DNA from: Yersinia massiliensis CCUG 53443
GTDB taxonomy: Bacteria > Pseudomonadota > Gammaproteobacteria > Enterobacterales > Enterobacteriaceae
Reading direction: 5' to 3'
DNA length: 64,000 nucleotides
Assembly: GCF_000312485.1 (NCBI RefSeq)
Contig: NZ_HE997643.1
Span: forward strand, 1,750,381-1,814,380
Shown here: positions 1 through 64,000 of the stretch, piece after piece
Layout of the letters: the number at the start of each line of letters is the position of its first letter
Position numbering within the stretch: the first letter of the stretch is position 1
Notes under the pieces: model-generated
What the model was told of the DNA's origin: nothing
Seen by the model: only the letters and a program-made list of their open reading frames with translations
Database searches by the model: none
Made by a program: the position numbers and the translations under genes

Positions 1-804
1 TAAACCATAAGTAATAGCCAATCCCAATGCGGCTAACAGCAGGATAGAACCCAGTGATAATCCACTGAAGACTTGCCCGATAATATCCCCCACCCATAAT
101 CGGTTTTGTACTTGCTTTAAGCTACTGGCCGCAGCCGCACGGACTTGTGCATCTTGCTCGATATTGGGGTCGGTTAAGCCTTGTAGCCGTGACACGGTTT
201 GCGGTGAACCAGATTGTCCTAATAGCTGTACGGCATTCAGGCGTACCTGTGGGTTGCTATCAGCCAGTTGTAAATTAGCTAGAGCAATCTCTAATGCTTC
301 TTTGACCTTACTGTCAGTTTCTAATTTCAGGCGTTGGTTGAGGAGCGGTAATTGGTCACTATTTGCCTGTTGCTGTAATGCCAACGCAGCTTGTAACCGC
401 ACAGACTCATCGTCACTCACCAGCCGTTGGGCCGCTAACGCATTGGCGATTAATATGCGTAACCGATTGTTGAGCCAAACTTTCTTAGGCATACCGGTAG
501 GTTGTGCTTGCCCTTCTAATGGGGTGAAACCTTGGTTACTTTGAATGAACGCTTGCCCCGCACTGTCAATCATCAATGTTTCTTGTTTCAGTGCCTGCAA
601 TAAAGGCAAGCGACTGGCATCAGGTTCCGTCGCCCATTGCTGTAATAACGTGGCTTGTTGTGAACGATTGGCTGTAGCGAAATCATGGGCTGGCCCCGCG
701 ACGGCGAATGTCGAAATCCCCAACACTAGCCCTATCATCAGCCTGAGCAAAAGATTGGCCGTTTTATCCCACACAGGAGTTAATGATTTCATACACTCAC
801 TCAT
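1..804 (-). CDS. urtB: Urea ABC transporter permease UrtB, N-terminal part (runs off left edge)
   Basis: This is an open reading frame on the minus strand with no stop before the window edge, following urtA after 70 bp. UrtB is one of two branched-chain-type inner-membrane permeases of the high-affinity urea importer UrtABCDE. About 268 residues are visible. They comprise a signal/anchor-like hydrophobic stretch near residues 15-30, a long soluble HEAT-like region rich in Leu, Gln and Ala, which is typical of UrtB and absent from LivH, and then the first membrane segment of the permease domain near the edge. The start is uncertain: ATG at 804 and an in-frame ATG at 792 are both possible and neither has a strong ribosome binding site. 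The identification rests on the UrtB-specific periplasmic extension and on the position directly after urtA. Confidence 0.85.
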   Translation of the reverse strand, partial: MSECMKSLTPVWDKTANLLLRLMIGLVLGISTFAVAGPAHDFATANRSQQATLLQQWATEPDASRLPLLQALKQETLMIDSAGQAFIQSNQGFTPLEGQAQPTGMPKKVWLNNRLRILIANALAAQRLVSDDESVRLQAALALQQQANSDQLPLLNQRLKLETDSKVKEALEIALANLQLADSNPQVRLNAVQLLGQSGSPQTVSRLQGLTDPNIEQDAQVRAAAASSLKQVQNRLWVGDIIGQVFSGLSLGSILLLAALGLAITYGL

Positions 805-874
805 TGCTGATTTTGCAAAAGATATCTGGAGTCAGTTTGTTAACATCAACAGAACTCACTCCAGAAAGTCACGG

Positions 875-2143
875 CTATTGAGTACTTTTTACGGGGTGAT
901 CCGGTTTTTTATCATTGCCGGCGATAAATGGGCTCCATGGCTGTGCCCGAATGGGGGCATCAGTCTGCCAAACCACATTGAACTGCCCATTCGGCTCAAT
1001 TTCACCAATCATCACCGGTTTATGCAGATGATGATTCGTTTTGTCCATCGTCAGGGTAAAACCAGAAGGCGCGGGGTAAGTCTGTCCTGCCATGGCTTCG
1101 CGTACTTTATCCACATCCGTTGATTTGGCTTTTTCAACGGCTTGCGCCCACATATGCATACCGACCCAAGTGGCCTCCATAGGATCATTGGTGACGGCAG
1201 TATCTGCATTCGGTAATTTGTGCGCTTTAGCGTAGGCTTTCCATTGTTCGACAAACTGCTTGTTAGTTGGATTCTCTACCGATTGGAAGTAGTTCCAGGC
1301 GGCCAGATTCCCGACCAATGGTTTCGTATCGATGCCACGCAATTCTTCCTCTCCGACGGAGAAAGCAATAACAGGGACATCAGTCGCTTTGATGCCTTGG
1401 TTGGCGAGTTCTTTATAGAAAGGGACATTTGAATCGCCATTAATGGTGGAGATAACAGCCGTTTTGCCATCAGCAGAGAACTTCTTAATATTGCTCACAA
1501 TGGTTTGATAATCGCTGTAGCCAAACGGGGTATAAATTTCCTCAATATCTTTGTCTTGAATACCTTTTGTGTGCAGGAAGGCACGCAGTATTTTATTCGT
1601 GGTGCGTGGATAGACATAATCAGTGCCCAACAAAATAAAGCGTTTTGCCCCACCACCATCTTCACTTAATAAATATTCTACTGCTGGGATAGCTTGTTGG
1701 TTAGGCGCAGCACCGGTATAGAAAACATTCGGTGACATTTCCTCACCTTCGTATTGCACGGGGTAAAACAGTAAACCATTTAATTCCTCAAATACCGGTA
1801 ATACAGATTTTCTGGAAACAGAAGTCCAGGCACCAAATACCACCGCGACTTTATCTTGTGTTAATAATTGCCGTGCTTTTTCAGCAAATAATGGCCAGTT
1901 AGAGGCAGGATCCACAATAACCGGCTCGAGTTGTTTACCCAATACACCACCATGGGCATTGATATCATCAATACTCATTAAGGCCATATCTTTCAATGGT
2001 GTTTCAGAGATAGCCATAGTGCCGGACAAAGAGTGCAAAATACCCACTTTAATCGTGTCGGCGGCCAGTGTACCAAAAGCCACACCCATGCTAATAACTG
2101 AAGCTGACAGTGCAAAAACCTTAATTAACTGACGATGTTGCAT
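875..2143 (-). CDS. urtA: Urea ABC transporter substrate-binding protein UrtA
   Basis: This is the periplasmic urea-binding protein of the UrtABCDE importer, about 422 residues, a type I (Leu/Ile/Val-like) binding fold. It begins with an N-terminal signal peptide ending near ALAADTIKVG, then the UrtA hallmarks VGILHSLSGTM, FGAWTSVSRKSVLPVFEE and LFYPVQYEGEE. The C-terminal part contains HHLHKPVMIGEI, also typical of UrtA. The start at 2143 was chosen over a longer frame because AGAGG lies just upstream and the signal peptide then begins at residue 1. It is the first gene of the operon and is followed by urtB. Upstream lie a sigma54-type promoter and NtrC-like sites, so induction under nitrogen limitation is expected. 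Confidence 0.93.
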   Translation of the reverse strand: MQHRQLIKVFALSASVISMGVAFGTLAADTIKVGILHSLSGTMAISETPLKDMALMSIDDINAHGGVLGKQLEPVIVDPASNWPLFAEKARQLLTQDKVAVVFGAWTSVSRKSVLPVFEELNGLLFYPVQYEGEEMSPNVFYTGAAPNQQAIPAVEYLLSEDGGGAKRFILLGTDYVYPRTTNKILRAFLHTKGIQDKDIEEIYTPFGYSDYQTIVSNIKKFSADGKTAVISTINGDSNVPFYKELANQGIKATDVPVIAFSVGEEELRGIDTKPLVGNLAAWNYFQSVENPTNKQFVEQWKAYAKAHKLPNADTAVTNDPMEATWVGMHMWAQAVEKAKSTDVDKVREAMAGQTYPAPSGFTLTMDKTNHHLHKPVMIGEIEPNGQFNVVWQTDAPIRAQPWSPFIAGNDKKPDHPVKSTQ

Positions 2144-2193
2144 AGTATTAACCTCTGGTCGTTGAGTTAAACACACAAGATTGAATTACTCTG

Positions 2194-2210
2194 CGCAATC
2201 GCCATGCCAA
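2194..2210 (-). promoter_or_regulatory. Sigma54-type (-24/-12) promoter of urtA
   Basis: On the minus strand the sequence TTGGCAT-GGCGA-TTGCG matches the sigma54 consensus (C/T)TGGCAC-N5-TTGC(A/T). GG and GC are separated by exactly 10 bases, and the element lies about 50 bases before the urtA start. Nitrogen-limited expression of urt genes through NtrC is known in several bacteria; its operation here is an inference from sequence. Confidence 0.65.
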
Positions 2211-2284
2211 TTTTACATCTTGATAATTTCATTGAGAAAAAGAGTTATTTCAGACAACTATTCGGGGTTAGGAGTAAATAGACT

Positions 2285-2321
2285 GCACCATTAATGCGCA
2301 AAGAATGAGCCTAGATAGTGC
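2285..2321 (-). promoter_or_regulatory. Two tandem NtrC-like sites upstream of urtA
   Basis: On the minus strand GCACT-ATCTA-GGCTC is followed by GCGCA-TTAAT-GGTGC, with start-to-start spacing of 22 bases (two helical turns). Each carries one good half of the NtrC dyad GCACY-N5-RGTGC and one imperfect half. They sit about 75-110 bases upstream of the -24/-12 element, as expected for enhancer sites. Confidence 0.45.
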
Positions 2322-2417
2322 AAAATACCAAGAGGGGAATAGGAAGTGATAAATAAACATTCGGAATAAAAACGGATATGAATTGACGGCAAACTAAGGT
2401 CGAATATTTCAGCGACA

Positions 2418-2446
2418 AGCAGGAATGGTTAGTGACCATTCCTGCT
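2418..2446. terminator. Perfect 12-bp inverted repeat between urtA and yehS
   Basis: Twelve perfectly paired bases (AGCAGGAATGGT and its complement) surround a 5-base loop, about 80 bases downstream of the yehS stop. No clear T tract follows on either strand, so it may be a terminator, an mRNA-stabilising hairpin or an operator. It lies well upstream of the putative NtrC sites of urtA. Confidence 0.4.
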
Positions 2447-2525
2447 GTATTGTGATGAAGGAAGAAGTGATGACGAATAAAACGTGTTTTACCGCGACGG
2501 CAACTGCTGCCCAATATTATTGATA

Positions 2526-2996
2526 TTACTTTTTCGGGCCACGTACACGTAACGTCAAACCTTTCAGGAAATAACGCAGAACTTGATCGCCACAAGGACG
2601 GAAGTTTTTACTGCCTTCTTTACGGAACAAGGCATTCAACTCAGGTTTTGACACTGGGAAGTCAACGGCATTAAACACATCGTGCATGTCAGTATCTTTC
2701 AACTCAAATGCAACACGCAGTTTTTTCAACACGATATTGTTGGTAATAACAGCTTCTATCGCAGGTGCGGGGAATTTGTCATCTTTGCCACGTCGAAAGA
2801 AGATAAGGCCATTCAGGAAATGCGCCATCACCAGATCAGGACAATCCTGATAACCAGCTTCATCTTCTTTCTTAAGAAAATTAACGACATCCGCATTGTT
2901 CACATCAAAATCAGCCAACTTAATGATTTCAGTTATCTTAGTATCATTCACGTTAAGCATGTAGCGAACACTACGGAGTACATCGTTGTTCATCAT
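2526..2996 (-). CDS. yehS: YehS-like DUF1456 protein
   Basis: This is a 156-residue cytosolic protein made of two tandem DUF1456 repeats, like E. coli YehS. Both halves carry the family pattern. Repeat 1 has NDVLRSVRYMLN, FLKKEDEAGY and LVMAHFLNGLI. Repeat 2 has NNIVLKKLRVAFEL, NALFRKEGSKNF and QVLRYFLKGL. The molecular function of the family is not known. The gene stands alone between the urt control region and the phn operon, with a hairpin downstream. The second Met (2993) is an equally possible start. Confidence 0.88.
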   Translation of the reverse strand: MMNNDVLRSVRYMLNVNDTKITEIIKLADFDVNNADVVNFLKKEDEAGYQDCPDLVMAHFLNGLIFFRRGKDDKFPAPAIEAVITNNIVLKKLRVAFELKDTDMHDVFNAVDFPVSKPELNALFRKEGSKNFRPCGDQVLRYFLKGLTLRVRGPKK

Positions 2997-3198
2997 ATTA
3001 CTGCCCTATTCCTATTATTTAGTTTAGACGTAGCGAATATCGCAAGAAAACGAAACATTTCTTTAACGTCTAGCGGGCAGTATTGTATCGATCAACGTCG
3101 ATCTTCTCAATGCAAATCTGATTAACCAGAGCACCTCAAATAGGGGCTGCATTAAGGTTAGCCATCATATACATATAAGATCACTGTTATATATAAGC

Positions 3199-3256
3199 GG
3201 CAATAAAAAGATTAAGACAACATATCAATAATTCCCTATCTTAATCTTTTATTGCC
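3199..3256. terminator. Long inverted repeat after the phn operon
   Basis: GGCAATAAAAAGATTAAG pairs with CTTAATCTTTTATTGCC across a loop of about 23 bases, with one bulged A. It starts about 10 bases past the stop of the second phnE and is AT-rich with T runs inside the stem. It probably marks the 3' end of the phnCDEE transcript. Confidence 0.5.
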
Positions 3257-3265
3257 ATAATGATA

Positions 3266-4168
3266 TTAATTAGTCACTTTGTTATTTTCAGGTTGGTAAA
3301 GAGAAATCTCTTCGCCAAGAATATATTTTCTCCTTAGCGTTGCCGATATTTTATCCATTATCATGACAATAACGACCATAATTAGCGTGATAAACATCAC
3401 GACATCCCAGTTCCATAAACGCATATTCTCGGCATAAACCAAGCCGATACCGCCAGCGCCAACAAAACCTAATACCGCTGCCGAACGAGTGTTAGATTCT
3501 ATTTGATAAAGGCTTAATGCCAAAAAAGTCGGAAAGGATTGAGTGAATATGCCAAAGCGATGTTTTTGTAAGGCGTTAGCGCCCATGGCTGTCAGTCCAC
3601 GGTTAGGGGATTTATCGACTGCCTCATGGCCTTCGGCATAGAGTTTTCCCAGTAATCCCATATCTTGCATGATAATGGCCAGCACGCCGGCCAGAGGCCC
3701 CATACCTACGGCTCGAACAAAAATCAGCCCCCATATCGCCATATCAATCCCTCGGAAAATATCTAAGAAGCGGCGAATCATAAAGGAGATAATACGTAAG
3801 CCTGGTGTAGACATAACATTACGTGCGGCAAGAAATGATAAAGGCAAAGCAATCAGTGTTGCCGTTAGTGTCCCAGCAAAGACAATGGCTAACGTAATAA
3901 ATATCTGACTAAAATAGTATTTAAATGGCCAGTTAATGAAGTCATGCCAAACAAACATACGTAAAAAGTAGCGACTTATTTGCTGGCTACCATGAGCGAG
4001 TGTTTGCCAAGGGATACCAAAAAATTTAAAGAAAAAAAGGTAATATAAAATGATCCCAACAGCAATGGCGGTAATCAGCCTGACATAACGTTTTTGTTGT
4101 GTGAAAAGCTGAGGATGCTGTTGTTTGAGGAGCGATATTTGCTCTGTGGTGAGATGATAAGTCAACAT
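3266..4168 (-). CDS. phnE: PhnE-type phosphonate ABC transporter permease (second copy)
   Basis: This 300-residue inner-membrane permease belongs to a phosphonate-type ABC importer. It has a hydrophobic segment near residues 28-50 and a BPD-transp-1 core. The cytoplasmic EAA loop that contacts the ATPase reads GLTAMGANALQKHRFGIFTQ, and the family motif LGFVGAGGIG is near the C-terminal third. Its ATG overlaps the stop of the preceding permease gene (TAATG), so the two are translationally coupled and probably form a heterodimeric channel. The substrate could be a phosphonate, phosphite or a phosphate ester; no C-P lyase genes are in the window to decide. It is the last gene of the operon. Confidence 0.88.
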   Translation of the reverse strand: MLTYHLTTEQISLLKQQHPQLFTQQKRYVRLITAIAVGIILYYLFFFKFFGIPWQTLAHGSQQISRYFLRMFVWHDFINWPFKYYFSQIFITLAIVFAGTLTATLIALPLSFLAARNVMSTPGLRIISFMIRRFLDIFRGIDMAIWGLIFVRAVGMGPLAGVLAIIMQDMGLLGKLYAEGHEAVDKSPNRGLTAMGANALQKHRFGIFTQSFPTFLALSLYQIESNTRSAAVLGFVGAGGIGLVYAENMRLWNWDVVMFITLIMVVIVMIMDKISATLRRKYILGEEISLYQPENNKVTN

Positions 4169-5031
4169 TATGATGCCCCTTCCACAACTCGTTTGCGTAA
4201 TTGACCGGATGCATAATCCAGTAACGAAACCACGATGATGATGAGTAATAATGTCATGCTGACTTGATCATAACGATCCAGCTTGATTGAGGTCATCAAT
4301 TCCTGCCCTATCCCGCCCGCTCCCACTAATCCTAAGATTGTTGATTGCCGGAAATTAATTTCCAATCGCATAAAACTGTAAGAAAGGAAGATAGGTTTGA
4401 CTTGTGGCCACAGCGCAAAACGCATACGTTGCAATTTACCGGCACCACAAGCAGCCAAACCGCGAACCGGCTTATCAGATGCCGTTTCTAATGATTCATA
4501 GAACAATTTGGTTAAGCTACCGATGGTGTGCAGTGCCAATGCCAAAAAGCCGGGTATCGCACCGATGCCAAAGGCCATAACAAACATCACCGCCCACGCT
4601 AATTCCGGCATAGTCCGTAAAAAGGCAACGAAAGTTCGAATCATTAAACGCAGCCAAGCTGGGCTTTGGGTATTATTCGCGGCCATAAACGCCAGAACAG
4701 TGGCGACGATGACGGATAAAATGGTTGAAGCGATGGCTAGCTGTAACGTTTCCCAAATCAGCGGTAATTGGATGTGTAATCGATAGCCCCAATAAGCGAA
4801 AGAACCTTCCGTACGACCATCTGCAAATAATGAGTTTAAATGGAGTACCGGTATGGTTTCGGCTAAATAATCGAAGAAATGGGGAATGGAAATAAAAACA
4901 GTATGCAGGTTAAATTCTGCAATACTGCCTGCGCCAAGGTAGATTATCGCCAAGGCGAGTGACCATATTAACGTTTCACGTTTTTGTTTACCGCGTATCT
5001 GCTGATAGTAGCGGTTAAAGTCTGTATTCAA
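4168..5031 (-). CDS. phnE: PhnE-type phosphonate ABC transporter permease (first copy)
   Basis: This is a 287-residue integral membrane protein of the PhnE family. It has hydrophobic segments near residues 24-42, 95-120 and 140-165. The EAA-loop region reads GLAACGAGKLQRMRFALWPQ and is followed by ILGLVGAGGIGQEL. With the downstream phnE it makes the transmembrane channel served by PhnC and fed by PhnD. It is separated from phnD by 136 bases containing a strong hairpin and overlaps the next gene at TAATG. Two-permease phn operons are common outside E. coli K-12. The start at 5031 is the only good one in this frame. Confidence 0.88.
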   Translation of the reverse strand: MNTDFNRYYQQIRGKQKRETLIWSLALAIIYLGAGSIAEFNLHTVFISIPHFFDYLAETIPVLHLNSLFADGRTEGSFAYWGYRLHIQLPLIWETLQLAIASTILSVIVATVLAFMAANNTQSPAWLRLMIRTFVAFLRTMPELAWAVMFVMAFGIGAIPGFLALALHTIGSLTKLFYESLETASDKPVRGLAACGAGKLQRMRFALWPQVKPIFLSYSFMRLEINFRQSTILGLVGAGGIGQELMTSIKLDRYDQVSMTLLLIIIVVSLLDYASGQLRKRVVEGAS

Positions 5032-5053
5032 AATGAGCTACCACCTAAAAGCA

Positions 5054-5077
5054 ATAGCTCTGGCAAGCCAGAGCTAT
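5054..5077. terminator. Intra-operon hairpin between phnD and phnE
   Basis: A perfect 10-bp stem, ATAGCTCTGG and its complement, has a CAAG tetraloop and lies in the 136-base gap between phnD and phnE. There is no strong T tract. Such hairpins after binding-protein genes often protect the upstream mRNA or reduce read-through, giving more binding protein than permease; that role is inferred here. Confidence 0.5.
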
Positions 5078-5167
5078 ACCCTATATCTTGACGTTCCAGA
5101 GAGGTTATCCACTCACTCGCCTGCAACACCAAATACGTTGGGTCATATTCATTACCCATTGTTCGAA

Positions 5168-6097
5168 TTAACGATCGCCTTTGGTTAACTCTCGCTTCAT
5201 ATCAATAATATTCTGATACTCGCTAAGCGATGTTTCGCCAATATGCTGTTTCCCACCCATTGCCTTAATAAAGCAACTGTGATCTTCTTTATCTAATTTT
5301 TTAACCGCTGCCACTAATTGCGCTTTAAACTCAGGTGGTAACCCATTACGAACTAAAATCGGGCCATTAGGAATCAGCGGAGATTCCCAGATAATACGGA
5401 TCTGTTTCATTAAATCAGGATGGTCCATACGGATCATGCGAGTAAATGCGCCACTAGTATAACCCGTATTATAATCACCAATCATGGAAGCCCAAGTCAC
5501 AGCACCATCAAACTGGCCATTAATAACACCAAGAATATCTTGTTCATGACCACCGGAGAAAGTCACGCTAGAAAAGAAGTCGTTATATTTATTATCAACC
5601 GTCCCGCCAAACTTCTGTTTAAAGCTTTGATTAGGGATGAGGAAGCCTGACGTTGAATCTGGGTCAGCAAAGCCAAATGCTTTCCCCTTCAAATCTTCAA
5701 TTTTCTGATAAGGGCTATCTGCCTTCACAACAACAACGGAGTGATAACCCCGTGATTTATCCGTGTCATCGATAGCGATGCCGACAATATCAACCGCCTT
5801 TGGGTCTTTGATATAAACAGAAGCGAACGATGAGGGAGACATACTTAATACCAAATCAATTTTGCCGCCCAATAAACCTTGAATGACACCAGAATAATCA
5901 GATGCATTGTGCAAATTTGTTTTTACATTGAGTTCTTTTTCCAAGAACTCTTTGACGCACATATTATCACCAATTTGCTGCGTGGCGTTTTGCCCACCAA
6001 GTATACCCAGATTAATTTCCTTTGGTGCATCCGCTGCGGTCGCATTAAAGATCATCATGCTGGCCAAAATTGAGGTAAGACAAAGTACTTTTTTCAT
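5168..6097 (-). CDS. phnD: PhnD-type phosphonate ABC transporter substrate-binding protein
   Basis: This 309-residue periplasmic binding protein of the PhnD (COG3221) family starts with a clear signal peptide (MKKVLCL...NATAADA). The core shows family features: NLGILGGQN after the signal, a GLLGGKIDLVLSMSPSSF ligand-site region, and GFADPDSTSGFLIP, which matches the phosphonate-contacting loop of PhnD proteins. The gap to phnC is 36 bases, so it is the second gene of the operon. It would deliver phosphonates or a related organophosphorus compound to PhnE. The exact ligand cannot be read from the sequence. Confidence 0.9.
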   Translation of the reverse strand: MKKVLCLTSILASMMIFNATAADAPKEINLGILGGQNATQQIGDNMCVKEFLEKELNVKTNLHNASDYSGVIQGLLGGKIDLVLSMSPSSFASVYIKDPKAVDIVGIAIDDTDKSRGYHSVVVVKADSPYQKIEDLKGKAFGFADPDSTSGFLIPNQSFKQKFGGTVDNKYNDFFSSVTFSGGHEQDILGVINGQFDGAVTWASMIGDYNTGYTSGAFTRMIRMDHPDLMKQIRIIWESPLIPNGPILVRNGLPPEFKAQLVAAVKKLDKEDHSCFIKAMGGKQHIGETSLSEYQNIIDMKRELTKGDR

Positions 6098-6133
6098 TAA
6101 AATAACCTATTCTGATAAAGGGATAAGTAGGGA

Positions 6134-6970
6134 TTAATGCAAAAGATCAGTTGATTCATCGCTATATATATCTTGAATAATGGCGTCATTCAGTTGCGAT
6201 GGTGGCCCGTCATAAACAATTCGTCCATGTGCAATACCAATAACGCGTGTACAGTAATCTTTCACTAAATCAACAGAATGCAAATTCACGACGACAGCAA
6301 TATCGTTTTCACTTATTTTCTGTAATGTATTCATGATGCGCGTTGTATTTTTTGGATCTAAAGAGGCAACCGGTTCATCGGCCAATAATATGCTAGGGTT
6401 TTGCATCATGGCACGACAAATAGCCACTCGCTGCATTTGTCCACCAGAGAGGTTTTCTGCCCGCTGTAAAGCATGAGGCAACATATTAAGCCATTGTAAT
6501 AACTCAATCGCCCTAGCTCTATCTTGCTCGGCGAATATTTTGAAAAATGATTTTAGTGTTGAGGTATAACTGAGGCGGCCTAATAAAACGTTGGTCATAA
6601 CATCAAGGCGGGGAACTAAACAAAAGTCTTGGAAAATCATGCCGCATTTAGCACGCCATTGACGCATCTGTTTCGCCGTTAATGCCGCTATATTCTGCGT
6701 ATCACCATTGTCATGGTAATTAATAATTTCGCCTGCGCTACTGGGAATAGTGCCATTTAATACATGCAGTAATGTGGATTTACCGGCACCTGAACGGCCA
6801 ATAATGGCGACGAATTCCCCTGCATAGAGTTCAAAATTAATATCATCTAAAACGCGATGCTGCGATTTATAGGTTTTAACTAATCCCTTAACGGCAAGTA
6901 CCTTCTTACGCGCTTCTGGCACCATAGCCGGATAATCAGCCACAGTGAATTTACGTAATGCCTGGCCCAT
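6134..6970 (-). CDS. phnC: PhnC-type phosphonate ABC transporter ATPase
   Basis: This is the cytoplasmic ATPase of the phosphonate-type importer. It has a Walker A motif GRSGAGKST, a Q-loop [16 protein letters not shown] (PhnC-like), an ABC signature LSGGQMQR, Walker B ILLADEP and an H-loop LHSVDL. The start at 6970 (Met-Gly-Gln) was preferred to an upstream ATG at 7006. A GAGAG sequence precedes 6970, and the predicted PhoB-dependent -10 element at about 7016-7021 would leave the longer form almost without a leader. It is the first gene of phnC-phnD-phnE-phnE and the Pho box lies just upstream. Confidence 0.9.
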
Positions 6971-7031
6971 ATCATGTCTCTCAGATTGCCTGTCGTCATG
7001 AGCCATTAACGGATATTTCTATTGCATATTG

Positions 7032-7060
7032 ATGATAGTTTTATGAGAGAAAGGTGACAA
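7032..7060 (-). promoter_or_regulatory. Pho box (three 11-bp repeats) upstream of phnC
   Basis: On the minus strand three heptamers, TTGTCAC, CTCTCAT and CTATCAT, are spaced exactly 11 bases apart. The last two form CTCTCATAAAACTATCAT, which differs from the PhoB consensus CTGTCATAWAWCTGTCAY at two positions. TAGAAA (7016-7021) lies about 10 bases downstream as a -10 element. This is the normal layout of a PhoB-activated promoter, so the operon is expected to respond to phosphate starvation. Confidence 0.65.
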
Positions 7061-7090
7061 AAAAATAGCCACCTTTCTTAATAGTTTAAG

Positions 7091-7106
7091 AGAATATTAA
7101 TATTCT
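7091..7106. repeat. Perfect 16-bp palindrome
   Basis: AGAATATTAATATTCT is a perfect AT-rich palindrome between phnC and the small membrane protein gene. It could be an operator or part of the 3' end of the upstream gene. A second small hairpin (CGCCA...TGGCG) lies next to it at about 7109-7124. No function can be assigned. Confidence 0.35.
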
Positions 7107-7135
7107 GACGCCATACTATTGGCGATTAAGCCGTG

Positions 7136-7384
7136 CTAGCTTCTTAGTTTTCGGTAGACAAACAGGACGACCAACGAACCAATAACAGCAACAACGAAGC
7201 TACCAATATTGAACCCGTCTACTCTGCCCATACCAAAGAAGGTACTAATATATCCCCCGACCAGCGCACCGACGACACCTAGAATGATGGTCATAATAAA
7301 ACCGCCGCCATCCTCTCCGGGCATAATCCATTTAGCCAAGATACCGGCAATAAGGCCAAAAATAATCCAAGATAGTATGCCCAT
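7136..7384 (-). CDS. GlsB/YeaQ/YmgE family small membrane protein
   Basis: This 82-residue, Gly-rich inner-membrane protein of the transglycosylase-associated (GlsB/YeaQ/YmgE) family has three hydrophobic segments, near residues 3-20, 29-50 and 59-77. The family signature GLIAGILAKWIMPG lies at the N-terminus and GGGFIMTIILGVVGALVGG in the middle. The start at 7384 has a strong GGAGG ribosome binding site; a longer frame to 7453 is not supported. Members are often stress-induced; the biochemical role is unknown. It is monocistronic. Confidence 0.85.
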   Translation of the reverse strand: MGILSWIIFGLIAGILAKWIMPGEDGGGFIMTIILGVVGALVGGYISTFFGMGRVDGFNIGSFVVAVIGSLVVLFVYRKLRS

Positions 7385-7537
7385 AAACGCCTCCATTAAA
7401 TTAATCTTCGCTGATAGTTGGCTGATAGTTGATTGGGCTATGTAGCCACCCATCTACTAATCAACCATCATCATCAATATTAAGTTAAGACCCAAAAAAC
7501 AAAATTCGCAAATCAGACCAGCTATTATCAGCACGAA

Positions 7538-8641
7538 TCAAATAACAGGTTGGCGCGGTATGAAAATCTGGTTAACACCCTGCGCCTGCAATTTTTTCAG
7601 TAAATCTGTACCGCCATTTGGCACACTTTGCGCAAACTCACTTTCACTGGTAAAGATGGGGCTGACCCAATAGATATTAACTGGGTCACCTTGCTGGAGA
7701 GGCAATGTAAGGCTATCAGCGTCAGCATACAGCGCGGACGAAAGAATATAGCCTTCGTAGCCTTGAGGGGCGACTGACGACGCTAATGTATGCCCTTCCC
7801 CAAACCACGTTAATTTACGCCAAGGGACATGAGCAAATCCGGCTAAAGCACTGGCCATTTGAATTGCATTGTCTTCAGTCATATATTGACCATCGATCGC
7901 GATAGCCATTTCCAAGCGGCGGTATTTAGCCGCATCGTCATTAAAGAGAATTTCGACCCAGGGTTGCGGGCGAATACTGACCCCTAAGGTCAAGAAGTAA
8001 TATATGCCGTCTTTCTCATGCTGCGAAATTGCCATCGGCGGCCACGTATCTTGGTCGATAGCATAATATTTTAATGACGGGCCAAAGTGCTGTTCGTAGC
8101 TTTGAATATATTCGGCCTGTAATGCTGGCCACGGATTCCCTTCTTCCTGTTGCCAAGTTCGCCAAAATTGGCGCGTATTTTGTGCATTAGCATATTGAGT
8201 ATTGGTTGAAGCTGAGCCAAGCGGCATCGTCAACGGATTATCTTTAATACAACTGGCAGAATAACAAATGGAGTGATCAATATATAAACTCCAACCAGGG
8301 ATAATCGCTAACAATTGCCCTTGATACCACAAAGCAGCACCATCATCACTTTCTGACCAGACGACCGTAATATATTGGGCATCCAACTGTTCCTCACCAG
8401 CAACATTACGGCAGAATTCGGCGGCTAATCGGGGGGCAAGCCCTTGTTCAAGAGCCGCATTATCTGCCGATTGTGGTGCTGCAACCAAATTCCGTACCCA
8501 GCAGGCACGAACAGGAAAACGCTCTTCAAATGCCTCCTGCGGATAAATATAAAAGTAAACGACCCGCTGGTCTTGCTGCACCACGGCGACTAATGTTTGG
8601 TTTTCATTACTGACTTCAGCCAGTACTTCAGATTCTTTCAT
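7538..8641 (-). CDS. Suppressor-of-fused (SUFU) domain protein
   Basis: This is a 367-residue soluble protein without signal peptide or membrane segment. The C-terminal half resembles the bacterial SUFU domain. It has the stretch HVPWRKLTWFGEGHTL, a segment PLQQGDPVNIYWVSPIFTSE where the family usually has a conserved Pro-Ile motif followed by Glu, and a closing NGGTDLLKKLQAQGVNQIF. The N-terminal half is not recognised. Bacterial SUFU proteins are frequent in polymorphic-toxin immunity neighbourhoods, but no toxin gene is visible next to this one. The gene is isolated. The start has no strong ribosome binding site, so the N-terminus is tentative. Confidence 0.7.
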   Translation of the reverse strand: MKESEVLAEVSNENQTLVAVVQQDQRVVYFYIYPQEAFEERFPVRACWVRNLVAAPQSADNAALEQGLAPRLAAEFCRNVAGEEQLDAQYITVVWSESDDGAALWYQGQLLAIIPGWSLYIDHSICYSASCIKDNPLTMPLGSASTNTQYANAQNTRQFWRTWQQEEGNPWPALQAEYIQSYEQHFGPSLKYYAIDQDTWPPMAISQHEKDGIYYFLTLGVSIRPQPWVEILFNDDAAKYRRLEMAIAIDGQYMTEDNAIQMASALAGFAHVPWRKLTWFGEGHTLASSVAPQGYEGYILSSALYADADSLTLPLQQGDPVNIYWVSPIFTSESEFAQSVPNGGTDLLKKLQAQGVNQIFIPRQPVI

Positions 8642-9032
8642 ATCGCCTCAACAGTATCGGCAAAGGATTTCAGGCAAAACATCTTGCATGCCTGCCGTAA
8701 CATCAGTCTATTAGCGTTATGCTGATATTCTTAAGCTAACAACTTGGTATTGATAATGTAAAACATGTGGATGATATCAACATGACATACTAAAAATCGA
8801 CAGGTAGTGTAAAACACCCTACTCCTATAAATCATCAGCAAAAGTCTCAAAAAACGGCTGCTTAAGATGAATAATTTATAAAGATAACTTATCGCATTAA
8901 TTCAATATGTTACTAACAAATTCAGTGATAATGATAGGCTATTATTGAGAGATCTATCGCCAATCGGTGATAGTTTATAAGCATGATTCACGCTAAAATA
9001 GCGATAATATTTTCGTAGCACCGAAGGTTCAT
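8642..9032. other. 391-bp intergenic region between the SUFU gene and yajD
   Basis: This is an AT-rich divergent promoter region. No RNA gene is apparent. A dyad, CTATCGCC-AAT-CGGTGATAG (about 8955-8973, one mismatch), could be an operator, and AT-rich stretches near 8990-9015 may be the yajD promoter. Nothing else was recognised. Confidence 0.4.
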
Positions 9033-9374
9033 ATGGCATATATACCTAAGAATTATACCCGTCTGGAAAGTGGTTATCGGGAGAAAGCATTAAAGATTTA
9101 CCCATGGGTCTGTGGTAGATGTTCACGCGAGTTTGTTTATTCCAACCTACGAGAACTGACGGTTCATCATATTGATCATGACCACAGCAATAATCCAGAA
9201 GATGGCAGTAATTGGGAGATGTTGTGCCTGTTTTGCCATGATCATGAACACTCTAAATACACCGAAGCGGATCAATATGGCTCAACCGTGATTGCGGGTG
9301 ACGATGCTCAAAATGATCAGGGCGTGGCAACTCATAATCCATTCGCTAATCTAAAGTCCATGATGAAGAAGTAA
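9033..9374 (+). CDS. yajD: YajD-type HNH nuclease
   Basis: This 113-residue protein is nearly collinear with E. coli YajD. A treble-clef HNH fold is visible. It has a CGRC zinc knuckle at residues 28-31, the catalytic stretch VHHIDHDHSNNPEDGSNWE, and a second knuckle CLFCHDHEH. Family members are presumed nucleases, and the cellular target is unknown. A GAAGG sequence upstream supports the start. The gene is followed by a hairpin shared with the convergent cyaB. Confidence 0.93.
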   Translation: MAYIPKNYTRLESGYREKALKIYPWVCGRCSREFVYSNLRELTVHHIDHDHSNNPEDGSNWEMLCLFCHDHEHSKYTEADQYGSTVIAGDDAQNDQGVATHNPFANLKSMMKK

Positions 9375-9378
9375 ATCA

Positions 9379-9408
9379 ATCTGGTCGCTTACCTGAGAGC
9401 GGCCAGAT
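9379..9408. terminator. Hairpin between convergent yajD and cyaB
   Basis: ATCTGGTCGCT pairs with AGCGGCCAGAT (one G-U pair) around an 8-base loop, located between the two stop codons. It probably serves both strands; the T tract is weak. Confidence 0.6.
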
Positions 9409-9428
9409 GCTTTATCGCGTTCAAGTGA

Positions 9429-9968
9429 CTAAAATCCCAATAATTGCCGATATGAGCGATGTTCTTGTTTTTCTGGCAATAATCCCAATTTATTCGCTAA
9501 CTGCCAGCATTCTATCTCTAACTCACTAGTTGCGGCGGCGTCATCCGTCATAATGGCTATTTCAGCAAAATCACCCAGCCCAATTAAGCTATCGATAGTG
9601 ACGTGAAATTTACCAACAAAATAAATGCTGCGCCTTTTTTCTAGTATAAAAGCAGGTTGATATCCTAATGTTCCTAACATGCTTTTTACTTTGTCGATAT
9701 CTTCAATATTGCAGGCTTCACAACGCTCGGTTCCCGGTCCTTTAACTATCCATAACCGAATGCCTGATGGGTTCATCTCTCGCAGCACCATGCTGATCTT
9801 TTGATTGGCTAAATCCTCGCCATTGGCTTCCAGATAGATGTCTTTTTCATGATTATCCAATGTAAAAGGTATGGCTTCATGTTGCTTCAATTGTTCATGC
9901 AACTGTGCAATATCCGATAACCTAAACTTAAGCTCAACTTCAAATTGACCAACAAAATGCTCGCTCAT
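9429..9968 (-). CDS. cyaB: Class IV adenylyl cyclase CyaB (CYTH domain)
   Basis: This 179-residue CYTH-fold protein carries the signature E-V-E-L-K at residues 10-14 (ExExK) and many charged tunnel residues. These include [39 protein letters not shown] and GDFAEIAI. This is the class IV adenylyl cyclase type known from Aeromonas and from Yersinia pestis, which makes cAMP from ATP; the related thiamine-triphosphatase activity is an alternative for the fold. A ribosome binding site AGGACATAGG precedes the ATG. It is divergent from dld, with a CRP site between the two genes. Confidence 0.9.
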
Positions 9969-10163
9969 CCTATGTCCTACTAATCCATGTAAAAATTGGG
10001 CTCGATCATATACTTTATCGTCAGATGAATCACAATCATGATCGCGATAACGAATAGTTTTCTCGACATTTATTATTCGGATATTTCTTACTTCAACTCA
10101 TTAATATTCATAATATTTTTTCATGAATAGTCACGGGATAAAATGCAACTCAAACGCAAATAA

Positions 10164-10179
10164 TGTGACATACATCACA
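10164..10179. promoter_or_regulatory. CRP (cAMP receptor protein) binding site
   Basis: TGTGA-CATACA-TCACA has both perfect half sites and the correct 6-base spacer, with A/T-rich flanks. It lies 140 bases upstream of dld and about 195 upstream of cyaB in their shared 350-base divergent region, so it could act on either gene. Apart from this site, the region shows only ordinary AT-rich promoter-like sequence. Confidence 0.75.
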
Positions 10180-10318
10180 AAAGATAGGTTTTAACAGGAA
10201 AGCCTTCTCTCCCTCATGTTTACTTCATAGCTCTAGTTTGACTGTTTCATAGGGATCTGAACTCGGGTGTCATGCTCGATGAGATAAAAAGTCAATTCAA
10301 TGACGGGAAGCGGCACGA

Positions 10319-12028
10319 ATGAATCAATCCAATGATGATAAAACGCAAATCTTGCTAAATAAATTGCAGCAGATTGTGGGCGCTCGTGGCCTACTCACTG
10401 GCGAGCGGCAAACCGAGCGATATCGTACAGGTTTTCGATCGGGCGGCGGCGCAGCGCTTGCGGTGGTCTTCCCTTCAACGTTATTGCAACAATGGCAATT
10501 GCTACAAGCCTGTGTCGCGGCCGATACCATTGTCATCATGCAGGCGGCCAATACCGGACTCACAGAGGGGTCTACTCCTAGCGGCCATGATTACGACAGA
10601 CCGATTGTGATACTGAGTACTTTGCGCCTCAATAAGATTCAGTTGTTGAATGATGGCAAACAAATCATTGGCTTCCCTGGCAGTACCTTAAATCAGTTAG
10701 AAAAAATGCTGAAACCTTATGATCGTGAACCCCATTCCGTTATTGGTTCCTCATGTATTGGTGCTTCAGTCGTGGGCGGTATTTGTAATAATTCGGGCGG
10801 ATCCTTGGTTCAACGCGGGCCTGCCTACACTGAAATGGCACTGTATGCACAAATTGATGCTCAAGGTGAATTGCAGTTAATAAATCATTTAGGCATTAAT
10901 TTAGGCAACACTCCGGAAGAGATTTTACGACGCTTAGAACAGGGTAATTATCAAGCCAGTGATGTTGAGCAAGGTGGGCAACAAGCCTCAGACCACGAAT
11001 ATGCCACTCGAGTAAGAGATATTGATGCTCCCACGCCGTCTCGCTTTAATGCCGATCCGAGGCGTTTATTTGAGGCTTCAGGCTGCGCAGGTAAATTAGC
11101 GGTATTTGCCGTACGCTTGGATACCTTTCCCTGCGAGAAAAAGCAGCAAGTTTTTTATATTGGCACCAATCAAACTCAAGTATTGACTGAGTTGCGCCGC
11201 GCTATTTTACGTGATTTTAAGCATTTACCGATCGCCGGTGAATATATGCACCGCGATATTTTTGATATCGCCGAGATTTACGGGAAAGATACTTTTGTGA
11301 TGATTAATAGTATGGGCACTAATAACATGCCTCGTTTCTTCACATTGAAAGGCAAGATTGATGCTCGTCTTAACAAAGTCCCTTTTCTAATCGATCATTT
11401 ATCTGATCGGGTAATGCAAGGTTTTAGCCGAATACTGCCTAATCATTTGCCGAAACGCCTTAAAATGTATCGGAATAAATATGAGCATCATTTATTACTT
11501 AAAATGTCAGGAGAAGGTATTGCTGAGGCGCAGCAATTTTTGAAAGATTTCTTTGCGACGGCGGAAGGGAACTTTATAACCTGTACTGCGGATGAAGGTA
11601 AAAAAGCCTTTTTACACCGCTTTGCCGCCGCAGGTGCAGCGGTACGCTATCACGCCATGCATGCCGACAAAGTAGAGGATATTCTGCCGTTAGACATTGC
11701 CCTACCAAGAAATGAAGAAAATTGGTTTGAAACTCTGCCACCCGAAATAGATCAATGTTTGGTCGCCAAACTCTATTACGGCCATTTTTTGTGCCACGTT
11801 TTCCATCAAGATTATATTGTGAAGAAAGGCGTGGATACCCAAGCGTTAAAACAAAAAATGCTGGCACTATTGAACGATAAAGGGGCAGAGTATCCAGCAG
11901 AACACAATGTCGGGCATCTTTATTTCGCCAAACCGGCATTGAAAGCGTTTTATCGGCAGATAGACCCAACGAATAGTTTTAATCCTGGGATAGGTAAAAC
12001 GTCAAAACTTAAGTTCTGGCAGGAATAA
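10319..12028 (+). CDS. dld: Quinone-dependent D-lactate dehydrogenase
   Basis: This 569-residue peripheral membrane flavoenzyme oxidises D-lactate to pyruvate and passes electrons to quinone. The N-terminal FAD-binding (PCMH) domain includes AANTGLTEGSTPSG and SVIGSSCIGASVVGGICNNSGG. The C-terminal membrane-binding cap has the Dld-type MINSMGTNNMPRFF and ends PTNSFNPGIGKTSK. The length matches E. coli Dld (571). GGGAAG lies before the ATG. The neighbours pbpG and dusC reproduce the E. coli order. A near-perfect CRP site upstream suggests catabolite control. Confidence 0.96.
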   Translation: MNQSNDDKTQILLNKLQQIVGARGLLTGERQTERYRTGFRSGGGAALAVVFPSTLLQQWQLLQACVAADTIVIMQAANTGLTEGSTPSGHDYDRPIVILSTLRLNKIQLLNDGKQIIGFPGSTLNQLEKMLKPYDREPHSVIGSSCIGASVVGGICNNSGGSLVQRGPAYTEMALYAQIDAQGELQLINHLGINLGNTPEEILRRLEQGNYQASDVEQGGQQASDHEYATRVRDIDAPTPSRFNADPRRLFEASGCAGKLAVFAVRLDTFPCEKKQQVFYIGTNQTQVLTELRRAILRDFKHLPIAGEYMHRDIFDIAEIYGKDTFVMINSMGTNNMPRFFTLKGKIDARLNKVPFLIDHLSDRVMQGFSRILPNHLPKRLKMYRNKYEHHLLLKMSGEGIAEAQQFLKDFFATAEGNFITCTADEGKKAFLHRFAAAGAAVRYHAMHADKVEDILPLDIALPRNEENWFETLPPEIDQCLVAKLYYGHFLCHVFHQDYIVKKGVDTQALKQKMLALLNDKGAEYPAEHNVGHLYFAKPALKAFYRQIDPTNSFNPGIGKTSKLKFWQE

Positions 12029-12057
12029 TAATATTACTGAAGTGATAGGCTCGCCAC

Positions 12058-12093
12058 CGACAGAATTTGCAGGCTTAGCTGCAAATTCTGTCG
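12058..12093. terminator. Strong hairpin between convergent dld and pbpG
   Basis: A perfect 15-bp stem (CGACAGAATTTGCAG and its complement) has a 6-base loop GCTTAG. It sits between the two stop codons and probably acts as a bidirectional transcript end. Confidence 0.65.
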
Positions 12094-12110
12094 CAGATAT
12101 TCATCCGATT

Positions 12111-13046
12111 TTATTCTGAAACCTGAGCGATACGTGCCTGCGTATCTTTTTGCAGACGATAACTTTTCGCCGCGCCTGGAATTGGCGTCGCTTTACCGGT
12201 TTCCATCCAACTGCGTAGACGGTTTGCATCGGCAAAATGGGTATATTTACCAAAAGCATCTAATACCACTAGCGCAACAGGACGATTACCAATCACGGTA
12301 CGCATCGCCAAGCAATGCCCTGCCTGATTAGTGAAACCAGTTTTGGTCAATTGAATATTCCACTTATCGTTATAAACCAAATGGTTAGTATTACGGAACG
12401 GAATCGTATAGTTAGGATCGCGGAACGTCGCCATTTTCTCTGTCGTGGTACTCAGTTGCCCAATCAGCGGGTACTGCTTAGTCGCGATTAGCAGCTTGGT
12501 CAGGTCACGGGCTGTCGAGACATTATCAATCGACAGACCTGTTGGTTCGACATAGCGCGTTTTTGTCATCCCCAATGCTTTAGCTTTGGCATTCATTGCC
12601 TTAATAAAGGCGTTATATCCGCCTGGGTAGTGATGCGCCAAACTAGCCGCTGCGCGGTTTTCTGAAGACATCAGCGCCAGCAGTAGCATATCTTTACGGC
12701 TAATTTCACTGTTGACACGGACCCGCGAGAATACACCTTTCATTTCTTTAGTTTGATGAATATCGACGGAGATAATCTCATCTAGCGGTAATTTTGCATC
12801 CAATACCACCATCGCGGTCATCAGCTTAGTAATCGAAGCAATGGGTACAACGTGATCTGCATTGTTGGCGTAAACAACTTTATTGGTTTGTAAATCAACC
12901 ACCATTGCACTCCCTGATGCTAATTCCAGCGGAGACGTCCCTTTTATTTCAGCCGCTCCCCCCTTGGCGAAAACCAAAGGTGCGACACTAAAACCAGTGG
13001 ATAAAAGCAATAAACTTAATAGTGCAGAACGGATTTTCACATGCAT
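12111..13046 (-). CDS. pbpG: D-alanyl-D-alanine endopeptidase (PBP7)
   Basis: This 311-residue periplasmic low-molecular-weight penicillin-binding protein cleaves D-Ala-diaminopimelate cross-links in peptidoglycan. The signal peptide covers roughly residues 1-27 (ending VFAKGG). Active-site motifs are S71-I-T-K74, S-E-N near residue 129 and K-T-G near residue 240 ([12 protein letters not shown]). The start at 13046 is chosen because it begins the signal peptide; the longer frame to 13148 carries a tandem repeat and is not conserved-looking. It is convergent with dld, as in E. coli. Confidence 0.94.
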
Positions 13047-13064
13047 GTTCGTCAGCTTAAATAG

Positions 13065-13096
13065 GTTGTTGGGAGTGATGGTTGTTGGGAGTGATG
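13065..13096. repeat. Two perfect tandem copies of a 16-bp unit before pbpG
   Basis: GTTGTTGGGAGTGATG occurs twice in direct succession, 19 bases upstream of the pbpG start codon, so it lies in the 5' untranslated region or promoter. It is a recent duplication by appearance. Confidence 0.85.
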
Positions 13097-13359
13097 ATAG
13101 TTGTTCCGCCGCATTATAAATTACAGTAATGCACTGCGCATCAGTCATTACTTAAATGATTGTTACAAAGATTAAAAACTGGCTAATTGCCGCTCACCGG
13201 TAAACATATTGAGTGAATTCATATCGGCGACGTGCATTAAGCATCAGTCCTAAAAACCTATACAGATACTCAATAATAGTAAAAAATCACCAACTCGCTA
13301 CATTATTAACCTATAATTAGCGGCATAATTTTTATTAAATCAGATTGATAGGTATTAAT

Positions 13360-13536
13360 ATGGGTACAACAATCGTTGGAATTATTTTCGGTGTATTTTT
13401 GATAGCCGCAGGGTTAGCTGATATTCATGATGAGAATCTTGCATCATTAACATTTTGGGTTGATGCGTTGCTGATTTTTGTTGGTGCGATATTCCTACTC
13501 GGGGTCGCTAAATTTATTGGCCGCAAAAAGAAGTAA
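13360..13536 (+). CDS. Small two-helix membrane protein of unknown function
   Basis: This 58-residue protein is not assigned to a named family. It has two hydrophobic helices (residues about 4-20 and 30-49) joined by a short acidic loop IHDEN, and a basic tail IGRKKK that would be cytoplasmic. AGGT, 8 bases before the ATG, supports the start; a TTG 15 bases earlier is less likely. The gene is followed closely by a good terminator hairpin, which supports its reality as a separate transcript. Confidence 0.65.
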   Translation: MGTTIVGIIFGVFLIAAGLADIHDENLASLTFWVDALLIFVGAIFLLGVAKFIGRKKK

Positions 13537-13554
13537 TCATAACGTATTGATAAC

Positions 13555-13577
13555 TAAAGGCGTAAAACACGCCTTTA
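13555..13577. terminator. Bidirectional terminator between the small membrane gene and dusC
   Basis: TAAAGGCGT pairs perfectly with ACGCCTTTA around AAAAC. T-rich and A-rich flanks exist on both sides, and the element lies between convergent genes. Confidence 0.7.
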
Positions 13578-13595
13578 TACTCTTTAGCATTCAAC

Positions 13596-14549
13596 CTATT
13601 CTTCATCAACATAGACAGCGATTTGTTGAATAGCCAGCGCGATATCTTTTGAGGTTTTTAACGCACGTATTTGGCTGAATAAATCTGTTGCTTCAGTATA
13701 TTCCTTACGCAGATAACCCAACCACTGTTTGATACGCGCAACATGGTACAAACCTGTATCGCCCTGTTTTTCCAACTGCACATATTTCTTCAGGAGTTTG
13801 ACCACTTCCGACCATGGCACACGCGGTTCGTTATATTTCACCACACGGCTGAGATTTGGCACATTCAGCGCGCCACGCCCTAGCATCACGGCATCACAGC
13901 CAGTCATATTCATGCACGCTTGCGCGCTCTGATAATCCCAGATTTCACCGTTGGCGATCACTGGTATTGTTAGACGCTGGCGAATTTCACCGATTGCCTG
14001 CCAGTTAATGCGCTCGGCCTGATAGCCATCTTCTTTCGTGCGGCCATGCACCGCGAGCTCAGTTGCACCGGCCTGCTGCACAGCATCAGCGATTTCAAAC
14101 TGGCGATCACTAGAATCCCAGCCTAAACGTATTTTTACCGTGACCGGCAGGTGAGCAGGTACAGCTTCACGCATTGCTTTAGCGCCCTGATAAATCAGCT
14201 CAGGATCTTTGAGCAATGTGGCCCCACCGCCACTCCCATTGACGAGCTTTGAAGGGCAACCACAATTGAGATCGACACCATATGAGCCCAGTTCTATCGC
14301 ACGGGCAGCATTTTCTGCCAACCACTGTGGGTATTGGCCTAACAGTTGAATCCGCACTAAGGTGCCTGACTGAGTTCGACTTTGATTGTGCAATTCAGGG
14401 CATAGGCGATAGAAGGACTTTGCAGGCAATAGCTGATCGACCACCCTGAGAAACTCGGTGATACAAAGATCATAGTCATTCACTTCGCTGAGTAATTCGC
14501 GTACCAGTGAATCTAATACACCTTCCATCGGTGCCAGTATTACCCGCAT
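13596..14549 (-). CDS. dusC: tRNA-dihydrouridine(16) synthase DusC
   Basis: This 317-residue FMN-dependent enzyme reduces U16 of tRNA to dihydrouridine. It is a TIM barrel followed by a small helical domain. It starts [13 protein letters not shown], with the flavin-binding APMEGV motif. It contains [16 protein letters not shown] with the catalytic Cys, [13 protein letters not shown], and [12 protein letters not shown]...[11 protein letters not shown] for phosphate binding. The sequence is closer to DusC than to DusA or DusB in length and motif spelling, and the dld-pbpG-dusC neighbourhood matches E. coli. Confidence 0.93.
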
Positions 14550-14723
14550 GCTACTTATCCCGCCTCATTTATCATCCACGTCATCAGGTTCATCGATGCT
14601 TGGCTGTCCCCAGCCACTCGCCAGTGTCAATACAACCAATATCGCCATCAAAAAGACCGGCAATCATACGGGGGAATAGCCGCGTTAAACAAGAGATTCC
14701 CCCTTGTACCGATAAAACAGGTG

Positions 14724-14751
14724 AAAAAAAACCGCTCCAGAGAAGCGGTTT
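14724..14751 (-). terminator. Rho-independent terminator for minus-strand transcripts
   Basis: On the minus strand AAACCGCT-loop-AGCGGTTT is followed by an uninterrupted run of T, the classic intrinsic form. It lies 170 bases past the rhlE stop. The long palindromic element between rhlE and this terminator would therefore be part of the rhlE 3' untranslated region or of a separate small RNA. Confidence 0.8.
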
Positions 14752-14757
14752 CAGACT

Positions 14758-14889
14758 GCTGACAAACACCGATGATTCGATCTAGAACGGTGAGGACAGG
14801 CAGAAGAGTAAAGCGTCCGCGCCATCAGGGATGATTTTACGGCGTCTTTACGATCTGCTTGTCCTCTCCACCATCGGCACGTTGTCAGC
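14758..14889. repeat. 132-bp nested palindromic element downstream of rhlE
   Basis: Two nested inverted repeats are visible. The outer arms are GCTGACAAACACCGATG and CATCGGCACGTTGTCAGC. The inner arms begin GGTGAGGACAGGCAG (14789) and end CTGCTTGTCCTCTCC (14868), continuing inward through GTAAAG/CTTTAC. The whole can fold into one long imperfect hairpin. Such elements could be a Yersinia palindromic (YPAL-like) miniature repeat or a structured small RNA ending at the adjacent terminator. No protein is encoded. Confidence 0.7.
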
Positions 14890-14923
14890 TATCTCGGTTT
14901 CATAAGCAAATAGCCTTTACAGC

Positions 14924-16279
14924 TTATTCGCCTGGATTACGGCTGCGCCCGCGAGAAGACGGACCTGCTGGACGACGTTGACCATCTGCTTGGCTACGTG
15001 GGCGGCTGTTACGGCTATCGCCTCGACCTGCTGCACCACCGCCATTTTGTGAACGCCCTGCATTGCTGCCACGGCCCATACCTGGACGTTGTGCGCCACG
15101 GCCTTGGCGACCATTTTGAATCGGATCCGCTTTAATGCTTGGGTCCGGTTCATAGCCTTCCAACGCAATACGCGGAATTTCACGCTTCAACAAACGCTCA
15201 ATATCACGCAGCAGTTTATGCTCATCAACGCAAACCAGTGAAATCGCTTCACCTGTGCGTTCTGCACGGCCAGTACGACCAATGCGGTGGACGTAATCTT
15301 CAGGCACATTTGGCAACTCATAGTTAACCACATGCGGCAGCTGATCGATATCTAGGCCACGAGCCGCGATATCCGTCGCCACCAATACGCGAATTTTACC
15401 GTCTTTAAAATCAGCTAATGCACGAGTACGCGCGCCCTGACTCTTGTTACCGTGAATGGCAGCCGCGGTAATACCGTCTTTATTTAGCTGTTCAGCCAAA
15501 TGGTTCGCACCGTGTTTAGTGCGGGTAAACACTAACACTTGCTGCCAATCACCTTCGCCGATCATCTGAGACAACAATTCGCGTTTGCGATTTTTATCGA
15601 CAAAATGAACGCTTTGAGCGATTTGTTCCGAAGCAGTATTGCGACGAGCGACTTCAACCGATGCCGGATTATGCAACAGCTTGCTGGCCAAACCTTTAAT
15701 CTCATCCGAGAACGTCGCGGAGAACAGCAGGTTCTGGCGCTTAGCAGGCAGTTTCGCCAACACGCGGCGGATATCGTGAATAAAGCCCATATCCAGCATG
15801 CGGTCAGCTTCGTCCAACACCAAAATCTCAATCTTGGAGAGGTCAACGGCGTTCTGATGTTCCAGATCCAGTAAACGACCTGGGGTCGCGACCAAAATAT
15901 CGACGCCACCGCGTAATTTCATCATCTGTGGATTGATGCTAACGCCACCAAATACCACCAGCGAACGCAACTTCAAATATTTACTGTAACTCTGTACGTT
16001 TTCATCAATCTGCGCGGCCAGTTCACGGGTCGGCGTTAGAATCAACGCGCGCACTGGACGACGGCCTTTAATCGGCGCTTGGTTCTGGCTAAGCAACTGC
16101 AACAACGGCAAGGTAAAACCGGCCGTTTTGCCCGTACCAGTTTGTGCACTGGCCATTAAATCACGGCCTGCCAATACAACAGGGATTGCCTGACTTTGAA
16201 TCGGTGTCGGCACAAGGTAGCCCTGCTCTTCAACAGCGCGCAGGATATCGGCATTTAAGCCGAGAGAATCAAATGACAT
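14924..16279 (-). CDS. rhlE: ATP-dependent DEAD-box RNA helicase RhlE
   Basis: This 451-residue cytosolic RNA helicase is linked to ribosome assembly and RNA turnover. The helicase core shows Q-motif [10 protein letters not shown], Walker [17 protein letters not shown], Walker B DEAD, SATFS and the C-terminal [11 protein letters not shown] basic, Gly/Arg-rich tail of about 70 residues follows, with repeated RG and GGG elements for RNA binding. The start at 16279 has GGAGC upstream; the frame is open further back but without conservation. It is divergent from cecR, as in E. coli. Confidence 0.94.
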
Positions 16280-16673
16280 ATTACGAGAAGCTCCAGACCT
16301 TCCCAATCCCAACGATATCGTCAGGTGCAGTTTCAAGGGAAGATTATCAGACGAGGCATGAATTGAGGCATTACCACGAGGATTGGCACAAACTGCAGTG
16401 CACCATTGCGGCGGATTATAACAGATGTTTAGCAAGAAAAGGGATTTTTACGTTTTTATTCGATTTTTTATGGCGAAAAACATGAAAAAAATTGATTAAT
16501 TTCTCTCCTGTCATCCAACCCAGCTCACAAAAATAGGGCTTATTTGCCCCATCACTTTACAGATCCACCACAGGCGCCTAAAGTTAATCATACGATTGAT
16601 TTATTATTTAGCTATCTATTAAAATCGGCATAAATGAAGTTAATGCAAACTCTGTTGACCGAATAGGAAGCTC
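16280..16673. other. 394-bp divergent promoter region rhlE / cecR
   Basis: This AT-rich region holds the promoters for both genes. A small dyad, AATCA-TACGAT-TGATT near 16587-16602, about 70 bases before cecR, could be an operator for the TetR-type regulator, but this is weak. No RNA gene or repeat was recognised. Confidence 0.4.
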
Positions 16674-17390
16674 ATGCCCCATTCCAACCCTCATAGCTCA
16701 ACAACATCAGCCCCGGTCACTAGCCGAGGTGAACTTGCGCGTCAGCAACTGATTCAGGCAGCGACCGAACTCTTCGGGGAGTTGGGGTTAAAAGGCGCGA
16801 CCACCCGAGATATTGCGCAGCGTGCGGGCCAAAATATTGCGGCCATTACTTACTATTTCAACTCCAAAGAGGGGTTGTATTTGGCAGTCGCTCAGCAAAT
16901 TGCTGACTTTATCCAGCAAGCGTTTTCACCCTTGGCGCAAGAAATTAACCATTTCCTCCAGCAACCCCTTCATGCCCAAACGGCCGAACAACAGTTGCAC
17001 TACATTCGCCGTGGCTTACTGGAATTCAGTCATTTGATGACCCAGCCAGAAACCCTGAACATGAGCAAAATCATGGCGCGTGAGCAGCTCTCGCCCACCG
17101 ATGCCTATCCGCTGATTCACGCCCAAGCGATTGCACCTTTGCATCAAAAGTTGAATGTGCTACTGGCCGCGTTTATTGGCGCGGATGCCAGCGCGACAAA
17201 AACGATTCTTCATACCCACGCATTGATTGGCGAGGTTCTGGCTTTTCGAATGGGGCGCGAGACGATTCGCCGACAAGCCGGTTGGCTAGACATTGGTCAG
17301 GCCGAAAGTGAAATGATCAATGAAGTGCTAGTTGAGCATATTGATCTGCTTCTCTACGGACTACGCGCCAAGTTTCAGCGTGAGATGTGA
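16674..17390 (+). CDS. cecR: TetR-family transcriptional regulator CecR (YbiH)
   Basis: This is a 238-residue repressor. The N-terminal TetR helix-turn-helix spans about residues 22-66 (ELFGELGLKGATTRDIAQRAG, then ITYYFNSKEGLY). The C-terminal ligand-binding domain is of the DUF1956 type. In E. coli CecR controls the adjacent ybhGFSR exporter and the divergent rhlE and affects sensitivity to cefoperazone and chloramphenicol. The same arrangement is present here, 87 bases ahead of ybhG, so the same regulatory role is likely. Confidence 0.92.
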   Translation: MPHSNPHSSTTSAPVTSRGELARQQLIQAATELFGELGLKGATTRDIAQRAGQNIAAITYYFNSKEGLYLAVAQQIADFIQQAFSPLAQEINHFLQQPLHAQTAEQQLHYIRRGLLEFSHLMTQPETLNMSKIMAREQLSPTDAYPLIHAQAIAPLHQKLNVLLAAFIGADASATKTILHTHALIGEVLAFRMGRETIRRQAGWLDIGQAESEMINEVLVEHIDLLLYGLRAKFQREM

Positions 17391-17477
17391 AATAAGAAAT
17401 TAGAAAGACGAAATACGAGCCATCTCCATAAAGATCATGACTGTGGTGATACATACCAGTAACAGATAGGGAGCATT

Positions 17478-18464
17478 ATGAATCGCAAAAAGATTGTAGT
17501 GGCCGTCGTTATTGTCGCGCTGTTGGCGGCGATAGGTTATGGATGGAGCTATTACCGGCAGCAGCACGACTCGACATTGACGCTATACGGTAATGTGGAT
17601 ATCCGCACGGTCAATCTAGGCTTCCGAGTCGGTGGACGCTTGGCATCATTAGCGGTCGATGAAGGAGATGATATCAAGCCGGGGCAACTGCTCGGTAAAC
17701 TGGATGATGGCCCTTATATCAATGCGCTCAAACAGGCGCAGGCCAATGTGCAAAGTGCGCAAGCACAGCTCGCACTACTGAAAGCGGGATACCGAGATGA
17801 AGAGATAGCACAGGTCAAATCAGAGGTTTCCCAACGTGAAGCCGCATTTAGTTATGCCGATAGCTTCCTCAAACGGCAGCAAGGATTATGGGCTAGCAAG
17901 GCGACCTCGGCTAACGAACTGGAAAATGCCCGTACCGCGCGTAATCAAGCACAGGCCAATCTGCAAGCATCTAAAGATAAGCTCGCGCAATATTTAAGTG
18001 GTAACCGTCCGCAAGAAATCGCGCAGGCAGAGGCAAATCTGGCCCAAGCGGAAGCAGAACTCGCCCAAGCCCAGCTTAATCTGCAAGACGCGACGCTCCT
18101 TTCGCCCTCAAGTGGAACGGTGCTCACTCGCGCCGTGGAACCGGGCACCATCTTATCCGCCAGCAATACCGTCTTTACCCTTTCATTGACAGATCCGGTT
18201 TGGGTACGGGCTTATGTCAGTGAGCGCAATTTAGATAAGGCCATCCCGGGTACACAAGTTGAAGTTTTCACCGATGGCAGGCCTAACAAGCCTTATCACG
18301 GCAAAATTGGTTTTGTGTCACCGACCGCCGAATTTACGCCTAAGAGTGTTGAGACGCCGGACTTGCGGACCGATTTAGTTTATCGCTTGAGAATCATCAT
18401 CACAGATGCTGATGAATCACTGCGACAAGGCATGCCGGTTACCGTTCGTTTTGCCCAACCTTAA
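17478..18464 (+). CDS. ybhG: HlyD-family membrane fusion protein YbhG
   Basis: This 328-residue periplasmic adaptor of an ABC efflux pump has a single N-terminal membrane anchor (residues 5-24, ending near a YGWSYYRQQ). It then has a biotinyl-lipoyl-like domain ([18 protein letters not shown]), a long Ala/Gln-rich coiled coil (about residues 85-200) with repeated [16 protein letters not shown] patterns, and a C-terminal beta-barrel. It links the inner-membrane YbhFSR complex to an outer-membrane channel. It follows cecR and precedes ybhF by 13 bases. Confidence 0.93.
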
Positions 18465-18477
18465 GGCGGCCAACGTT

Positions 18478-20229
18478 ATGAATGGAATCCAGCATCTCAT
18501 TACTCTGGATGGCGTTGAGAAACGCTTCCCTGAACTGGATCACCCCGCTGTCGCCAGCCTGACGACCGAGATCCGCAGTGGTGCCGTGACCGGCTTAGTG
18601 GGGCCGGATGGCGCCGGTAAAACCACGTTGCTACGGATGTTGGCTGGGTTACTCAAACCCAGCCAAGGCAAAATAGAGGTCGTCGGTCTTGATCCGCTGG
18701 AAAACGATCGCCAGCTTCATTCCATCCTCGGATATATGCCACAAAAGTTTGGTTTATATGAAGATCTGACGGTGATGGAGAATTTGACGCTGTATGCCGA
18801 TCTACGTGGCGTCATCGGTGAAGAGCGCCGCCAGACCTTTGAGCGCCTGCTGACGTTTACCGATTTGACCCGCTTTACCGAACGCTTAGCAGGGAAACTG
18901 TCTGGCGGGATGAAACAAAAACTGGGCTTGGCTTGTACCTTGGTCGGCCAACCCAAAGTGCTATTACTTGATGAGCCCGGTGTCGGGGTTGACCCTATCT
19001 CACGCCGCGAGTTATGGCGCATGGTGCATGAGTTGGCGAACGATGGCATGCTCATTTTGTGGAGCACTTCCTATCTTGATGAAGCTGAGCAATGCCGTGA
19101 AGTGTTGCTATTGAATGAAGGTAAGTTGCTGTACAGCGGTGCGCCGCAAGATCTCACCCAGCGCATGAGTGGACGCACGATTCTGGTTGCCGCCCAAAGT
19201 GGCGCGCACCGCAAACTGTTACAGCATGCCCTGACATTACCGCAGGTCAGTGACGGGGTTATTCAGGGAAAATATGTCCGGCTCATCCTGAAACAAGATG
19301 TTGACCACAGCCAAATATTACCCCTGCTCAATCAGCCCAACGCAGAAATCATCGAAGCGGAACCGCGCTTTGAAGATGCTTTTATTGATTTGTTGGGCGG
19401 CGGCCCTGCCAGTGAATCCGCGTTAGCGAAAATCATGCCTAAAGTCGCTGGTAGTCATGAAGATACGGTGATTGAAGCGCAAGAGTTAACGAAAAAATTT
19501 GGTGATTTTGCCGCCACGGACCACGTCAATTTCCAAGTAAAACGCGGCGAGATATTTGGCCTACTGGGACCAAATGGGGCCGGTAAATCCACCACTTTTA
19601 AAATGATGTGCGGCTTGTTAGTCCCCAGTTCCGGTAATGCATTGGTTTTGGGGATGGATCTGAAAACCAGCTCCGGCAAAGCGAGGCAGCATTTAGGCTA
19701 TATGGCGCAGAAATTCTCGCTGTATGGCAATTTAACGGTTGAACAAAACCTGAAGTTTTTCTCTGGCGTTTATGGTCTGCGGGGTAAAACGCAGCGTGAC
19801 AAAATCGCCGATATGACCTCAGCATTTAATTTCACGCCGATCCTCAAGCAGACACCTGATTCATTACCACTCGGTTTTAAACAGCGGCTAGCACTGGCCT
19901 GTGCTTTGATGCATGAACCCGATATTTTATTTCTTGATGAGCCAACCTCTGGCGTCGACCCGCTAACCCGCCGTGAGTTCTGGCTACATATCAATGGCAT
20001 GGTCGATAAAGGCGTCACGGTGATGGTGACCACACACTTTATGGATGAAGCCGAATACTGCGACCGTATCGGCTTGGTTTATCGTGGCAAGATTATTGCT
20101 GCTGGCACACCGGATGAACTCAAACAGCAAGTCGCCACTGATGAAATGCTCAACCCCTCCATGGAAGAAGCCTTTATCGGGTTAGTTCAGCGCTATGACC
20201 AGCAACATGATAAGGGGCAACAGTCATGA
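18478..20229 (+). CDS. ybhF: ABC exporter ATPase YbhF (two fused nucleotide-binding domains)
   Basis: This 583-residue protein contains two ABC ATPase domains in tandem. Domain 1 has GPDGAGKTT (about 42-50), signature LSGGMKQK and Walker B LLLDEP. Domain 2 has GPNGAGKST, the variant signature [12 protein letters not shown] and [11 protein letters not shown]. Fused double ATPases are typical of YbhF. With the membrane subunits YbhS and YbhR it forms an exporter reported in E. coli to affect drug and cation efflux. The start at 18478 has AAGGCGG upstream, and the stop overlaps the ybhS start. Confidence 0.93.
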
Positions 20230-21416
20230 CTGATCCACATGCTATGCCAGCACATCCTACGCCAGTAAATGAGGACGAAACTTATCAGGACACCGGTTTT
20301 TCTTGGCGTCGCCTACGGGCTTTATGCCGTAAAGAGACACGGCAGATTCTGCGTGATCCAAGCAGCGGCTTGATAGCCTTCGTCATCCCCTTGTTGCTGC
20401 TGTTTATTTTTGGCTACGGCATCAATCTGGATTCCAGCAAGCTACATGTTGGTATTCTTATGGAGCAACAGAGTAAACCTGCGCAAGATTTGGCGAACGC
20501 GTTTGCCAGTTCGCCCTATATCATGCCGCAAATCAGTGATAATCGTCAGGCGCTGATTCAAGCCATGCAAGCAGGCAAAATTCGTGGCTTAATCGTTATT
20601 CCGAATGATTTCGCCGAACAACTTGCTCGACCAGAAAGCAAAGCCCCGATTCAGGTGATTACGGATGGCAGTGAGCCGAATACCGCCAACTTTGTGCAAG
20701 GTTACGCGCAAGGCGTCTGGCAAATCTGGCAACAGCAACAGGCGCAAAATCTGGGGCAAAAAAATGACCCGCTGATTGAAGTGCAGGTGCGCTATTGGTT
20801 TAACCCCGCCGCCATCAGCCGGCACTTTATTATTCCCGGTGCGATAACCATTATTATGACGGTGATTGGTGCCATTCTGACGTCGCTGGTCATCGCCCGT
20901 GAATGGGAGCGCGGCACCATGGAGGCCTTGCTGTCGACGCAGGTGACACGCAGTGAGTTATTGCTCTCGAAGCTGATCCCTTATTACGTCCTCGGCATGG
21001 TGGCCATGACACTCTGTATGGTGGTGGCGGTGTTTGTTCTGGGCGTCCCCTTCCGTGGATCGCTGTGGATACTGTTCATCATGACCAGCCTCTTCTTAGC
21101 CAGCACGCTGGGGATGGGGCTATTAATTTCGACCATCACGCGAAATCAATTCAATGCCGCGATGGTGGCATTAAACGCCGCCTTTTTACCTGCGGTAATG
21201 CTCTCGGGCTTTATTTTCCAAATTGATAGCATGCCCGCCATCGTACGTGCCGTGACCTATATCATTCCTGCCCGCTACTTTGTCAGCAGCTTACAAACGC
21301 TGTTCCTCGCAGGGAATATTGGCACCGTATTAGTGGTTAATTTGTTATTCCTGGTGGCTTCCGCCGCGGTATTTATCGGCCTCACGGCATGGAAAACACA
21401 GCGCAGATTAGATTGA
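20226..21416 (+). CDS. ybhS: ABC exporter permease YbhS
   Basis: This 396-residue ABC-2 type inner-membrane permease has a first membrane helix near residues 55-72 ([15 protein letters not shown]), a large periplasmic domain, and five C-terminal helices from about residue 205 onwards. The ABC-2 signature [30 protein letters not shown] is present. The ATG overlaps the ybhF stop (ATGA), indicating translational coupling. An N-terminal tail slightly longer than in E. coli YbhS (377) is rich in Pro, Glu and Asp. Confidence 0.92.
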
Positions 21417-21447
21417 CCCCGATGAGATTAACCCAAGGAAGCAAACT

Positions 21448-22554
21448 ATGTTTCATCGTCTCTACACATTGATTATCAAAGAGTTGCAGTCGCTACTCCG
21501 CGAACCGCAAACCCGTGCGATATTAATCATGCCCGTTATTTTGCAGGTGATTTTATTCCCCTTTGCCGCGACCTTAGAAGTGACGAACGCCACTATCGCC
21601 ATTTACAGCGAGGACAGCGGCAAAGCCTCTGTTGAGCTCACCCAGCGTTTTGCGAAAGCAGAAGCGTTTTCTCATGTGCTATTGCTGCATAGCCCTCATG
21701 AGATCCAACCGGTGATTGATAACCAGAAAGCGCTGCTGCTGATCCGTTTTCCAGAACAATTCAGTGCCGATTTGGCTAACGGTAAAACCACTCAGCTCCA
21801 GTTAGTGCTGGATGGCCGCAACTCTAACAGCGCCCAGATTGCCGCGAACTACATTCAGCAAATTGTGCAAAATTACCAATTAGAGTTAACTCAAGGCCAA
21901 GTTAAGCCCAATAACAGCGAGTTAGTCATTCGAAATTGGTATAACCCCAATTTGGACTATAAATGGTTTGTGGTGCCATCATTGATCGCGATGATCACGA
22001 CCATTGGTGTGTTGATTGTGACCTCACTTTCCGTGGCGCGGGAGCGCGAGCAAGGCACATTGGAGCAATTACTGGTTTCCCCGCTGACCACTTGGCAGAT
22101 TTTTATCGGCAAAGCGGTTCCAGCGTTGATTGTAGCCACCTTCCAAGCCAGTATCGTGTTGTTTATCGGTATCTTTTTCTATCAGATTCCGTTTGCCGGT
22201 TCGTTAGCCCTGTTTTACGGCACTATGCTGCTCTATGGTTTGTCGCTAGTGGGGTTTGGGTTGTTGATTTCGTCATTATGCTCTACGCAACAACAGGCGT
22301 TTATCGGGGTATTTGTGTTTATGATGCCCGCGATTTTGCTATCCGGCTATGTTTCACCGGTCGAGAACATGCCGGTCTGGTTGCAAAATATCACTTGGAT
22401 CAACCCTATTCGCCACTTTACGGATATCACCAAACAGATTTACCTCAAGGATGCGAGCTTCGATATTATTTGGCACAGTTTATGGCCGCTGTTGGTGATT
22501 ACCGCCACAACGGGGAGTGTGGCGTATGGGATGTTTAGGCGGAAAATAGCTTAA
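21448..22554 (+). CDS. ybhR: ABC exporter permease YbhR
   Basis: This is the 368-residue second ABC-2 type permease of the YbhFSR complex. It shares layout with YbhS: helix 1 near residues 25-45, a periplasmic domain, and the membrane-proximal ABC-2 motif [29 protein letters not shown]. The helices that follow contain [14 protein letters not shown]. The ribosome binding site AAGGAAG is clear. It is the last gene of the ancestral cecR-ybhGFSR block; the siderophore locus begins immediately after it on the other strand. Confidence 0.92.
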
Positions 22555-22586
22555 GCGGAAATCATATTCAGGCGGGCAATACGGCA

Positions 22587-23366
22587 TCAAGCCGACAACG
22601 TTGCTCCGCCATCCACCACAATATCTTGTAGGGTAATATGGCTCGCCAAATCGGAGGCCAGAAACGCTACGGTGTTGGCTATTTCCGATGGCGTCGCAAT
22701 TTTCCCCAGTGGAATTCCCAACTTATATTGTTGCGGAAAACCGGCAATGGTCTGCTGCTGCGCGTCTTCACTGTGCCACATACTGCGTTGCATCGGGGTA
22801 TCGGTAGAACCCGGTGAGACCACATTGCAGCGCACGCCGTAAGCTGCCAACTCCAATCCAACACAATGGCTAAAGCTGGTTAATGCAGCTTTAGACGCGC
22901 AATAAGCTGACATTTGCATTCGCGGCACATGGGCCGCATTGGAGCTAATGGTGACCACTGCACCAAAACGCTGCTGCTTAAATTGTGGGATTAATTGACG
23001 CAGAAGGTAAAACGCGCCGGAAACATTCACATCAAAGCATTGTTTCCAATCTTCCAAACTGAGTTCCTCCGTGTCGGCCATACGCAGAATGCCAGCACCA
23101 TTCACCAAAACATCAATACGCGGAACTTGGCGCAATAAACGCTGACACACCCCTTCCACTTGCTGTGGATGGCTGATATCGAGAAATTCGGTCGCGAAGG
23201 GATAGTCTCGCGTAGCCGAAGTATTATCAGTTGAAAATGCCTTATCCAGCCCCACCACATCAGCGCCCAATGCCGCCAATTGACAGGCAACCTGATAGCC
23301 AATTCCCTGCCCAGCACCGGTGACCCAAACTTGTTTACCGGTAAAATCCATCTGCATAGCTGCCAT
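22587..23366 (-). CDS. entA: 2,3-dihydro-2,3-dihydroxybenzoate dehydrogenase EntA
   Basis: This 259-residue short-chain dehydrogenase makes 2,3-dihydroxybenzoate with NAD+, the last step of the catechol precursor pathway. It has the Rossmann glycine motif [17 protein letters not shown], catalytic Ser in ISSNAAHV and Tyr-x3-Lys in YCASKAAL. The C-terminus ends VDGGATLSA as in EntA. Its ATG overlaps the entB stop (TAATG), so it is the last, coupled gene of entC-entE-entB-entA. It is convergent with ybhR. Confidence 0.95.
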
Positions 23367-24268
23367 TATTCTGCTCCTGCCAAAGCCGAACGGTCAGTCT
23401 GATTGGCTAGCTGTTGCTCCAGCAGTATCCACCAATTATTGAGGCTGGGACTCTTCGCTAAATCAACAAAGTTCAGCTCAATGCCTTGCTGACGCCACTG
23501 GGTTGCCAGTGCCATGATATGCACCGAGCTCAGGCCATAATTGATCAGATTTTCGTTCTCATCGAAATCTTCGGCACTTTCATCAACCAGAGCCAATAAT
23601 TGCTGTTTAAGCTCATCTTTGCTGAAATTTGCTGTATTTCCGTTCGTCACAATTTCCTCGGTAAAAATGACGCGTCCACTCCGCGTTGCCACATACTTAA
23701 GTGCCATCAAATGCTCATCCAACGAGAAATCGGCAATGGCATCAGCAACCATAAACGGCTGAATGTCTTGCATAAAAGCATCTGTTGCTGTGGTCAAACA
23801 CCCGATGTGCCCATAAATACCGCAGATCACCAGTTGATCGCGGCCCTTATCCGTCATGATTTGGCGTAAAGGCGAACGGTAAAATGCGCTGTATCGCCAT
23901 TTGACCAAGACTTCATCTTCCGCATCCGGAGTCAGTTCTGATACCACTCGCTGTTTGGCTGGATGATTATTTAAACCTGCGCCCCACATATCATTAAGCA
24001 GCGCCCTATCTTCTGCACTTTGATGATTAGGTTGCGCGGTGTAGATAACCGGCACGCCCTGCTGTTTGCAGTACTGTCGTAGGGCGGCGATATTGGCGAT
24101 AACCTGCTGTATCAAGGGGTTATCTTCACCATAAAAACTGACGAAATAGTCCTGCATATCATGGATCAGCAATACCGCACGCGCCGGATTAAACTGCCAA
24201 TTCACTTTATTCGCGGGAAATTGCCCAAGTTTGGGGAGGTCGTAAGCAGAAAGAACAGGGATAGCCAT
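23366..24268 (-). CDS. entB: Isochorismatase / aryl carrier protein EntB
   Basis: This is a 300-residue bifunctional protein. The N-terminal isochorismatase domain (residues about 1-210) hydrolyses isochorismate and has IHDMQDYFVSFY with the catalytic Asp, VKWRYSAFYRS and ICGIYGHIGCL. The C-terminal aryl carrier domain has the phosphopantetheine attachment serine in NYGLSSVHIM. EntE loads dihydroxybenzoate onto this arm, which then donates it to the first condensation domain of the NRPS. A phosphopantetheinyl transferase (EntD) must be supplied from outside the window. Confidence 0.95.
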   Translation of the reverse strand: MAIPVLSAYDLPKLGQFPANKVNWQFNPARAVLLIHDMQDYFVSFYGEDNPLIQQVIANIAALRQYCKQQGVPVIYTAQPNHQSAEDRALLNDMWGAGLNNHPAKQRVVSELTPDAEDEVLVKWRYSAFYRSPLRQIMTDKGRDQLVICGIYGHIGCLTTATDAFMQDIQPFMVADAIADFSLDEHLMALKYVATRSGRVIFTEEIVTNGNTANFSKDELKQQLLALVDESAEDFDENENLINYGLSSVHIMALATQWRQQGIELNFVDLAKSPSLNNWWILLEQQLANQTDRSALAGAE

Positions 24269-24278
24269 GATAAAATCC

Positions 24279-25925
24279 TTATTTGCTAAGCGTACTGAGG
24301 CGGTCTTGTATATCCTGACGTAACCGCTTTTTATCTATTTTGCCGACTGGCGTAACCGGTAAATGGGTCACCATTTCAAAACGATCGGGTAATTTGAAGT
24401 CAGCCACCCCTTGCTCACGCAGATATTTACGTAAAGTGACTGGCCGCAAACTGGCGTCATTACTCACAATAAAGGCGCAGCTTTTCTCCCCCATTATCTC
24501 GTCGGGCATTGAGACCAACGCCGCATGAATAATGTTGTCATGGGACACCAGCAGGTTTTCAATCTCTTCTGCGGCGATCTTTTCCCCGCCACGATTAATC
24601 TGATCTTTTTCCCGCCCAACGACGCGTAAATAGCCCTCTTCGGTCATCTGGACCAAATCACCGGAATGGTAAAAACCTTCATTATCAAAGGTATTGGCAT
24701 TATGCGTTGGGCTGCGGTAATAGCCGCGGAAGGTATAAGGGCCACGGGTTACCAGCGCACCAACTTCCCCCTGCGCGACGGGAACCCCGTCACTATCAAC
24801 CACCTTGATTTCATCGTCTTCGCTGATGGGTCGCCCTTGAGTGGTAAACACCAAATGGTCACTGTCATCAAAGCGGGTGTAATTCACCAGTCCTTCCGCC
24901 ATACCCAATACCTGCTGCAATTGACAGCCCAATACCTGCGGTATACGTCGCGCCAGAGATTCACTGAGTTTCGCGCCACCGACTTGTAATACCTGCAAAC
25001 TGGTCAGGTCATCAGCAAAATGTTCCGCGGCTTGTAACCATAGGGCTACTGCGGGGGGAACTAAGGAAGTCAATGTGATCTGATGGCGCTTAATGAGTGG
25101 GAAACAGCTCATGGCACTGGGATCGGGTGCCAGCACGACGCAGCCGCCAGCGTAAAAGACGCCTAATGCCCCCGGTGAACTTAGCGGGTAATTATGGGCG
25201 GCGGGTAAGGCACATAAGTAGCGCGTGTGTTCGTCAAGCTGACAGATCTCCGCACTGGCACGCACACTGTAGTAATAGTCATTGTGGGTACGGGGGATCA
25301 GTTTTGGCATACCGGTGCTGCCGCCGGAGAGTTGAAAAAAGGCGACTTCATCGGCGGCAGAAGGATGAAATTCCTCGGTTTGATTGCCTAGGTCACCCTC
25401 CAACTCTGATCCATAGAGCACCGCTTCCAGCAATGGAGCATAATCCGTCTCTCCCGCCACCAGCACCACGTCCAACATCGGCACTCTTTGCTGCAATTGG
25501 GCGCAATAACGGCCATCAGCAAACAGGTTGTGACCGGCATGGGCGATCAATAAACGTGGTTGAATCTGTTCAATATAGGCATTTAATTCCAGCCGGTTAT
25601 GGCTAAATAATGCATTGACTGGCGCGACACCGATTTTTAATAGTGCGAAATAAACGAGATAGAATTCGGCGCAATTAGGGAGTTGGACCAATGCCGTATC
25701 ACCGCAACCCAAGCCCTGCCGAGTCAAGTGAATGGCGAGTCGCTGCGCGGCCTGATCAAACTGAAGATAGCTAATATGGCGCTCACCACAAATGATGGCC
25801 GTGGCTTCGGGTCGAATCTGACACTGGCGAGATAACATCTCTGTCATCGGCTGATCGGTCCAATAGCCTTTTTCGCGGTAGCGACGTGCAAATTCCTCTG
25901 GCCAGCGAGTGAACTCGATGCTCAT
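24279..25925 (-). CDS. entE: 2,3-dihydroxybenzoate-AMP ligase EntE
   Basis: This 548-residue stand-alone adenylation enzyme activates 2,3-dihydroxybenzoate and transfers it to the EntB carrier domain. It carries core motifs [22 protein letters not shown] (A3 loop), [16 protein letters not shown] (A5), YHSGDLV and [20 protein letters not shown] (A7/A8), and a closing GKIDKKRLR with the A10 lysine. The start ATG overlaps the entC stop (ATGA), and the sequence from there aligns with the EntE N-terminus [20 protein letters not shown]. Confidence 0.95.
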
Positions 25926-27136
25926 GGCTGCTCTCCTGAAGGGGTAATTGCCAGCGCATTGAGCATGGTGCCCAATTTGGCTTCGGTTTCTAACCATTCC
26001 AATGCCGGTTGTGAGGCGGCAACAATGCCCGCACCGGCAAATAATCGCACTTGAGTGGGATGCAAGGTGGCGCAGCGGATAATGACCGCCCACTCACCAT
26101 TACCCTGCTCATCACACCAGCCAACAATCCCACTGAATAAGCCGCGATCAAAAGGCTCCAAGTGGTTAATCAGTTGCCGAGCTTTTGCTGTCGGTAAGCC
26201 ACACAAAGCCGGTGTCGGGTGCAATATATTAGCCAGTTCCAGTACCGACATCGCCGGGTCTTCCAGTTCACCATGGATAGCAGAAGATAAGTGCCATAAA
26301 GCCGCCGTGCTAATCAATGAAGGCTGTGAGGGGATATTCAGACTGCGGCAATGGGGTGTCAGTAACCGGCGGATCTCATCAACCACTAAGCGATGCTCAT
26401 ATTGATCTTTTTCTGAATCCAGTAGCGCTTGGCTGATATCCAGATCGTCCTGTTGATTCGCCTGACGTTTTGCCGACCCTGCCAGTGGATTGGTATAAAC
26501 CTGAGATAAATGCTTACGCACCAATAATTCAGGGCTGGCACCGAGTAAGACTCCTCCATCGGCCAAAGGCACCCTAAAGTGATAGGCAGTGCTGTTTTGC
26601 ACCAGCAAATGATTCATTACTTGGTCACTATCAAGCGGGCTATCAGTTTCAATTTCTAGAACACGTGACAGAACAACTTTATGAATGGTTCCGCGTTGAC
26701 AGGCAGAAATAGCCTCAGTCACGGATTGTTTGAATTGATTTTCATCTGGCAAGCTACGCACACAACCCGCGCTGACAGGGCTGCGATTCGCTATTTTTGC
26801 CGCATTGACCAACGTTTGTCGGTCACAAACCTGATAATGCTCCGGTACAAATAAGCAGGAGGCGTGACTCACATCAAAAGGTATTGCGCCAACAATGATA
26901 GGCTTTTGTTGCCCCGCTTTATGCGCACGTTGGAAAGCCAGTTTTATTGCACTTTGCAGTGAATCATTGCTTCCAGTACGACTTTGCGCGGCTTGATTTA
27001 TTCGCTCGAAGATACCGCGAGTTTTAATACTCTGGTGTCCTGAGGTGAATAAGAATGTTGAGGGTATGGTTGAAAACGGCGAATTAACGGGCATTTCTTC
27101 AGAGCTACCATGTTCGTCAGAGTTGCTGTATCGCAC
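25922..27136 (-). CDS. entC: Isochorismate synthase EntC
   Basis: This roughly 404-residue chorismate-using enzyme converts chorismate to isochorismate, the first committed step to the catechol. It belongs to the MenF/EntC/PabB family. It has [20 protein letters not shown], the catalytic region [38 protein letters not shown] and [12 protein letters not shown]. The GTG at 27136 is chosen because GGAGG stands 5 bases before it; upstream ATGs lie inside the Fur-like site. It leads the entCEBA operon and is divergent from the FepB-like gene. Confidence 0.93.
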
Positions 27137-27162
27137 AGAGACCTCCATTGCGATGTAAATAC

Positions 27163-27189
27163 TAATGATAATAATAATGACTATCATTT
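27163..27189. promoter_or_regulatory. Fur box between entC and the FepB-like gene
   Basis: On the minus strand AATGATAGTCATTATTATTATC matches most of the 19-bp Fur consensus GATAATGATAATCATTATC and contains overlapping hexamers (GATAGT, CATTAT, TATTATC). It sits 27-53 bases ahead of the entC start and in the 180-base region shared with the divergent fepB-like gene, so both are probably iron-repressed. Confidence 0.75.
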
Positions 27190-27316
27190 CCTTTAATGCG
27201 TGGTAAATTACGACTAAGTATTCGCATTGTCAATAAATGTAAAAATATTATTATTAACCGTTGCTAATATAAACCCGCTAACTTAGCGCCTACTCACAAG
27301 AAGAGAAAACGTCGTT

Positions 27317-28351
27317 ATGTCCCTTGGTATTCAGCATAAAACAGGGTTTTCACGCTTGATTGGCTTTGGTTTTTTGAGCCTTGTTTTGTGCTTATCAGGC
27401 TGTAAACCTGCCGAAGAAACAACAGGTGAGTCTACCCCTTCAGCAGCCAGTGAAAGCCCAACTACATGGTCGCGTACAGTGGAAACGGCTAAAGGTTCGG
27501 TCACACTGACACATCAGCCAACACGGATTGTCTCTACCAGTATCACCATGACCGGCACCTTGCTGGCGATCAATGCACCAGTGATTGCCACAGGCGTGAC
27601 CGTACCCGATACCACAGTGGCTGATCATCAAGGATTCTTTACGCAATGGTCAGATGTTGCGCAATCGAGAAAATTGGCACCGATGTACCAGACCGAGCCC
27701 AACGCCGAAGCCGTTGCGGGCATGAATCCAGATTTAATTATCATTGCCGCCACTGGCGGTGATTCAGCGCTGAAGTTATATGAGCAATTGTCAGCCATCG
27801 CCCCAACGTTAGTGATTAATTACGATGATAAGAGCTGGCAAGAATTAGCCCTTGTATTAGGGCAAGCGACAGGACACGAAAGCGACGCTAAACGAGTGAT
27901 TGATGAATTCTCCAATCGGCTCAATGAGGTAAGACAGAATATTACTCTGCCGCCGCAACCCATTTCTGCATTCGTCTATCAGGCCGCCAGTAGCACCGCG
28001 AATTTATGGACAGAGAATTCAGCGCAGGGGAAATTATTGCAGGAACTGGGCTTTACGCTGGCGGAGATCCCGAATTCAGTGAAGGGCAACACCAGTATGG
28101 GGAATCGCAAAGATATCATCCAACTGGGTGGTGAGAAGTTGGCCGAAGGCTTGAATGGCGAAACTATTTTGCTCTTTTCCGGTGACCAACCGGCGATTGA
28201 TGCACTGAAAAGTAATCAATTTTTAGCCCATATTCCGGCAATTGAACACAATCGAGTTTATGCCGCAGGGTACGATACCTTTCGGTTGGATTATTACAGT
28301 GCGAGTAATTTGTTAACCCGAATTGAGGGCATGTTTAAGGCGAAGCCTTAG
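27317..28351 (+). CDS. fepB: FepB-like Fe(III)-catecholate siderophore-binding lipoprotein
   Basis: This 344-residue type III (helical-backbone) periplasmic binding protein is similar to FepB. The N-terminus is a lipoprotein signal: a hydrophobic run followed by the lipobox LCLSGC (Cys near residue 29), then a Ser/Thr/Glu-rich linker. Binding-fold features include PTRIVSTSITMTGTLLAI, AGMNPDLIIIAATGGDS and VYAAGYDTFRLDYYSASNL. E. coli FepB is a soluble periplasmic protein, so membrane anchoring is a difference. No fepCDG permease or ATPase genes are nearby; the partners must be elsewhere. Confidence 0.85.
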   Translation: MSLGIQHKTGFSRLIGFGFLSLVLCLSGCKPAEETTGESTPSAASESPTTWSRTVETAKGSVTLTHQPTRIVSTSITMTGTLLAINAPVIATGVTVPDTTVADHQGFFTQWSDVAQSRKLAPMYQTEPNAEAVAGMNPDLIIIAATGGDSALKLYEQLSAIAPTLVINYDDKSWQELALVLGQATGHESDAKRVIDEFSNRLNEVRQNITLPPQPISAFVYQAASSTANLWTENSAQGKLLQELGFTLAEIPNSVKGNTSMGNRKDIIQLGGEKLAEGLNGETILLFSGDQPAIDALKSNQFLAHIPAIEHNRVYAAGYDTFRLDYYSASNLLTRIEGMFKAKP

Positions 28352-28386
28352 CGGCGAATGTTGTTTTGGTGGATATTCGGCTAAGT

Positions 28387-28425
28387 GATCAATTGGGTTG
28401 ATAAAGTGTCACAACCCAGTTGATC
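28387..28425. terminator. Bidirectional terminator between the FepB-like gene and entS
   Basis: A 14-bp stem (GATCAATTGGGTTG with CAACCCAGTTGATC, one G-U pair) surrounds an 11-base loop and sits between convergent genes. Confidence 0.65.
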
Positions 28426-28465
28426 TTCACCGCCTTAACCGTCATCTGGCAAGAAAGCCATCAAA

Positions 28466-29740
28466 TTACTCAACGACCGCCTCATCCTCTTCTGAACCAC
28501 GCTGATCGCCCGCCATGGTGGCCTCACGCAGTGTCCCACCAAAGAGCGCAATGAGGCTCCCCAGTGCCGCGGCTGCCACGCCAAATGTCAGGGCGCTGAG
28601 TGCTGGAGCCATCACTTTCGCTAATACCCCTAGCCCCAATGCCCCGAATGATTCACCCGCGACAAACTGGACATTCCACAGACTGTTCACCCGCCCCAAT
28701 AACGCATCCGGTGTATGAGTTTGTACCAATGTATATTGCAGCAAGCCGCTAATCGACCCCAGATAGCCGTACATCAACAAGCCCGGTAGCGCCAAATAGA
28801 CATTATGGGTTAAGCCGAGTGTCCCGATGGCTAAAAAAGCGGCAATCGAGCTGTACATCAGTACCACGCCAGGCCGTCGGACCTGACTGACCCATCCACT
28901 GGTAAACGCCCCGATGGTCGCTCCCAATGGCACGATTGAATACATCAAACCAATCTGCGAGGCGCCGACATGATAGGTATTTTCCGCCAGCGCCGGAAAC
29001 AAAATACGAATGGCGCCAATCATGCTGACCAACGTCCCCAGCAACACCACAGCCCCCACAATTTTGTGGCTAAAGACGAACGAAATCCCGGTGGCAAGCG
29101 CCCGCAGCGGGTGCTCATGCTGGCTTATCGCCGGTTTCATGGCAGGTAGTCGCAGCAGCGGTAATAAGGTGAGCATGGTCCCCACCGCAGCAATGCCGTA
29201 GTTCCAGCCTAACCCGCCGTACACAATGACCAAGCCCCCGATCGCGGGAGAGATGACCGAGCCAAAACGGACAGTGAGCATGCTTAACCCACCGGCAGCG
29301 GCCAAATTCTCGCGCCCAACCAATGACGGTGTTGCCGCCATCAATGCCGTCATCCCCAGCGCCCCGAAGAACCCATCCCACGCGGCTAAGACATACAGTA
29401 CCCATAAGGAGGGCGTCGCCGAGAATGCATTGAAACTTAAGCCAATAAAGCCTAAACCACAGGTAAAACGCGCAAATAAGATCAGTGTGCGCCGATCAAA
29501 TCTGTCTGCCAGTACGCCCCCCAGTAGCAGGCCGATAAACATCCCTGCCCCATCCAAGGTGACGGCCAATCCGACTTGTAAGGTTGATCCCGTCATCTGT
29601 TGAATCTGTACCGGTACCGCGACCGTGAGCATTCCCAGCCCTAATATCGAAATCAGGCGAGCAAAAAATACTGCGCGAAAGTTGGCGTTATTCTTTAACA
29701 AGCTGAAATCTAGAAGAATAGGCGATTTTGCCATGTTCAT
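28466..29740 (-). CDS. entS: EntS-type MFS siderophore exporter
   Basis: This 424-residue, 12-helix inner-membrane transporter of the major facilitator superfamily is similar to enterobactin exporter EntS. It shows LLKNNANFRAVFFARLISILGLGML at the start, the MFS motif GGVLADRFDRRTLIL after helix 2 and a second GAFTSGWVSQVRRPG in the second half. The C-terminal tail is acidic (GSEEDEAVVE). It is the last gene of the fes-mbtH-NRPS-entS run on the minus strand, 150 bases after the NRPS stop with a hairpin in between. It would pump the finished siderophore into the periplasm. Confidence 0.92.
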   Translation of the reverse strand: MNMAKSPILLDFSLLKNNANFRAVFFARLISILGLGMLTVAVPVQIQQMTGSTLQVGLAVTLDGAGMFIGLLLGGVLADRFDRRTLILFARFTCGLGFIGLSFNAFSATPSLWVLYVLAAWDGFFGALGMTALMAATPSLVGRENLAAAGGLSMLTVRFGSVISPAIGGLVIVYGGLGWNYGIAAVGTMLTLLPLLRLPAMKPAISQHEHPLRALATGISFVFSHKIVGAVVLLGTLVSMIGAIRILFPALAENTYHVGASQIGLMYSIVPLGATIGAFTSGWVSQVRRPGVVLMYSSIAAFLAIGTLGLTHNVYLALPGLLMYGYLGSISGLLQYTLVQTHTPDALLGRVNSLWNVQFVAGESFGALGLGVLAKVMAPALSALTFGVAAAALGSLIALFGGTLREATMAGDQRGSEEDEAVVE

Positions 29741-29805
29741 TTAATCCGTTAATGTGGGTCACCATGACCCACCATGTCTTAAGAGAGTAGATAGATTCGG
29801 TTGAA

Positions 29806-29845
29806 GTTGGCTCGCTGCGAGGGTTTGACCTCGCACCTAGCCAAC
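29806..29845. terminator. Hairpin between the NRPS gene and entS
   Basis: Two stacked perfect stems (GTTGGCT/AGCCAAC and GCGAGG/CCTCGC) are separated by a symmetrical 4-base internal loop. Without a T tract it is probably a processing or stability element inside the operon. Two 13-bp imperfect direct repeats (ATCAATCGTCAAC and ATCAGTCGTCAAC) lie just after it. Confidence 0.45.
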
Positions 29846-29890
29846 ATCAATCGTCAACATCAGTCGTCAACCATCAACCGCTTGCCACTA

Positions 29891-32800
29891 CTAGGATAAC
29901 GATCGAATCCCCTTAAACACGCGTTGCAAAATTGGCCCCAACACTTTTAAAGTCTCCGGTGACATCATCGTGATATGGGAACAATCTAGACTGTAAGTTT
30001 GCAATTGTTTCGCATAAGGTCGCCAAATTTCTTCTGGCGATTCACCGTCAGGCAAGGTCTGAGTGGCAACAAACAACGTGGTTTCACCCTCATAAATCGG
30101 CGTTTTAGCCCCTGATAGCAAACCAACCGCATCGTCGTAGTTGGCTTGAATCTGTGCAAACATCTCGCGTTTCTCTTCTTGCTCGTCACCTGCCGCCGCC
30201 ATAAATAATGCCCGCTCACGTTCGACTTCTTCGAGTGCCTCAGCCTCAATCGGTGCATTCCAATCCTGAGTTTCCGGTGGATAGGTATCCAACAACCCTA
30301 AGAAAGCGACTTCCTCACCCTGTGCTCGCAATTTTACCGCCATGGCCTGCGCCACGGTGCCGCCCAGTGAATAACCCATCAGATGATATGGCCCCTGTGG
30401 TTGAACCTGACGTAGCGTTGCCAGATGATGATCACAGAGGCTATCCATATCCTGACAGGTGGCGATTGCCCCATCAGGGCGAGGTGACTGGATCCCTAAC
30501 ACTGGCCAGTTGCCCGGCAAATAGCGGGGTAATAGGCTGAATTGCCAAGCAAAACCCGAGGCCGGATGGAGACAAAATAGCGGATGACCGTGGCCACTTC
30601 GCAAGGGTAATACTTCACTGAAGCCCGCTTTTCCGGCAGACATTTCTGATTGCGGCTGACTCAATGCCGCTGCCAATGTTGCCACTGTTGAGGCCACCAT
30701 CACTTGCCCAACCGCAACCGGTTGTTGCAGCTCACGACGTAAATCCGCCGCCAGTCTCATTGCCAGCAAAGAGTGCCCGCCTAAGGCAAAGAAATCATCG
30801 TCAGCATTGACCGACTCAACCCCCAGCAAGTTGGCAAATAACCCCGCGATCACACTTTCCAGACCGGCGTGTGGCGCACGTCCACCGTGACCTGCTTGAT
30901 TGATTGGAGCGGGTAACGCTTTGCGATCCAGTTTGCCATTGGCGCTCAGCGGAAATGCATTCAGACTGACGATAACTGCCGGCACCATATGCGCGGGCAA
31001 CTGTTCACTGAGTTGCTGGCGCAAGAGTTCCATGTCGCTATTTTCAGCCCCGTTAGTCGGCACGATATAACCCACTAATTGACGGCTATCGGCACCGGCC
31101 AAAGCCCCCTCGACACCGACTAATGTGCGAGCATGAACAACGGCTTGTTGAACCTGAGGCAGTGCCAGCAAAGCAGACTCTATCTCGCCCAATTCAATGC
31201 GCTGTCCACGGATCTTCAATTGAAAATCGCTGCGCCCCAGATACTCGACTGAGCCGTCCGGCAGCCAGCGGGCAATATCGCCAGTAAGATACATTCGCTG
31301 GCCATGATCGTAAGGATCAGCCACAAAACGGCTGGCCGTGAGATCAGGACGACCATAGTAGCCTTGCGCCAGTTGCACGCCACACAGATACAGATCGCCC
31401 GCAACACCAACGGGGACTTGACGCAGCATACTGTCGAGAATTCGCAGTTGGGTATTCCAGACCGGTTTACCAATGGGCACACTGTTGCCCACCACCTGCG
31501 CCAGTGCATCGCCATAGGCTGGCTGATAAGTCACATCAACCGCCGCCTCAGTCGGGCCATATAAGTTATGTAATGGCGCAGAGAAAATCGCCTGATAGAG
31601 AACCGAGAGCTCGCGTGACAATGCCTCACCACTACAGAATACTCGGCGCAAACTCTGGCAGGGCTTATCTTGCGCAGTCATGGCACTGACAAAAGCCGCC
31701 AGCATTGAGGGGACAAAGTGGGCGGTGGTCACCCCATAATCTTCAATCAGGGTGCGTAATGCATCGGGATCACGGTGCGCCTCCGGTGGTGCCATGACCA
31801 ATCTAGCCCCGGTTATCATCGGCCAGAAGAACTCCCACACCGAAACATCAAAACTGCACGGCGTTTTTTGTAATACCACATCATCACCGCCCAATGGGTA
31901 CTCATTTTGCATCCACAACAAGCGGTTAACGATGGCACCGTGCGAGATCACCACCCCTTTTGGTCGGCCAGTGGAGCCTGAGGTATAGATGAGATAAGCC
32001 GGACTCTCTGGCGCGATCACGACGTCGGGCAATGTCGCCGTCACCTGTAAATCCTGTTGATCGAGCAGCAATAAGGGGGCCTGACCAACAAAGCGCTCTG
32101 CCAATGCACTAACGGTAATAATTAACCGTGGCTTGGCATCACCTATCATATAAGCCAGACGGTCCGCAGGATAACCGGTATCTAGCGGTAAATAAGCAGC
32201 GCCAGCCGACAAAATAGCCATCAAAGCCAGACTGAGATTGACCGAGCGCGGCAGTGCCACAGCGACCCGATCTCCCGGTTGCACACCTTGTTGGCGTAAA
32301 ATAGCCGCCAGTGTGTTGACCCGTTGATTAACTTGTTGGTAAGTCAGCGTTTCATCGATATCCAGTAACGCGACCGCTTGCGGGGTGGATTGTGCCTGCT
32401 GGTTCATCAAGTCACATAACGTGAGTTTAGGTAGAGCGATGGCGGTGTCATTGACTGACGCTATCAGGGCCTTTTCGTCACGAGTCAGCAAATCCAGTGC
32501 GGATAAAGGCAGCTCTGGCTGCCAAACCAAGTGCTCGAGCAACATCACCAAACGCTGGGCTAACTGCTGCGGATCGGTGACGGCATCACGGTATTCCAGT
32601 TGCAGGTGCAGCCTCTCACCCGGTAGCACCAATAACGTCAGTGGATAATGGGTATAGCCGCGATTATTCAGTGCATCACAGCGTAGGCCATTGAATGATT
32701 GCTGATGTAATTGGTTGTTTTCTGGATAATTCTCGACCACCAATAAGGTATCAAATAAGGTGCTCGCGCCGGCCAGACGCTGGATCTCGCCCAAGCCAAG

Positions 32801-35800
32801 GCCATCATGCTCCAATAGCTGGATTTGCTGTTGCTGCAAGGCCGCCAGTTGCGTTAACAGTGGCAATTGAGGTTGCAGTTTTACCCGCACTGGGAGGGTA
32901 TTACTGAACAAGCCAACATGCTGCTCGATGCCTTCTATCTCACTAAAACGACCCGAAACCGGCGAGCCGAAGACCACATCATCACGGCCACTGAGTACCC
33001 CCAACAAGGTCGCCCAAACGCCTTGCAATAAGGTATTCAGCGTGATGCCTTCACGCCGCTGCAAGGCGGTCAATGCGTTTTCCAGTTTGCTGTCCAGCTC
33101 AATCACCCATTCGGATACTGGACCGGCGGCATTGGATTCGGGGTACAAAATTGTCGGCGTCGCCCCTTGCAGCGCTTGCTGCCAAACCGTGCGCTCTTGC
33201 CGTAAGTCCCGCGCTGTCATGCGGCGAATTAAATCACCATAGCTCACACTCAGCGGCGGCAGTTTTTCACTATTACCAGATTTCTCACTATTACCCGACT
33301 TTTCACTATTACCCGATTTTTCACTCTTGCCATACAGGTGCAGTAAGTCATGTAACAAGATGGCCGACGACCAGCCATCACCCACCAAATGATGCGCTAT
33401 GATCACTAAGGAATGGCGCTCGCTGCTGTAGCGGATCAACGTCGCCACCAGCAAAGGTTGCAGCGTCCCCGCCGTGTCGCGCATCAGATCGCGTGCCAGC
33501 CCTTCGCGCTCTAATCGCTTGGTTTCGGCCATTTGCTGATGCGGCGTCAGTGCACTGAGATCATGCTGCTGCCAAGGCCAGCGACGGGCATTGCCATGAA
33601 TTTGCGGCAGGATTTGCAAAGATTCAGGGTGTAGCTCACTGTCAAAAATAGCGCCCAATTGCGGATAGCGTTGTAGCAAGCTTTCCAGCGCATCACGTAA
33701 GCGTTCGATATCAAGCTCACCCTGAAGATCAAAACGGCTAATCGCATTGTAATTGTTGGCTTCTTGCCCTAGCTGAGCATGGAACAATAGCCCTTGTTGC
33801 AGCGGTAAAACCGGTAAAATATCCGCTATCGGACCATATTTTTCACTGGCGGCTTGCCACAGTTTTTCCGGTAAAATATGGGCTGTTGGCATCGCTAGCG
33901 CGGGCTCTGCCCCCTTCTCAATCAATGGCTGTAATGCTTGCGCCATTCGTGCCGGTGTACGCAAAGCAAAAATTTCACGCGGGGTTAAGCGGTAACCCGC
34001 GCGGCGCAAAGCACTCCCCAGCGCCATGGCTAAAATACTGTCGCCACCCAGTTGGAAGAAATCATCTTCTGCCCCGATGAAATCTAAACGCAGCAAGCTG
34101 GCAATCGCCGTGCACAGGAGCGTTTCCTGCGGGGTTTGCTGTTCAAGATGGGTTGACTGTTCAAGACGGGTGGACTGCTGCCGATGTTGTGGGGCGGGCA
34201 GTGCCTGACGATCTATTTTGCCATTCACGGTCAATGGCATTTCATCCAGCACCATCAGCAGCGCGGGCACCATATAATCCGGTAAAGTGACCGCCAGTTG
34301 ACGCATTAATCGTGCATTGAGATCTTCGCTGTCACGCAGTTGTGCATCAGGCACTGAGCAGTAACCAATCAGCCGGTGTGTCGCGCCGATGGCTTGTGCA
34401 ATCACCACGGCACTGCTGACTTCGGGTAAAGCCACCAGCGCATTTTCTACTTCGCCCAATTCGACGCGAAAACCACGCACTTTTATCTGATGGTCAATTC
34501 GGCCAACAAAATCTAACTGCCCCTGTGCTGTCCAGCGCATCAAATCGCCACTGCGGTACATCACTTCGCCGTGACGGAATGGGTTGGCGACAAAACGGGC
34601 GGCCGTTAAGTCAGGTCGATTCAAATAACCACGCGCCAATCCTAGGCCAGCAATATAGAGCTCCCCGACCGACCCCACCGGGACTTTTGCCAGTTGGCTA
34701 TCCAGCAAATAAACTTCGGTGTTAGCCACTGGGCGGCCCACCACCGGTTGTGACGACACCGCGGTATGTGCGCCAAGGGTATCGATGGTGTATTCCGAAG
34801 GGCCATAGAAGTTAACCACATTCAGCTCAGGATGCTGCTTCAGCAGATCCCATAACCGCGGGGTCGCCGCTTCTCCGCCAATCATAATGAAAGCAGGCCG
34901 ATGGCGACCAGGCTCCAATAAGCCGCTATCGATCATTTGAGTGAAGAAAGACGGCGTAATATCCATCGTGTCGATGGGTGTCTGATCCATCAACTGCACC
35001 AGCGCATAAGCATCACGGCGCATTTCCTCATCAAAAATCACCATCTCACAGCCCATCATCATCCAAAACAGAGGTTCCCAAGAGGAATCAAAGGAAAATG
35101 ATGCGGTGTGTCCAGCACGCATTCGACGCGTATTTTGTTGCTTGAAGGCCGCCATCGCCGGACCATACAGATAGGTACGATGCGCCAGCAACAAGTTCAC
35201 TAACCCGCCATGGGTGCTCATGACCCCTTTGGGCCGCCCAGTCGAGCCGGAGGTGTAAATCATGTAAGCCAAATGGTCGCCGTGCATTGGCTGCCGACGT
35301 TCAATATTGTTGATGGGTTGGATAGCATAAGCCGCACATTCACGCTGGAAGTGAGCGTCATCCAGACAGACTATCGGCATCTCACCCGTCGCATTCAACG
35401 GAGATAACACACTTTCTGTCGATTGGTGGGCCAACAGGATGCGCGGAGTGGCGTCTTCACACATTAACGCCAGCCGTTCCATCGGATAATCGAGATCCAG
35501 CGGCATATAGGCAGCACCACTGGATAACACCCCCAAAATCGCCACTAGCGAATCCACCGTTCGGGGAAGACCAATCGCAATCACATCTTCGGCCCCAATA
35601 CCTCGGGCAATTAACGCACGCCCCAATTGAGCGACACGAGCAGAAAGCTGATGATAACTGAGGCTTTGATCGCCACATCTCACCGCAATGGCATCCGGTT
35701 GTGCATTGACTTGTTGCTGGAAAATATCCAGCACTGAAACGACGCCGGCAGGCAGACTGAATTGTGGGCCTTTCGCCCAGCTATCAATGGATTGCAATTC

Positions 35801-37177
35801 TTGCGCGGGGGTCAGTATGAGGTTGCCAATCGGGATGGCGGCCTGAGTCGCCAGTTGTTGCAACAAATACGATATCCGTTCACCGTGCCCTCGGAGGCTG
35901 GCGTGATCATAACGCTCCGCATTCGCCAAGATTTCCAGCATTAGCTCGCCGTTTTCGAGATAGAGATCAATTTCTAAATCATCTACTGGGCCAGAGGCGA
36001 GCGTGTGAGTGACGCCCGTGATTTCCCCTAGATTCAGCGCAAAATCAAACAGTTTGAAATTCAGCACGGGGCCATAAAGTGCCCGTTGGGAACCGACCAT
36101 CCCCAGATCGCGCCGTAATTGATCCGCTTCATAGCGCTGATATTTCCGTACCCTTTTCAACTCGCCCGCCACCGCTCGAGCAACATCCAGCAGGTTCATT
36201 TCAGGTTGTAAATTCACCTGCAATGGCAGAACATTCACCACCGGCCCAGTGGCCGATAAAGCGGCCGATCCTAAGCGGCGCATAAACGGGCATCCTACCG
36301 ATAGACCCATTTCACCACTCATTCGGGCAAAATATGTCATCAGCAGTGCCATCGCCATATCGGCGGCAGTCAGACGTTGCTCTGCACCCTGTTGTGTCAA
36401 ACAGCTAAACAAGGCTGAGTCGATATCAATGCGCTGGCGCAACACGCGACTCGCAGCGTGTTCTGCCCTAACGGGCGAGTTTATGGCTGAAAGAGAAATC
36501 GCTGCGGATAAATCCGCGGTATGTTGCAGCCAGAATTGCTTATCACGTTGCTCGGTTTCAGAACCGGCATACGCTAAATATTCACTGACTACATCACTGA
36601 AAGGGGTAAAGGGCGATTCGCCAATGGGTTTATTCTGCTGGAGAGCAGTGTAAATATCAGCGATACGGCGGGTAATGGCGGTGAAACTAAAGCCATCGAT
36701 CACCAGATGATGATAACGCTGATACCAGAGCCAGACCGGTTTACCTTGTTCATCCGGTACACGAATCACCCAGTGGCGATAAAGGGGTTCGTCACCATCG
36801 GCCAGTAAATCCGCATCAATATCATCTTGCATTAATGCCAGTGCCGCCTGACGACCATCGGCACGAGAACTGAGATCGAGCCAAACCAGCTTGGGAATGT
36901 CAGTTGCTTTACACTGGAGAGGAATACGCTGCATCGGGCCATCAACGCCGTGGAAAAAGCGAGCATGCAAGGTATCAGCCTCAGATAACCCTTGGCTGAC
37001 GGCGCGGCTAAAGAGCATTCGGTCCAACGAACCGGCCAGTTCAATGTAATGAGCCACGGTATACAAGGTCTTTTGCTGGCTGAGCTGGTCGGCAAACCAA
37101 ATACCGGGTTGTGCAGCAACCAGTGGTAACTCGATAATAGCGGCATCTGCAAAAATGGGGGTTGAATCCTCTGACAC
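29891..37177 (-). CDS. Two-module EntF-like nonribosomal peptide synthetase (C-A-T-C-A-T-TE)
   Basis: This protein has about 2428 residues. Module 1: condensation domain with HHLVIDG near 156-162, adenylation domain with YTSGSTGRPKGV near 640, carrier LGGDSI near 1044. Module 2: condensation with HHLVGDG near 1264, adenylation near 1734, carrier LGGHSL near 2134. The thioesterase has GYSLGG near 2269. Read against GrsA by eye, the module 2 pocket is D-V-W-H-F-S-L-V-D, the EntF serine code. Module 1 is D-S-E-D-M-G-F-I-D, whose acidic E239, D278 and D331 suggest a basic side chain (Lys, Arg or Orn). No epimerisation domain is present. The likely product is a trimer of dihydroxybenzoyl-basic residue-serine. 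The GTG start at 37177 follows AAGGAA; the frame is open upstream. Hexapeptide repeats interrupt two linkers. It follows mbtH and precedes entS. Confidence 0.9.
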   Translation of the reverse strand: MSEDSTPIFADAAIIELPLVAAQPGIWFADQLSQQKTLYTVAHYIELAGSLDRMLFSRAVSQGLSEADTLHARFFHGVDGPMQRIPLQCKATDIPKLVWLDLSSRADGRQAALALMQDDIDADLLADGDEPLYRHWVIRVPDEQGKPVWLWYQRYHHLVIDGFSFTAITRRIADIYTALQQNKPIGESPFTPFSDVVSEYLAYAGSETEQRDKQFWLQHTADLSAAISLSAINSPVRAEHAASRVLRQRIDIDSALFSCLTQQGAEQRLTAADMAMALLMTYFARMSGEMGLSVGCPFMRRLGSAALSATGPVVNVLPLQVNLQPEMNLLDVARAVAGELKRVRKYQRYEADQLRRDLGMVGSQRALYGPVLNFKLFDFALNLGEITGVTHTLASGPVDDLEIDLYLENGELMLEILANAERYDHASLRGHGERISYLLQQLATQAAIPIGNLILTPAQELQSIDSWAKGPQFSLPAGVVSVLDIFQQQVNAQPDAIAVRCGDQSLSYHQLSARVAQLGRALIARGIGAEDVIAIGLPRTVDSLVAILGVLSSGAAYMPLDLDYPMERLALMCEDATPRILLAHQSTESVLSPLNATGEMPIVCLDDAHFQRECAAYAIQPINNIERRQPMHGDHLAYMIYTSGSTGRPKGVMSTHGGLVNLLLAHRTYLYGPAMAAFKQQNTRRMRAGHTASFSFDSSWEPLFWMMMGCEMVIFDEEMRRDAYALVQLMDQTPIDTMDITPSFFTQMIDSGLLEPGRHRPAFIMIGGEAATPRLWDLLKQHPELNVVNFYGPSEYTIDTLGAHTAVSSQPVVGRPVANTEVYLLDSQLAKVPVGSVGELYIAGLGLARGYLNRPDLTAARFVANPFRHGEVMYRSGDLMRWTAQGQLDFVGRIDHQIKVRGFRVELGEVENALVALPEVSSAVVIAQAIGATHRLIGYCSVPDAQLRDSEDLNARLMRQLAVTLPDYMVPALLMVLDEMPLTVNGKIDRQALPAPQHRQQSTRLEQSTHLEQQTPQETLLCTAIASLLRLDFIGAEDDFFQLGGDSILAMALGSALRRAGYRLTPREIFALRTPARMAQALQPLIEKGAEPALAMPTAHILPEKLWQAASEKYGPIADILPVLPLQQGLLFHAQLGQEANNYNAISRFDLQGELDIERLRDALESLLQRYPQLGAIFDSELHPESLQILPQIHGNARRWPWQQHDLSALTPHQQMAETKRLEREGLARDLMRDTAGTLQPLLVATLIRYSSERHSLVIIAHHLVGDGWSSAILLHDLLHLYGKSEKSGNSEKSGNSEKSGNSEKLPPLSVSYGDLIRRMTARDLRQERTVWQQALQGATPTILYPESNAAGPVSEWVIELDSKLENALTALQRREGITLNTLLQGVWATLLGVLSGRDDVVFGSPVSGRFSEIEGIEQHVGLFSNTLPVRVKLQPQLPLLTQLAALQQQQIQLLEHDGLGLGEIQRLAGASTLFDTLLVVENYPENNQLHQQSFNGLRCDALNNRGYTHYPLTLLVLPGERLHLQLEYRDAVTDPQQLAQRLVMLLEHLVWQPELPLSALDLLTRDEKALIASVNDTAIALPKLTLCDLMNQQAQSTPQAVALLDIDETLTYQQVNQRVNTLAAILRQQGVQPGDRVAVALPRSVNLSLALMAILSAGAAYLPLDTGYPADRLAYMIGDAKPRLIITVSALAERFVGQAPLLLLDQQDLQVTATLPDVVIAPESPAYLIYTSGSTGRPKGVVISHGAIVNRLLWMQNEYPLGGDDVVLQKTPCSFDVSVWEFFWPMITGARLVMAPPEAHRDPDALRTLIEDYGVTTAHFVPSMLAAFVSAMTAQDKPCQSLRRVFCSGEALSRELSVLYQAIFSAPLHNLYGPTEAAVDVTYQPAYGDALAQVVGNSVPIGKPVWNTQLRILDSMLRQVPVGVAGDLYLCGVQLAQGYYGRPDLTASRFVADPYDHGQRMYLTGDIARWLPDGSVEYLGRSDFQLKIRGQRIELGEIESALLALPQVQQAVVHARTLVGVEGALAGADSRQLVGYIVPTNGAENSDMELLRQQLSEQLPAHMVPAVIVSLNAFPLSANGKLDRKALPAPINQAGHGGRAPHAGLESVIAGLFANLLGVESVNADDDFFALGGHSLLAMRLAADLRRELQQPVAVGQVMVASTVATLAAALSQPQSEMSAGKAGFSEVLPLRSGHGHPLFCLHPASGFAWQFSLLPRYLPGNWPVLGIQSPRPDGAIATCQDMDSLCDHHLATLRQVQPQGPYHLMGYSLGGTVAQAMAVKLRAQGEEVAFLGLLDTYPPETQDWNAPIEAEALEEVERERALFMAAAGDEQEEKREMFAQIQANYDDAVGLLSGAKTPIYEGETTLFVATQTLPDGESPEEIWRPYAKQLQTYSLDCSHITMMSPETLKVLGPILQRVFKGIRSLS
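33264..33326 (-). repeat. 18-bp tandem repeat inside the NRPS (SEKSGN units)
   Basis: Three 18-bp units plus a partial fourth encode Ser-Glu-Lys-Ser-Gly-Asn repeats. They fall in a loop of the second condensation domain, about 28 residues after HHLVGDG, where related domains have only a few residues. Confidence 0.9.
34142..34177 (-). repeat. 18-bp duplication in the A1-T1 linker of the NRPS
   Basis: Two adjacent 18-bp units (TTCAAGATGGGTTGACTG and TTCAAGACGGGTGGACTG on the plus strand) encode QSTRLE/QSTHLE-type hexapeptides, followed by a related QQTPQE. They lie between the first adenylation and first carrier domains. Confidence 0.75.
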
Positions 37178-37266
37178 GATGGGTATTCCTTTTTTTGGCA
37201 ACAAACGACTTATCGCAACCGGTAGGGCCGCAATATTCCGATAATTCCTTTCGCCGATGACCTGCG

Positions 37267-37491
37267 TTATCGCAGGGCAGCCTCTGCGCGAATCAAGCTG
37301 GCCGGACGCATATCGGTCCAATTGGCCTCAAGATATTTCACACAGTCCGCCCTGCTTTGTGGGCCATAGACACTCGTCCACCCGGCTGGGATCGCCGTAA
37401 TTTGTGGCCACAAACTGTATTGCTGCTGTTCGTTGATCAGCACTAAGAAGGGTAATTCTTCGTTATCAAAGGGGGTTAACTTGCGCTTCAT
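37267..37491 (-). CDS. ybdZ: MbtH-family NRPS adenylation partner (YbdZ-like)
   Basis: This 74-residue protein shows the invariant MbtH pattern: LVLINEQQQYSLWP, then AGW, then CVKYLEANWTDMRPASL. MbtH proteins bind adenylation domains and are often essential for their folding and activity. Placement between fes and the NRPS gene matches the enterobactin locus order (fes-ybdZ-entF). The gap to the NRPS start is about 90 bases, probably within one transcript. Confidence 0.95.
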   Translation of the reverse strand: MKRKLTPFDNEELPFLVLINEQQQYSLWPQITAIPAGWTSVYGPQSRADCVKYLEANWTDMRPASLIRAEAALR

Positions 37492-37516
37492 GACTCATGC
37501 GATGACGTCCTTGTAT

Positions 37517-38845
37517 TTAGTGAGTGGAACCTAATAAACAGTGCAATCCATCAATCAATCCACCACGCCAACACAGTGCATCGTGACCACCGGAATAAAT
37601 ACGATAGTGCAACCGATGCCCAGCCTGACGCAGCGCCTCACTCATGGTTTCATTGACTTGATAAATCACATCTTCACGGCGGCCGGCCTCCATAAAAATA
37701 GCCAATGGATGACCCGCTCCCAAACCTTGGTATACCTGCTCTGTCAGCCACCCCTGATGTTCAGCCGTCCCCGCCGACAATGCGGTGAAATTATCGACGT
37801 CTGGCCACCAGAAAGAACCGGATTGGCTTAATACACAGCCAAAACGCGCAGGCCAATGTAATCCGGCATATAACGAAGCCAGACCACCATAGCTTTGCCC
37901 AGCAACAACCGTGCGAGAGGCTTTTTCAGTGAAGGGTTGCAACAAGGCAACTTGTGGCAGTAATTCTGTTTGCAGCGCGAGCCAAAATTCTTGATTGCAG
38001 GGCAATTCTGCCGAGCGATGGGGCTGATCAATGATATCAATCAACACATATACACTCGGGGGTAAGCGGCCAGCGGTCGTTTCTTTATCCAACACGCCAA
38101 ACACCGTCTGCCCCTGCGCCCAATACTGACCATCGAGCAAAATAGCCAACGGCCTTTCTGCTACCGCGTCCGCATCAAAACGGGCATTGCCAAGACTTTC
38201 ATCACCCACAGTGTGATAAATCCACACATTGCGGCTGTTACCTAATCGCGGGCTGTTCCAAGTGATGCGTTGTAGCCGTTTTGAGTCGGTAGGCAGCATT
38301 TTGCCCGTATCAACCTGTTGCCAAGCCGTCTGTGGCAATGCATCGGCGAGATGTACCGCAGAAAGCGGCATGCCACGATAACTGCAATGAGCCGCGGTGA
38401 GATTTAATGGATCGTTTTCTGCCAGATCCAACATTGATATCCACCAATCGCGCTGCGCCTGACGCCGCTCTGGTGCACTACCTTCGGGCAAATTTAAGCA
38501 TTGCGCTGCGGTAGCGGGAATAAAGCAATAACTGGCACGAAAATCAGATTCCACTTCCGCCTGCCAATACCAAACATCTGTTTGGCCCAAGCGCTGGAGA
38601 GTTTCAGGATTCGGGCTGTGGTGATCTGTCAGTCCATTGACGTCGATATAGACCCGACGGTAAACAGAGTCGTGCGCCTTTCCCTGTCGGTCGCGCCAAA
38701 GGAAAGTCAGTTTTACATTGCCAGCCGCGAGCGGCTCCACCAACGGTGTCCCCCACTGCGCGACCTGCTGCCACCATGAGTCACTACCGGCTAAAGGATC
38801 CGCTAGCAGACGCTGGCTCGCCGGATATTCATTTGTCGTGCCCAC
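37517..38845 (-). CDS. fes: Fes-type catecholate siderophore esterase
   Basis: This roughly 442-residue cytosolic esterase cleaves the serine-ester backbone of the imported ferric siderophore so that iron can be released. The N-terminal Fes domain includes VKLTFLWRDRQGKAHDSVYRRVYIDVNG. The alpha/beta-hydrolase core has the nucleophile Ser in VVAGQSYGGLASLY and the catalytic His in YSGGHDALCWRGGL. GTG at 38845 was chosen as start because AGAGGG lies six bases upstream; the TTG at 38851 abuts that sequence. It leads the fes-mbtH-NRPS-entS operon. An esterase is consistent with an oligoserine-ester siderophore. Confidence 0.92.
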   Translation of the reverse strand: MGTTNEYPASQRLLADPLAGSDSWWQQVAQWGTPLVEPLAAGNVKLTFLWRDRQGKAHDSVYRRVYIDVNGLTDHHSPNPETLQRLGQTDVWYWQAEVESDFRASYCFIPATAAQCLNLPEGSAPERRQAQRDWWISMLDLAENDPLNLTAAHCSYRGMPLSAVHLADALPQTAWQQVDTGKMLPTDSKRLQRITWNSPRLGNSRNVWIYHTVGDESLGNARFDADAVAERPLAILLDGQYWAQGQTVFGVLDKETTAGRLPPSVYVLIDIIDQPHRSAELPCNQEFWLALQTELLPQVALLQPFTEKASRTVVAGQSYGGLASLYAGLHWPARFGCVLSQSGSFWWPDVDNFTALSAGTAEHQGWLTEQVYQGLGAGHPLAIFMEAGRREDVIYQVNETMSEALRQAGHRLHYRIYSGGHDALCWRGGLIDGLHCLLGSTH

Positions 38846-38967
38846 ACTCAACCCTCTTAATTTTACTGCCCAAGTCTATTCGCGGCTATTCGCGCGAATA
38901 CCTGTCCCGTAACGACTAAAAAGAAAGCTAATACATACGCGATTCTTATGAGAATACGAATTCTATT

Positions 38968-38986
38968 GAGAACAATTATTATTTGC
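38968..38986. promoter_or_regulatory. Fur-like site in the fes / TonB receptor divergent region
   Basis: GAGAACAATTATTATTTGC matches the Fur 19-mer at 13 positions by eye. It is preceded by another partly matching dyad, ATTCTTATGAGAAT (about 38942-38955). The 317-base region between the fes and receptor start codons holds both promoters; nothing else was recognised in it. Confidence 0.55.
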
Positions 38987-39162
38987 AATAACATAGTGCG
39001 CATTCTTTCTGGGGTGTCACTCTCTTGTCGCATTTGGCATGGGCGCGGTGTGGTGCGGCTAATGATTGAATGGCTAGAAATCTTTTATATAACTCATTAA
39101 ATCAGACCTATACCCAATAGTTTCCGAGGGTATATTTTTGTGTTTCTAGATAGGGATAAATC

Positions 39163-41379
39163 ATGTTTGAAACTTCTGGCAAGAAGAGATCAACAAAATT
39201 GCCATTTCGGGCAAGCTGCAAATCAAAGACCTTATTATTCACCTCAGCATTAATATTATTGCCTTCCCTTCAAGCTTCCGCAGCGACCACCGCTAAAGAA
39301 GCCACTGCGTCGAAAGAAGATAAGCTGGTGGTGGTTGCCCAAACGGGCAGCGGGCAACAAGATGATGGTTTCGTTGCTAAAAATAGCTCCACCGGCACCA
39401 AGACCGATACCCCGCTAATCCGCACACCACAGTCAGTTTCTGTTATTACCGCTCAGCAAATACAAGACCAAGGTGCAACCTCTGTCGCACAAGCTCTGCG
39501 CTACACCGCAGGCGTCGTACCCGAGTATCGGGGCGGCTCTAATATGAATGATGAAGTTATCATTCGTGGTTTTGGTTACGCACCGCGTTTTCTTGATGGT
39601 TTGAGCTATAACTCATTGGGTGGCGCACGTCGTGGGGGGCAAATTGACCCTTGGTTGTTGGAACGGATTGAGGTGGTACGTGGCCCTGCCTCCGTGCTGT
39701 ACGGTCAGGTCAACCCAGGCGGTTTAATCAATATGGTTAGCAAGCGCCCGACCGCAGAAAGCATTCATAAAGTTCAGGTCGGTGCGGGTAATAACAGCTT
39801 GGCAGAAGCCGCTTTCGACTTTGGCGGTGCAGTGGATGATGAAGGCAAAGTGCTTTATCGCCTGAATGGCATTGGCAGAACTCAGGATGATGCGGTTAAT
39901 TCCTTTAAACAGGAACGTTTTGCGATTGCGCCTGCGTTAACCTTTATCCCGAACGAAGACACCACCTTTACTTTACTGACCAGTTATCAGAAAGAGCCAA
40001 AAGCCGGTTCGCGTAACTTCTTACCCGCAACGGGCACAGTGTTTGGCACTGCCTACGGCAAAATTCCCTATGATTTTAATGTCAGTGACCCCTCATTTGA
40101 TCAGTCTGAGCGTGAACAAACTTCTGTTGGTTATTCGCTTGAGCATTACATCAATGACACCTTAAAATTCCGCCAGAATCTGCGCTACAGCTATAACAAA
40201 CAAGACTATAAATATCTGGTCTTTATGGATTTACTCGCCGATAACCGCACCATGACCCGTCGCCCGCAAATCGAGCGACAGACAACCGGTGAATTTGCCG
40301 TTGATAACCAGTTGCAAGCTGATTTCTGGACCGGTCAATTGAACCATACCGTGCTGACTGGATTAGATTACAAACGCACCCGTATCGATAGCCAATTCTT
40401 TATGGGAACGGTACAGCCAAAATACAATCTGGATTGGGTATCGCCGAGTTATGGCCTGAATATTCAGGACAGTGATTTGTCACTCAATAGCAGCGACCTG
40501 ACCAAACTCGATCAAGTCGGGGTTTATTTACAAGATCAGATTGAGCTGGATAAGTGGAACTTCCTGCTGTCTGGACGCTATGACTGGTCACAGCTAAAAA
40601 ACCAGTACCGTAAGACCGCCACTCATGATCAGCAAGACGACCATGCTTTCACTGGCCGTGCTGGCGTACTGTATGCCTTCGATTCCGGTATTTCTCCTTA
40701 CGCCAGTTACAGTACTTCATTTGAACCTAGTACCGCCAAAGGCGCACCAGGGACGGGGGCATTGGACCCAGTGACCGCACGTCAGGTTGAAATCGGCATC
40801 AAATATCAGCCACCGGGTAGCAGCACGATGCTGACCACCGCGCTGTATGATTTGCGCCAGAAAAACATCAGCCAATACGATCAGGCGCTAGCCTATAACG
40901 TCCCGATTGGCGAAGTGCAATCTCAGGGTATCGAAACCCAGTTAAACAGTGAGATTAACGATAATATCAACCTGATTGCCGCTTATACCTACACCAAAGG
41001 GAAAGTGCGTGAGACCAAAACACTGGCTGAATTAGATAAAATGCCAGCCCGTACACCGAGTCATTCTGCTTCACTCTGGGGAATGTATACCTTTGATAAA
41101 GGTGTGGTAGAGGGTTTATCCACCGGTATGGGTGTGCGATATATCGGCACCAGTTGGGGAGATGCGAAGAACAGCTTTAAAGTCCCGGCAGTGACCCTGT
41201 ATGACTGGATGATGCGTTATGAACTTGGGCAAGCAGTCCCTTCTCTGAAAGGCACCAGTTTGCAAGTCAACGTCAACAACGTTTTCAACAAAGAATATGT
41301 CGCCAGTTGCGCACAAATGGCCGCTTGTTTCTATGGCAGTGGCCGTGTTGCCACCGCAACGGTCAGCTATTCCTGGTAA
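39163..41379 (+). CDS. TonB-dependent siderophore receptor (FhuA/FhuE/Fct type)
   Basis: This 738-residue outer-membrane receptor has a signal peptide ending near ASAATTAKE, a TonB-box-like DKLVVVAQ and a plug domain (IRTPQSVSVITAQQIQDQGATSVAQALRYTAGV, ERIEVVRGPASVLYGQVNPGGLINMVSKRP). A 22-strand barrel follows, ending in aromatic VSYSW. The C-terminal pattern with two cysteines (ASCAQMAACFYGSGRVATATV) is typical of the FhuA/FhuE group rather than FepA. Receptors for monomeric or short catechol siderophores such as Fct for chrysobactin also belong to this group, which would fit the predicted product. It is divergent from fes with Fur-like sites between. Confidence 0.88.
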   Translation: MFETSGKKRSTKLPFRASCKSKTLLFTSALILLPSLQASAATTAKEATASKEDKLVVVAQTGSGQQDDGFVAKNSSTGTKTDTPLIRTPQSVSVITAQQIQDQGATSVAQALRYTAGVVPEYRGGSNMNDEVIIRGFGYAPRFLDGLSYNSLGGARRGGQIDPWLLERIEVVRGPASVLYGQVNPGGLINMVSKRPTAESIHKVQVGAGNNSLAEAAFDFGGAVDDEGKVLYRLNGIGRTQDDAVNSFKQERFAIAPALTFIPNEDTTFTLLTSYQKEPKAGSRNFLPATGTVFGTAYGKIPYDFNVSDPSFDQSEREQTSVGYSLEHYINDTLKFRQNLRYSYNKQDYKYLVFMDLLADNRTMTRRPQIERQTTGEFAVDNQLQADFWTGQLNHTVLTGLDYKRTRIDSQFFMGTVQPKYNLDWVSPSYGLNIQDSDLSLNSSDLTKLDQVGVYLQDQIELDKWNFLLSGRYDWSQLKNQYRKTATHDQQDDHAFTGRAGVLYAFDSGISPYASYSTSFEPSTAKGAPGTGALDPVTARQVEIGIKYQPPGSSTMLTTALYDLRQKNISQYDQALAYNVPIGEVQSQGIETQLNSEINDNINLIAAYTYTKGKVRETKTLAELDKMPARTPSHSASLWGMYTFDKGVVEGLSTGMGVRYIGTSWGDAKNSFKVPAVTLYDWMMRYELGQAVPSLKGTSLQVNVNNVFNKEYVASCAQMAACFYGSGRVATATVSYSW

Positions 41380-41395
41380 GTTCTCTGATAGTTCT

Positions 41396-41428
41396 ACCCC
41401 GTGCCGGTTGAGCTATGCCGGTACGGGT
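41396..41428 (+). terminator. Hairpin after the TonB receptor gene
   Basis: ACCCCGTGCCGG pairs with CCGGTACGGGT (one G-T position) around a 10-base loop, 16 bases after the stop. A weak T tract follows. Confidence 0.55.
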
Positions 41429-41460
41429 TCTCAATCTACGTGCTGATTGCTCCCTGACAC

Positions 41461-41491
41461 AAAAACAAAAAGGGCACCCGCAGGTGCCCTT
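41461..41491 (-). terminator. Rho-independent terminator of ybhL
   Basis: On the minus strand AAGGGCACC-TGCG-GGTGCCCTT is followed by TTTGTTTTTG, a textbook intrinsic terminator 43 bases past the ybhL stop. Confidence 0.8.
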
Positions 41492-41533
41492 CATCAGAAC
41501 TTCACTTCACCAGCATCAACTGGCCAACCCTTG

Positions 41534-42244
41534 TTAACGACGGTTGCCGAAAATCCGCAACAGCATCAAGAACAGGTTGATGAAATCAAGGTACAACGTC
41601 AATGCGCCAACGATGGAATACTTACGGAAGCTATCTCTGTCGTTAGGATCCAACTGCGCACCCATATTCTTCAGCTTCTGGGTATCGTATGCAGTCAAAC
41701 CAACGAACACGAGCACACCGATATAAGTCACTGCCCACATTAACGCAGGGCTTTTTAGCCAGATATTCACAATCGAGGCTAATACGATCCCGATCAGGCC
41801 CATAAACAGCATACTGCCCATACCGCTCAAATCGCGTTTGGTGGTATAGCCGTAGAAGCTCATCGCACCAAACATACCCGCACAGATGATAAAGGTGCTA
41901 GCAATTGACGCGCCGGTATACATGATCAAAATGCTGGATAACGTCAGACCCGTTAACGCGGAATAGAGCATGAACAAGCTGGTTGCCATCGAACCACTCA
42001 GGCGATTAACCATGCCTGAAATAACAAATACCAAGCCCAACTGAACAATGATTAGCCCGAAAAATGTAATCTGGCTGGAGAAAATAAAATTAAGTATCGC
42101 AGGTGTATTCGCTGCGTACCAAGCGACAACCGCCGTTAATAACAGACCACAGGTCATCCAGCCGTATACCTGCGCCATATATGCCTGAATGCCAGAGTTG
42201 GCACGTTCGACAATAGAACCATTAGAGCGTGGATAGCGATCCAT
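41534..42244 (-). CDS. ybhL: Bax inhibitor-1 family inner-membrane protein YbhL
   Basis: This 236-residue protein has seven hydrophobic helices and the BI-1/YccA/YbhL family layout. It starts MDRYPRSNGSIVERANSGIQAYMAQVYGWMTCGLLLT. The C-terminal region has GALTLYLDFINLFLMLLRIFGNRR, with the conserved Asp pair of the pH-sensing calcium-leak family. The physiological role in enterics is unclear. The start at 42244 follows AAGGTAA. In E. coli ybhL is next to the moa operon, as here, and it marks the right border of the siderophore locus. Confidence 0.92.
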   Translation of the reverse strand: MDRYPRSNGSIVERANSGIQAYMAQVYGWMTCGLLLTAVVAWYAANTPAILNFIFSSQITFFGLIIVQLGLVFVISGMVNRLSGSMATSLFMLYSALTGLTLSSILIMYTGASIASTFIICAGMFGAMSFYGYTTKRDLSGMGSMLFMGLIGIVLASIVNIWLKSPALMWAVTYIGVLVFVGLTAYDTQKLKNMGAQLDPNDRDSFRKYSIVGALTLYLDFINLFLMLLRIFGNRR

Positions 42245-42387
42245 GGTAGTTACCTTATGCATATAAATAATGAAACAGGCTATCGACTGACAGCCCACCG
42301 ACTCTTTTAGACTAACACAGAAACACCCTCAATACGGGAGTAAAAATCGGTATTTAGCGCTAATCTTTACATGGGTTTACGTATGAT

Positions 42388-42843
42388 TTACCAGCGATTG
42401 GCGGCAGCATGGTCGCTATCGCGTGATTCAACCCAACGTTCGCCCTCAGCAGTGGCTTCCCGTTTCCAGAAAGGTGCCTTCGTTTTTAAGTAATCCATAA
42501 TGAATTCAGCAGCATCAAATGCCATGCCACGATGCGCACTGGTGACACCAACAAAGACGATTTCATCGCCGGGGAACAGCGGCCCGACACGGTGGATAAC
42601 CGTCACTCGCTGTAGGGGCCAACGGCTGCGCGCTTCAGCGATAATGTCGCCAAGCGCTTTCTCCGTCATACCGGGGTAATGTTCCAGTGTCAGTGCGCTG
42701 ACGCTCTCGCCCAGATTGTGGTTGCGAACTTTACCGGTAAATGTCACGACTGCGCCGTCTTCATCACACTGCGATAACCACTGATATTCATCACCGACAT
42801 TGAAGGCTTCAGGTCCAACGTGAATACGAGTGTGTTCCATCAT
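42388..42843 (-). CDS. moaE: Molybdopterin synthase catalytic subunit MoaE
   Basis: This 151-residue large subunit of molybdopterin synthase transfers sulfur from MoaD to precursor Z (cPMP). It has GAVVTFTGKVRNHN, LEHYPGMTEKAL, RVGPLFPGDEIVFVGV, HRGMAFDAAEFIMDYLKTKAPFWKRE and the conserved lysines of the active site. Its start overlaps the moaD stop (TAATG). It is the last gene of moaA-moaC-moaD-moaE. Confidence 0.96.
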   Translation of the reverse strand: MMEHTRIHVGPEAFNVGDEYQWLSQCDEDGAVVTFTGKVRNHNLGESVSALTLEHYPGMTEKALGDIIAEARSRWPLQRVTVIHRVGPLFPGDEIVFVGVTSAHRGMAFDAAEFIMDYLKTKAPFWKREATAEGERWVESRDSDHAAANRW

Positions 42844-43088
42844 TATCCCCCCGTCACCGGTGGAAAGAAGGCCACTTCATCACCAGCCACCAGCGGATGT
42901 TGCCCGCTCACCAATGATTGGTTGACCGCGGTGAGTAACTTGCCCTCTTCGAGGGCCAACTGCCAGCGATCACCTCGTTGGCACAGCGCTTGTCGCAATG
43001 CCTCGACGGTGGGGAACTCCGCCGCCAGTTGCAGGCTATCGGTTCCCACCAGTTCACGAACCTGAGCGAAAAATAGAATCTGAATCAT
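42843..43088 (-). CDS. moaD: Molybdopterin synthase sulfur carrier subunit MoaD
   Basis: This 81-residue ubiquitin-like protein ends in Gly-Gly (PPVTGG), the site that MoeB adenylates and thiocarboxylates. It has a beta-grasp core with [15 protein letters not shown] and [18 protein letters not shown]. The start ATG overlaps the moaC stop (ATGA), and the stop overlaps moaE. Confidence 0.96.
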
Positions 43089-43564
43089 GGGTTCACCTTA
43101 AAATCACCAGACTTCCCACCGCTTTTTGCTAGCAGGCGTACTGGGCCAATAATCATGTCTTTTTGCACCGCTTTGCACATATCGTAGATGGTGAGTGCCG
43201 CGACCGACGCTGCGGTTAGGGCTTCCATTTCTACGCCGGTTTTACCGGTCAGACGGCAGCAGGACTCAATACGTACCCGATTGTGTTCAGGTTGAGCTTC
43301 CAACTGCACTTCCACTTTGGTCAGTAGCAGTGGGTGGCATAATGGGATCAATTCCCAAGTTCGTTTTGCCGCTTGAATGCCCGCAATACGCGCAGTGGCA
43401 AAAACGTCGCCTTTGTGATGGCTGCCGTCAATGATCATTGCCAGTGTCGCGGCGTGCATTTCAACAAAGGCCTCGGCTCGCGCTTCGCGTACGGTATCTG
43501 CTTTGGCAGATACATCGACCATGTGGGCTTCGCCGGCGGCGTTGATGTGGGTGAGTTTTGTCAT
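43085..43564 (-). CDS. moaC: Cyclic pyranopterin monophosphate synthase MoaC
   Basis: This 159-residue enzyme turns the MoaA product into cyclic pyranopterin monophosphate. It is almost identical in pattern to E. coli MoaC. It has [16 protein letters not shown] at the start, then [44 protein letters not shown] and a C-terminal KSGGKSGDF. The Met at 43564 matches the family start; an ATG at 43573 adds three residues. No moaB lies between moaA and moaC, unlike E. coli K-12. Confidence 0.95.
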
Positions 43565-43629
43565 TATTTTCATTATTTTCGTTATTGATGTTGGAAGACA
43601 TCAGTCGCCAATATTGATGTTAAAAGGCG

Positions 43630-44610
43630 TTAGCCGCCAATAAACGATAAATTCTGCGTGATACCGCTGTTGCCTTCATGCAAGAAATGGGTCTGCTTCT
43701 TAGTTTGCAGGGCACGCTGAATTCTCATCATCAATTCATCTTGCTGATCATCACTACCCAGCAGGTCACGCAGCGTAATGCCTTGTTCGCCAAATAAGCA
43801 TAAGTGCAAATTCCCCAGCGCGGAGACACGCAAGCGGTTACAACTGGCACAGAAATCCTTCTCATATGGCATGATAAGCCCCACTTCCCCTAAGTAATCA
43901 GGGTGATGGAATACCTGAGCGGGGCCATCACTGCGAGCACGCTCTTGCTGTTGCCAACCTTGCTGGAGTAATTGCTGGCGGATAACGCCACCGGAAACAT
44001 GGTGTTTGCGAAATAGATTGCCGCCCTCTCCCGTTTCCATCAACTCGATGAATCGCAGTTGGATCGGTCGGGATTTAATCCAGTAAAGGAAGGCGCTTAA
44101 TTGGCGATCATTAACATCCCGCATCAGCACAGCATTGATTTTGATTTTGTCAAAACCAGCCTCAAAGGCGGCATCAATGCCTTGCATGACTTGATGGAAT
44201 TTATCCTGCCCAGTAATGGCATGAAATTGCCGTGGGTCGAGGCTGTCGACGCTCACGTTAATAGCGGTTAGCCCTGCCTCTCGCCATTGCATGGCGTCAC
44301 GGGCTAAGCGATAACCATTAGTGGTCACAGCAATAGTGCGTATCGCAGGATTTTGGCGGATTGTCGCAATGATATCGGTGAAATCACGCCGCATAGAGGG
44401 TTCACCGCCCGTCAGGCGGATTTTTTCCGTCCCTAACAAAGCAAAGGCGCGACTGACGCGGCTTATTTCATCAAGGCTCAGAAAACTTTTTTGCCCGTCA
44501 GGGCGATAACCATCCGGCAGGCAATAGGTACAGCGAAAATTGCACACGTCGGTGATTGATAGGCGCAAATAATAGAACTTGCGCGCAAATGCGTCAGTAA
44601 GTTGTACCAT
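43630..44610 (-). CDS. moaA: GTP 3',8-cyclase MoaA (radical SAM)
   Basis: This 326-residue radical SAM enzyme catalyses the first step of molybdenum cofactor synthesis from GTP. The N-terminal cluster is C23-x3-C27-x2-C30 ([13 protein letters not shown]). SAM-binding parts include [14 protein letters not shown], and the C-terminal second cluster is [18 protein letters not shown]. The C-terminal end is [13 protein letters not shown] with the essential Gly-Gly. The start at 44610 follows AAGGTG. It leads the moaACDE operon. The upstream leader (44611-44776) contains a possible riboswitch or a small reading frame. Confidence 0.95.
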
Positions 44611-44745
44611 AACACCTTTCCAAATACGGGAGATGCAGGCATTTCTACCTCGCACCCTGGTGGCTTAAAGCCACGGCCAACGCATCATATTGTTCGCTAT
44701 TCATCCAACGAGACAACTTAGACACCAAGGCTAGGAGTTTATGTT
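44611..44745 (-). promoter_or_regulatory. Possible molybdenum-cofactor riboswitch in the moaA leader
   Basis: The moaA leader contains CTCCTAGCC (44728-44736), a strong hairpin GTGGCT-TTA-AGCCAC, and GAAATGCC followed by CTCCC before the ribosome binding site. These resemble parts of the Moco RNA motif found before moaA in E. coli, from memory of the motif. The match was not scored with a covariance model, and part of the region can instead be read as a small open frame. Confidence 0.35.
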
Positions 44746-44776
44746 CAGAGACAATCAGTGACTGTTGCTGAACCAT
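44645..44776 (-). CDS. Candidate 43-residue open frame in the moaA leader
   Basis: An ATG-to-TAG frame of 43 residues begins [20 protein letters not shown] and ends VALSHQGAR. It ends 34 bases before the moaA start. It is predicted mostly helical and contains no known motif. No convincing ribosome binding site precedes the ATG. It may be a leader peptide, a small protein, or a chance frame inside a structured leader. Confidence 0.25.
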
Positions 44777-45169
44777 GGTTTAAAAAAGTCAGGCACGTGC
44801 CGACATCAAGACGACTAAACGCTAAAAACCCTACTTTTCACAGAGATTCTAACGCTAAAACGGCAGGATAGCCAACCTCAGTTTTTTGCTATATATTTTT
44901 ATATACAACGACTTAGGAAGCACAATGCCGTGTTATTAACAGTAAATTAATTGCCCGCTAATACCTTGTTTAAAATCACGTAAATCATGGCTTTTATCGC
45001 GTTTTAACGGTAAATCCGTTAACTTATGCAGCAATTGCACCATTTGCGTTATCCAAAAGATTCAAGGCTTAGCTAAGAAGACAGTCTTTCGACAATTTGA
45101 AACAGCGACTGATTGAAAATGATGGGTATATGCTATTAAAGCTAAGTAACACTTTTTAGGCAGGAAAAT
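44777..45169. other. 393-bp intergenic region moaA leader / ybhK
   Basis: This divergent promoter region is AT-rich, with TATATA-type stretches at about 44891-44905. No repeat, RNA gene or clear operator was recognised in it. Confidence 0.4.
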
Positions 45170-46093
45170 ATGCGAAATCGCACATTAGCGGATCTCGATC
45201 GGGTGGTTGCACTTGGCGGCGGTCATGGCTTGGGTCGAGTAATGTCAGCCCTCTCCTCTTTAGGCTCACGCCTAACGGGCATTGTCACTACAACGGATAA
45301 TGGCGGTTCAACAGGGCGTATACGCCGCTCAGAAGGCGGCATTGCTTGGGGCGATACCCGAAACTGCCTTAACCAATTGATTACGGAGCCCAGTGTGGCT
45401 TCCGCAATGTTTGAGTATCGTTTTACCGGTAACGGTGAATTAGCAGGCCATAATCTGGGGAATTTGATGCTTAAGGCGCTGGATCACCTTAGCATTCGTC
45501 CCATTGAAGCCATCAATCTCGTGCGCAGCTTGCTGAAGGTAGATGCTTGGCTAATTCCTATGTCCGAGCATCCCGTCGATTTACTGGCTATCGATAGCGA
45601 AGGGCATCCGGTCTATGGGGAAGTGAATATCGACCAATTGGCGCACATGCCACAAGAAATGTTGCTCTCACCTCATGTCCATGCCACTCGAGAAGCCATT
45701 GAAGCCATCGGTCAGGCAGATGTGATTTTAATTGGCCCAGGTAGTTTTCTGACAAGTTTGATGCCGCTCTTGCTGTTAGATGATTTGACGCAGGCTTTGC
45801 GCCGCAGCTCTGCCAGCATGATTTATATTGGTAATTTAGGTCGTGAACTCAGTGTGGCGGCGGCGGAATTATCACTACAAGAAAAGCTGGCCATCATGGA
45901 AAGCAAGATTGGCCGCAAGATAATTGATGCCGCCATCGTTAGCCCAAGGATTGATATTAGTGGGGTCACTGACAGAATTATTATCCAGCAACCCTTGGAA
46001 GCCAAAGATATCCCTTACCGCCATGATCGCGAGTTATTGCGTCAAGCACTGGAAGCGACTTTGCAGCAGTTAGGTGGCGCAGGATCCGCATAA
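45170..46093 (+). CDS. ybhK: YvcK/YbhK-type protein (CofD-like fold)
   Basis: This 307-residue protein of the YvcK/CofD-like family has the nucleotide-sugar binding signatures [31 protein letters not shown] and [10 protein letters not shown], then HNLGNLML and [13 protein letters not shown]. subtilis YvcK is needed for growth and cell wall synthesis on gluconeogenic carbon; the enterobacterial protein is poorly studied. AGGAAA precedes the ATG. The position between moaA and uvrB is as in E. coli. Confidence 0.9.
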
Positions 46094-46160
46094 CTATGTC
46101 CGAGGTGTTACAGCTTGGCCCGACGTGTAACAGCTTGAAAATGTTAATGCGAAGAAATCG

Positions 46161-46409
46161 TTACTGCTGAGATTTAGCGCGTAAAGCTGCATTTTCAATC
46201 ATATGGATATAGAGCGCTTCGACTTTAGCCCGAGCCCAAGGCGTGCGCCGCAAGAACTTCAAACTCGATTTAATGCTGGGATCGCTGGTGAAACAGTTGA
46301 TCTGGATACGGTATCCCAGCTCTTCCCAGCCGTAATGTTCCACCAACTTGGTCAGCAATTGCTCCAGCGTAATGCCGTGCAATGGATCTTTGGACAAGTG
46401 ATCACTCAT
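46161..46409 (-). CDS. VF530-family small DNA-binding protein
   Basis: This 82-residue protein of the VF530 (DUF2132) family starts [26 protein letters not shown]. It contains the conserved [28 protein letters not shown], which gives the domain its name-type double-stranded DNA-binding surface. The function is unknown. It is convergent with ybhK (67-base gap) and lies downstream of uvrB on the opposite side. Confidence 0.88.
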
Positions 46410-46586
46410 TTTTTATCTCACGCGTTATTCGGTGACAATTTTATCAGCCGCACACCTTAATCAGGATTGGTGGGTGCGACAAGCAGTAAATGCCAATTTA
46501 TCTTTCCTTTGCCAATTGACCTTTTCCAAATCAATTGCCGCCCGCGTTGTCAGTTCAAGCAATAACAAGCGATAAATAGGCGGTTA

Positions 46587-48599
46587 TCAGGAAATGGCAA
46601 TAAACTGCTGGCGCAACTGATGGACCTGATCACGTAATTCTGCGGCCTGTTCAAACTCCAGATTCTGCGCATGGGTATACATTTTTGCTTCCAGCTCACG
46701 GATTTTCTGATCCAGCGCTTTCGGTGCCAAGGATTGATAATCATGGGTATCAACCACTTTGTTACTGCGCCCTTTCCCTTTGCCACGGGTAGAAGGTTGA
46801 CCGAGCTGAAGAATGTCGCCAATTTTCTTGTTGAGCCCTTGCGGAATAATGCCACGGTCTTCGTTGTATGCTTGTTGTTTAGCGCGCCGACGTTCTGTTT
46901 CACCAATAGCTTTTTCCATTGATGCCGTGATGCGGTCACCGTAGAGAATAGCTTTTCCGTTGAGGTTACGTGCCGCGCGGCCAATGGTCTGGATTAGGGA
47001 GCGTTCAGAGCGCAGGAAACCTTCTTTATCGGCATCCAATATCGCGACCAATGACACTTCAGGCATATCCAAACCTTCACGCAGCAAGTTGATACCCACA
47101 AGCACATCAAACTCACCCAAACGTAAATCACGGATAATTTCAACCCGTTCAACAGTATCAATATCTGAATGCAGGTAACGTACACGTGCACCATGCTCTA
47201 CCAGATACTCGGTCAAGTCCTCGGCCATACGTTTGGTCAACGTGGTCACCAGCACCCGCTCGTTAATCGCAGCACGGATGCGAATCTCTGATAACAAGTC
47301 ATCGACCTGTGTCGCGACAGGTCGCACTTCAATGATCGGATCAAGCAGCCCCGTTGGCCGCACCACTTGATCAATCACGTCACCACCGGATTTCTCCAGT
47401 TCATATTTACCCGGTGTTGCCGAGACATAGATGGTTTGCGGCGCTAAAGCCTCAAACTCTTCAAAACGCATCGGCCGGTTATCGAGCGCAGAGGGTAACC
47501 GGAAGCCATATTCCACCAATGTCTCTTTACGTGAACGGTCACCTTTGTACATGGCACCAATTTGCGGGATCGTGACGTGGGATTCATCGACGATCAACAA
47601 ACCATCAGCGGGCAGATAATCGAATAGCGTTGGTGGCGGCTCACCGGGCCCACGCCCCGAGAGATAGCGGGAATAGTTTTCGATGCCTGAGCAGTAACCC
47701 AATTCATTCATCATTTCGAGATCAAACTGAGTACGTTGAGTAATGCGCTGTTCTTCGATGAGTTTATTGTTCTCCAGCAGCACCTTACGCCGTTCCGCCA
47801 ACTCGACTTTGATCTCTTCCATTGCCTGCAAAATACGCTCACGTGGGGTGACGTAGTGCGTTTTGGGGTAGACCGTAAAGCGCGGGACTTCCTGTTGCAA
47901 TTGGCCGGTGAGGGGATCAAATATCGAGAGCCGTTCCACTTCCTCATCGAACAATTCTACCCGCAGCGCCCATTCATCTGATTCTGCTGGGAAGATATCG
48001 ATAACTTCACCACGAACGCGGAAAGTACCCCGCTGAAAAACTTGGTCATTGCGGCTGTATTGTAATTCTGACAAGCGGCGCAATATTGAGCGCTGATCGA
48101 TGATCATGCCCTTCGTCAGATGCAGCATCATTTTCAGGTAAAGGTCGGGGTCACCCAAACCATAAATGGCTGAAACAGAGGCCACGACGACCACATCTCG
48201 CCGTTCTAACAATGCTTTAGTCGCAGATAACCGCATCTGTTCGATATGTTCGTTTACCGAGGCGTCTTTTTCGATAAAGGTATCAGAGCTAGGGACGTAG
48301 GCTTCAGGCTGGTAGTAATCATAGTAGGAGACGAAATACTCTACCGCATTATCAGGGAAGAACTCTTTCATCTCACCATACAACTGGGCGGCCAACGTTT
48401 TATTGGGTGCCAGTACCATCGTCGGCCGATTCAAATCCGCAATCACATTGGCAACCGTAAAGGTTTTACCTGATCCCGTGACCCCTAACAGCGTCTGGTG
48501 GGCAAGACCATTTTCCAGCCCCTCCTCCAGTTTACGGATGGCTTCAGGCTGATCGCCTGCTGGCTTAAACTCAGAATGTAGTTTGAATGATTTACTCAT
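46587..48599 (-). CDS. uvrB: Excinuclease ABC subunit UvrB
   Basis: This 670-residue nucleotide-excision-repair helicase-like subunit loads onto damage with UvrA and recruits UvrC. It has Walker [13 protein letters not shown], the beta-hairpin region [86 protein letters not shown] and a C-terminal UVR motif ([26 protein letters not shown]). The start at 48599 matches the family N-terminus [19 protein letters not shown] LexA box overlaps the promoter. Confidence 0.97.
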
Positions 48600-48675
48600 G
48601 AATTTGTTACCCGCCGGAGAAACATACACTGTCAGGAGGCTAATTATGAAAGCCCCATAAAATTTTGCCACCCCT

Positions 48676-48703
48676 ATGATACTGGATATAAAACCAGCTT
48701 CAA
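48676..48703 (-). promoter_or_regulatory. uvrB promoter with LexA (SOS) box
   Basis: On the minus strand TTGAAG (-35) and TATCAT (-10) enclose exactly the 16-base CTGGTTTTATATCCAG (48682-48697). This is close to E. coli uvrB's CTGTTTTTTTATCCAG and to the LexA dyad CTG-N10-CAG. LexA bound there would block the promoter, so uvrB is SOS-inducible. Confidence 0.75.
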
Positions 48704-48999
48704 GCACCAATATGTGGGAATTTCTTTAATCGTGCGATGAGTTGCTTCGTTACAGTGGCATATTGACGCAAGTTGCACTGTAAAAGTGTTTTTATCCCCA
48801 ACTGTTAACATAAACACATTAGCGATAGCTAATTGATTAAAGTTCAACCATCAGCCTTAGTGATAATTTCTGGACGCTTGATTTTAATTAACGTATTGAA
48901 AATAAATATCATTTTAGAAAAGTAGAGAATCCGGACAACTGAGTCGTAAGCCGCGTCCGCTCTCGCTTGCCTTCAGTTTTCTATGGCTAATGCACAAGG

Positions 49000-49022
49000 T
49001 TATCCACAGGAATGGTGGATAA
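49000..49022. promoter_or_regulatory. Inverted pair of DnaA-box sequences upstream of uvrB
   Basis: TTATCCACA is a perfect DnaA box, and the opposite strand 7 bases further carries TTATCCACC, so TTATCCAC-N7-GTGGATAA is a perfect dyad. E. coli uvrB is known to carry a DnaA-binding site near its distal P3 promoter, about 0.3 kb upstream. This pair sits about 400 bases upstream of the uvrB start. Confidence 0.55.
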
Positions 49023-49244
49023 CTCATTCAACCCCATAGGGGCTGGGAGTTGGCGAAAAGCAAAGCTTCGAGATGAAATAGGGATTAATTAGCTTTTTTA
49101 GTGTTTTTTTTACATTTTTATTTCAACACATATTTCAATTAGTACTAAATACTCAGCTTGCTAATTCTAAATGTTTAATCCTGTAAGTCTCAAAAATAGC
49201 CGTTCGCGCCTTTCTACTTTTTCTGCACCATTATCTCCACCAAA

Positions 49245-49259
49245 GCACCGCTTAGGTGC
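49245..49259. promoter_or_regulatory. NtrC-type site upstream of the UrtE-like gene
   Basis: GCACC-GCTTA-GGTGC is a perfect NtrC-type dyad (GCAC-N7-GTGC). It lies about 120 bases upstream of a good -24/-12 element, the usual enhancer distance. Confidence 0.65.
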
Positions 49260-49377
49260 AACCAATTCACCCTTTAGCGCCTTCTGCCCCACAGACCCAG
49301 GCTCTTTACACGAGAGTCTTACGTCAAAATCATTTACAGCTTATTAACATACGGGTTTTATTGTGCAGACGTTCAAC

Positions 49378-49394
49378 TTGGCCCAAGAGTTGCT
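49378..49394 (+). promoter_or_regulatory. Sigma54-type promoter of the UrtE-like gene
   Basis: TTGGCCC-AAGAG-TTGCT matches (C/T)TGGCAC-N5-TTGC(A/T) with GG and GC 10 bases apart. The start codon is 320 bases further on, so the leader is unusually long. Apart from these elements, the uvrB box and the DnaA dyad, nothing was recognised in the 1.1-kb gap 48600-49713. Confidence 0.6.
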
Positions 49395-49713
49395 TACTTT
49401 ATGATGAAGCAGAGGATCTCTACTCAACGGATAGATGAGAGGCGAAATGATCTCAACTTTTGTGACGGTCAATTGGCTGCGAATGATCCGATTAGCAGAG
49501 TGATAATGAGTCAAAATAACGCATTGAGGGACTTTTATACCGCTACTTAATGAATTTACCTCAATTTACACTGACAACCACGCGACATAAGCGCGGTGTT
49601 TTATGCTGTACTGCCGCTTTTTAGTATGCAGATTTGCTGGTTAATTCTTCACTAGCCGTTACAGAACACCGGGTCACCTGTGAACTACTGAGATCGACTG
49701 AGGAGAAGCACTG

Positions 49714-50424
49714 ATGCTGAGTTTAACCGCAGTAAATCAATACTATGGTCAGAACCATATCCTTTGGGATATCAACCTAGAACTTCCTCGCGGCCAATGT
49801 ACCTGCCTTATTGGACGCAACGGCGTAGGGAAAACGACGTTAATTAATTGCATCATGGGGCATTTGCCGATCAAGAGTGGCACTATGACATGGCAACCCC
49901 ATCATGAACCGCCACAAAACTTACTGCAGCAACCTGTTGAAGGGCGTACCGCGCTGGGCATTGGCTATGTTCCGCAAGGACAGCAGATCTTTTCTCAATT
50001 AAGTGTCGAAGAGAATATGTTGATCGCAGTGTTAGCTGGCCGCCATAAATCACGCCATATCCCAAGCTGGGTGTTTGACTTATTCCCCCAACTGTATGAC
50101 AGACGCAGCCAGCGTGGTGGAGAGCTCACTCGCTATCAACAACAGCAACTAGCGATTGCCAGAGCTTTGGTCGCTGAACCAGAGTTGCTCATCCTTGATG
50201 AACCCGGTAGCGATACATTGCCGCCATTGAGTGAAGATATGGGCAATATTCTGCATCAGCTTAGCCGCAGTCTGGGCCTGACCGTGTTATTAGTTGAGCA
50301 TCGAATACCGCTCATTCGTCATGTTGCAGATAGATTCTGTTTGATGGCAGGAGGGAGAAATGTGGCACAAGGAACCGTGGATCAATTGGATGAAGGAATG
50401 ATTATTGAGCATTTAGCCAGTTGA
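49714..50424 (+). CDS. Orphan UrtE-like ABC ATPase with degenerate signature motif
   Basis: This 236-residue protein resembles UrtE, the second ATPase of urea transporters (VNQYYGQNHILWDINLELPRGQ, Walker A GRNGVGKTT at 34-42, Q-loop region GIGYVPQGQQIF, Walker B LLILDEP at 158-164, H-loop LLVEHR). The ABC signature, LSGGQ in UrtE, reads LTRYQ at 138-142 although the flanking QQQLAIARAL is preserved. The D-loop region (EGIQP in UrtE) is GSDTLPP. No permease, binding protein or partner ATPase adjoins it. It may be a relic, or it may have a regulatory role, but it keeps its own nitrogen-type promoter elements and an intact reading frame. A strong terminator follows. Confidence 0.8.
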   Translation: MLSLTAVNQYYGQNHILWDINLELPRGQCTCLIGRNGVGKTTLINCIMGHLPIKSGTMTWQPHHEPPQNLLQQPVEGRTALGIGYVPQGQQIFSQLSVEENMLIAVLAGRHKSRHIPSWVFDLFPQLYDRRSQRGGELTRYQQQQLAIARALVAEPELLILDEPGSDTLPPLSEDMGNILHQLSRSLGLTVLLVEHRIPLIRHVADRFCLMAGGRNVAQGTVDQLDEGMIIEHLAS

Positions 50425-50440
50425 TATTCAGAACTCACTA

Positions 50441-50475
50441 TTTTCAGGGCTAAGACGTGCGATTAGCCCTGAAAA
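50441..50475. terminator. Bidirectional terminator between the UrtE-like gene and bioD
   Basis: A perfect 13-bp stem, TTTTCAGGGCTAA with TTAGCCCTGAAAA, surrounds a 9-base loop. The ends are A/T runs on both strands, as for a shared terminator of convergent genes. Confidence 0.8.
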
Positions 50476-50496
50476 CAAGCGAGCCCTTATGAGCGG

Positions 50497-51204
50497 CTAA
50501 CGGGTTGGCGGTGGTAATAAACTCAAATCTAGGTAGGTCCCCAGATCGCGGCGTTCAGTGGCAGGGAATGCGCCAAGATCAGCCAGATGTGGAATCACGC
50601 CTAATAGTGGTGCGTCGATCATCCTCACTAATGTTGCCAGATATTCCGCTTGCCGCGTCCCCGCCGGAATCACCTCATTGGCAACCCAACCGACCAAGGT
50701 CAAACCCGCTTGTTGAATAGCCAAGGCCGTCAACAATGCATGGTTGATGCACCCCAACTTGACCCCAACAACCATAATGACCGGCAATTGTTCCTGCTGT
50801 ACCCAATCGGCAAAGGTCGCTTGCGGAGAAAGTGGCGTAAACCAGCCTCCCGCCCCTTCAATCAAAATCCATTCTGCCTGTTGTTCAAGTTGGCGTAAGC
50901 CTTGTGATAAGGCTGACAGATGGATCTCGCACCCTTCACTTTCGCTGGCAATATGCGGCGACGTCGCTTCCAACAGTGTCAGGGGGTTTATCTGCGAGTA
51001 AGGCAATCTTTCACTGCTGTTCGCTTGCAGTGCCAAGGCATCACTATTACGTAATCCGTCGACCGTTATTTGGCTGCCGGAGGCAACCGGCTTATAACCG
51101 ACAGCCCGGTAACCTTCACTGGCAGCGGCTTGCAATAATGCGCAACTGGCGATTGTTTTACCGACATCGGTATCAGTACCCGTAATGAACCAGCGTTTAA
51201 TCAC
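50497..51204 (-). CDS. bioD: Dethiobiotin synthetase BioD
   Basis: This roughly 235-residue ATP-dependent enzyme closes the ureido ring of dethiobiotin from diaminopelargonate and CO2. It has the N-terminal P-loop FITGTDTDVGKT, GYKPVASGSQ, and EGAGGWFTPL with the catalytic region. The start is taken as GTG at 51204 because the sequence from there ([13 protein letters not shown]) matches the family N-terminus; it overlaps the bioC stop by 8 bases. ATG at 51219 is the alternative. It is the last gene of bioB-bioF-bioC-bioD. A second, plasmid- or chromosome-borne BioD2 cannot be excluded elsewhere. Confidence 0.93.
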   Translation of the reverse strand: MIKRWFITGTDTDVGKTIASCALLQAAASEGYRAVGYKPVASGSQITVDGLRNSDALALQANSSERLPYSQINPLTLLEATSPHIASESEGCEIHLSALSQGLRQLEQQAEWILIEGAGGWFTPLSPQATFADWVQQEQLPVIMVVGVKLGCINHALLTALAIQQAGLTLVGWVANEVIPAGTRQAEYLATLVRMIDAPLLGVIPHLADLGAFPATERRDLGTYLDLSLLPPPTR

Positions 51205-52159
51205 GATAGATAACCCCATAAACTAAATGGTAACTTAACGGATACTGTCCCGCTTGTGTGGTATAAGCCTGCTGCAAGGCCACCAAGCGCTGGCGGCCGC
51301 TTAGCCCAGCCTCACGCCCTTGATGCAAATGCGTGGCACCAACACCTTGTAGCGAGCGCATAAGCGCTATCACATCTGGAAATTGTTGTTGATAGCGTTG
51401 TGGTGTTAGCTGATGACGATAGCCCTGACAAGCCGCACCGATTTGCTGGAGGGATAAGAAATCATTGACGTGACGTCTGCCATCAACTTGTTGCCACGCC
51501 TGCCCCAGTTCATCGAGCGAACCTGCTGCCAGCGTAGAGAAAAGGATGATGCCGCCACGGCGCGTGACGCGATAGAGTTCGGCCAATGCCGCAGGTAAAT
51601 CAGCGCACCACTGCACCGCCAGATTACTGAAACAGATATCAATAGCGTGATCCGGCAGCGGGATATGTTCGATATCCCCCAGCAAATAGTCGTCAGCGGC
51701 CTGCTGCTGTCGTGCATGATCCAACATGCCCGCCGCGAGATCGAATGCAATCACCCGCTTGCCGAGTTCACGCCAGCGACGGCTAAAGTGCCCCGTGCCG
51801 CATCCTGCATCCAGCACCGATACCCCCGCGTGCTGTTGGCCTAGCCCCAACAATGTCTCGCCTGTTTTGCGCTGTAAATCTGCCGCTGTGTCATAGCTGC
51901 CCGCGGCGCGGCTAAAAGCCGCCGCTATCGCGGTTTTGTCTACCGTTACCGTTTTTTCGACTGTGACCGTTTTTTCGACTGCGACCGTTTTTTCGACTGC
52001 GACCGTTTTTTCGACTGCGACCGTTTTTTCGACTGCGACAGCTTTTCTGGCAACGACGGTTTTATCTGTAGGCGCAGCTTTATCAAGGCTTTCGGTTTGC
52101 GGATCTACGTCGGTATGCTGAGCAACAAATGCCCGCGGGTTTTCAGTGACTAGCGCCAT
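51197..52159 (-). CDS. bioC: Malonyl-ACP O-methyltransferase BioC with repeat-expanded N-terminus
   Basis: This 320-residue SAM methyltransferase starts biotin's pimelate moiety by methylating malonyl-ACP. The catalytic part begins near residue 75 ([28 protein letters not shown]). It has the SAM motif [35 protein letters not shown] and a closing [15 protein letters not shown]. Compared with E. coli BioC (251 residues) there are about 65-70 extra N-terminal residues. They consist largely of hexapeptide repeats of the type Val-Ala-Val-Glu-Lys-Thr. The start at 52159 overlaps the end of bioF and has GGAGG upstream. Confidence 0.92.
51933..52058 (-). repeat. 18-bp tandem repeat in bioC (VAVEKT units)
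   Basis: Seven consecutive 18-bp units encode (V/T)xVEKT-type hexapeptides. The three central units (51969-52022) are identical, GTTTTTTCGACTGCGACC on the plus strand, and the outer ones have diverged. This is the pattern of a growing minisatellite. Confidence 0.92.
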
Positions 52160-53297
52160 ACAGCCCCTCCAGTAATCGGTCAATATCTTCCGGCTGATGC
52201 GCAGCACTCAGGGTAATTCGCAATCTGGCTCCCCCCGGCGGGACTGTGGGTGGACGGATGGCCGTCACCCATAGCCCTGCGGCGCGTAGCCTTTCTGCCA
52301 GCACTAATGTCTGTGGGTTATCCCCCACCAACAGCGGCTGGATGGCGGTTTCTGAAGCCCCTAATTGCCACGGTAAATCCACCGCACCACGCCGAAATTG
52401 AGCAATACGTTGCTGAAGTTGTTGGCGTAGGTCATCGCCTTGTTGAATGCGCAAGAGTGCAGCCTGCAACGCAACGGCCTGTGCAGGTGGCATCGCGGTG
52501 CTATAAATGAGGTGGCGAGCATATTGCAGCAGATATTCAGCCACGGGTTCTTGGCACAAAACCGCCGCGCCACTGAGGCCAAATGCCTTGCCGAAAGTGA
52601 CCACGAGTAGATCGGGTTTTACCCCTTGTGACCAGCAACTGCCACGACCGCCGTCGCCCTGTACACCGATGCCGTGCGCATCATCGACCATCAGCCAGCC
52701 CCCAACAGCGGTGGTCTGTTGCTGCAAAGCGGTCAGCGGCGCACTGTCGCCATCCATACTAAAAACGCCTTCCGTGACCACCAAGGTTTGACCGACACAG
52801 GGCTTATTCAGCAACTTTTGCAGTGAATCCGGTTGATTATGTGCAAAGCGCCGCAGTTGAGCCGGAGAGTGTGCCGCCGCCTCCAATAAGGACGCATGGC
52901 TGAGTTTGTCAGCCAATATGCGGTCATCGGCCCCCATCAGCGCAGCTAACACCGCCTGATTCGCGGCGTAACCGGCAATAAATAGCAGTGCTCGTGGGTA
53001 GCCGAGCCAATCGGCCAACTGTTGTTCTAATTGAGCATGAGGCTGGCTATAACCGGTCACATGACCTGAACCGCCGCTGCCGACACCGTAGCGCTGCGCG
53101 CCCTGCTGCCATGCTGCTATCACCGCCGCATCTTGGCTTAACCCCAAATAATCATTGCCCGCGAAGTTGAGATAGCGCTGTTCGCCACACTGTAACCAAC
53201 GGCCATTCGCCCCCGAGTTAACCTGACGAGTCCGATAGGCGGCAGCATCGCGCCGCTGTTGCAGCCCCTGTTCTATCTTGCTTTGCCAGCTCATCAT
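52143..53297 (-). CDS. bioF: 8-amino-7-oxononanoate synthase BioF
   Basis: This 384-residue PLP enzyme condenses pimeloyl-ACP with alanine. It is an alpha-oxoamine synthase family member. It has [64 protein letters not shown], and the PLP lysine in [16 protein letters not shown]. The ATG overlaps the bioB stop (ATGATG), and the end overlaps bioC. In length and motifs it is a normal BioF. Confidence 0.95.
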
Positions 53298-54346
53298 ACC
53301 GCCGCGTTATAGAATTGGACGCGGTCCTCAGGGGATGAATCACCATGGGAAAGTTGCTGAGTCAGCGCTTGCTGCTGCTCGCGATCCCCCTGTTCGGTGG
53401 CGGTTTGTTGTGGATTCAGCCCCAACTTACGGAACAGTTGCAGGTCTTTATCTTCTTCAGGATTCGGCGTGGTGAGCAGTTTGCAGCCGTAGAAAATGGA
53501 GTTAGCACCGGCCATAAAACACATGGCTTGTGTTTGCTCATTCATTTGTTCGCGTCCAGCAGATAGGCGGACGTAAGAAGTCGGCATCATGATGCGCGCC
53601 ACCGCAATGGCACGGATAAATTCAAAAGCATCTACGTCGTCATTGTTCTCAAGGGGGGTCCCTTTCACTTTGACCAGCATATTGATGGGCACACTTTCAG
53701 GAGGCTTCGGTAGATTCGCCAGTTGTACCAACAGTCCGGCGCGATCACGGACTGTTTCCCCGAGTCCCACGATGCCACCAGAGCAGACTTTGATGCCGGC
53801 ATCACGCACTTCGCTGAGGGTATCCAATCGTTCTTGATAGCTGCGGGTGGTAATGATGCTGCCGTAAAACTCAGGCGAGGTATCCAGATTGTGGTTGTAG
53901 TAATCCAAGCCAGCGTCTGCGAGCCGGTGCGCTTGTTGCTTATCCAACGTCCCGAGTGTCATGCAGGTTTCCATCCCCATCGCTTTGACACCTTCGACCA
54001 TTTTCTCCAAATAAGGCATATCTCGCTCATGAGGATTTTTCCAAGCCGCCCCCATACAGAAGCGAGTAGAACCTGCGGCCTTGGCTTTTTTCGCTGATTC
54101 GAGGACTTGCTCGACTTGCATGAGGCGTTCGCTTTCCAGACCCGTTTTGTAGCGTGAACTTTGGGGGCAATACTTGCAATCTTCTGGGCAAGCACCGGTT
54201 TTAATCGATAGCAGAGTACTGACTTGTACTTGGCGGGGATCAAAATGTTGGCGGTGGATACATTGTGCTTCGAACAATAAATCTAATAACGGTTTTTCAA
54301 ACAGGGCTTGGGCTTGCCCCACTGTCCAGCGAGTATAATTTGCCAT
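53294..54346 (-). CDS. bioB: Biotin synthase BioB (radical SAM)
   Basis: This 350-residue radical SAM enzyme inserts sulfur into dethiobiotin. The SAM cluster cysteines are C53, C57 and C60 ([16 protein letters not shown]). Other BioB landmarks are [39 protein letters not shown] and the [2Fe-2S] ligand region [12 protein letters not shown] Gln-rich C-terminal tail is seen. It is first in the bioBFCD operon and reads leftward from the bioO operator. Confidence 0.97.
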
Positions 54347-54403
54347 TACGACTTCTCCAAAGAAGAGAAAAAAGTGTCGTCAGTGTAAATAAACTCGCTA
54401 TAC

Positions 54404-54437
54404 TGTCAACCATTCTTACTGCAATTTGGTTTACAAC
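54404..54437. promoter_or_regulatory. BirA operator bioO between bioB and bioA
   Basis: CTGTCAACC-N16-GGTTTACAA matches the BirA operator (TTGTAAACC-N14-16-GGTTTACAA) with one perfect and one slightly diverged half. It lies in the 99-base divergent region and overlaps both promoters, so biotin-bound BirA would repress bioA and bioBFCD together. Confidence 0.85.
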
Positions 54438-54445
54438 AAATTCTC

Positions 54446-55732
54446 ATGACACCTTCTGACTTGGCTTTTGATCAACGCCATATCTGGCACCCCTACACCT
54501 CAATGACCGACCCACTCCCTTGCTATCCGGTGGTTGCCGCCGAAGGTGTGGAGCTGCAATTAGCGGATGGTCGGCGATTGATTGATGGTATGTCATCTTG
54601 GTGGTCAGCCATTCATGGTTACAATCATCCCGCCCTCAATCAAGCCGCGCATCAGCAGTTAGATAAAATGTCACACGTGATGTTTGGCGGCATTACCCAT
54701 CCACCTGCGGTTGCACTTTGCAGACAGTTAGTCGCCATGACGCCCGCTGAGCTGGAGTGCGTATTTTTAGCCGATTCGGGTTCAGTGGCGGTCGAAGTCG
54801 CACTGAAAATGGCCTTGCAATACTGGCAGGCAAAAGGAGAACGGCGACAGCGATTTCTGACGCTGCGCCATGGCTATCATGGCGACACGTTCGGCGCGAT
54901 GTCAGTGTGTGATCCGCAAAATTCAATGCACAGTTTGTATCAGGGTTATTTAGCGGAAAATCTGTTCGTGACCTCACCACAATGCCGTTTCGATGACACA
55001 TGGAACCCTGAGGACATCACCGATTTCGCCGCAACGATAGCGCAGCATGCCCACGAGATTGCCGCAGTCATTCTGGAGCCTATCGTGCAAGGCGCGGGTG
55101 GGATGCGAATTTATCACCCCGCTTATTTACGTGAGGTGAGAGCGCTGTGCGATAAACATCAGATTTTGTTGATTGCAGATGAAATTGCCACGGGTTTTGG
55201 CCGCACTGGCAAACTCTTTGCCTGCGAACATGCGCAGATCGTGCCCGATATTCTCTGCTTAGGTAAGGCACTGACGGGCGGCTATCTCACTTTATCCGCC
55301 ACGTTAAGCACTCGTCAGGTGGCGGAAACCATCAGTCATGGTGATGCTGGCTGCTTTATGCATGGGCCGACTTTTATGGCGAATCCGCTCGCCTGTGCTG
55401 TCGCCTGCGCCAGTCTGGCGCTGCTGGCAGAGAATCGCTGGCAACAGCAAGTGAGCGCCATCGAGATTCAGCTCAAGCAGGGGTTATTGCCACTGGCAAA
55501 ACAGGCTAACGTCGCGGATGTCAGGGTGTTGGGGGCTATTGGGGTGGTCGAAATGAAAGCACCGGTTAACGTTGCCCGTTTACAGCGCAGATTTGTTGAG
55601 CTAGGCGTGTGGATCCGGCCTTTTGGTCGGCTGATTTACTTGATGCCGCCTTATGTTATTTCGCCTGAGGCGCTAACAAAACTGGCTGATGCTGTCGCCA
55701 GCGCAGTCATGGAGTCGTTGAACGGAATCTAG
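54446..55732 (+). CDS. bioA: Adenosylmethionine-8-amino-7-oxononanoate aminotransferase BioA
   Basis: This 428-residue PLP aminotransferase makes 7,8-diaminopelargonate using SAM as amino donor. It starts MTPSDLAFDQRHIWHPYTSM as in E. coli, with the substrate-site SSWWSAIHGYNHP. It continues with ADSGSVAVEVALKMALQYW, LRHGYHGDTFGAMSV, ADEIATGFGRTGKLFACEHA, and PLP lysine in CLGKALTGGYLTL. It is divergent from bioB across bioO and has only a short leader. Confidence 0.96.
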   Translation: MTPSDLAFDQRHIWHPYTSMTDPLPCYPVVAAEGVELQLADGRRLIDGMSSWWSAIHGYNHPALNQAAHQQLDKMSHVMFGGITHPPAVALCRQLVAMTPAELECVFLADSGSVAVEVALKMALQYWQAKGERRQRFLTLRHGYHGDTFGAMSVCDPQNSMHSLYQGYLAENLFVTSPQCRFDDTWNPEDITDFAATIAQHAHEIAAVILEPIVQGAGGMRIYHPAYLREVRALCDKHQILLIADEIATGFGRTGKLFACEHAQIVPDILCLGKALTGGYLTLSATLSTRQVAETISHGDAGCFMHGPTFMANPLACAVACASLALLAENRWQQQVSAIEIQLKQGLLPLAKQANVADVRVLGAIGVVEMKAPVNVARLQRRFVELGVWIRPFGRLIYLMPPYVISPEALTKLADAVASAVMESLNGI

Positions 55733-55837
55733 AGTATCGCTGTAATCCCATCGGCAAACGGTCAGTGCACAGTCACCCTCACGTCATACATGAGGATAAT
55801 GCACACTGCCCGTATGCAGCGCGGCCGATAAAATGAC

Positions 55838-56833
55838 TTATTGCGCCAAGATACTGACCCACATTGGGCCTTTACCCACAGGATAGCGGCTCAATGTTGT
55901 CAGTTCACCGCTGTTCTGATCAATGCGATAAACGGCGATATGATCAGATTTTTGGCCAGAAGAAATCAGGAACTGGCCGCTGTGATCGATATTAAAGCCA
56001 CGCGGTTGTGCTTCGGTCGGATGATGGCCAACCAATGAAATCTTACGCCCGTCTTCCGATACGCTGAAAATACTCAGCAGGCTAGCCGTACGATCGCTGA
56101 TATAAAGATGGCGACCATTTGGCGTGATATGGATATCTGCTGCCCAGCAGGTCTCAGTAAAATCAGCCGGCATGGCATTCAGTGTTTGAATCAGTTGGTA
56201 TTCCTGACCGTTATCACTGATTTGGTATACATCGACGGAGCTATTGAGTTCGTTGACGCAATAAGCGACTTGCTGGTTGGGATGGAACGCCATATGACGC
56301 GGCCCCGCGCCAGCGGCTACCTGAATGTTCGCCTGAGCATGAGGCGTTAGCTTACCATCCTCGCTCAAGTCAAATAGCCGGACTTTATCCTCTTTCAAGC
56401 AAGGGACGAGCAGGATCTGATTGGTTGGATCAATGTTCGCCGAGTGCGGTGCTGGCAAATCATCTAGCTGCTGAATAGGAGCTTGTACCACGCCATGCTC
56501 ATCAATAGGGCTGACGCTGACACAGTTGAAGCTATAAGAAGCAGAGAACAGGAAACGCCCCTGTAAATCGGTACCGATGTGAGTCGGGCTACCTGGCAGA
56601 GGTGCCATACCCGCGGCGATCAGCGTGCCGTCATCAACGATGTCGTAGCTGACAATACCAAAATCAGGGCGAACCCCAACATACAAATGGCGTTGATTCG
56701 GGTTGATGACCATCGGCTGCACTTGGCCCGGAACGTCCACTGTTTGCAATAACGTTAATGCGCCAGCGGAATCTAATTGCCAGACATGAATTTGCTGACT
56801 GTCTGGGCTTGCCACGTAAACCACTTGCTTCAT
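55838..56833 (-). CDS. pgl: 6-phosphogluconolactonase Pgl (beta-propeller type)
   Basis: This 331-residue seven-bladed propeller of the YbhE/Pgl family hydrolyses 6-phosphogluconolactone in the pentose phosphate pathway. Each blade carries a GxHxY/RHLYV-type strand, for example [40 protein letters not shown] and [18 protein letters not shown]. The end is [12 protein letters not shown]. The ribosome binding site GGAG is clear. The convergent bioA and divergent ybhA neighbours match E. coli. A weak hairpin (about 55763-55809) between bioA and pgl may be their terminator. Confidence 0.95.
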
Positions 56834-57129
56834 CTCTACTCCTTAGTCGAACCTGTTGAGCAATACTGTTTGGCCGTCTTTATCTGATTCAGCAAAGCCG
56901 GCCTTAACCCAATATCGATTTTAACACCTTATTTTAGCCTAGCTTACCTGACTGGCTGGGCATAACAACACTCTCGCGTCGCACACATAAAACTTACCCT
57001 GCTTATTCTTAGCGAATAAACAGTCTGGTTTAATCAGTTGCTTATCCGGTGTACTATCCATTAATAGGATACAGAAAATCATTTTGATACTGACTATCTC
57101 ACTCGCCCTTTCAATGAGTCTGGACTGCT

Positions 57130-57951
57130 ATGAAATATCGCGTAATTGCACTGGATCTGGATGGAACACTACTGGATCACAAAAAACGTATTCTGCCTGA
57201 ATCTTTATCTGCACTGGCACAGGCACGTGCTGAAGGCATTAAAGTCGTGGTGGTCACCGGGCGACATCATGTCGCTATCCATCCATTTTATCAGGCGCTA
57301 GAACTGGATACGCCCGCTATTTGCTGCAACGGCACTTATCTTTATGATTATCATGCCAAAAAAGTGCTGGAGTCTAACCCGCTAGCCCCTAATCAAGCGG
57401 TGCAAGTGCTTCAGTTGTTAGAGCAAACTCAGATTCACGGTCTGATGTATGTGGATGATGCGATGCTCTATCAGCAAACCAGCGGCCATGTCATTCGTTC
57501 ACTGAGTTGGGCTGAGTCTTTGCCTGCCTCGCAACGCCCGACATTGCTCCATGTCAACAGCTTGTTAGACGCCGCTCACCGCGCCACCGACATCTGGAAA
57601 TTCGCCACGTCTCACGCCAATCTCGAGCAGCTTAATGCATTCGCGACCATGGTTGAGGGTGAATTGGGGTTAGCCTGTGAATGGTCATGGCATGATCAGG
57701 TGGATATTGCGCAAGCGGGCAACAGCAAAGGGATGCGTTTACAACGGTGGGTTGAATCTCAGGGCATGAGCATGAACGACGTCATCGCCTTCGGTGACAA
57801 CTTTAACGACCTGAGTATGCTGGAAAGTGCCGGTCTGGGCGTAGCGATGGGTAACAGCGCTGATGCTATCAAAGAACGAGCCGATTTAGTTATTGCCGAT
57901 AATGAACAACCGGGCATTGCTGCCGCTATTCGCCAGCATGTTCTAGCCTGA
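57130..57951 (+). CDS. ybhA: HAD-superfamily (Cof-type) phosphatase YbhA
   Basis: This 273-residue HAD phosphatase with a C2B cap has motif I ALDLDGTLLD (nucleophile Asp), motif II VVTGRHH, motif III Lys in NSKGMRL, and motif IV AFGDNFNDLSML. E. coli YbhA dephosphorylates pyridoxal 5'-phosphate and some sugar phosphates. It is divergent from pgl across a 296-base AT-rich region. Two hairpins follow the stop. Confidence 0.94.
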   Translation: MKYRVIALDLDGTLLDHKKRILPESLSALAQARAEGIKVVVVTGRHHVAIHPFYQALELDTPAICCNGTYLYDYHAKKVLESNPLAPNQAVQVLQLLEQTQIHGLMYVDDAMLYQQTSGHVIRSLSWAESLPASQRPTLLHVNSLLDAAHRATDIWKFATSHANLEQLNAFATMVEGELGLACEWSWHDQVDIAQAGNSKGMRLQRWVESQGMSMNDVIAFGDNFNDLSMLESAGLGVAMGNSADAIKERADLVIADNEQPGIAAAIRQHVLA

Positions 57952-57954
57952 TAT

Positions 57955-57975
57955 TGAGGTGAATGAATCACCTCA
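57955..57975. terminator. Hairpin between convergent ybhA and yfcD
   Basis: TGAGGTGA pairs perfectly with TCACCTCA around ATGAA, 4 bases after the ybhA stop. A second stem ACCTCC...GGAGGT (57990-58017) stands behind it. Together they probably end both transcripts. Confidence 0.55.
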
Positions 57976-58033
57976 TCAGGTCTAAATCGACCTCCTAAAC
58001 TAGGCAGGTTGGGAGGTTCGCATCACGTTAAAA

Positions 58034-58582
58034 TCAATCTTCGCGTGGGGTGATTTTACCGTAGTCTTGTTCGTTGTTACGGGTCAGCCACAGTGACAAG
58101 GCTTTCAGGGAATCCGGTGTAAATTCGTCACAACGCGCAGTGATCTCTTCCGGCAGCATCCAACGGACTTCATCTATCTCTTCAGCTTGTAGCGCAAATG
58201 GGCCGTGAGACACACAACTGAATAATGCCCCCCAAACACGGCAGCAATCCTCCTCAAAGTAAAACAGCCCATGTTCAGCAAAGGGGACACCTGCGATGCC
58301 TAACTCTTCTTCTGCTTCACGCCGAGCTGAGTCGAGATAATTTTCACCACTTTGCACGACGCCGCCCGCGGTGGCATCCAGTTTGCCGGGATAGAAATCT
58401 TTGATCTCAGTACGGCGTTGTACCAGAATTTTGCCCATTCCATCATGCACCACAATATAGGTAGCACGGTGGCGTAGTCGCTGAGCTCTCATTTGTTGAC
58501 GACTGGATTGAGCAATAACCTCGTTTTGCTCATCAACAATATCAACCCACTCGATGACTGCTGCTGGATTTTGCTCCACCAT
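58034..58582 (-). CDS. yfcD: Nudix hydrolase YfcD
   Basis: This 182-residue Nudix hydrolase has the box [23 protein letters not shown], i.e. GX5EX7REUXEEXGU, near residues 72-94. The N-terminal [21 protein letters not shown] and [23 protein letters not shown], and the C-terminal [19 protein letters not shown], match E. coli YfcD. The substrate is unknown; the family resembles IPP-isomerase-like Nudix proteins. Confidence 0.93.
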
Positions 58583-58706
58583 CCTCTAAAACCTTCTATC
58601 TAGGCGCGATGAAACGCGCGCAATTGTTAATCAAGAAATGACCTTCTCGAGTGGCCGCAGTCTGGTAAGCGCCCGCCTCTCTAGGGTAAATAACGATTTA
58701 TCTTAT

Positions 58707-58778
58707 TGTTTTGTAAATACTAACTGTTTTGTAAATGCTAACTGTTTTTTCAATGCCGACTATTTTTTCAATGCCAAC
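58707..58778. repeat. Four 18-bp tandem units across the yfcE stop codon
   Basis: The units are TGTTTTGTAAATACTAAC, TGTTTTGTAAATGCTAAC, TGTTTTTTCAATGCCGAC and TATTTTTTCAATGCCAAC. On the minus strand they read Gln-Leu-Ala-Leu-Lys-Lys type hexapeptides. In the copy that is next to yfcE the Gln codon CAG is TAG, and this is the yfcE stop. The frame stays open for 18 more codons beyond it. Confidence 0.88.
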
Positions 58779-59311
58779 TGGGCGACAAGTTCATCATTTT
58801 GTAGGGTCAAAACCTGTAAAACACCCTTGTTTAGCATGCCATAGCTCGCAGGAAATCCCCCTTTAGGGATGCTGACAGAACCCGGATTGAAGCAAATCAC
58901 ATCCTCCTGCCACTCTGCTTGCGGAAGGTGAGTATGACCATAAACTAAGACATCCCCTTTACGCAACGGAGGAAGTGACTCTGGATGATAAAGGTGACCA
59001 TGCGTCAAAAATAAACGCGTTTCTGGCATAATTATCTGCTGCCAACCGGCCATGATAGGGAACTGTAAGAGCATTTGATCGACTTCGCTGTCGCAGTTTC
59101 CACGCACAGCAATGATCTTATCTTTGTAGGGATTAAGACACTCAGCAACGGCTGCGGGTTGATAGCCCGCCGGCAACGCGTTACGCGGGCCATGGTTGAG
59201 TAAATCGCCTAATAGCACCAGCCATTGCGCTTCATTTTGGTCGAAAATTGCCAGCACCTTTTCAGTCGCGGGCAGTGAACCATGCAGATCAGAAGCAAAC
59301 ATTAACTTCAT
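58760..59311 (-). CDS. yfcE: Phosphodiesterase YfcE (MJ0936 family)
   Basis: This 183-residue metallophosphoesterase has FASDLHGSLPATEKV (Asp-x-His), LLGDLLNHGPRN, VRGNCDSEVDQM (GNCD), TLTHGH and VYGHTHLPQAE motifs, all metal ligands present. E. coli YfcE is a Mn2+-dependent phosphodiesterase of unknown natural substrate and has almost the same length (184). The start at 59311 follows GGGAAG. The C-terminus (QLALKK-stop) falls within a tandem 18-bp repeat. Confidence 0.94.
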   Translation of the reverse strand: MKLMFASDLHGSLPATEKVLAIFDQNEAQWLVLLGDLLNHGPRNALPAGYQPAAVAECLNPYKDKIIAVRGNCDSEVDQMLLQFPIMAGWQQIIMPETRLFLTHGHLYHPESLPPLRKGDVLVYGHTHLPQAEWQEDVICFNPGSVSIPKGGFPASYGMLNKGVLQVLTLQNDELVAQLALKK

Positions 59312-59526
59312 GACATCATCTTCCCTGATCATAATCTCAGTCATTCTGGCGATATAGATCGTCGCATGACTGATGGGAGCTAAAAGAGGCGTTATTCTAT
59401 CACCCAATCCGTCGGATTTATCCGATAAAAAGAGCCATCAATTGCGAGAAATTCTTTTTCTATCGAAACAGCGCCGCCATGTTAGCTATGCCAGCGCATG
59501 TCGAAATAGCAAGGGAGGAACGGATA

Positions 59527-60216
59527 TCATGAAGGTTGCGATACCAGCTCATCTAATGTCAGAGGATGGAATAAATACCCCTGCATCGCGTCAATATTGC
59601 TCCCCTTGAGTTGTGCCGATTCATCCTGATTTTCGACGCCAACAACAATAACACCGAGGCAATATTTCTTGATGTTATTGATCAGAATTGGGAAGGTATG
59701 TTTATTGTGCTGCCAGAAGAAATGCTTATCGATCTTCACATATTCAAAAATATTGGCCGTCACTGCATTTAAAGTCGAGCCCCCACTGCCTAAATCATCT
59801 AGCCAGAGCGGATATCGCCCAGCTAATTCACGTAATAGCGGGTTATTCATACCATCGGATAAATTAGAGAAAGTTTCCATGATTTCCAGCCTAAGGAACG
59901 GCATTTCATCAATCATACAGCGGGTTGAATCATCGGAAACGATCACGCTTGCCAAGTCAAAATCGATATTAATCGATAGCAGAACATTGTTAGCAATAAA
60001 CCATTCACTGTAGGTTTTTACTGCGCGCAATTGATCATGAAATAATTTCGTTTTCCCTTCAACGCCTAACTCTCGAATAAACTGTTCGACGTCCATGGAT
60101 AAATCGACCGATTTGGCTGAGAATCGGCTTAATAGCTCGACGGCTAATAAACTACCATCCTGCTTATGTATGGGTTCACATATGTAAGAACAATTAACTT
60201 CGATGTTTAGCTTCAT
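59527..60216 (-). CDS. EAL-domain protein, probable cyclic-di-GMP phosphodiesterase
   Basis: This 229-residue stand-alone EAL domain has no sensor, HTH or membrane region. The signature is VELLSR (ELL in place of EAL). Asn is present in LLSININ-like SINIDFDLAS, and Glu in LRLEIME. It has the double Asp DDLGSGGSTL (for DDFGTG), KIDKHFF with the catalytic Lys, VVGVENQDE with Glu, and QGYLFHPL. All metal and catalytic positions appear kept, so phosphodiesterase activity is plausible. Single-domain EAL proteins such as MrkJ regulate fimbriae and motility. Start taken at ATG 60216 (AGGT upstream); GTG at 60222 is possible. Confidence 0.8.
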   Translation of the reverse strand: MKLNIEVNCSYICEPIHKQDGSLLAVELLSRFSAKSVDLSMDVEQFIRELGVEGKTKLFHDQLRAVKTYSEWFIANNVLLSINIDFDLASVIVSDDSTRCMIDEMPFLRLEIMETFSNLSDGMNNPLLRELAGRYPLWLDDLGSGGSTLNAVTANIFEYVKIDKHFFWQHNKHTFPILINNIKKYCLGVIVVGVENQDESAQLKGSNIDAMQGYLFHPLTLDELVSQPS

Positions 60217-60752
60217 GCGCACCTGAAAAGTTTATAAGCAATAATGAGATCACAACCTGACCTCAGCGGGACGATTTATAAGCCTGCGTTAACTTTTATA
60301 AAATACCCGACATTGATAAAACATCCAATTTCGCAAAGTGATGGAAGGCGGATGGCTTCCTTTAATTTAAATACTCATATTCACTTTAGCAGAAATTCAC
60401 CTTTAGCATGTTTTAACGTCGTTTGGGCATGGCTTATACATATCTTTAACATTTAAAAACAATGAGGTATACCGATACCACCTAAGGACGAACTGGTAGT
60501 ACCTGAAAGCCTACTCTTGTATTAATCGGTCAGAATGTCGGATTTGTTTAATGATTATTTAATTATTTTTCAAACGAGGCTTTAGGAGGGTTTTCTCTTT
60601 AGATTTATCTCAGGATGTGCTCAGTATCGTAGGATAAGCGCTTGGAATCATCTATGCTGAAAGTGAAACAAATAATAATGAGTGCGTGACCCGATGGGGT
60701 GGGTTATTTACCCTTCAGAGTTCATGTTAAAGGGCATCAATGGAGATTGGCT
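60217..60752. other. 536-bp region between the EAL gene and yfcH
   Basis: This AT-rich divergent region contains no gene. An imperfect nested dyad (AGGTA...TACCACC...TGGTAGTACCT, about 60465-60503) could form a hairpin or operator. No known regulatory motif was recognised. Confidence 0.4.
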
Positions 60753-61679
60753 ATGCGTATTTTAATCACTGGCGCGACAGGGCTAATCGGACGCAGTCTG
60801 ACCGCCTTCCTGTTGTCACAAGCTCATCAAATTACTGCGCTGACACGTGATCTACAACGTGCAAAAGAAGTGCTCGGTCCACAAGTTACCTGCTGGTCTA
60901 CGCTAGATGATCAGCATGATCTGAATGGCTTTGATGCCGTGATTAACCTCGCTGGCGAACCTATTGCAGAAAAACGTTGGACCCCACAGCAAAAAGAGAT
61001 TTTGTGTCAAAGCCGCTGGCAAATAACCGAAAAACTGACTGCGCTAATTAATGCCAGTAGTGAGCCACCTGCGGTGTTCATATCCGGTTCTGCGGTGGGG
61101 TTCTATGGCGACCAAGGGCAAGCTTTGGTCACCGAAGAAGAAACGCCACACGATGAGTTTACCCATCAGCTTTGTGAACGCTGGGAAAGTCTGGCACTCG
61201 CCGCCGAAAGTCAGCAGACGCGAGTCTGTTTATTGCGTACGGGTATCGTGTTAGCCCCTCACGGCGGAGCGTTAGCCAAAATGGTGCCGCTGTTGCGCCT
61301 TGGTTTGGGCGGCCCAATCGGTGATGGTCGCCAATATTTACCGTGGATTCATATCGACGACATGGTGCATGGCATCTATTTCTTATTGACGACCGATGGC
61401 CTTAATGGCCCCTTCAATATGGTTTCCCCGTATCCTGTACATAACGAGCAATTTATTGCCACGCTAGCAGAGGTATTAGACCGCCCTGCTGTCATTCGAA
61501 CGCCTGCGGCGGCAATGCGTTTATTACTGGGTGAATCAGCAGCGTTGGTGCTGGGGGGGCAACGGGCCGTACCAAAACGATTGGAAGAGGCGGGCTTTGG
61601 TTTTCGTTATTTCGATCTGGAAGAGGCGCTGCGGGCTGTATTGAAAAAACCAACAACTGCCGATAGCAACAAACGCTAA
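60753..61679 (+). CDS. yfcH: YfcH-type SDR family epimerase-like protein
   Basis: This 308-residue extended short-chain dehydrogenase of the TIGR01777 epimerase group has N-terminal [14 protein letters not shown] for NAD(P) binding, [13 protein letters not shown], and a [12 protein letters not shown] site in place of the usual catalytic Ser. Its C-terminal DUF1731 region ends [17 protein letters not shown]. The substrate is unknown; eukaryotic members affect cell division or light sensing. The start at 60753 follows GGAG. It is convergent with hisP, as in E. coli. Confidence 0.93.
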
Positions 61680-61696
61680 ATACCTGAGATATATCG

Positions 61697-61730
61697 CAGC
61701 GGGATAGACTCATTCATCGCTATCCCGCTG
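61697..61730. terminator. Bidirectional terminator between yfcH and hisP
   Basis: CAGCGGGATAG pairs perfectly with CTATCCCGCTG around a 12-base loop between convergent stop codons. Confidence 0.7.
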
Positions 61731-61739
61731 AACAATATG

Positions 61740-62579
61740 TTACTTCAATGCCCCTGAAAGGAACTGCTGCAAACGAAGACTTTTCGGGTTGCCAAAAAGC
61801 TCTGCCGGAGGGCCTTCTTCTTCTATCACCCCTTTGTGCAAGAAGATGACATGGCTAGAAACATGCCGAGCGAACTCCATTTCATGGGTCACCACCACCA
61901 TGGTTTTCCCCTCTTCTGCCAGTTTTTGCATAATACGCAAAACTTCGCCAACCAGTTCAGGGTCCAATGCCGAGGTGGGCTCATCAAACAGTAATACATC
62001 CGGCTCCATGGCCAATGCCCGAGCAATTGAAACGCGCTGTTGCTGGCCGCCAGAAAGATGCACCGGGTATTTAGCCCGCGCTCGTTCATCAATACCGACT
62101 TTATCCAAATAGCGGATAGCTCGCTCTTTCGCTATCGATTTACTTAGCCCTAATACTTGAATAGGCGCTTCCATGACGTTTTCCAGCACCGTCATATGGC
62201 TCCATAAATTAAAATGTTGGAAGACCATCGTTAATCGCGTGCGCAATAATTGCAGTTCTTTTTTATCGAAAACTTTTAATTGCCCATCTTTATCTCGCAC
62301 TAAGCGAATATCTTGGTTATTAACGCTAATCGAACCTTCGCTTGGTTTTTCCAAAAAATTAATACAGCGTAAAAAGGTACTTTTCCCCGAGCCCGAAGAG
62401 CCAATAATGGAAATCACATCTCCCGCTTTAGCAGAAAGTGAAACGCCTTTTAAAACCTCATGCTCACCATAATGCTTATGTAATTCCGTTACCGACAGCT
62501 TGGTTTCAGCTATTTTCGTTTCTGATGTGTCAGTCATCGTTTCTGATGCGCTATTCATAGTTTCAATTATGTCCATCAT
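61740..62579 (-). CDS. hisP: Histidine/Lys-Arg-Orn ABC transporter ATPase HisP with repeat-extended N-terminus
   Basis: This 279-residue ATPase of the histidine and lysine/arginine/ornithine importer has Walker [10 protein letters not shown] (60-68), Q-loop VFQHFNLW, signature LSGGQQQR, Walker [14 protein letters not shown] and an H-loop HEMEF. The core matches E. coli HisP. About 22 extra residues precede it, made of three 7-residue repeats (MDIIET / MNSASET / MTDTSET) encoded by 21-bp units. GGAG stands properly before the first ATG (62579). It ends the hisQMP operon; hisJ would be upstream, outside the window. Confidence 0.95.
62517..62579 (-). repeat. Three 21-bp tandem units at the hisP 5' end
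   Basis: Units at 62517-62537, 62538-62558 and 62559-62579 each begin with an in-frame ATG on the minus strand and encode M-x3-(S/I)-E-T heptapeptides. They add three possible starts to hisP. Confidence 0.85.
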
Positions 62580-62592
62580 GGTTTCTCCGTAC

Positions 62593-63309
62593 TTAATGCG
62601 ATGCCTGCGGTTTTATATGAGCCAGCCAACGTCTCTCTGCCTGGCGGAACAGGCTAATTAGCGTGAAGGAGATAATCAGATAAAGTACGGCAGCAATACC
62701 AAAAGCATAAAACGGCTGATAAGTCGCCGCGTTAATATCTCGCGCGATTTTCAGTATATCCGGCACGGTGGCCGTAAAAGCCAATGCCGTTGAATGCAGC
62801 ATTAAAATCACTTCATTACTATACGCAGGTAAAGCAATGCGCAGTGCTGAAGGCAAAATAATACACCGATACATTTTAAAGCGCGAGAAGCCATAAGCTC
62901 TAGCCGCTTCAATTTCGCCGTGTGGTACTGAACGAATCGCACCGGCAAATATCTCTGTTGTGTATGCACAGGTATTTAACGTCAGCGCCAAAATAGTACA
63001 ATTCAAGCCGCTGCGAAAGAAGGCATTCAGCAGATCATTGCCTCGGACAATCTCTAAACTGTACATGCCAGAATAGAACACCAGCAATTGGACATATAAC
63101 GGCGTGCCGCGGAAAATATAAGTGAAAATCCAGACGGGTAAGCGGATCCAGCGCCGTTCTGCCACCCGAGCAACCGCTAGCGGAATAGCCAACAGCCCGC
63201 CCATGACGACCGAGGAAATTAATAACCACAAGGTGACGGCCATGCCGGTAAACCGGTAACCATCACTCCAGAGCAGTGCTTGCCAATATTGATGCAGAAT
63301 CTCGATCAT
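62593..63309 (-). CDS. hisM: Histidine/Lys-Arg-Orn ABC transporter permease HisM
   Basis: This 238-residue inner-membrane permease has five hydrophobic helices. It has [20 protein letters not shown], the EAA loop [36 protein letters not shown], and a C-terminal [10 protein letters not shown]. It pairs with HisQ to form the channel for HisP2. Its ATG overlaps the hisQ stop (ATGA). The length is the same as in E. coli. Confidence 0.96.
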
Positions 63310-63992
63310 AGCTCAGCCCTCTTCACCCCATGGGAATAGCGCCGCTCTAACCACAGCAAGACACCATTCGATACCGTGGTAAAGATCAGATAAACCGCAC
63401 CGGCGACTAAAGCAAAGAAGAAGGGTTGATAAGTGCCCTTTCCCGCTAACTGCGTGGCTTTTACGACATCATTCAGCCCCAGAATAGAGACTAATGCCGT
63501 TGCCTTTAGAATCACCTGCCAGTTATTACCAATGCCCGGTAATGCATAACGCATCATGGCAGGAAACATAATTCTGCGGAAAATCTGACTTGAGGAGAAA
63601 CCAAAAGCGGTAGCTGCTTCAATTTGGCCCGCAGGAACAGCCATATACGCGCCACGAAAGGTTTCGGTGAAATAGGCCCCATAAATAAAACCGAGGGTGA
63701 TTATCCCAGCAGAGAGAGGGTCAATATTAATTTGTTCAAAACCGAGAGATTCGGTAATGCTGTTTAGGGTGATCTGCAAACCGTAAAAGATAAGCAACAT
63801 TAAAACTAAATCCGGTACACCGCGAATAAGCGTGGTGTAGCACTCAAATAAGCCCGATAACAGCCGATTTGAGGATAACTTTCCACCGGCACCAATCAAG
63901 CCGATAATCACCGATAGCAGCACTGAACATAATGCTAACTCCAGCGTTACCAGGGCACCTTCAAATATCAGTTTCGAATATCCATCCAGCAT
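63306..63992 (-). CDS. hisQ: Histidine/Lys-Arg-Orn ABC transporter permease HisQ
   Basis: This 228-residue permease partner of HisM is complete but starts only 8 bases inside the window. It has YTTLIRGVPDLVLMLLIFYGLQ, the EAA loop VPAGQIEAATAFGFSSSQIFRRIMFPAMMRYALPGIGNNW, and a C-terminal [16 protein letters not shown]. The length is identical to E. coli HisQ. Upstream signals lie outside the window. Confidence 0.96.
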   Translation of the reverse strand: MLDGYSKLIFEGALVTLELALCSVLLSVIIGLIGAGGKLSSNRLLSGLFECYTTLIRGVPDLVLMLLIFYGLQITLNSITESLGFEQINIDPLSAGIITLGFIYGAYFTETFRGAYMAVPAGQIEAATAFGFSSSQIFRRIMFPAMMRYALPGIGNNWQVILKATALVSILGLNDVVKATQLAGKGTYQPFFFALVAGAVYLIFTTVSNGVLLWLERRYSHGVKRAEL

Positions 63993-64000
63993 CTGGGTTA

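Follow-up and report, generated by a model that had tools for sequence, protein, structure and literature searches.

A very probable frederiksenibactin (fre) cluster in Yersinia massiliensis, lying apart from the fepCGD permease genes

A catecholate siderophore locus of Yersinia massiliensis CCUG 53443 raises the question of which amino acid its synthetase takes up first and whether the product is all-L. We analyzed a stretch of 64,000 nucleotides (the window), for which a first-pass annotation had predicted a trimer of dihydroxybenzoyl (DHB)-basic L-amino acid-L-serine. By analogy with characterized relatives, we are confident that this Yersinia locus is the frederiksenibactin (fre) cluster. 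Frederiksenibactin is a known siderophore of three dihydroxybenzoate-lysine-serine units, and the find is largely ordinary.

Positions 22587 to 41379 of the window hold the genes of the DHB pathway (EntC, EntE, EntB and EntA), a C-A-T-C-A-T-TE synthetase, EntS, FepB, Fes, a receptor and an MbtH-like protein (Table 1). The full dihydroxybenzoate route claimed earlier was thus recovered with Pfam and NCBIfam, and its four genes lie inside the cluster as they do in fre clusters; the MbtH gene had been missing from the earlier gene list. The NCBIfam equivalog cut-offs were passed by EntA, EntE, FepB, EntS and Fes. EntC passed the cut-off of the isochorismate synthase subfamily but not those of the EntC and DhbC equivalogs, and EntB was assigned by its Pfam domains only, each of its three NCBIfam matches falling under the cut-off. 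The listed GTG start of EntE overlaps EntC, and the NF008192 match begins at residue 58; the start of EntE is probably internal. The Fur-box-like site was the only one found in the window, against 0.04 expected. Scans for promoters and terminators gave 19 and 27 hits, respectively, close to the shuffled means of 20.5 and 21.0, and were set aside. The genome also has two carrier-protein transferase genes, with frames of 137 and 250 amino acids, the latter of which is the size of EntD.

Table 1. Positions of the features of the siderophore locus in the window
Feature	Position	Strand	Basis
EntA-type 2,3-dihydro-2,3-dihydroxybenzoate dehydrogenase	22587..23366	-	NCBIfam NF006074, 414.3 bits (cut-off 312)
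EntB-type isochorismatase with C-terminal aryl carrier domain	23366..24268	-	Pfam PF00857, PF00550
EntE-type DHB-adenylating enzyme	24279..26093	-	NCBIfam NF008192, 926.6 bits (cut-off 783)
EntC-type isochorismate synthase	25922..27187	-	TIGR00543, 314.4 bits (cut-off 224.75)
Fur-box-like site, between EntC and FepB	27167..27185	+	16/19 consensus match
FepB-type periplasmic siderophore-binding protein	27317..28351	+	NF008200, 472.7 bits (cut-off 205)
EntS-type MFS exporter	28466..29740	-	NF007792, 596 bits (cut-off 324)
FreF-type synthetase, C-A-T-C-A-T-TE	29891..37321	-	Pfam; alignment with relatives
TE domain	29948..30583	-	Pfam
T2 carrier domain	30662..30853	-	Pfam
A2, Ser code DVWHFSLVDK	31355..32401	-	Pfam match
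C2, condensation domain grouping with DCL	32462..33826	-	Pfam match; tree and AU test
18-bp tandem repeat, 3.5 copies, in-frame insertion in C2	33263..33325	-	
T1 carrier motif (LGGDSI)	33995..34075	-	Alignment
A1, code DSEDMGFIDK, predicted L-Lys	34622..35722	-	Pfam match; code as in Y. frederiksenii ATCC 33641
C1, starter condensation domain (DHB donor)	35789..37132	-	Pfam match
MbtH-like protein	37267..37491	-	Pfam MbtH, 79.8 bits (cut-off 27)
Fes-type esterase	37517..38851	-	NF007758, 567.9 bits (cut-off 222)
TonB-dependent siderophore receptor	39163..41379	+	TIGR01783 (TonB-siderophore), 437.9 bits (cut-off 223.5)

In the synthetase, Pfam detected Condensation, AMP-binding and PP-binding stretches, two of each, and a single Thioesterase at the C terminus. 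The frame opens with TTG at 37321, within MbtH, and judging from the alignment with relatives, the GTG at 37177 is the likelier start. The whole genome gave exactly two Pfam Condensation domains, both in this synthetase, and no third domain of the condensation/epimerization family; the epimerization (E) domains belong to the same Pfam family. The domain order without an E domain, which had been proposed earlier, was thereby confirmed, and it is also that of the fre clusters. In a tree rooted on E domains, C1 and ten other N-terminal starter domains formed one group (SH-aLRT 100). In the first alignment, with five Yersinia and one Microbulbifer sequence, T1 of the window enzyme had Leu two residues past the attachment Ser, where all six relatives have Ser.

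The closest characterized system is the frederiksenibactin cluster of Y. frederiksenii ATCC 33641, whose synthetase FreF has the same domain order, both of the same codes and no E domain (PMC8480324; this and the other PMC numbers below refer to extracts of those papers). FreF is 86.0% identical to the window enzyme, and its A1 domain is 89.1% identical. All ten code positions of both A1 and A2 agree between the two, and the A1 code is thus that of the Lys-activating FreF. The A2 code is also printed as the Ser code of the enterobactin synthetase in the extract of PMC3795760, in accord with the earlier reading of the second pocket as that of EntF. Nine cluster proteins, EntB in part, were 83.9-93.4% identical to those of the ATCC 33641 stretch, and the gene order is the same across the stretch compared, FepCGD excepted; EntA lies outside it. 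EntB was 92% identical over the 275 of its 300 residues inside the stretch, and the receptor was 93% identical to that of the Y. frederiksenii cluster and passed no equivalog among the 25 models listed. The locus also shares the DHB route, the starter C domain, the Ser module, the TE and the EntS, FepB and Fes equivalogs with the enterobactin system, but differs from it in the extra Lys-type module, in the receptor family and in scoring under the EntF equivalog cut-off, as is expected of a longer enzyme.

Because of the 86.0% identity and the identical codes, the residue of module 1 is most probably Lys and the product most probably all-L, and the predicted trimer, which agrees with that of the characterized relative, is narrowed to one known compound. 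By analogy with the FreF product and from the families of the proteins, we propose the following scheme. EntC, EntB and EntA would make 2,3-dihydroxybenzoate, and EntE would load it onto the carrier domain of EntB. C1 would hand DHB to the L-Lys activated by A1, and C2 would couple DHB-L-Lys with the L-Ser activated by A2, MbtH presumably assisting adenylation. The TE would then link three units through serine esters and release the trimer, mainly in the linear form. EntS may export the trimer, and the ferric complex may enter by way of the receptor, FepB and a FepDGC permease whose genes are on a different contig, after which Fes would split the esters and free the iron.

The placement of the cluster in the chromosome is unusual and unlike that in Y. 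frederiksenii. It sits between ybhR and ybhL in the window genome and one sister genome, whereas these two genes are adjacent in 22 of the 25 genomes of the genus. The genes fepCGD, which belong to the Y. frederiksenii locus as a usual but not product-defining feature, are absent from the window locus; the orthologues are on contig 5, beside second copies of Fes and FepB, at the site of the Y. frederiksenii cluster, and those of FepG and FepD pass the NCBIfam equivalog cut-offs. Contig 5 has a gap of 397 bases at this site. Y. frederiksenii also lacks the repeat insertion in C2; this insertion and the Leu in T1 weigh against the frederiksenibactin assignment. Text searches that were aimed at other matters returned no report of the ybhR-ybhL placement, the split from fepCGD or the C2 repeat. 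Across the genus, 11 of 25 genomes have fepG without a full synthetase, and five of these 11 retain the receptor too. The split locus and this pattern together make a useful case for the production and the uptake of a siderophore coming apart.

The split could also mean that the cluster is silent or yields only the monomer or dimer, and the extract of PMC8480324 reports that the Y. frederiksenii trimer is accompanied by smaller species (m/z 1072.44, 721.31 and 370.17 for trimer, dimer and monomer). However, the reading frames of the cluster are open and the TE is present, and the arrangement is shared by the sister genome G014 in the stretch compared, with an unbroken synthetase 97% identical to that of the window. 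We therefore regard a silent or truncated pathway as very unlikely and retain the frederiksenibactin trimer as the very probable product.

The configuration of the Lys residue needs a closer argument, for which the subtype of C2 had been suggested as a test. In a quick tree with E domains as the root, C2 grouped with the condensation domains located after an E domain (DCL; SH-aLRT 96), and constraining the C2 family to the LCL rows, which were chosen after inspection of the tree, was rejected (p-AU 0.001). Of 36 PDB sequence matches to C2, the best ten were to D-accepting domains of McyB, BacC, SrfA-C, TycB and PvdL. The grouping alone would predict D-Lys, as in a chrysobactin-type trimer, which could arise through an epimerase or racemase acting in trans or through cryptic epimerization at C2. 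Against this, the genome has no E domain elsewhere by Pfam, and the product of FreF, of the same domain order, contains L-Lys by Marfey analysis (PMC8480324, extract), which argues against a D-configured donor. TnbF of Teredinibacter turnerae likewise has two modules and a TE, the same Ser code and a DCL-type C2 without an E domain, and yet makes an L-Orn product (PMC3795760, extract). Thus, the C2 subtype points the wrong way and is invalid here as a test of stereochemistry; taken alone, it would mispredict the configuration of the product, and we judge D-Lys to be highly improbable. CbsF (chrysobactin and cyclic trichrysobactin) and viobactin share the DHB-Lys-Ser chemistry, but differ from the window system in the E domain, in D-Lys and in the cyclic trimer of D. 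chrysanthemi and C. violaceum (PMC8480324, PMC13251462; extracts). The window synthetase has no E domain between T1 and C2, and the earlier listing of cyclic trichrysobactin among the products of E-less lines does not stand, since its D-Lys goes with the E domain. Among the five E-bearing relatives, three have the A1 code DSEDMGYIDK and four have Lys-like codes; the A1 code is therefore uninformative on chirality.

The earlier suggestion to compare the A1 pocket with synthetases of known product separates the window enzyme from the other Yersinia system. Y. ruckeri ATCC 29473, of a species that produces the Arg-containing ruckerbactin, has the same domain order without an E domain and the same genes across the stretch compared, but its synthetase is 63.9% identical to the window enzyme and its A1 code is DADDAGLVDK. 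A ruckerbactin-like or turnerbactin-like product with Arg or Orn is just as improbable as D-Lys: the Lys, Arg and Orn codes of this enzyme group are all acidic (that of the Orn-using TnbF is DSDDGGLVDK; PMC3795760, extract), but A1 is 49.5% identical to that of Y. ruckeri against the far closer match and identical code of Y. frederiksenii.

The first tree of the condensation domains was unrooted and its sister groups were unreadable, and the tree rooted on E domains was used instead. To build this tree, we removed five long-branch rows and a near-duplicate from the 24 reference post-T rows and brought in 11 starter domains together with 12 of the 15 full-length E domains; Yersinia and Streptomyces rows that nearly duplicated others had been excluded earlier. 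The tree is a quick one, in which one row (L030) is long and many have an odd letter composition, and its post-E and post-T labels were assigned by a script that may have missed E domains in some loci. Three rows labeled post-T, two from L010 and one from L025, were placed on the post-E side; the AU test excluded these and L030 from its LCL set. Subtype HMM profiles built from 14 post-E and 27 post-T references returned 14 of 14 and 23 of 27 domains as labeled when held out by locus group. Their score differences ranged from -20.1 to +4.6 bits, mostly toward post-T, over all 21 family members, including five that are truly post-E, so that the profiles do not tell the subtypes apart in this family.

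A single clade of the E-less family members was not rejected (p-AU 0.38). We tentatively suggest, while holding it to be somewhat doubtful, that the Yersinia synthetases descend from an E-containing D-Lys enzyme, that the E domain was lost and the DCL-type C2 came to accept an L donor, and that in two sister species the cluster then came to lie apart from the permease genes. If true, this would be a natural one-domain switch mirroring the handedness of the iron complex, which is Lambda for Fe-cyclic trichrysobactin and Delta for Fe-frederiksenibactin (PMC8480324, extract). The T1 motif LGGDSI was also considered as a fossil of a lost E domain, but the same letters occur in 13 of 24 reference T domains that do not precede an E domain, and this reading was rejected.

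The genome that holds the window is 5.05 Mb in 22 contigs, and the order of the cluster genes is shown in the table. The synthetase reading frame has 2476 codons and encodes the domain order C-A-T-C-A-T-TE (C, condensation; A, adenylation; T, carrier; TE, thioesterase). The first-pass annotation read this cluster correctly overall, and the cluster is of a known kind: the dihydroxybenzoate (DHB) genes and a synthetase of this order lacking an epimerisation (E) domain were found as described, while the MbtH gene had been overlooked. The best five named matches of the synthetase, of 27 loci, were those of Y. frederiksenii, Y. alsatica, Y. thracica, Y. nurmii, and Y. ruckeri, in a list that may omit the window's own species.

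Coordinates of the features discussed
Feature	Sequence	Coordinates	Strand
Siderophore cluster	window	22587-41379	
EntA, EntB, EntE, EntC	window, in cluster		-
FepB	window, in cluster		+
EntS, synthetase, MbtH, Fes	window, in cluster		-
TonB-dependent siderophore receptor	window, in cluster		+
Tandem repeat in C2	window, in synthetase	33263-33325	
fre biosynthetic cluster between ybhR and ybhL	window	22555-41533	
fepCGD, second Fes, second FepB	contig 5, same genome	302331-313572	
Genes other than cluster genes downstream of EntS	Y. alsatica (L005)	17300-27387	
Different insertion between ybhR and ybhL	G022 (L107)	2174-18029	

The specificity codes of the two A domains were DSEDMGFIDK (A1) and DVWHFSLVDK (A2). 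Codes were extracted from 21 synthetases, including that of the window, and 12 of them were from Yersinia. Among these 12, the A1 code DSEDMGFIDK occurred in nine (the window counted) and DSEDMGYIDK in two, and that of Y. ruckeri was DADDAGLVDK. The A2 code was shared by 20 of the 21. For G348, the remaining one, the A1 code came back instead, since the 2010-residue frame supplied stops short of a second A domain. One study describes several Yersinia genomes with clusters similar to, yet distinct from, the chrysobactin locus, including that of frederiksenibactin (fre) (PMC8480324). A comparison of the A1 pocket with a synthetase of known product had been proposed, and the code proved identical to that of the frederiksenibactin producer Y. 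frederiksenii ATCC 33641. The most probable residue at module 1 is L-Lys, and the most probable product is frederiksenibactin.

The subtype of the second C domain (C2), proposed as a check on stereochemistry, gave the opposite of the predicted all-L trimer: by this test C2 would be of the DCL type (for a D donor), hence D. Its motif near the start, PLQQGLLFHA, resembles the PLTPLQ-G-LFH type of domains following an E domain (post-E) and differs from the AQ-R-LWF type of most reference domains following a T domain (post-T). A quick 68-row tree, rooted with E domains, placed the 16 family C2 domains in one group (SH-aLRT 96) with 11 post-E reference domains and three reference rows that carried the post-T label, and constraining the family C2 with 14 LCL (L-donor) rows was rejected (p-AU 0.0011). 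A genome-wide domain search found no C/E-family domain beyond the synthetase's own.

The same conflict between a DCL-type C2, no E domain, and an L product has already been published for the turnerbactin synthetase TnbF. In that study, the second C domain of TnbF clusters with DCL domains, an E domain was not detected, turnerbactin contains L-Orn by Marfey analysis, and the authors concluded that the second C domain functions as LCL (PMC3795760). The synthetase FreF of Y. frederiksenii, whose product has L-Lys, is 86% identical to the window enzyme. Because of these measured products of relatives, and contrary to the C2 subtype alone, the prediction of an all-L product stands.

We also surveyed 394 genomes sampled from the order. 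The synthetase had a match at E <= 1e-250 in 33; for 20 of the 33, the sole listed match runs just from the second A domain to the TE. Between T1 and C2, five genomes (G028, G201, G262, G309, G348) had an additional, third C-family domain, which, from its HHxxxDGVSW motif, we take to be an E domain. Their A1 codes were DSEDMGYIDK in three, DSEDIGYVDK in G028, and DAEDLGFVDK in G348. Four relatives outside Yersinia without an E domain (G195, G118, G188, and Microbulbifer; loci L092, L093, L094, L009) had A1 codes quite unlike the Yersinia ones, all following the pattern DTDxxCIVYK, namely DTDANCIVYK, DTDADCIVYK (two), and DTDSDCIVYK, and could possibly make undescribed DHB-X-Ser products. C2 of the window carries an in-frame insertion, an 18-bp tandem repeat of 3.5 copies, shortly after its HHxxxDG motif; the insertion is related but shorter in the sister genome G014 and absent from the other ten Yersinia synthetases compared.

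The E-domain history and the new site of the cluster go beyond the literature that we found in searches aimed at other points. The distance between ybhR and ybhL was less than 0.9 kb in 22 of the 25 genus genomes, that of the window among the 25. Only in the window's genome and G014 were the two genes 19 kb apart with the fre biosynthetic cluster in between. Since G022 has an insertion of about 16 kb with different genes there (ybhR and ybhL 16 kb apart), insertions may recur at this site.

A full synthetase was present in 12 of the 25 genomes, and fepG lay within 3.5 kb of it in ten, the window's genome and G014 being the other two. In the former, the permease genes fepCGD were found on contig 5 with a second Fes and a second FepB (71% and 82% to the window copies). 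Compared with Y. frederiksenii, the fepC, fepG, and fepD orthologues reached 88, 88, and 81%, FepC being called from similarity and position only. On both sides of fepCGD were genes from the flanks of the Y. frederiksenii fre locus, and the window's synthetase, MbtH, EntS, receptor, and EntA, B, C, and E had no match in the 35-kb stretch examined, which contains a 397-base N run. Thus, the permease is at the usual site and the biosynthetic part occupies a new one, reached either through relocation or through acquisition from another Yersinia.

This genome is not alone in having an incomplete fre locus, as the variation in two other species indicates. The locus of Y. alsatica is also incomplete or split: FepB and EntC, E, B, and A had no match in the 27-kb stretch examined, and other genes follow EntS. 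Relative to Y. frederiksenii, EntS and the permease genes are inverted in Y. thracica. In five further genomes of the genus (G001, G007, G008, G012, G018), the receptor and fepG were within 5 kb of each other and a full synthetase was absent from the genome, which suggests that a siderophore produced by others is taken up.
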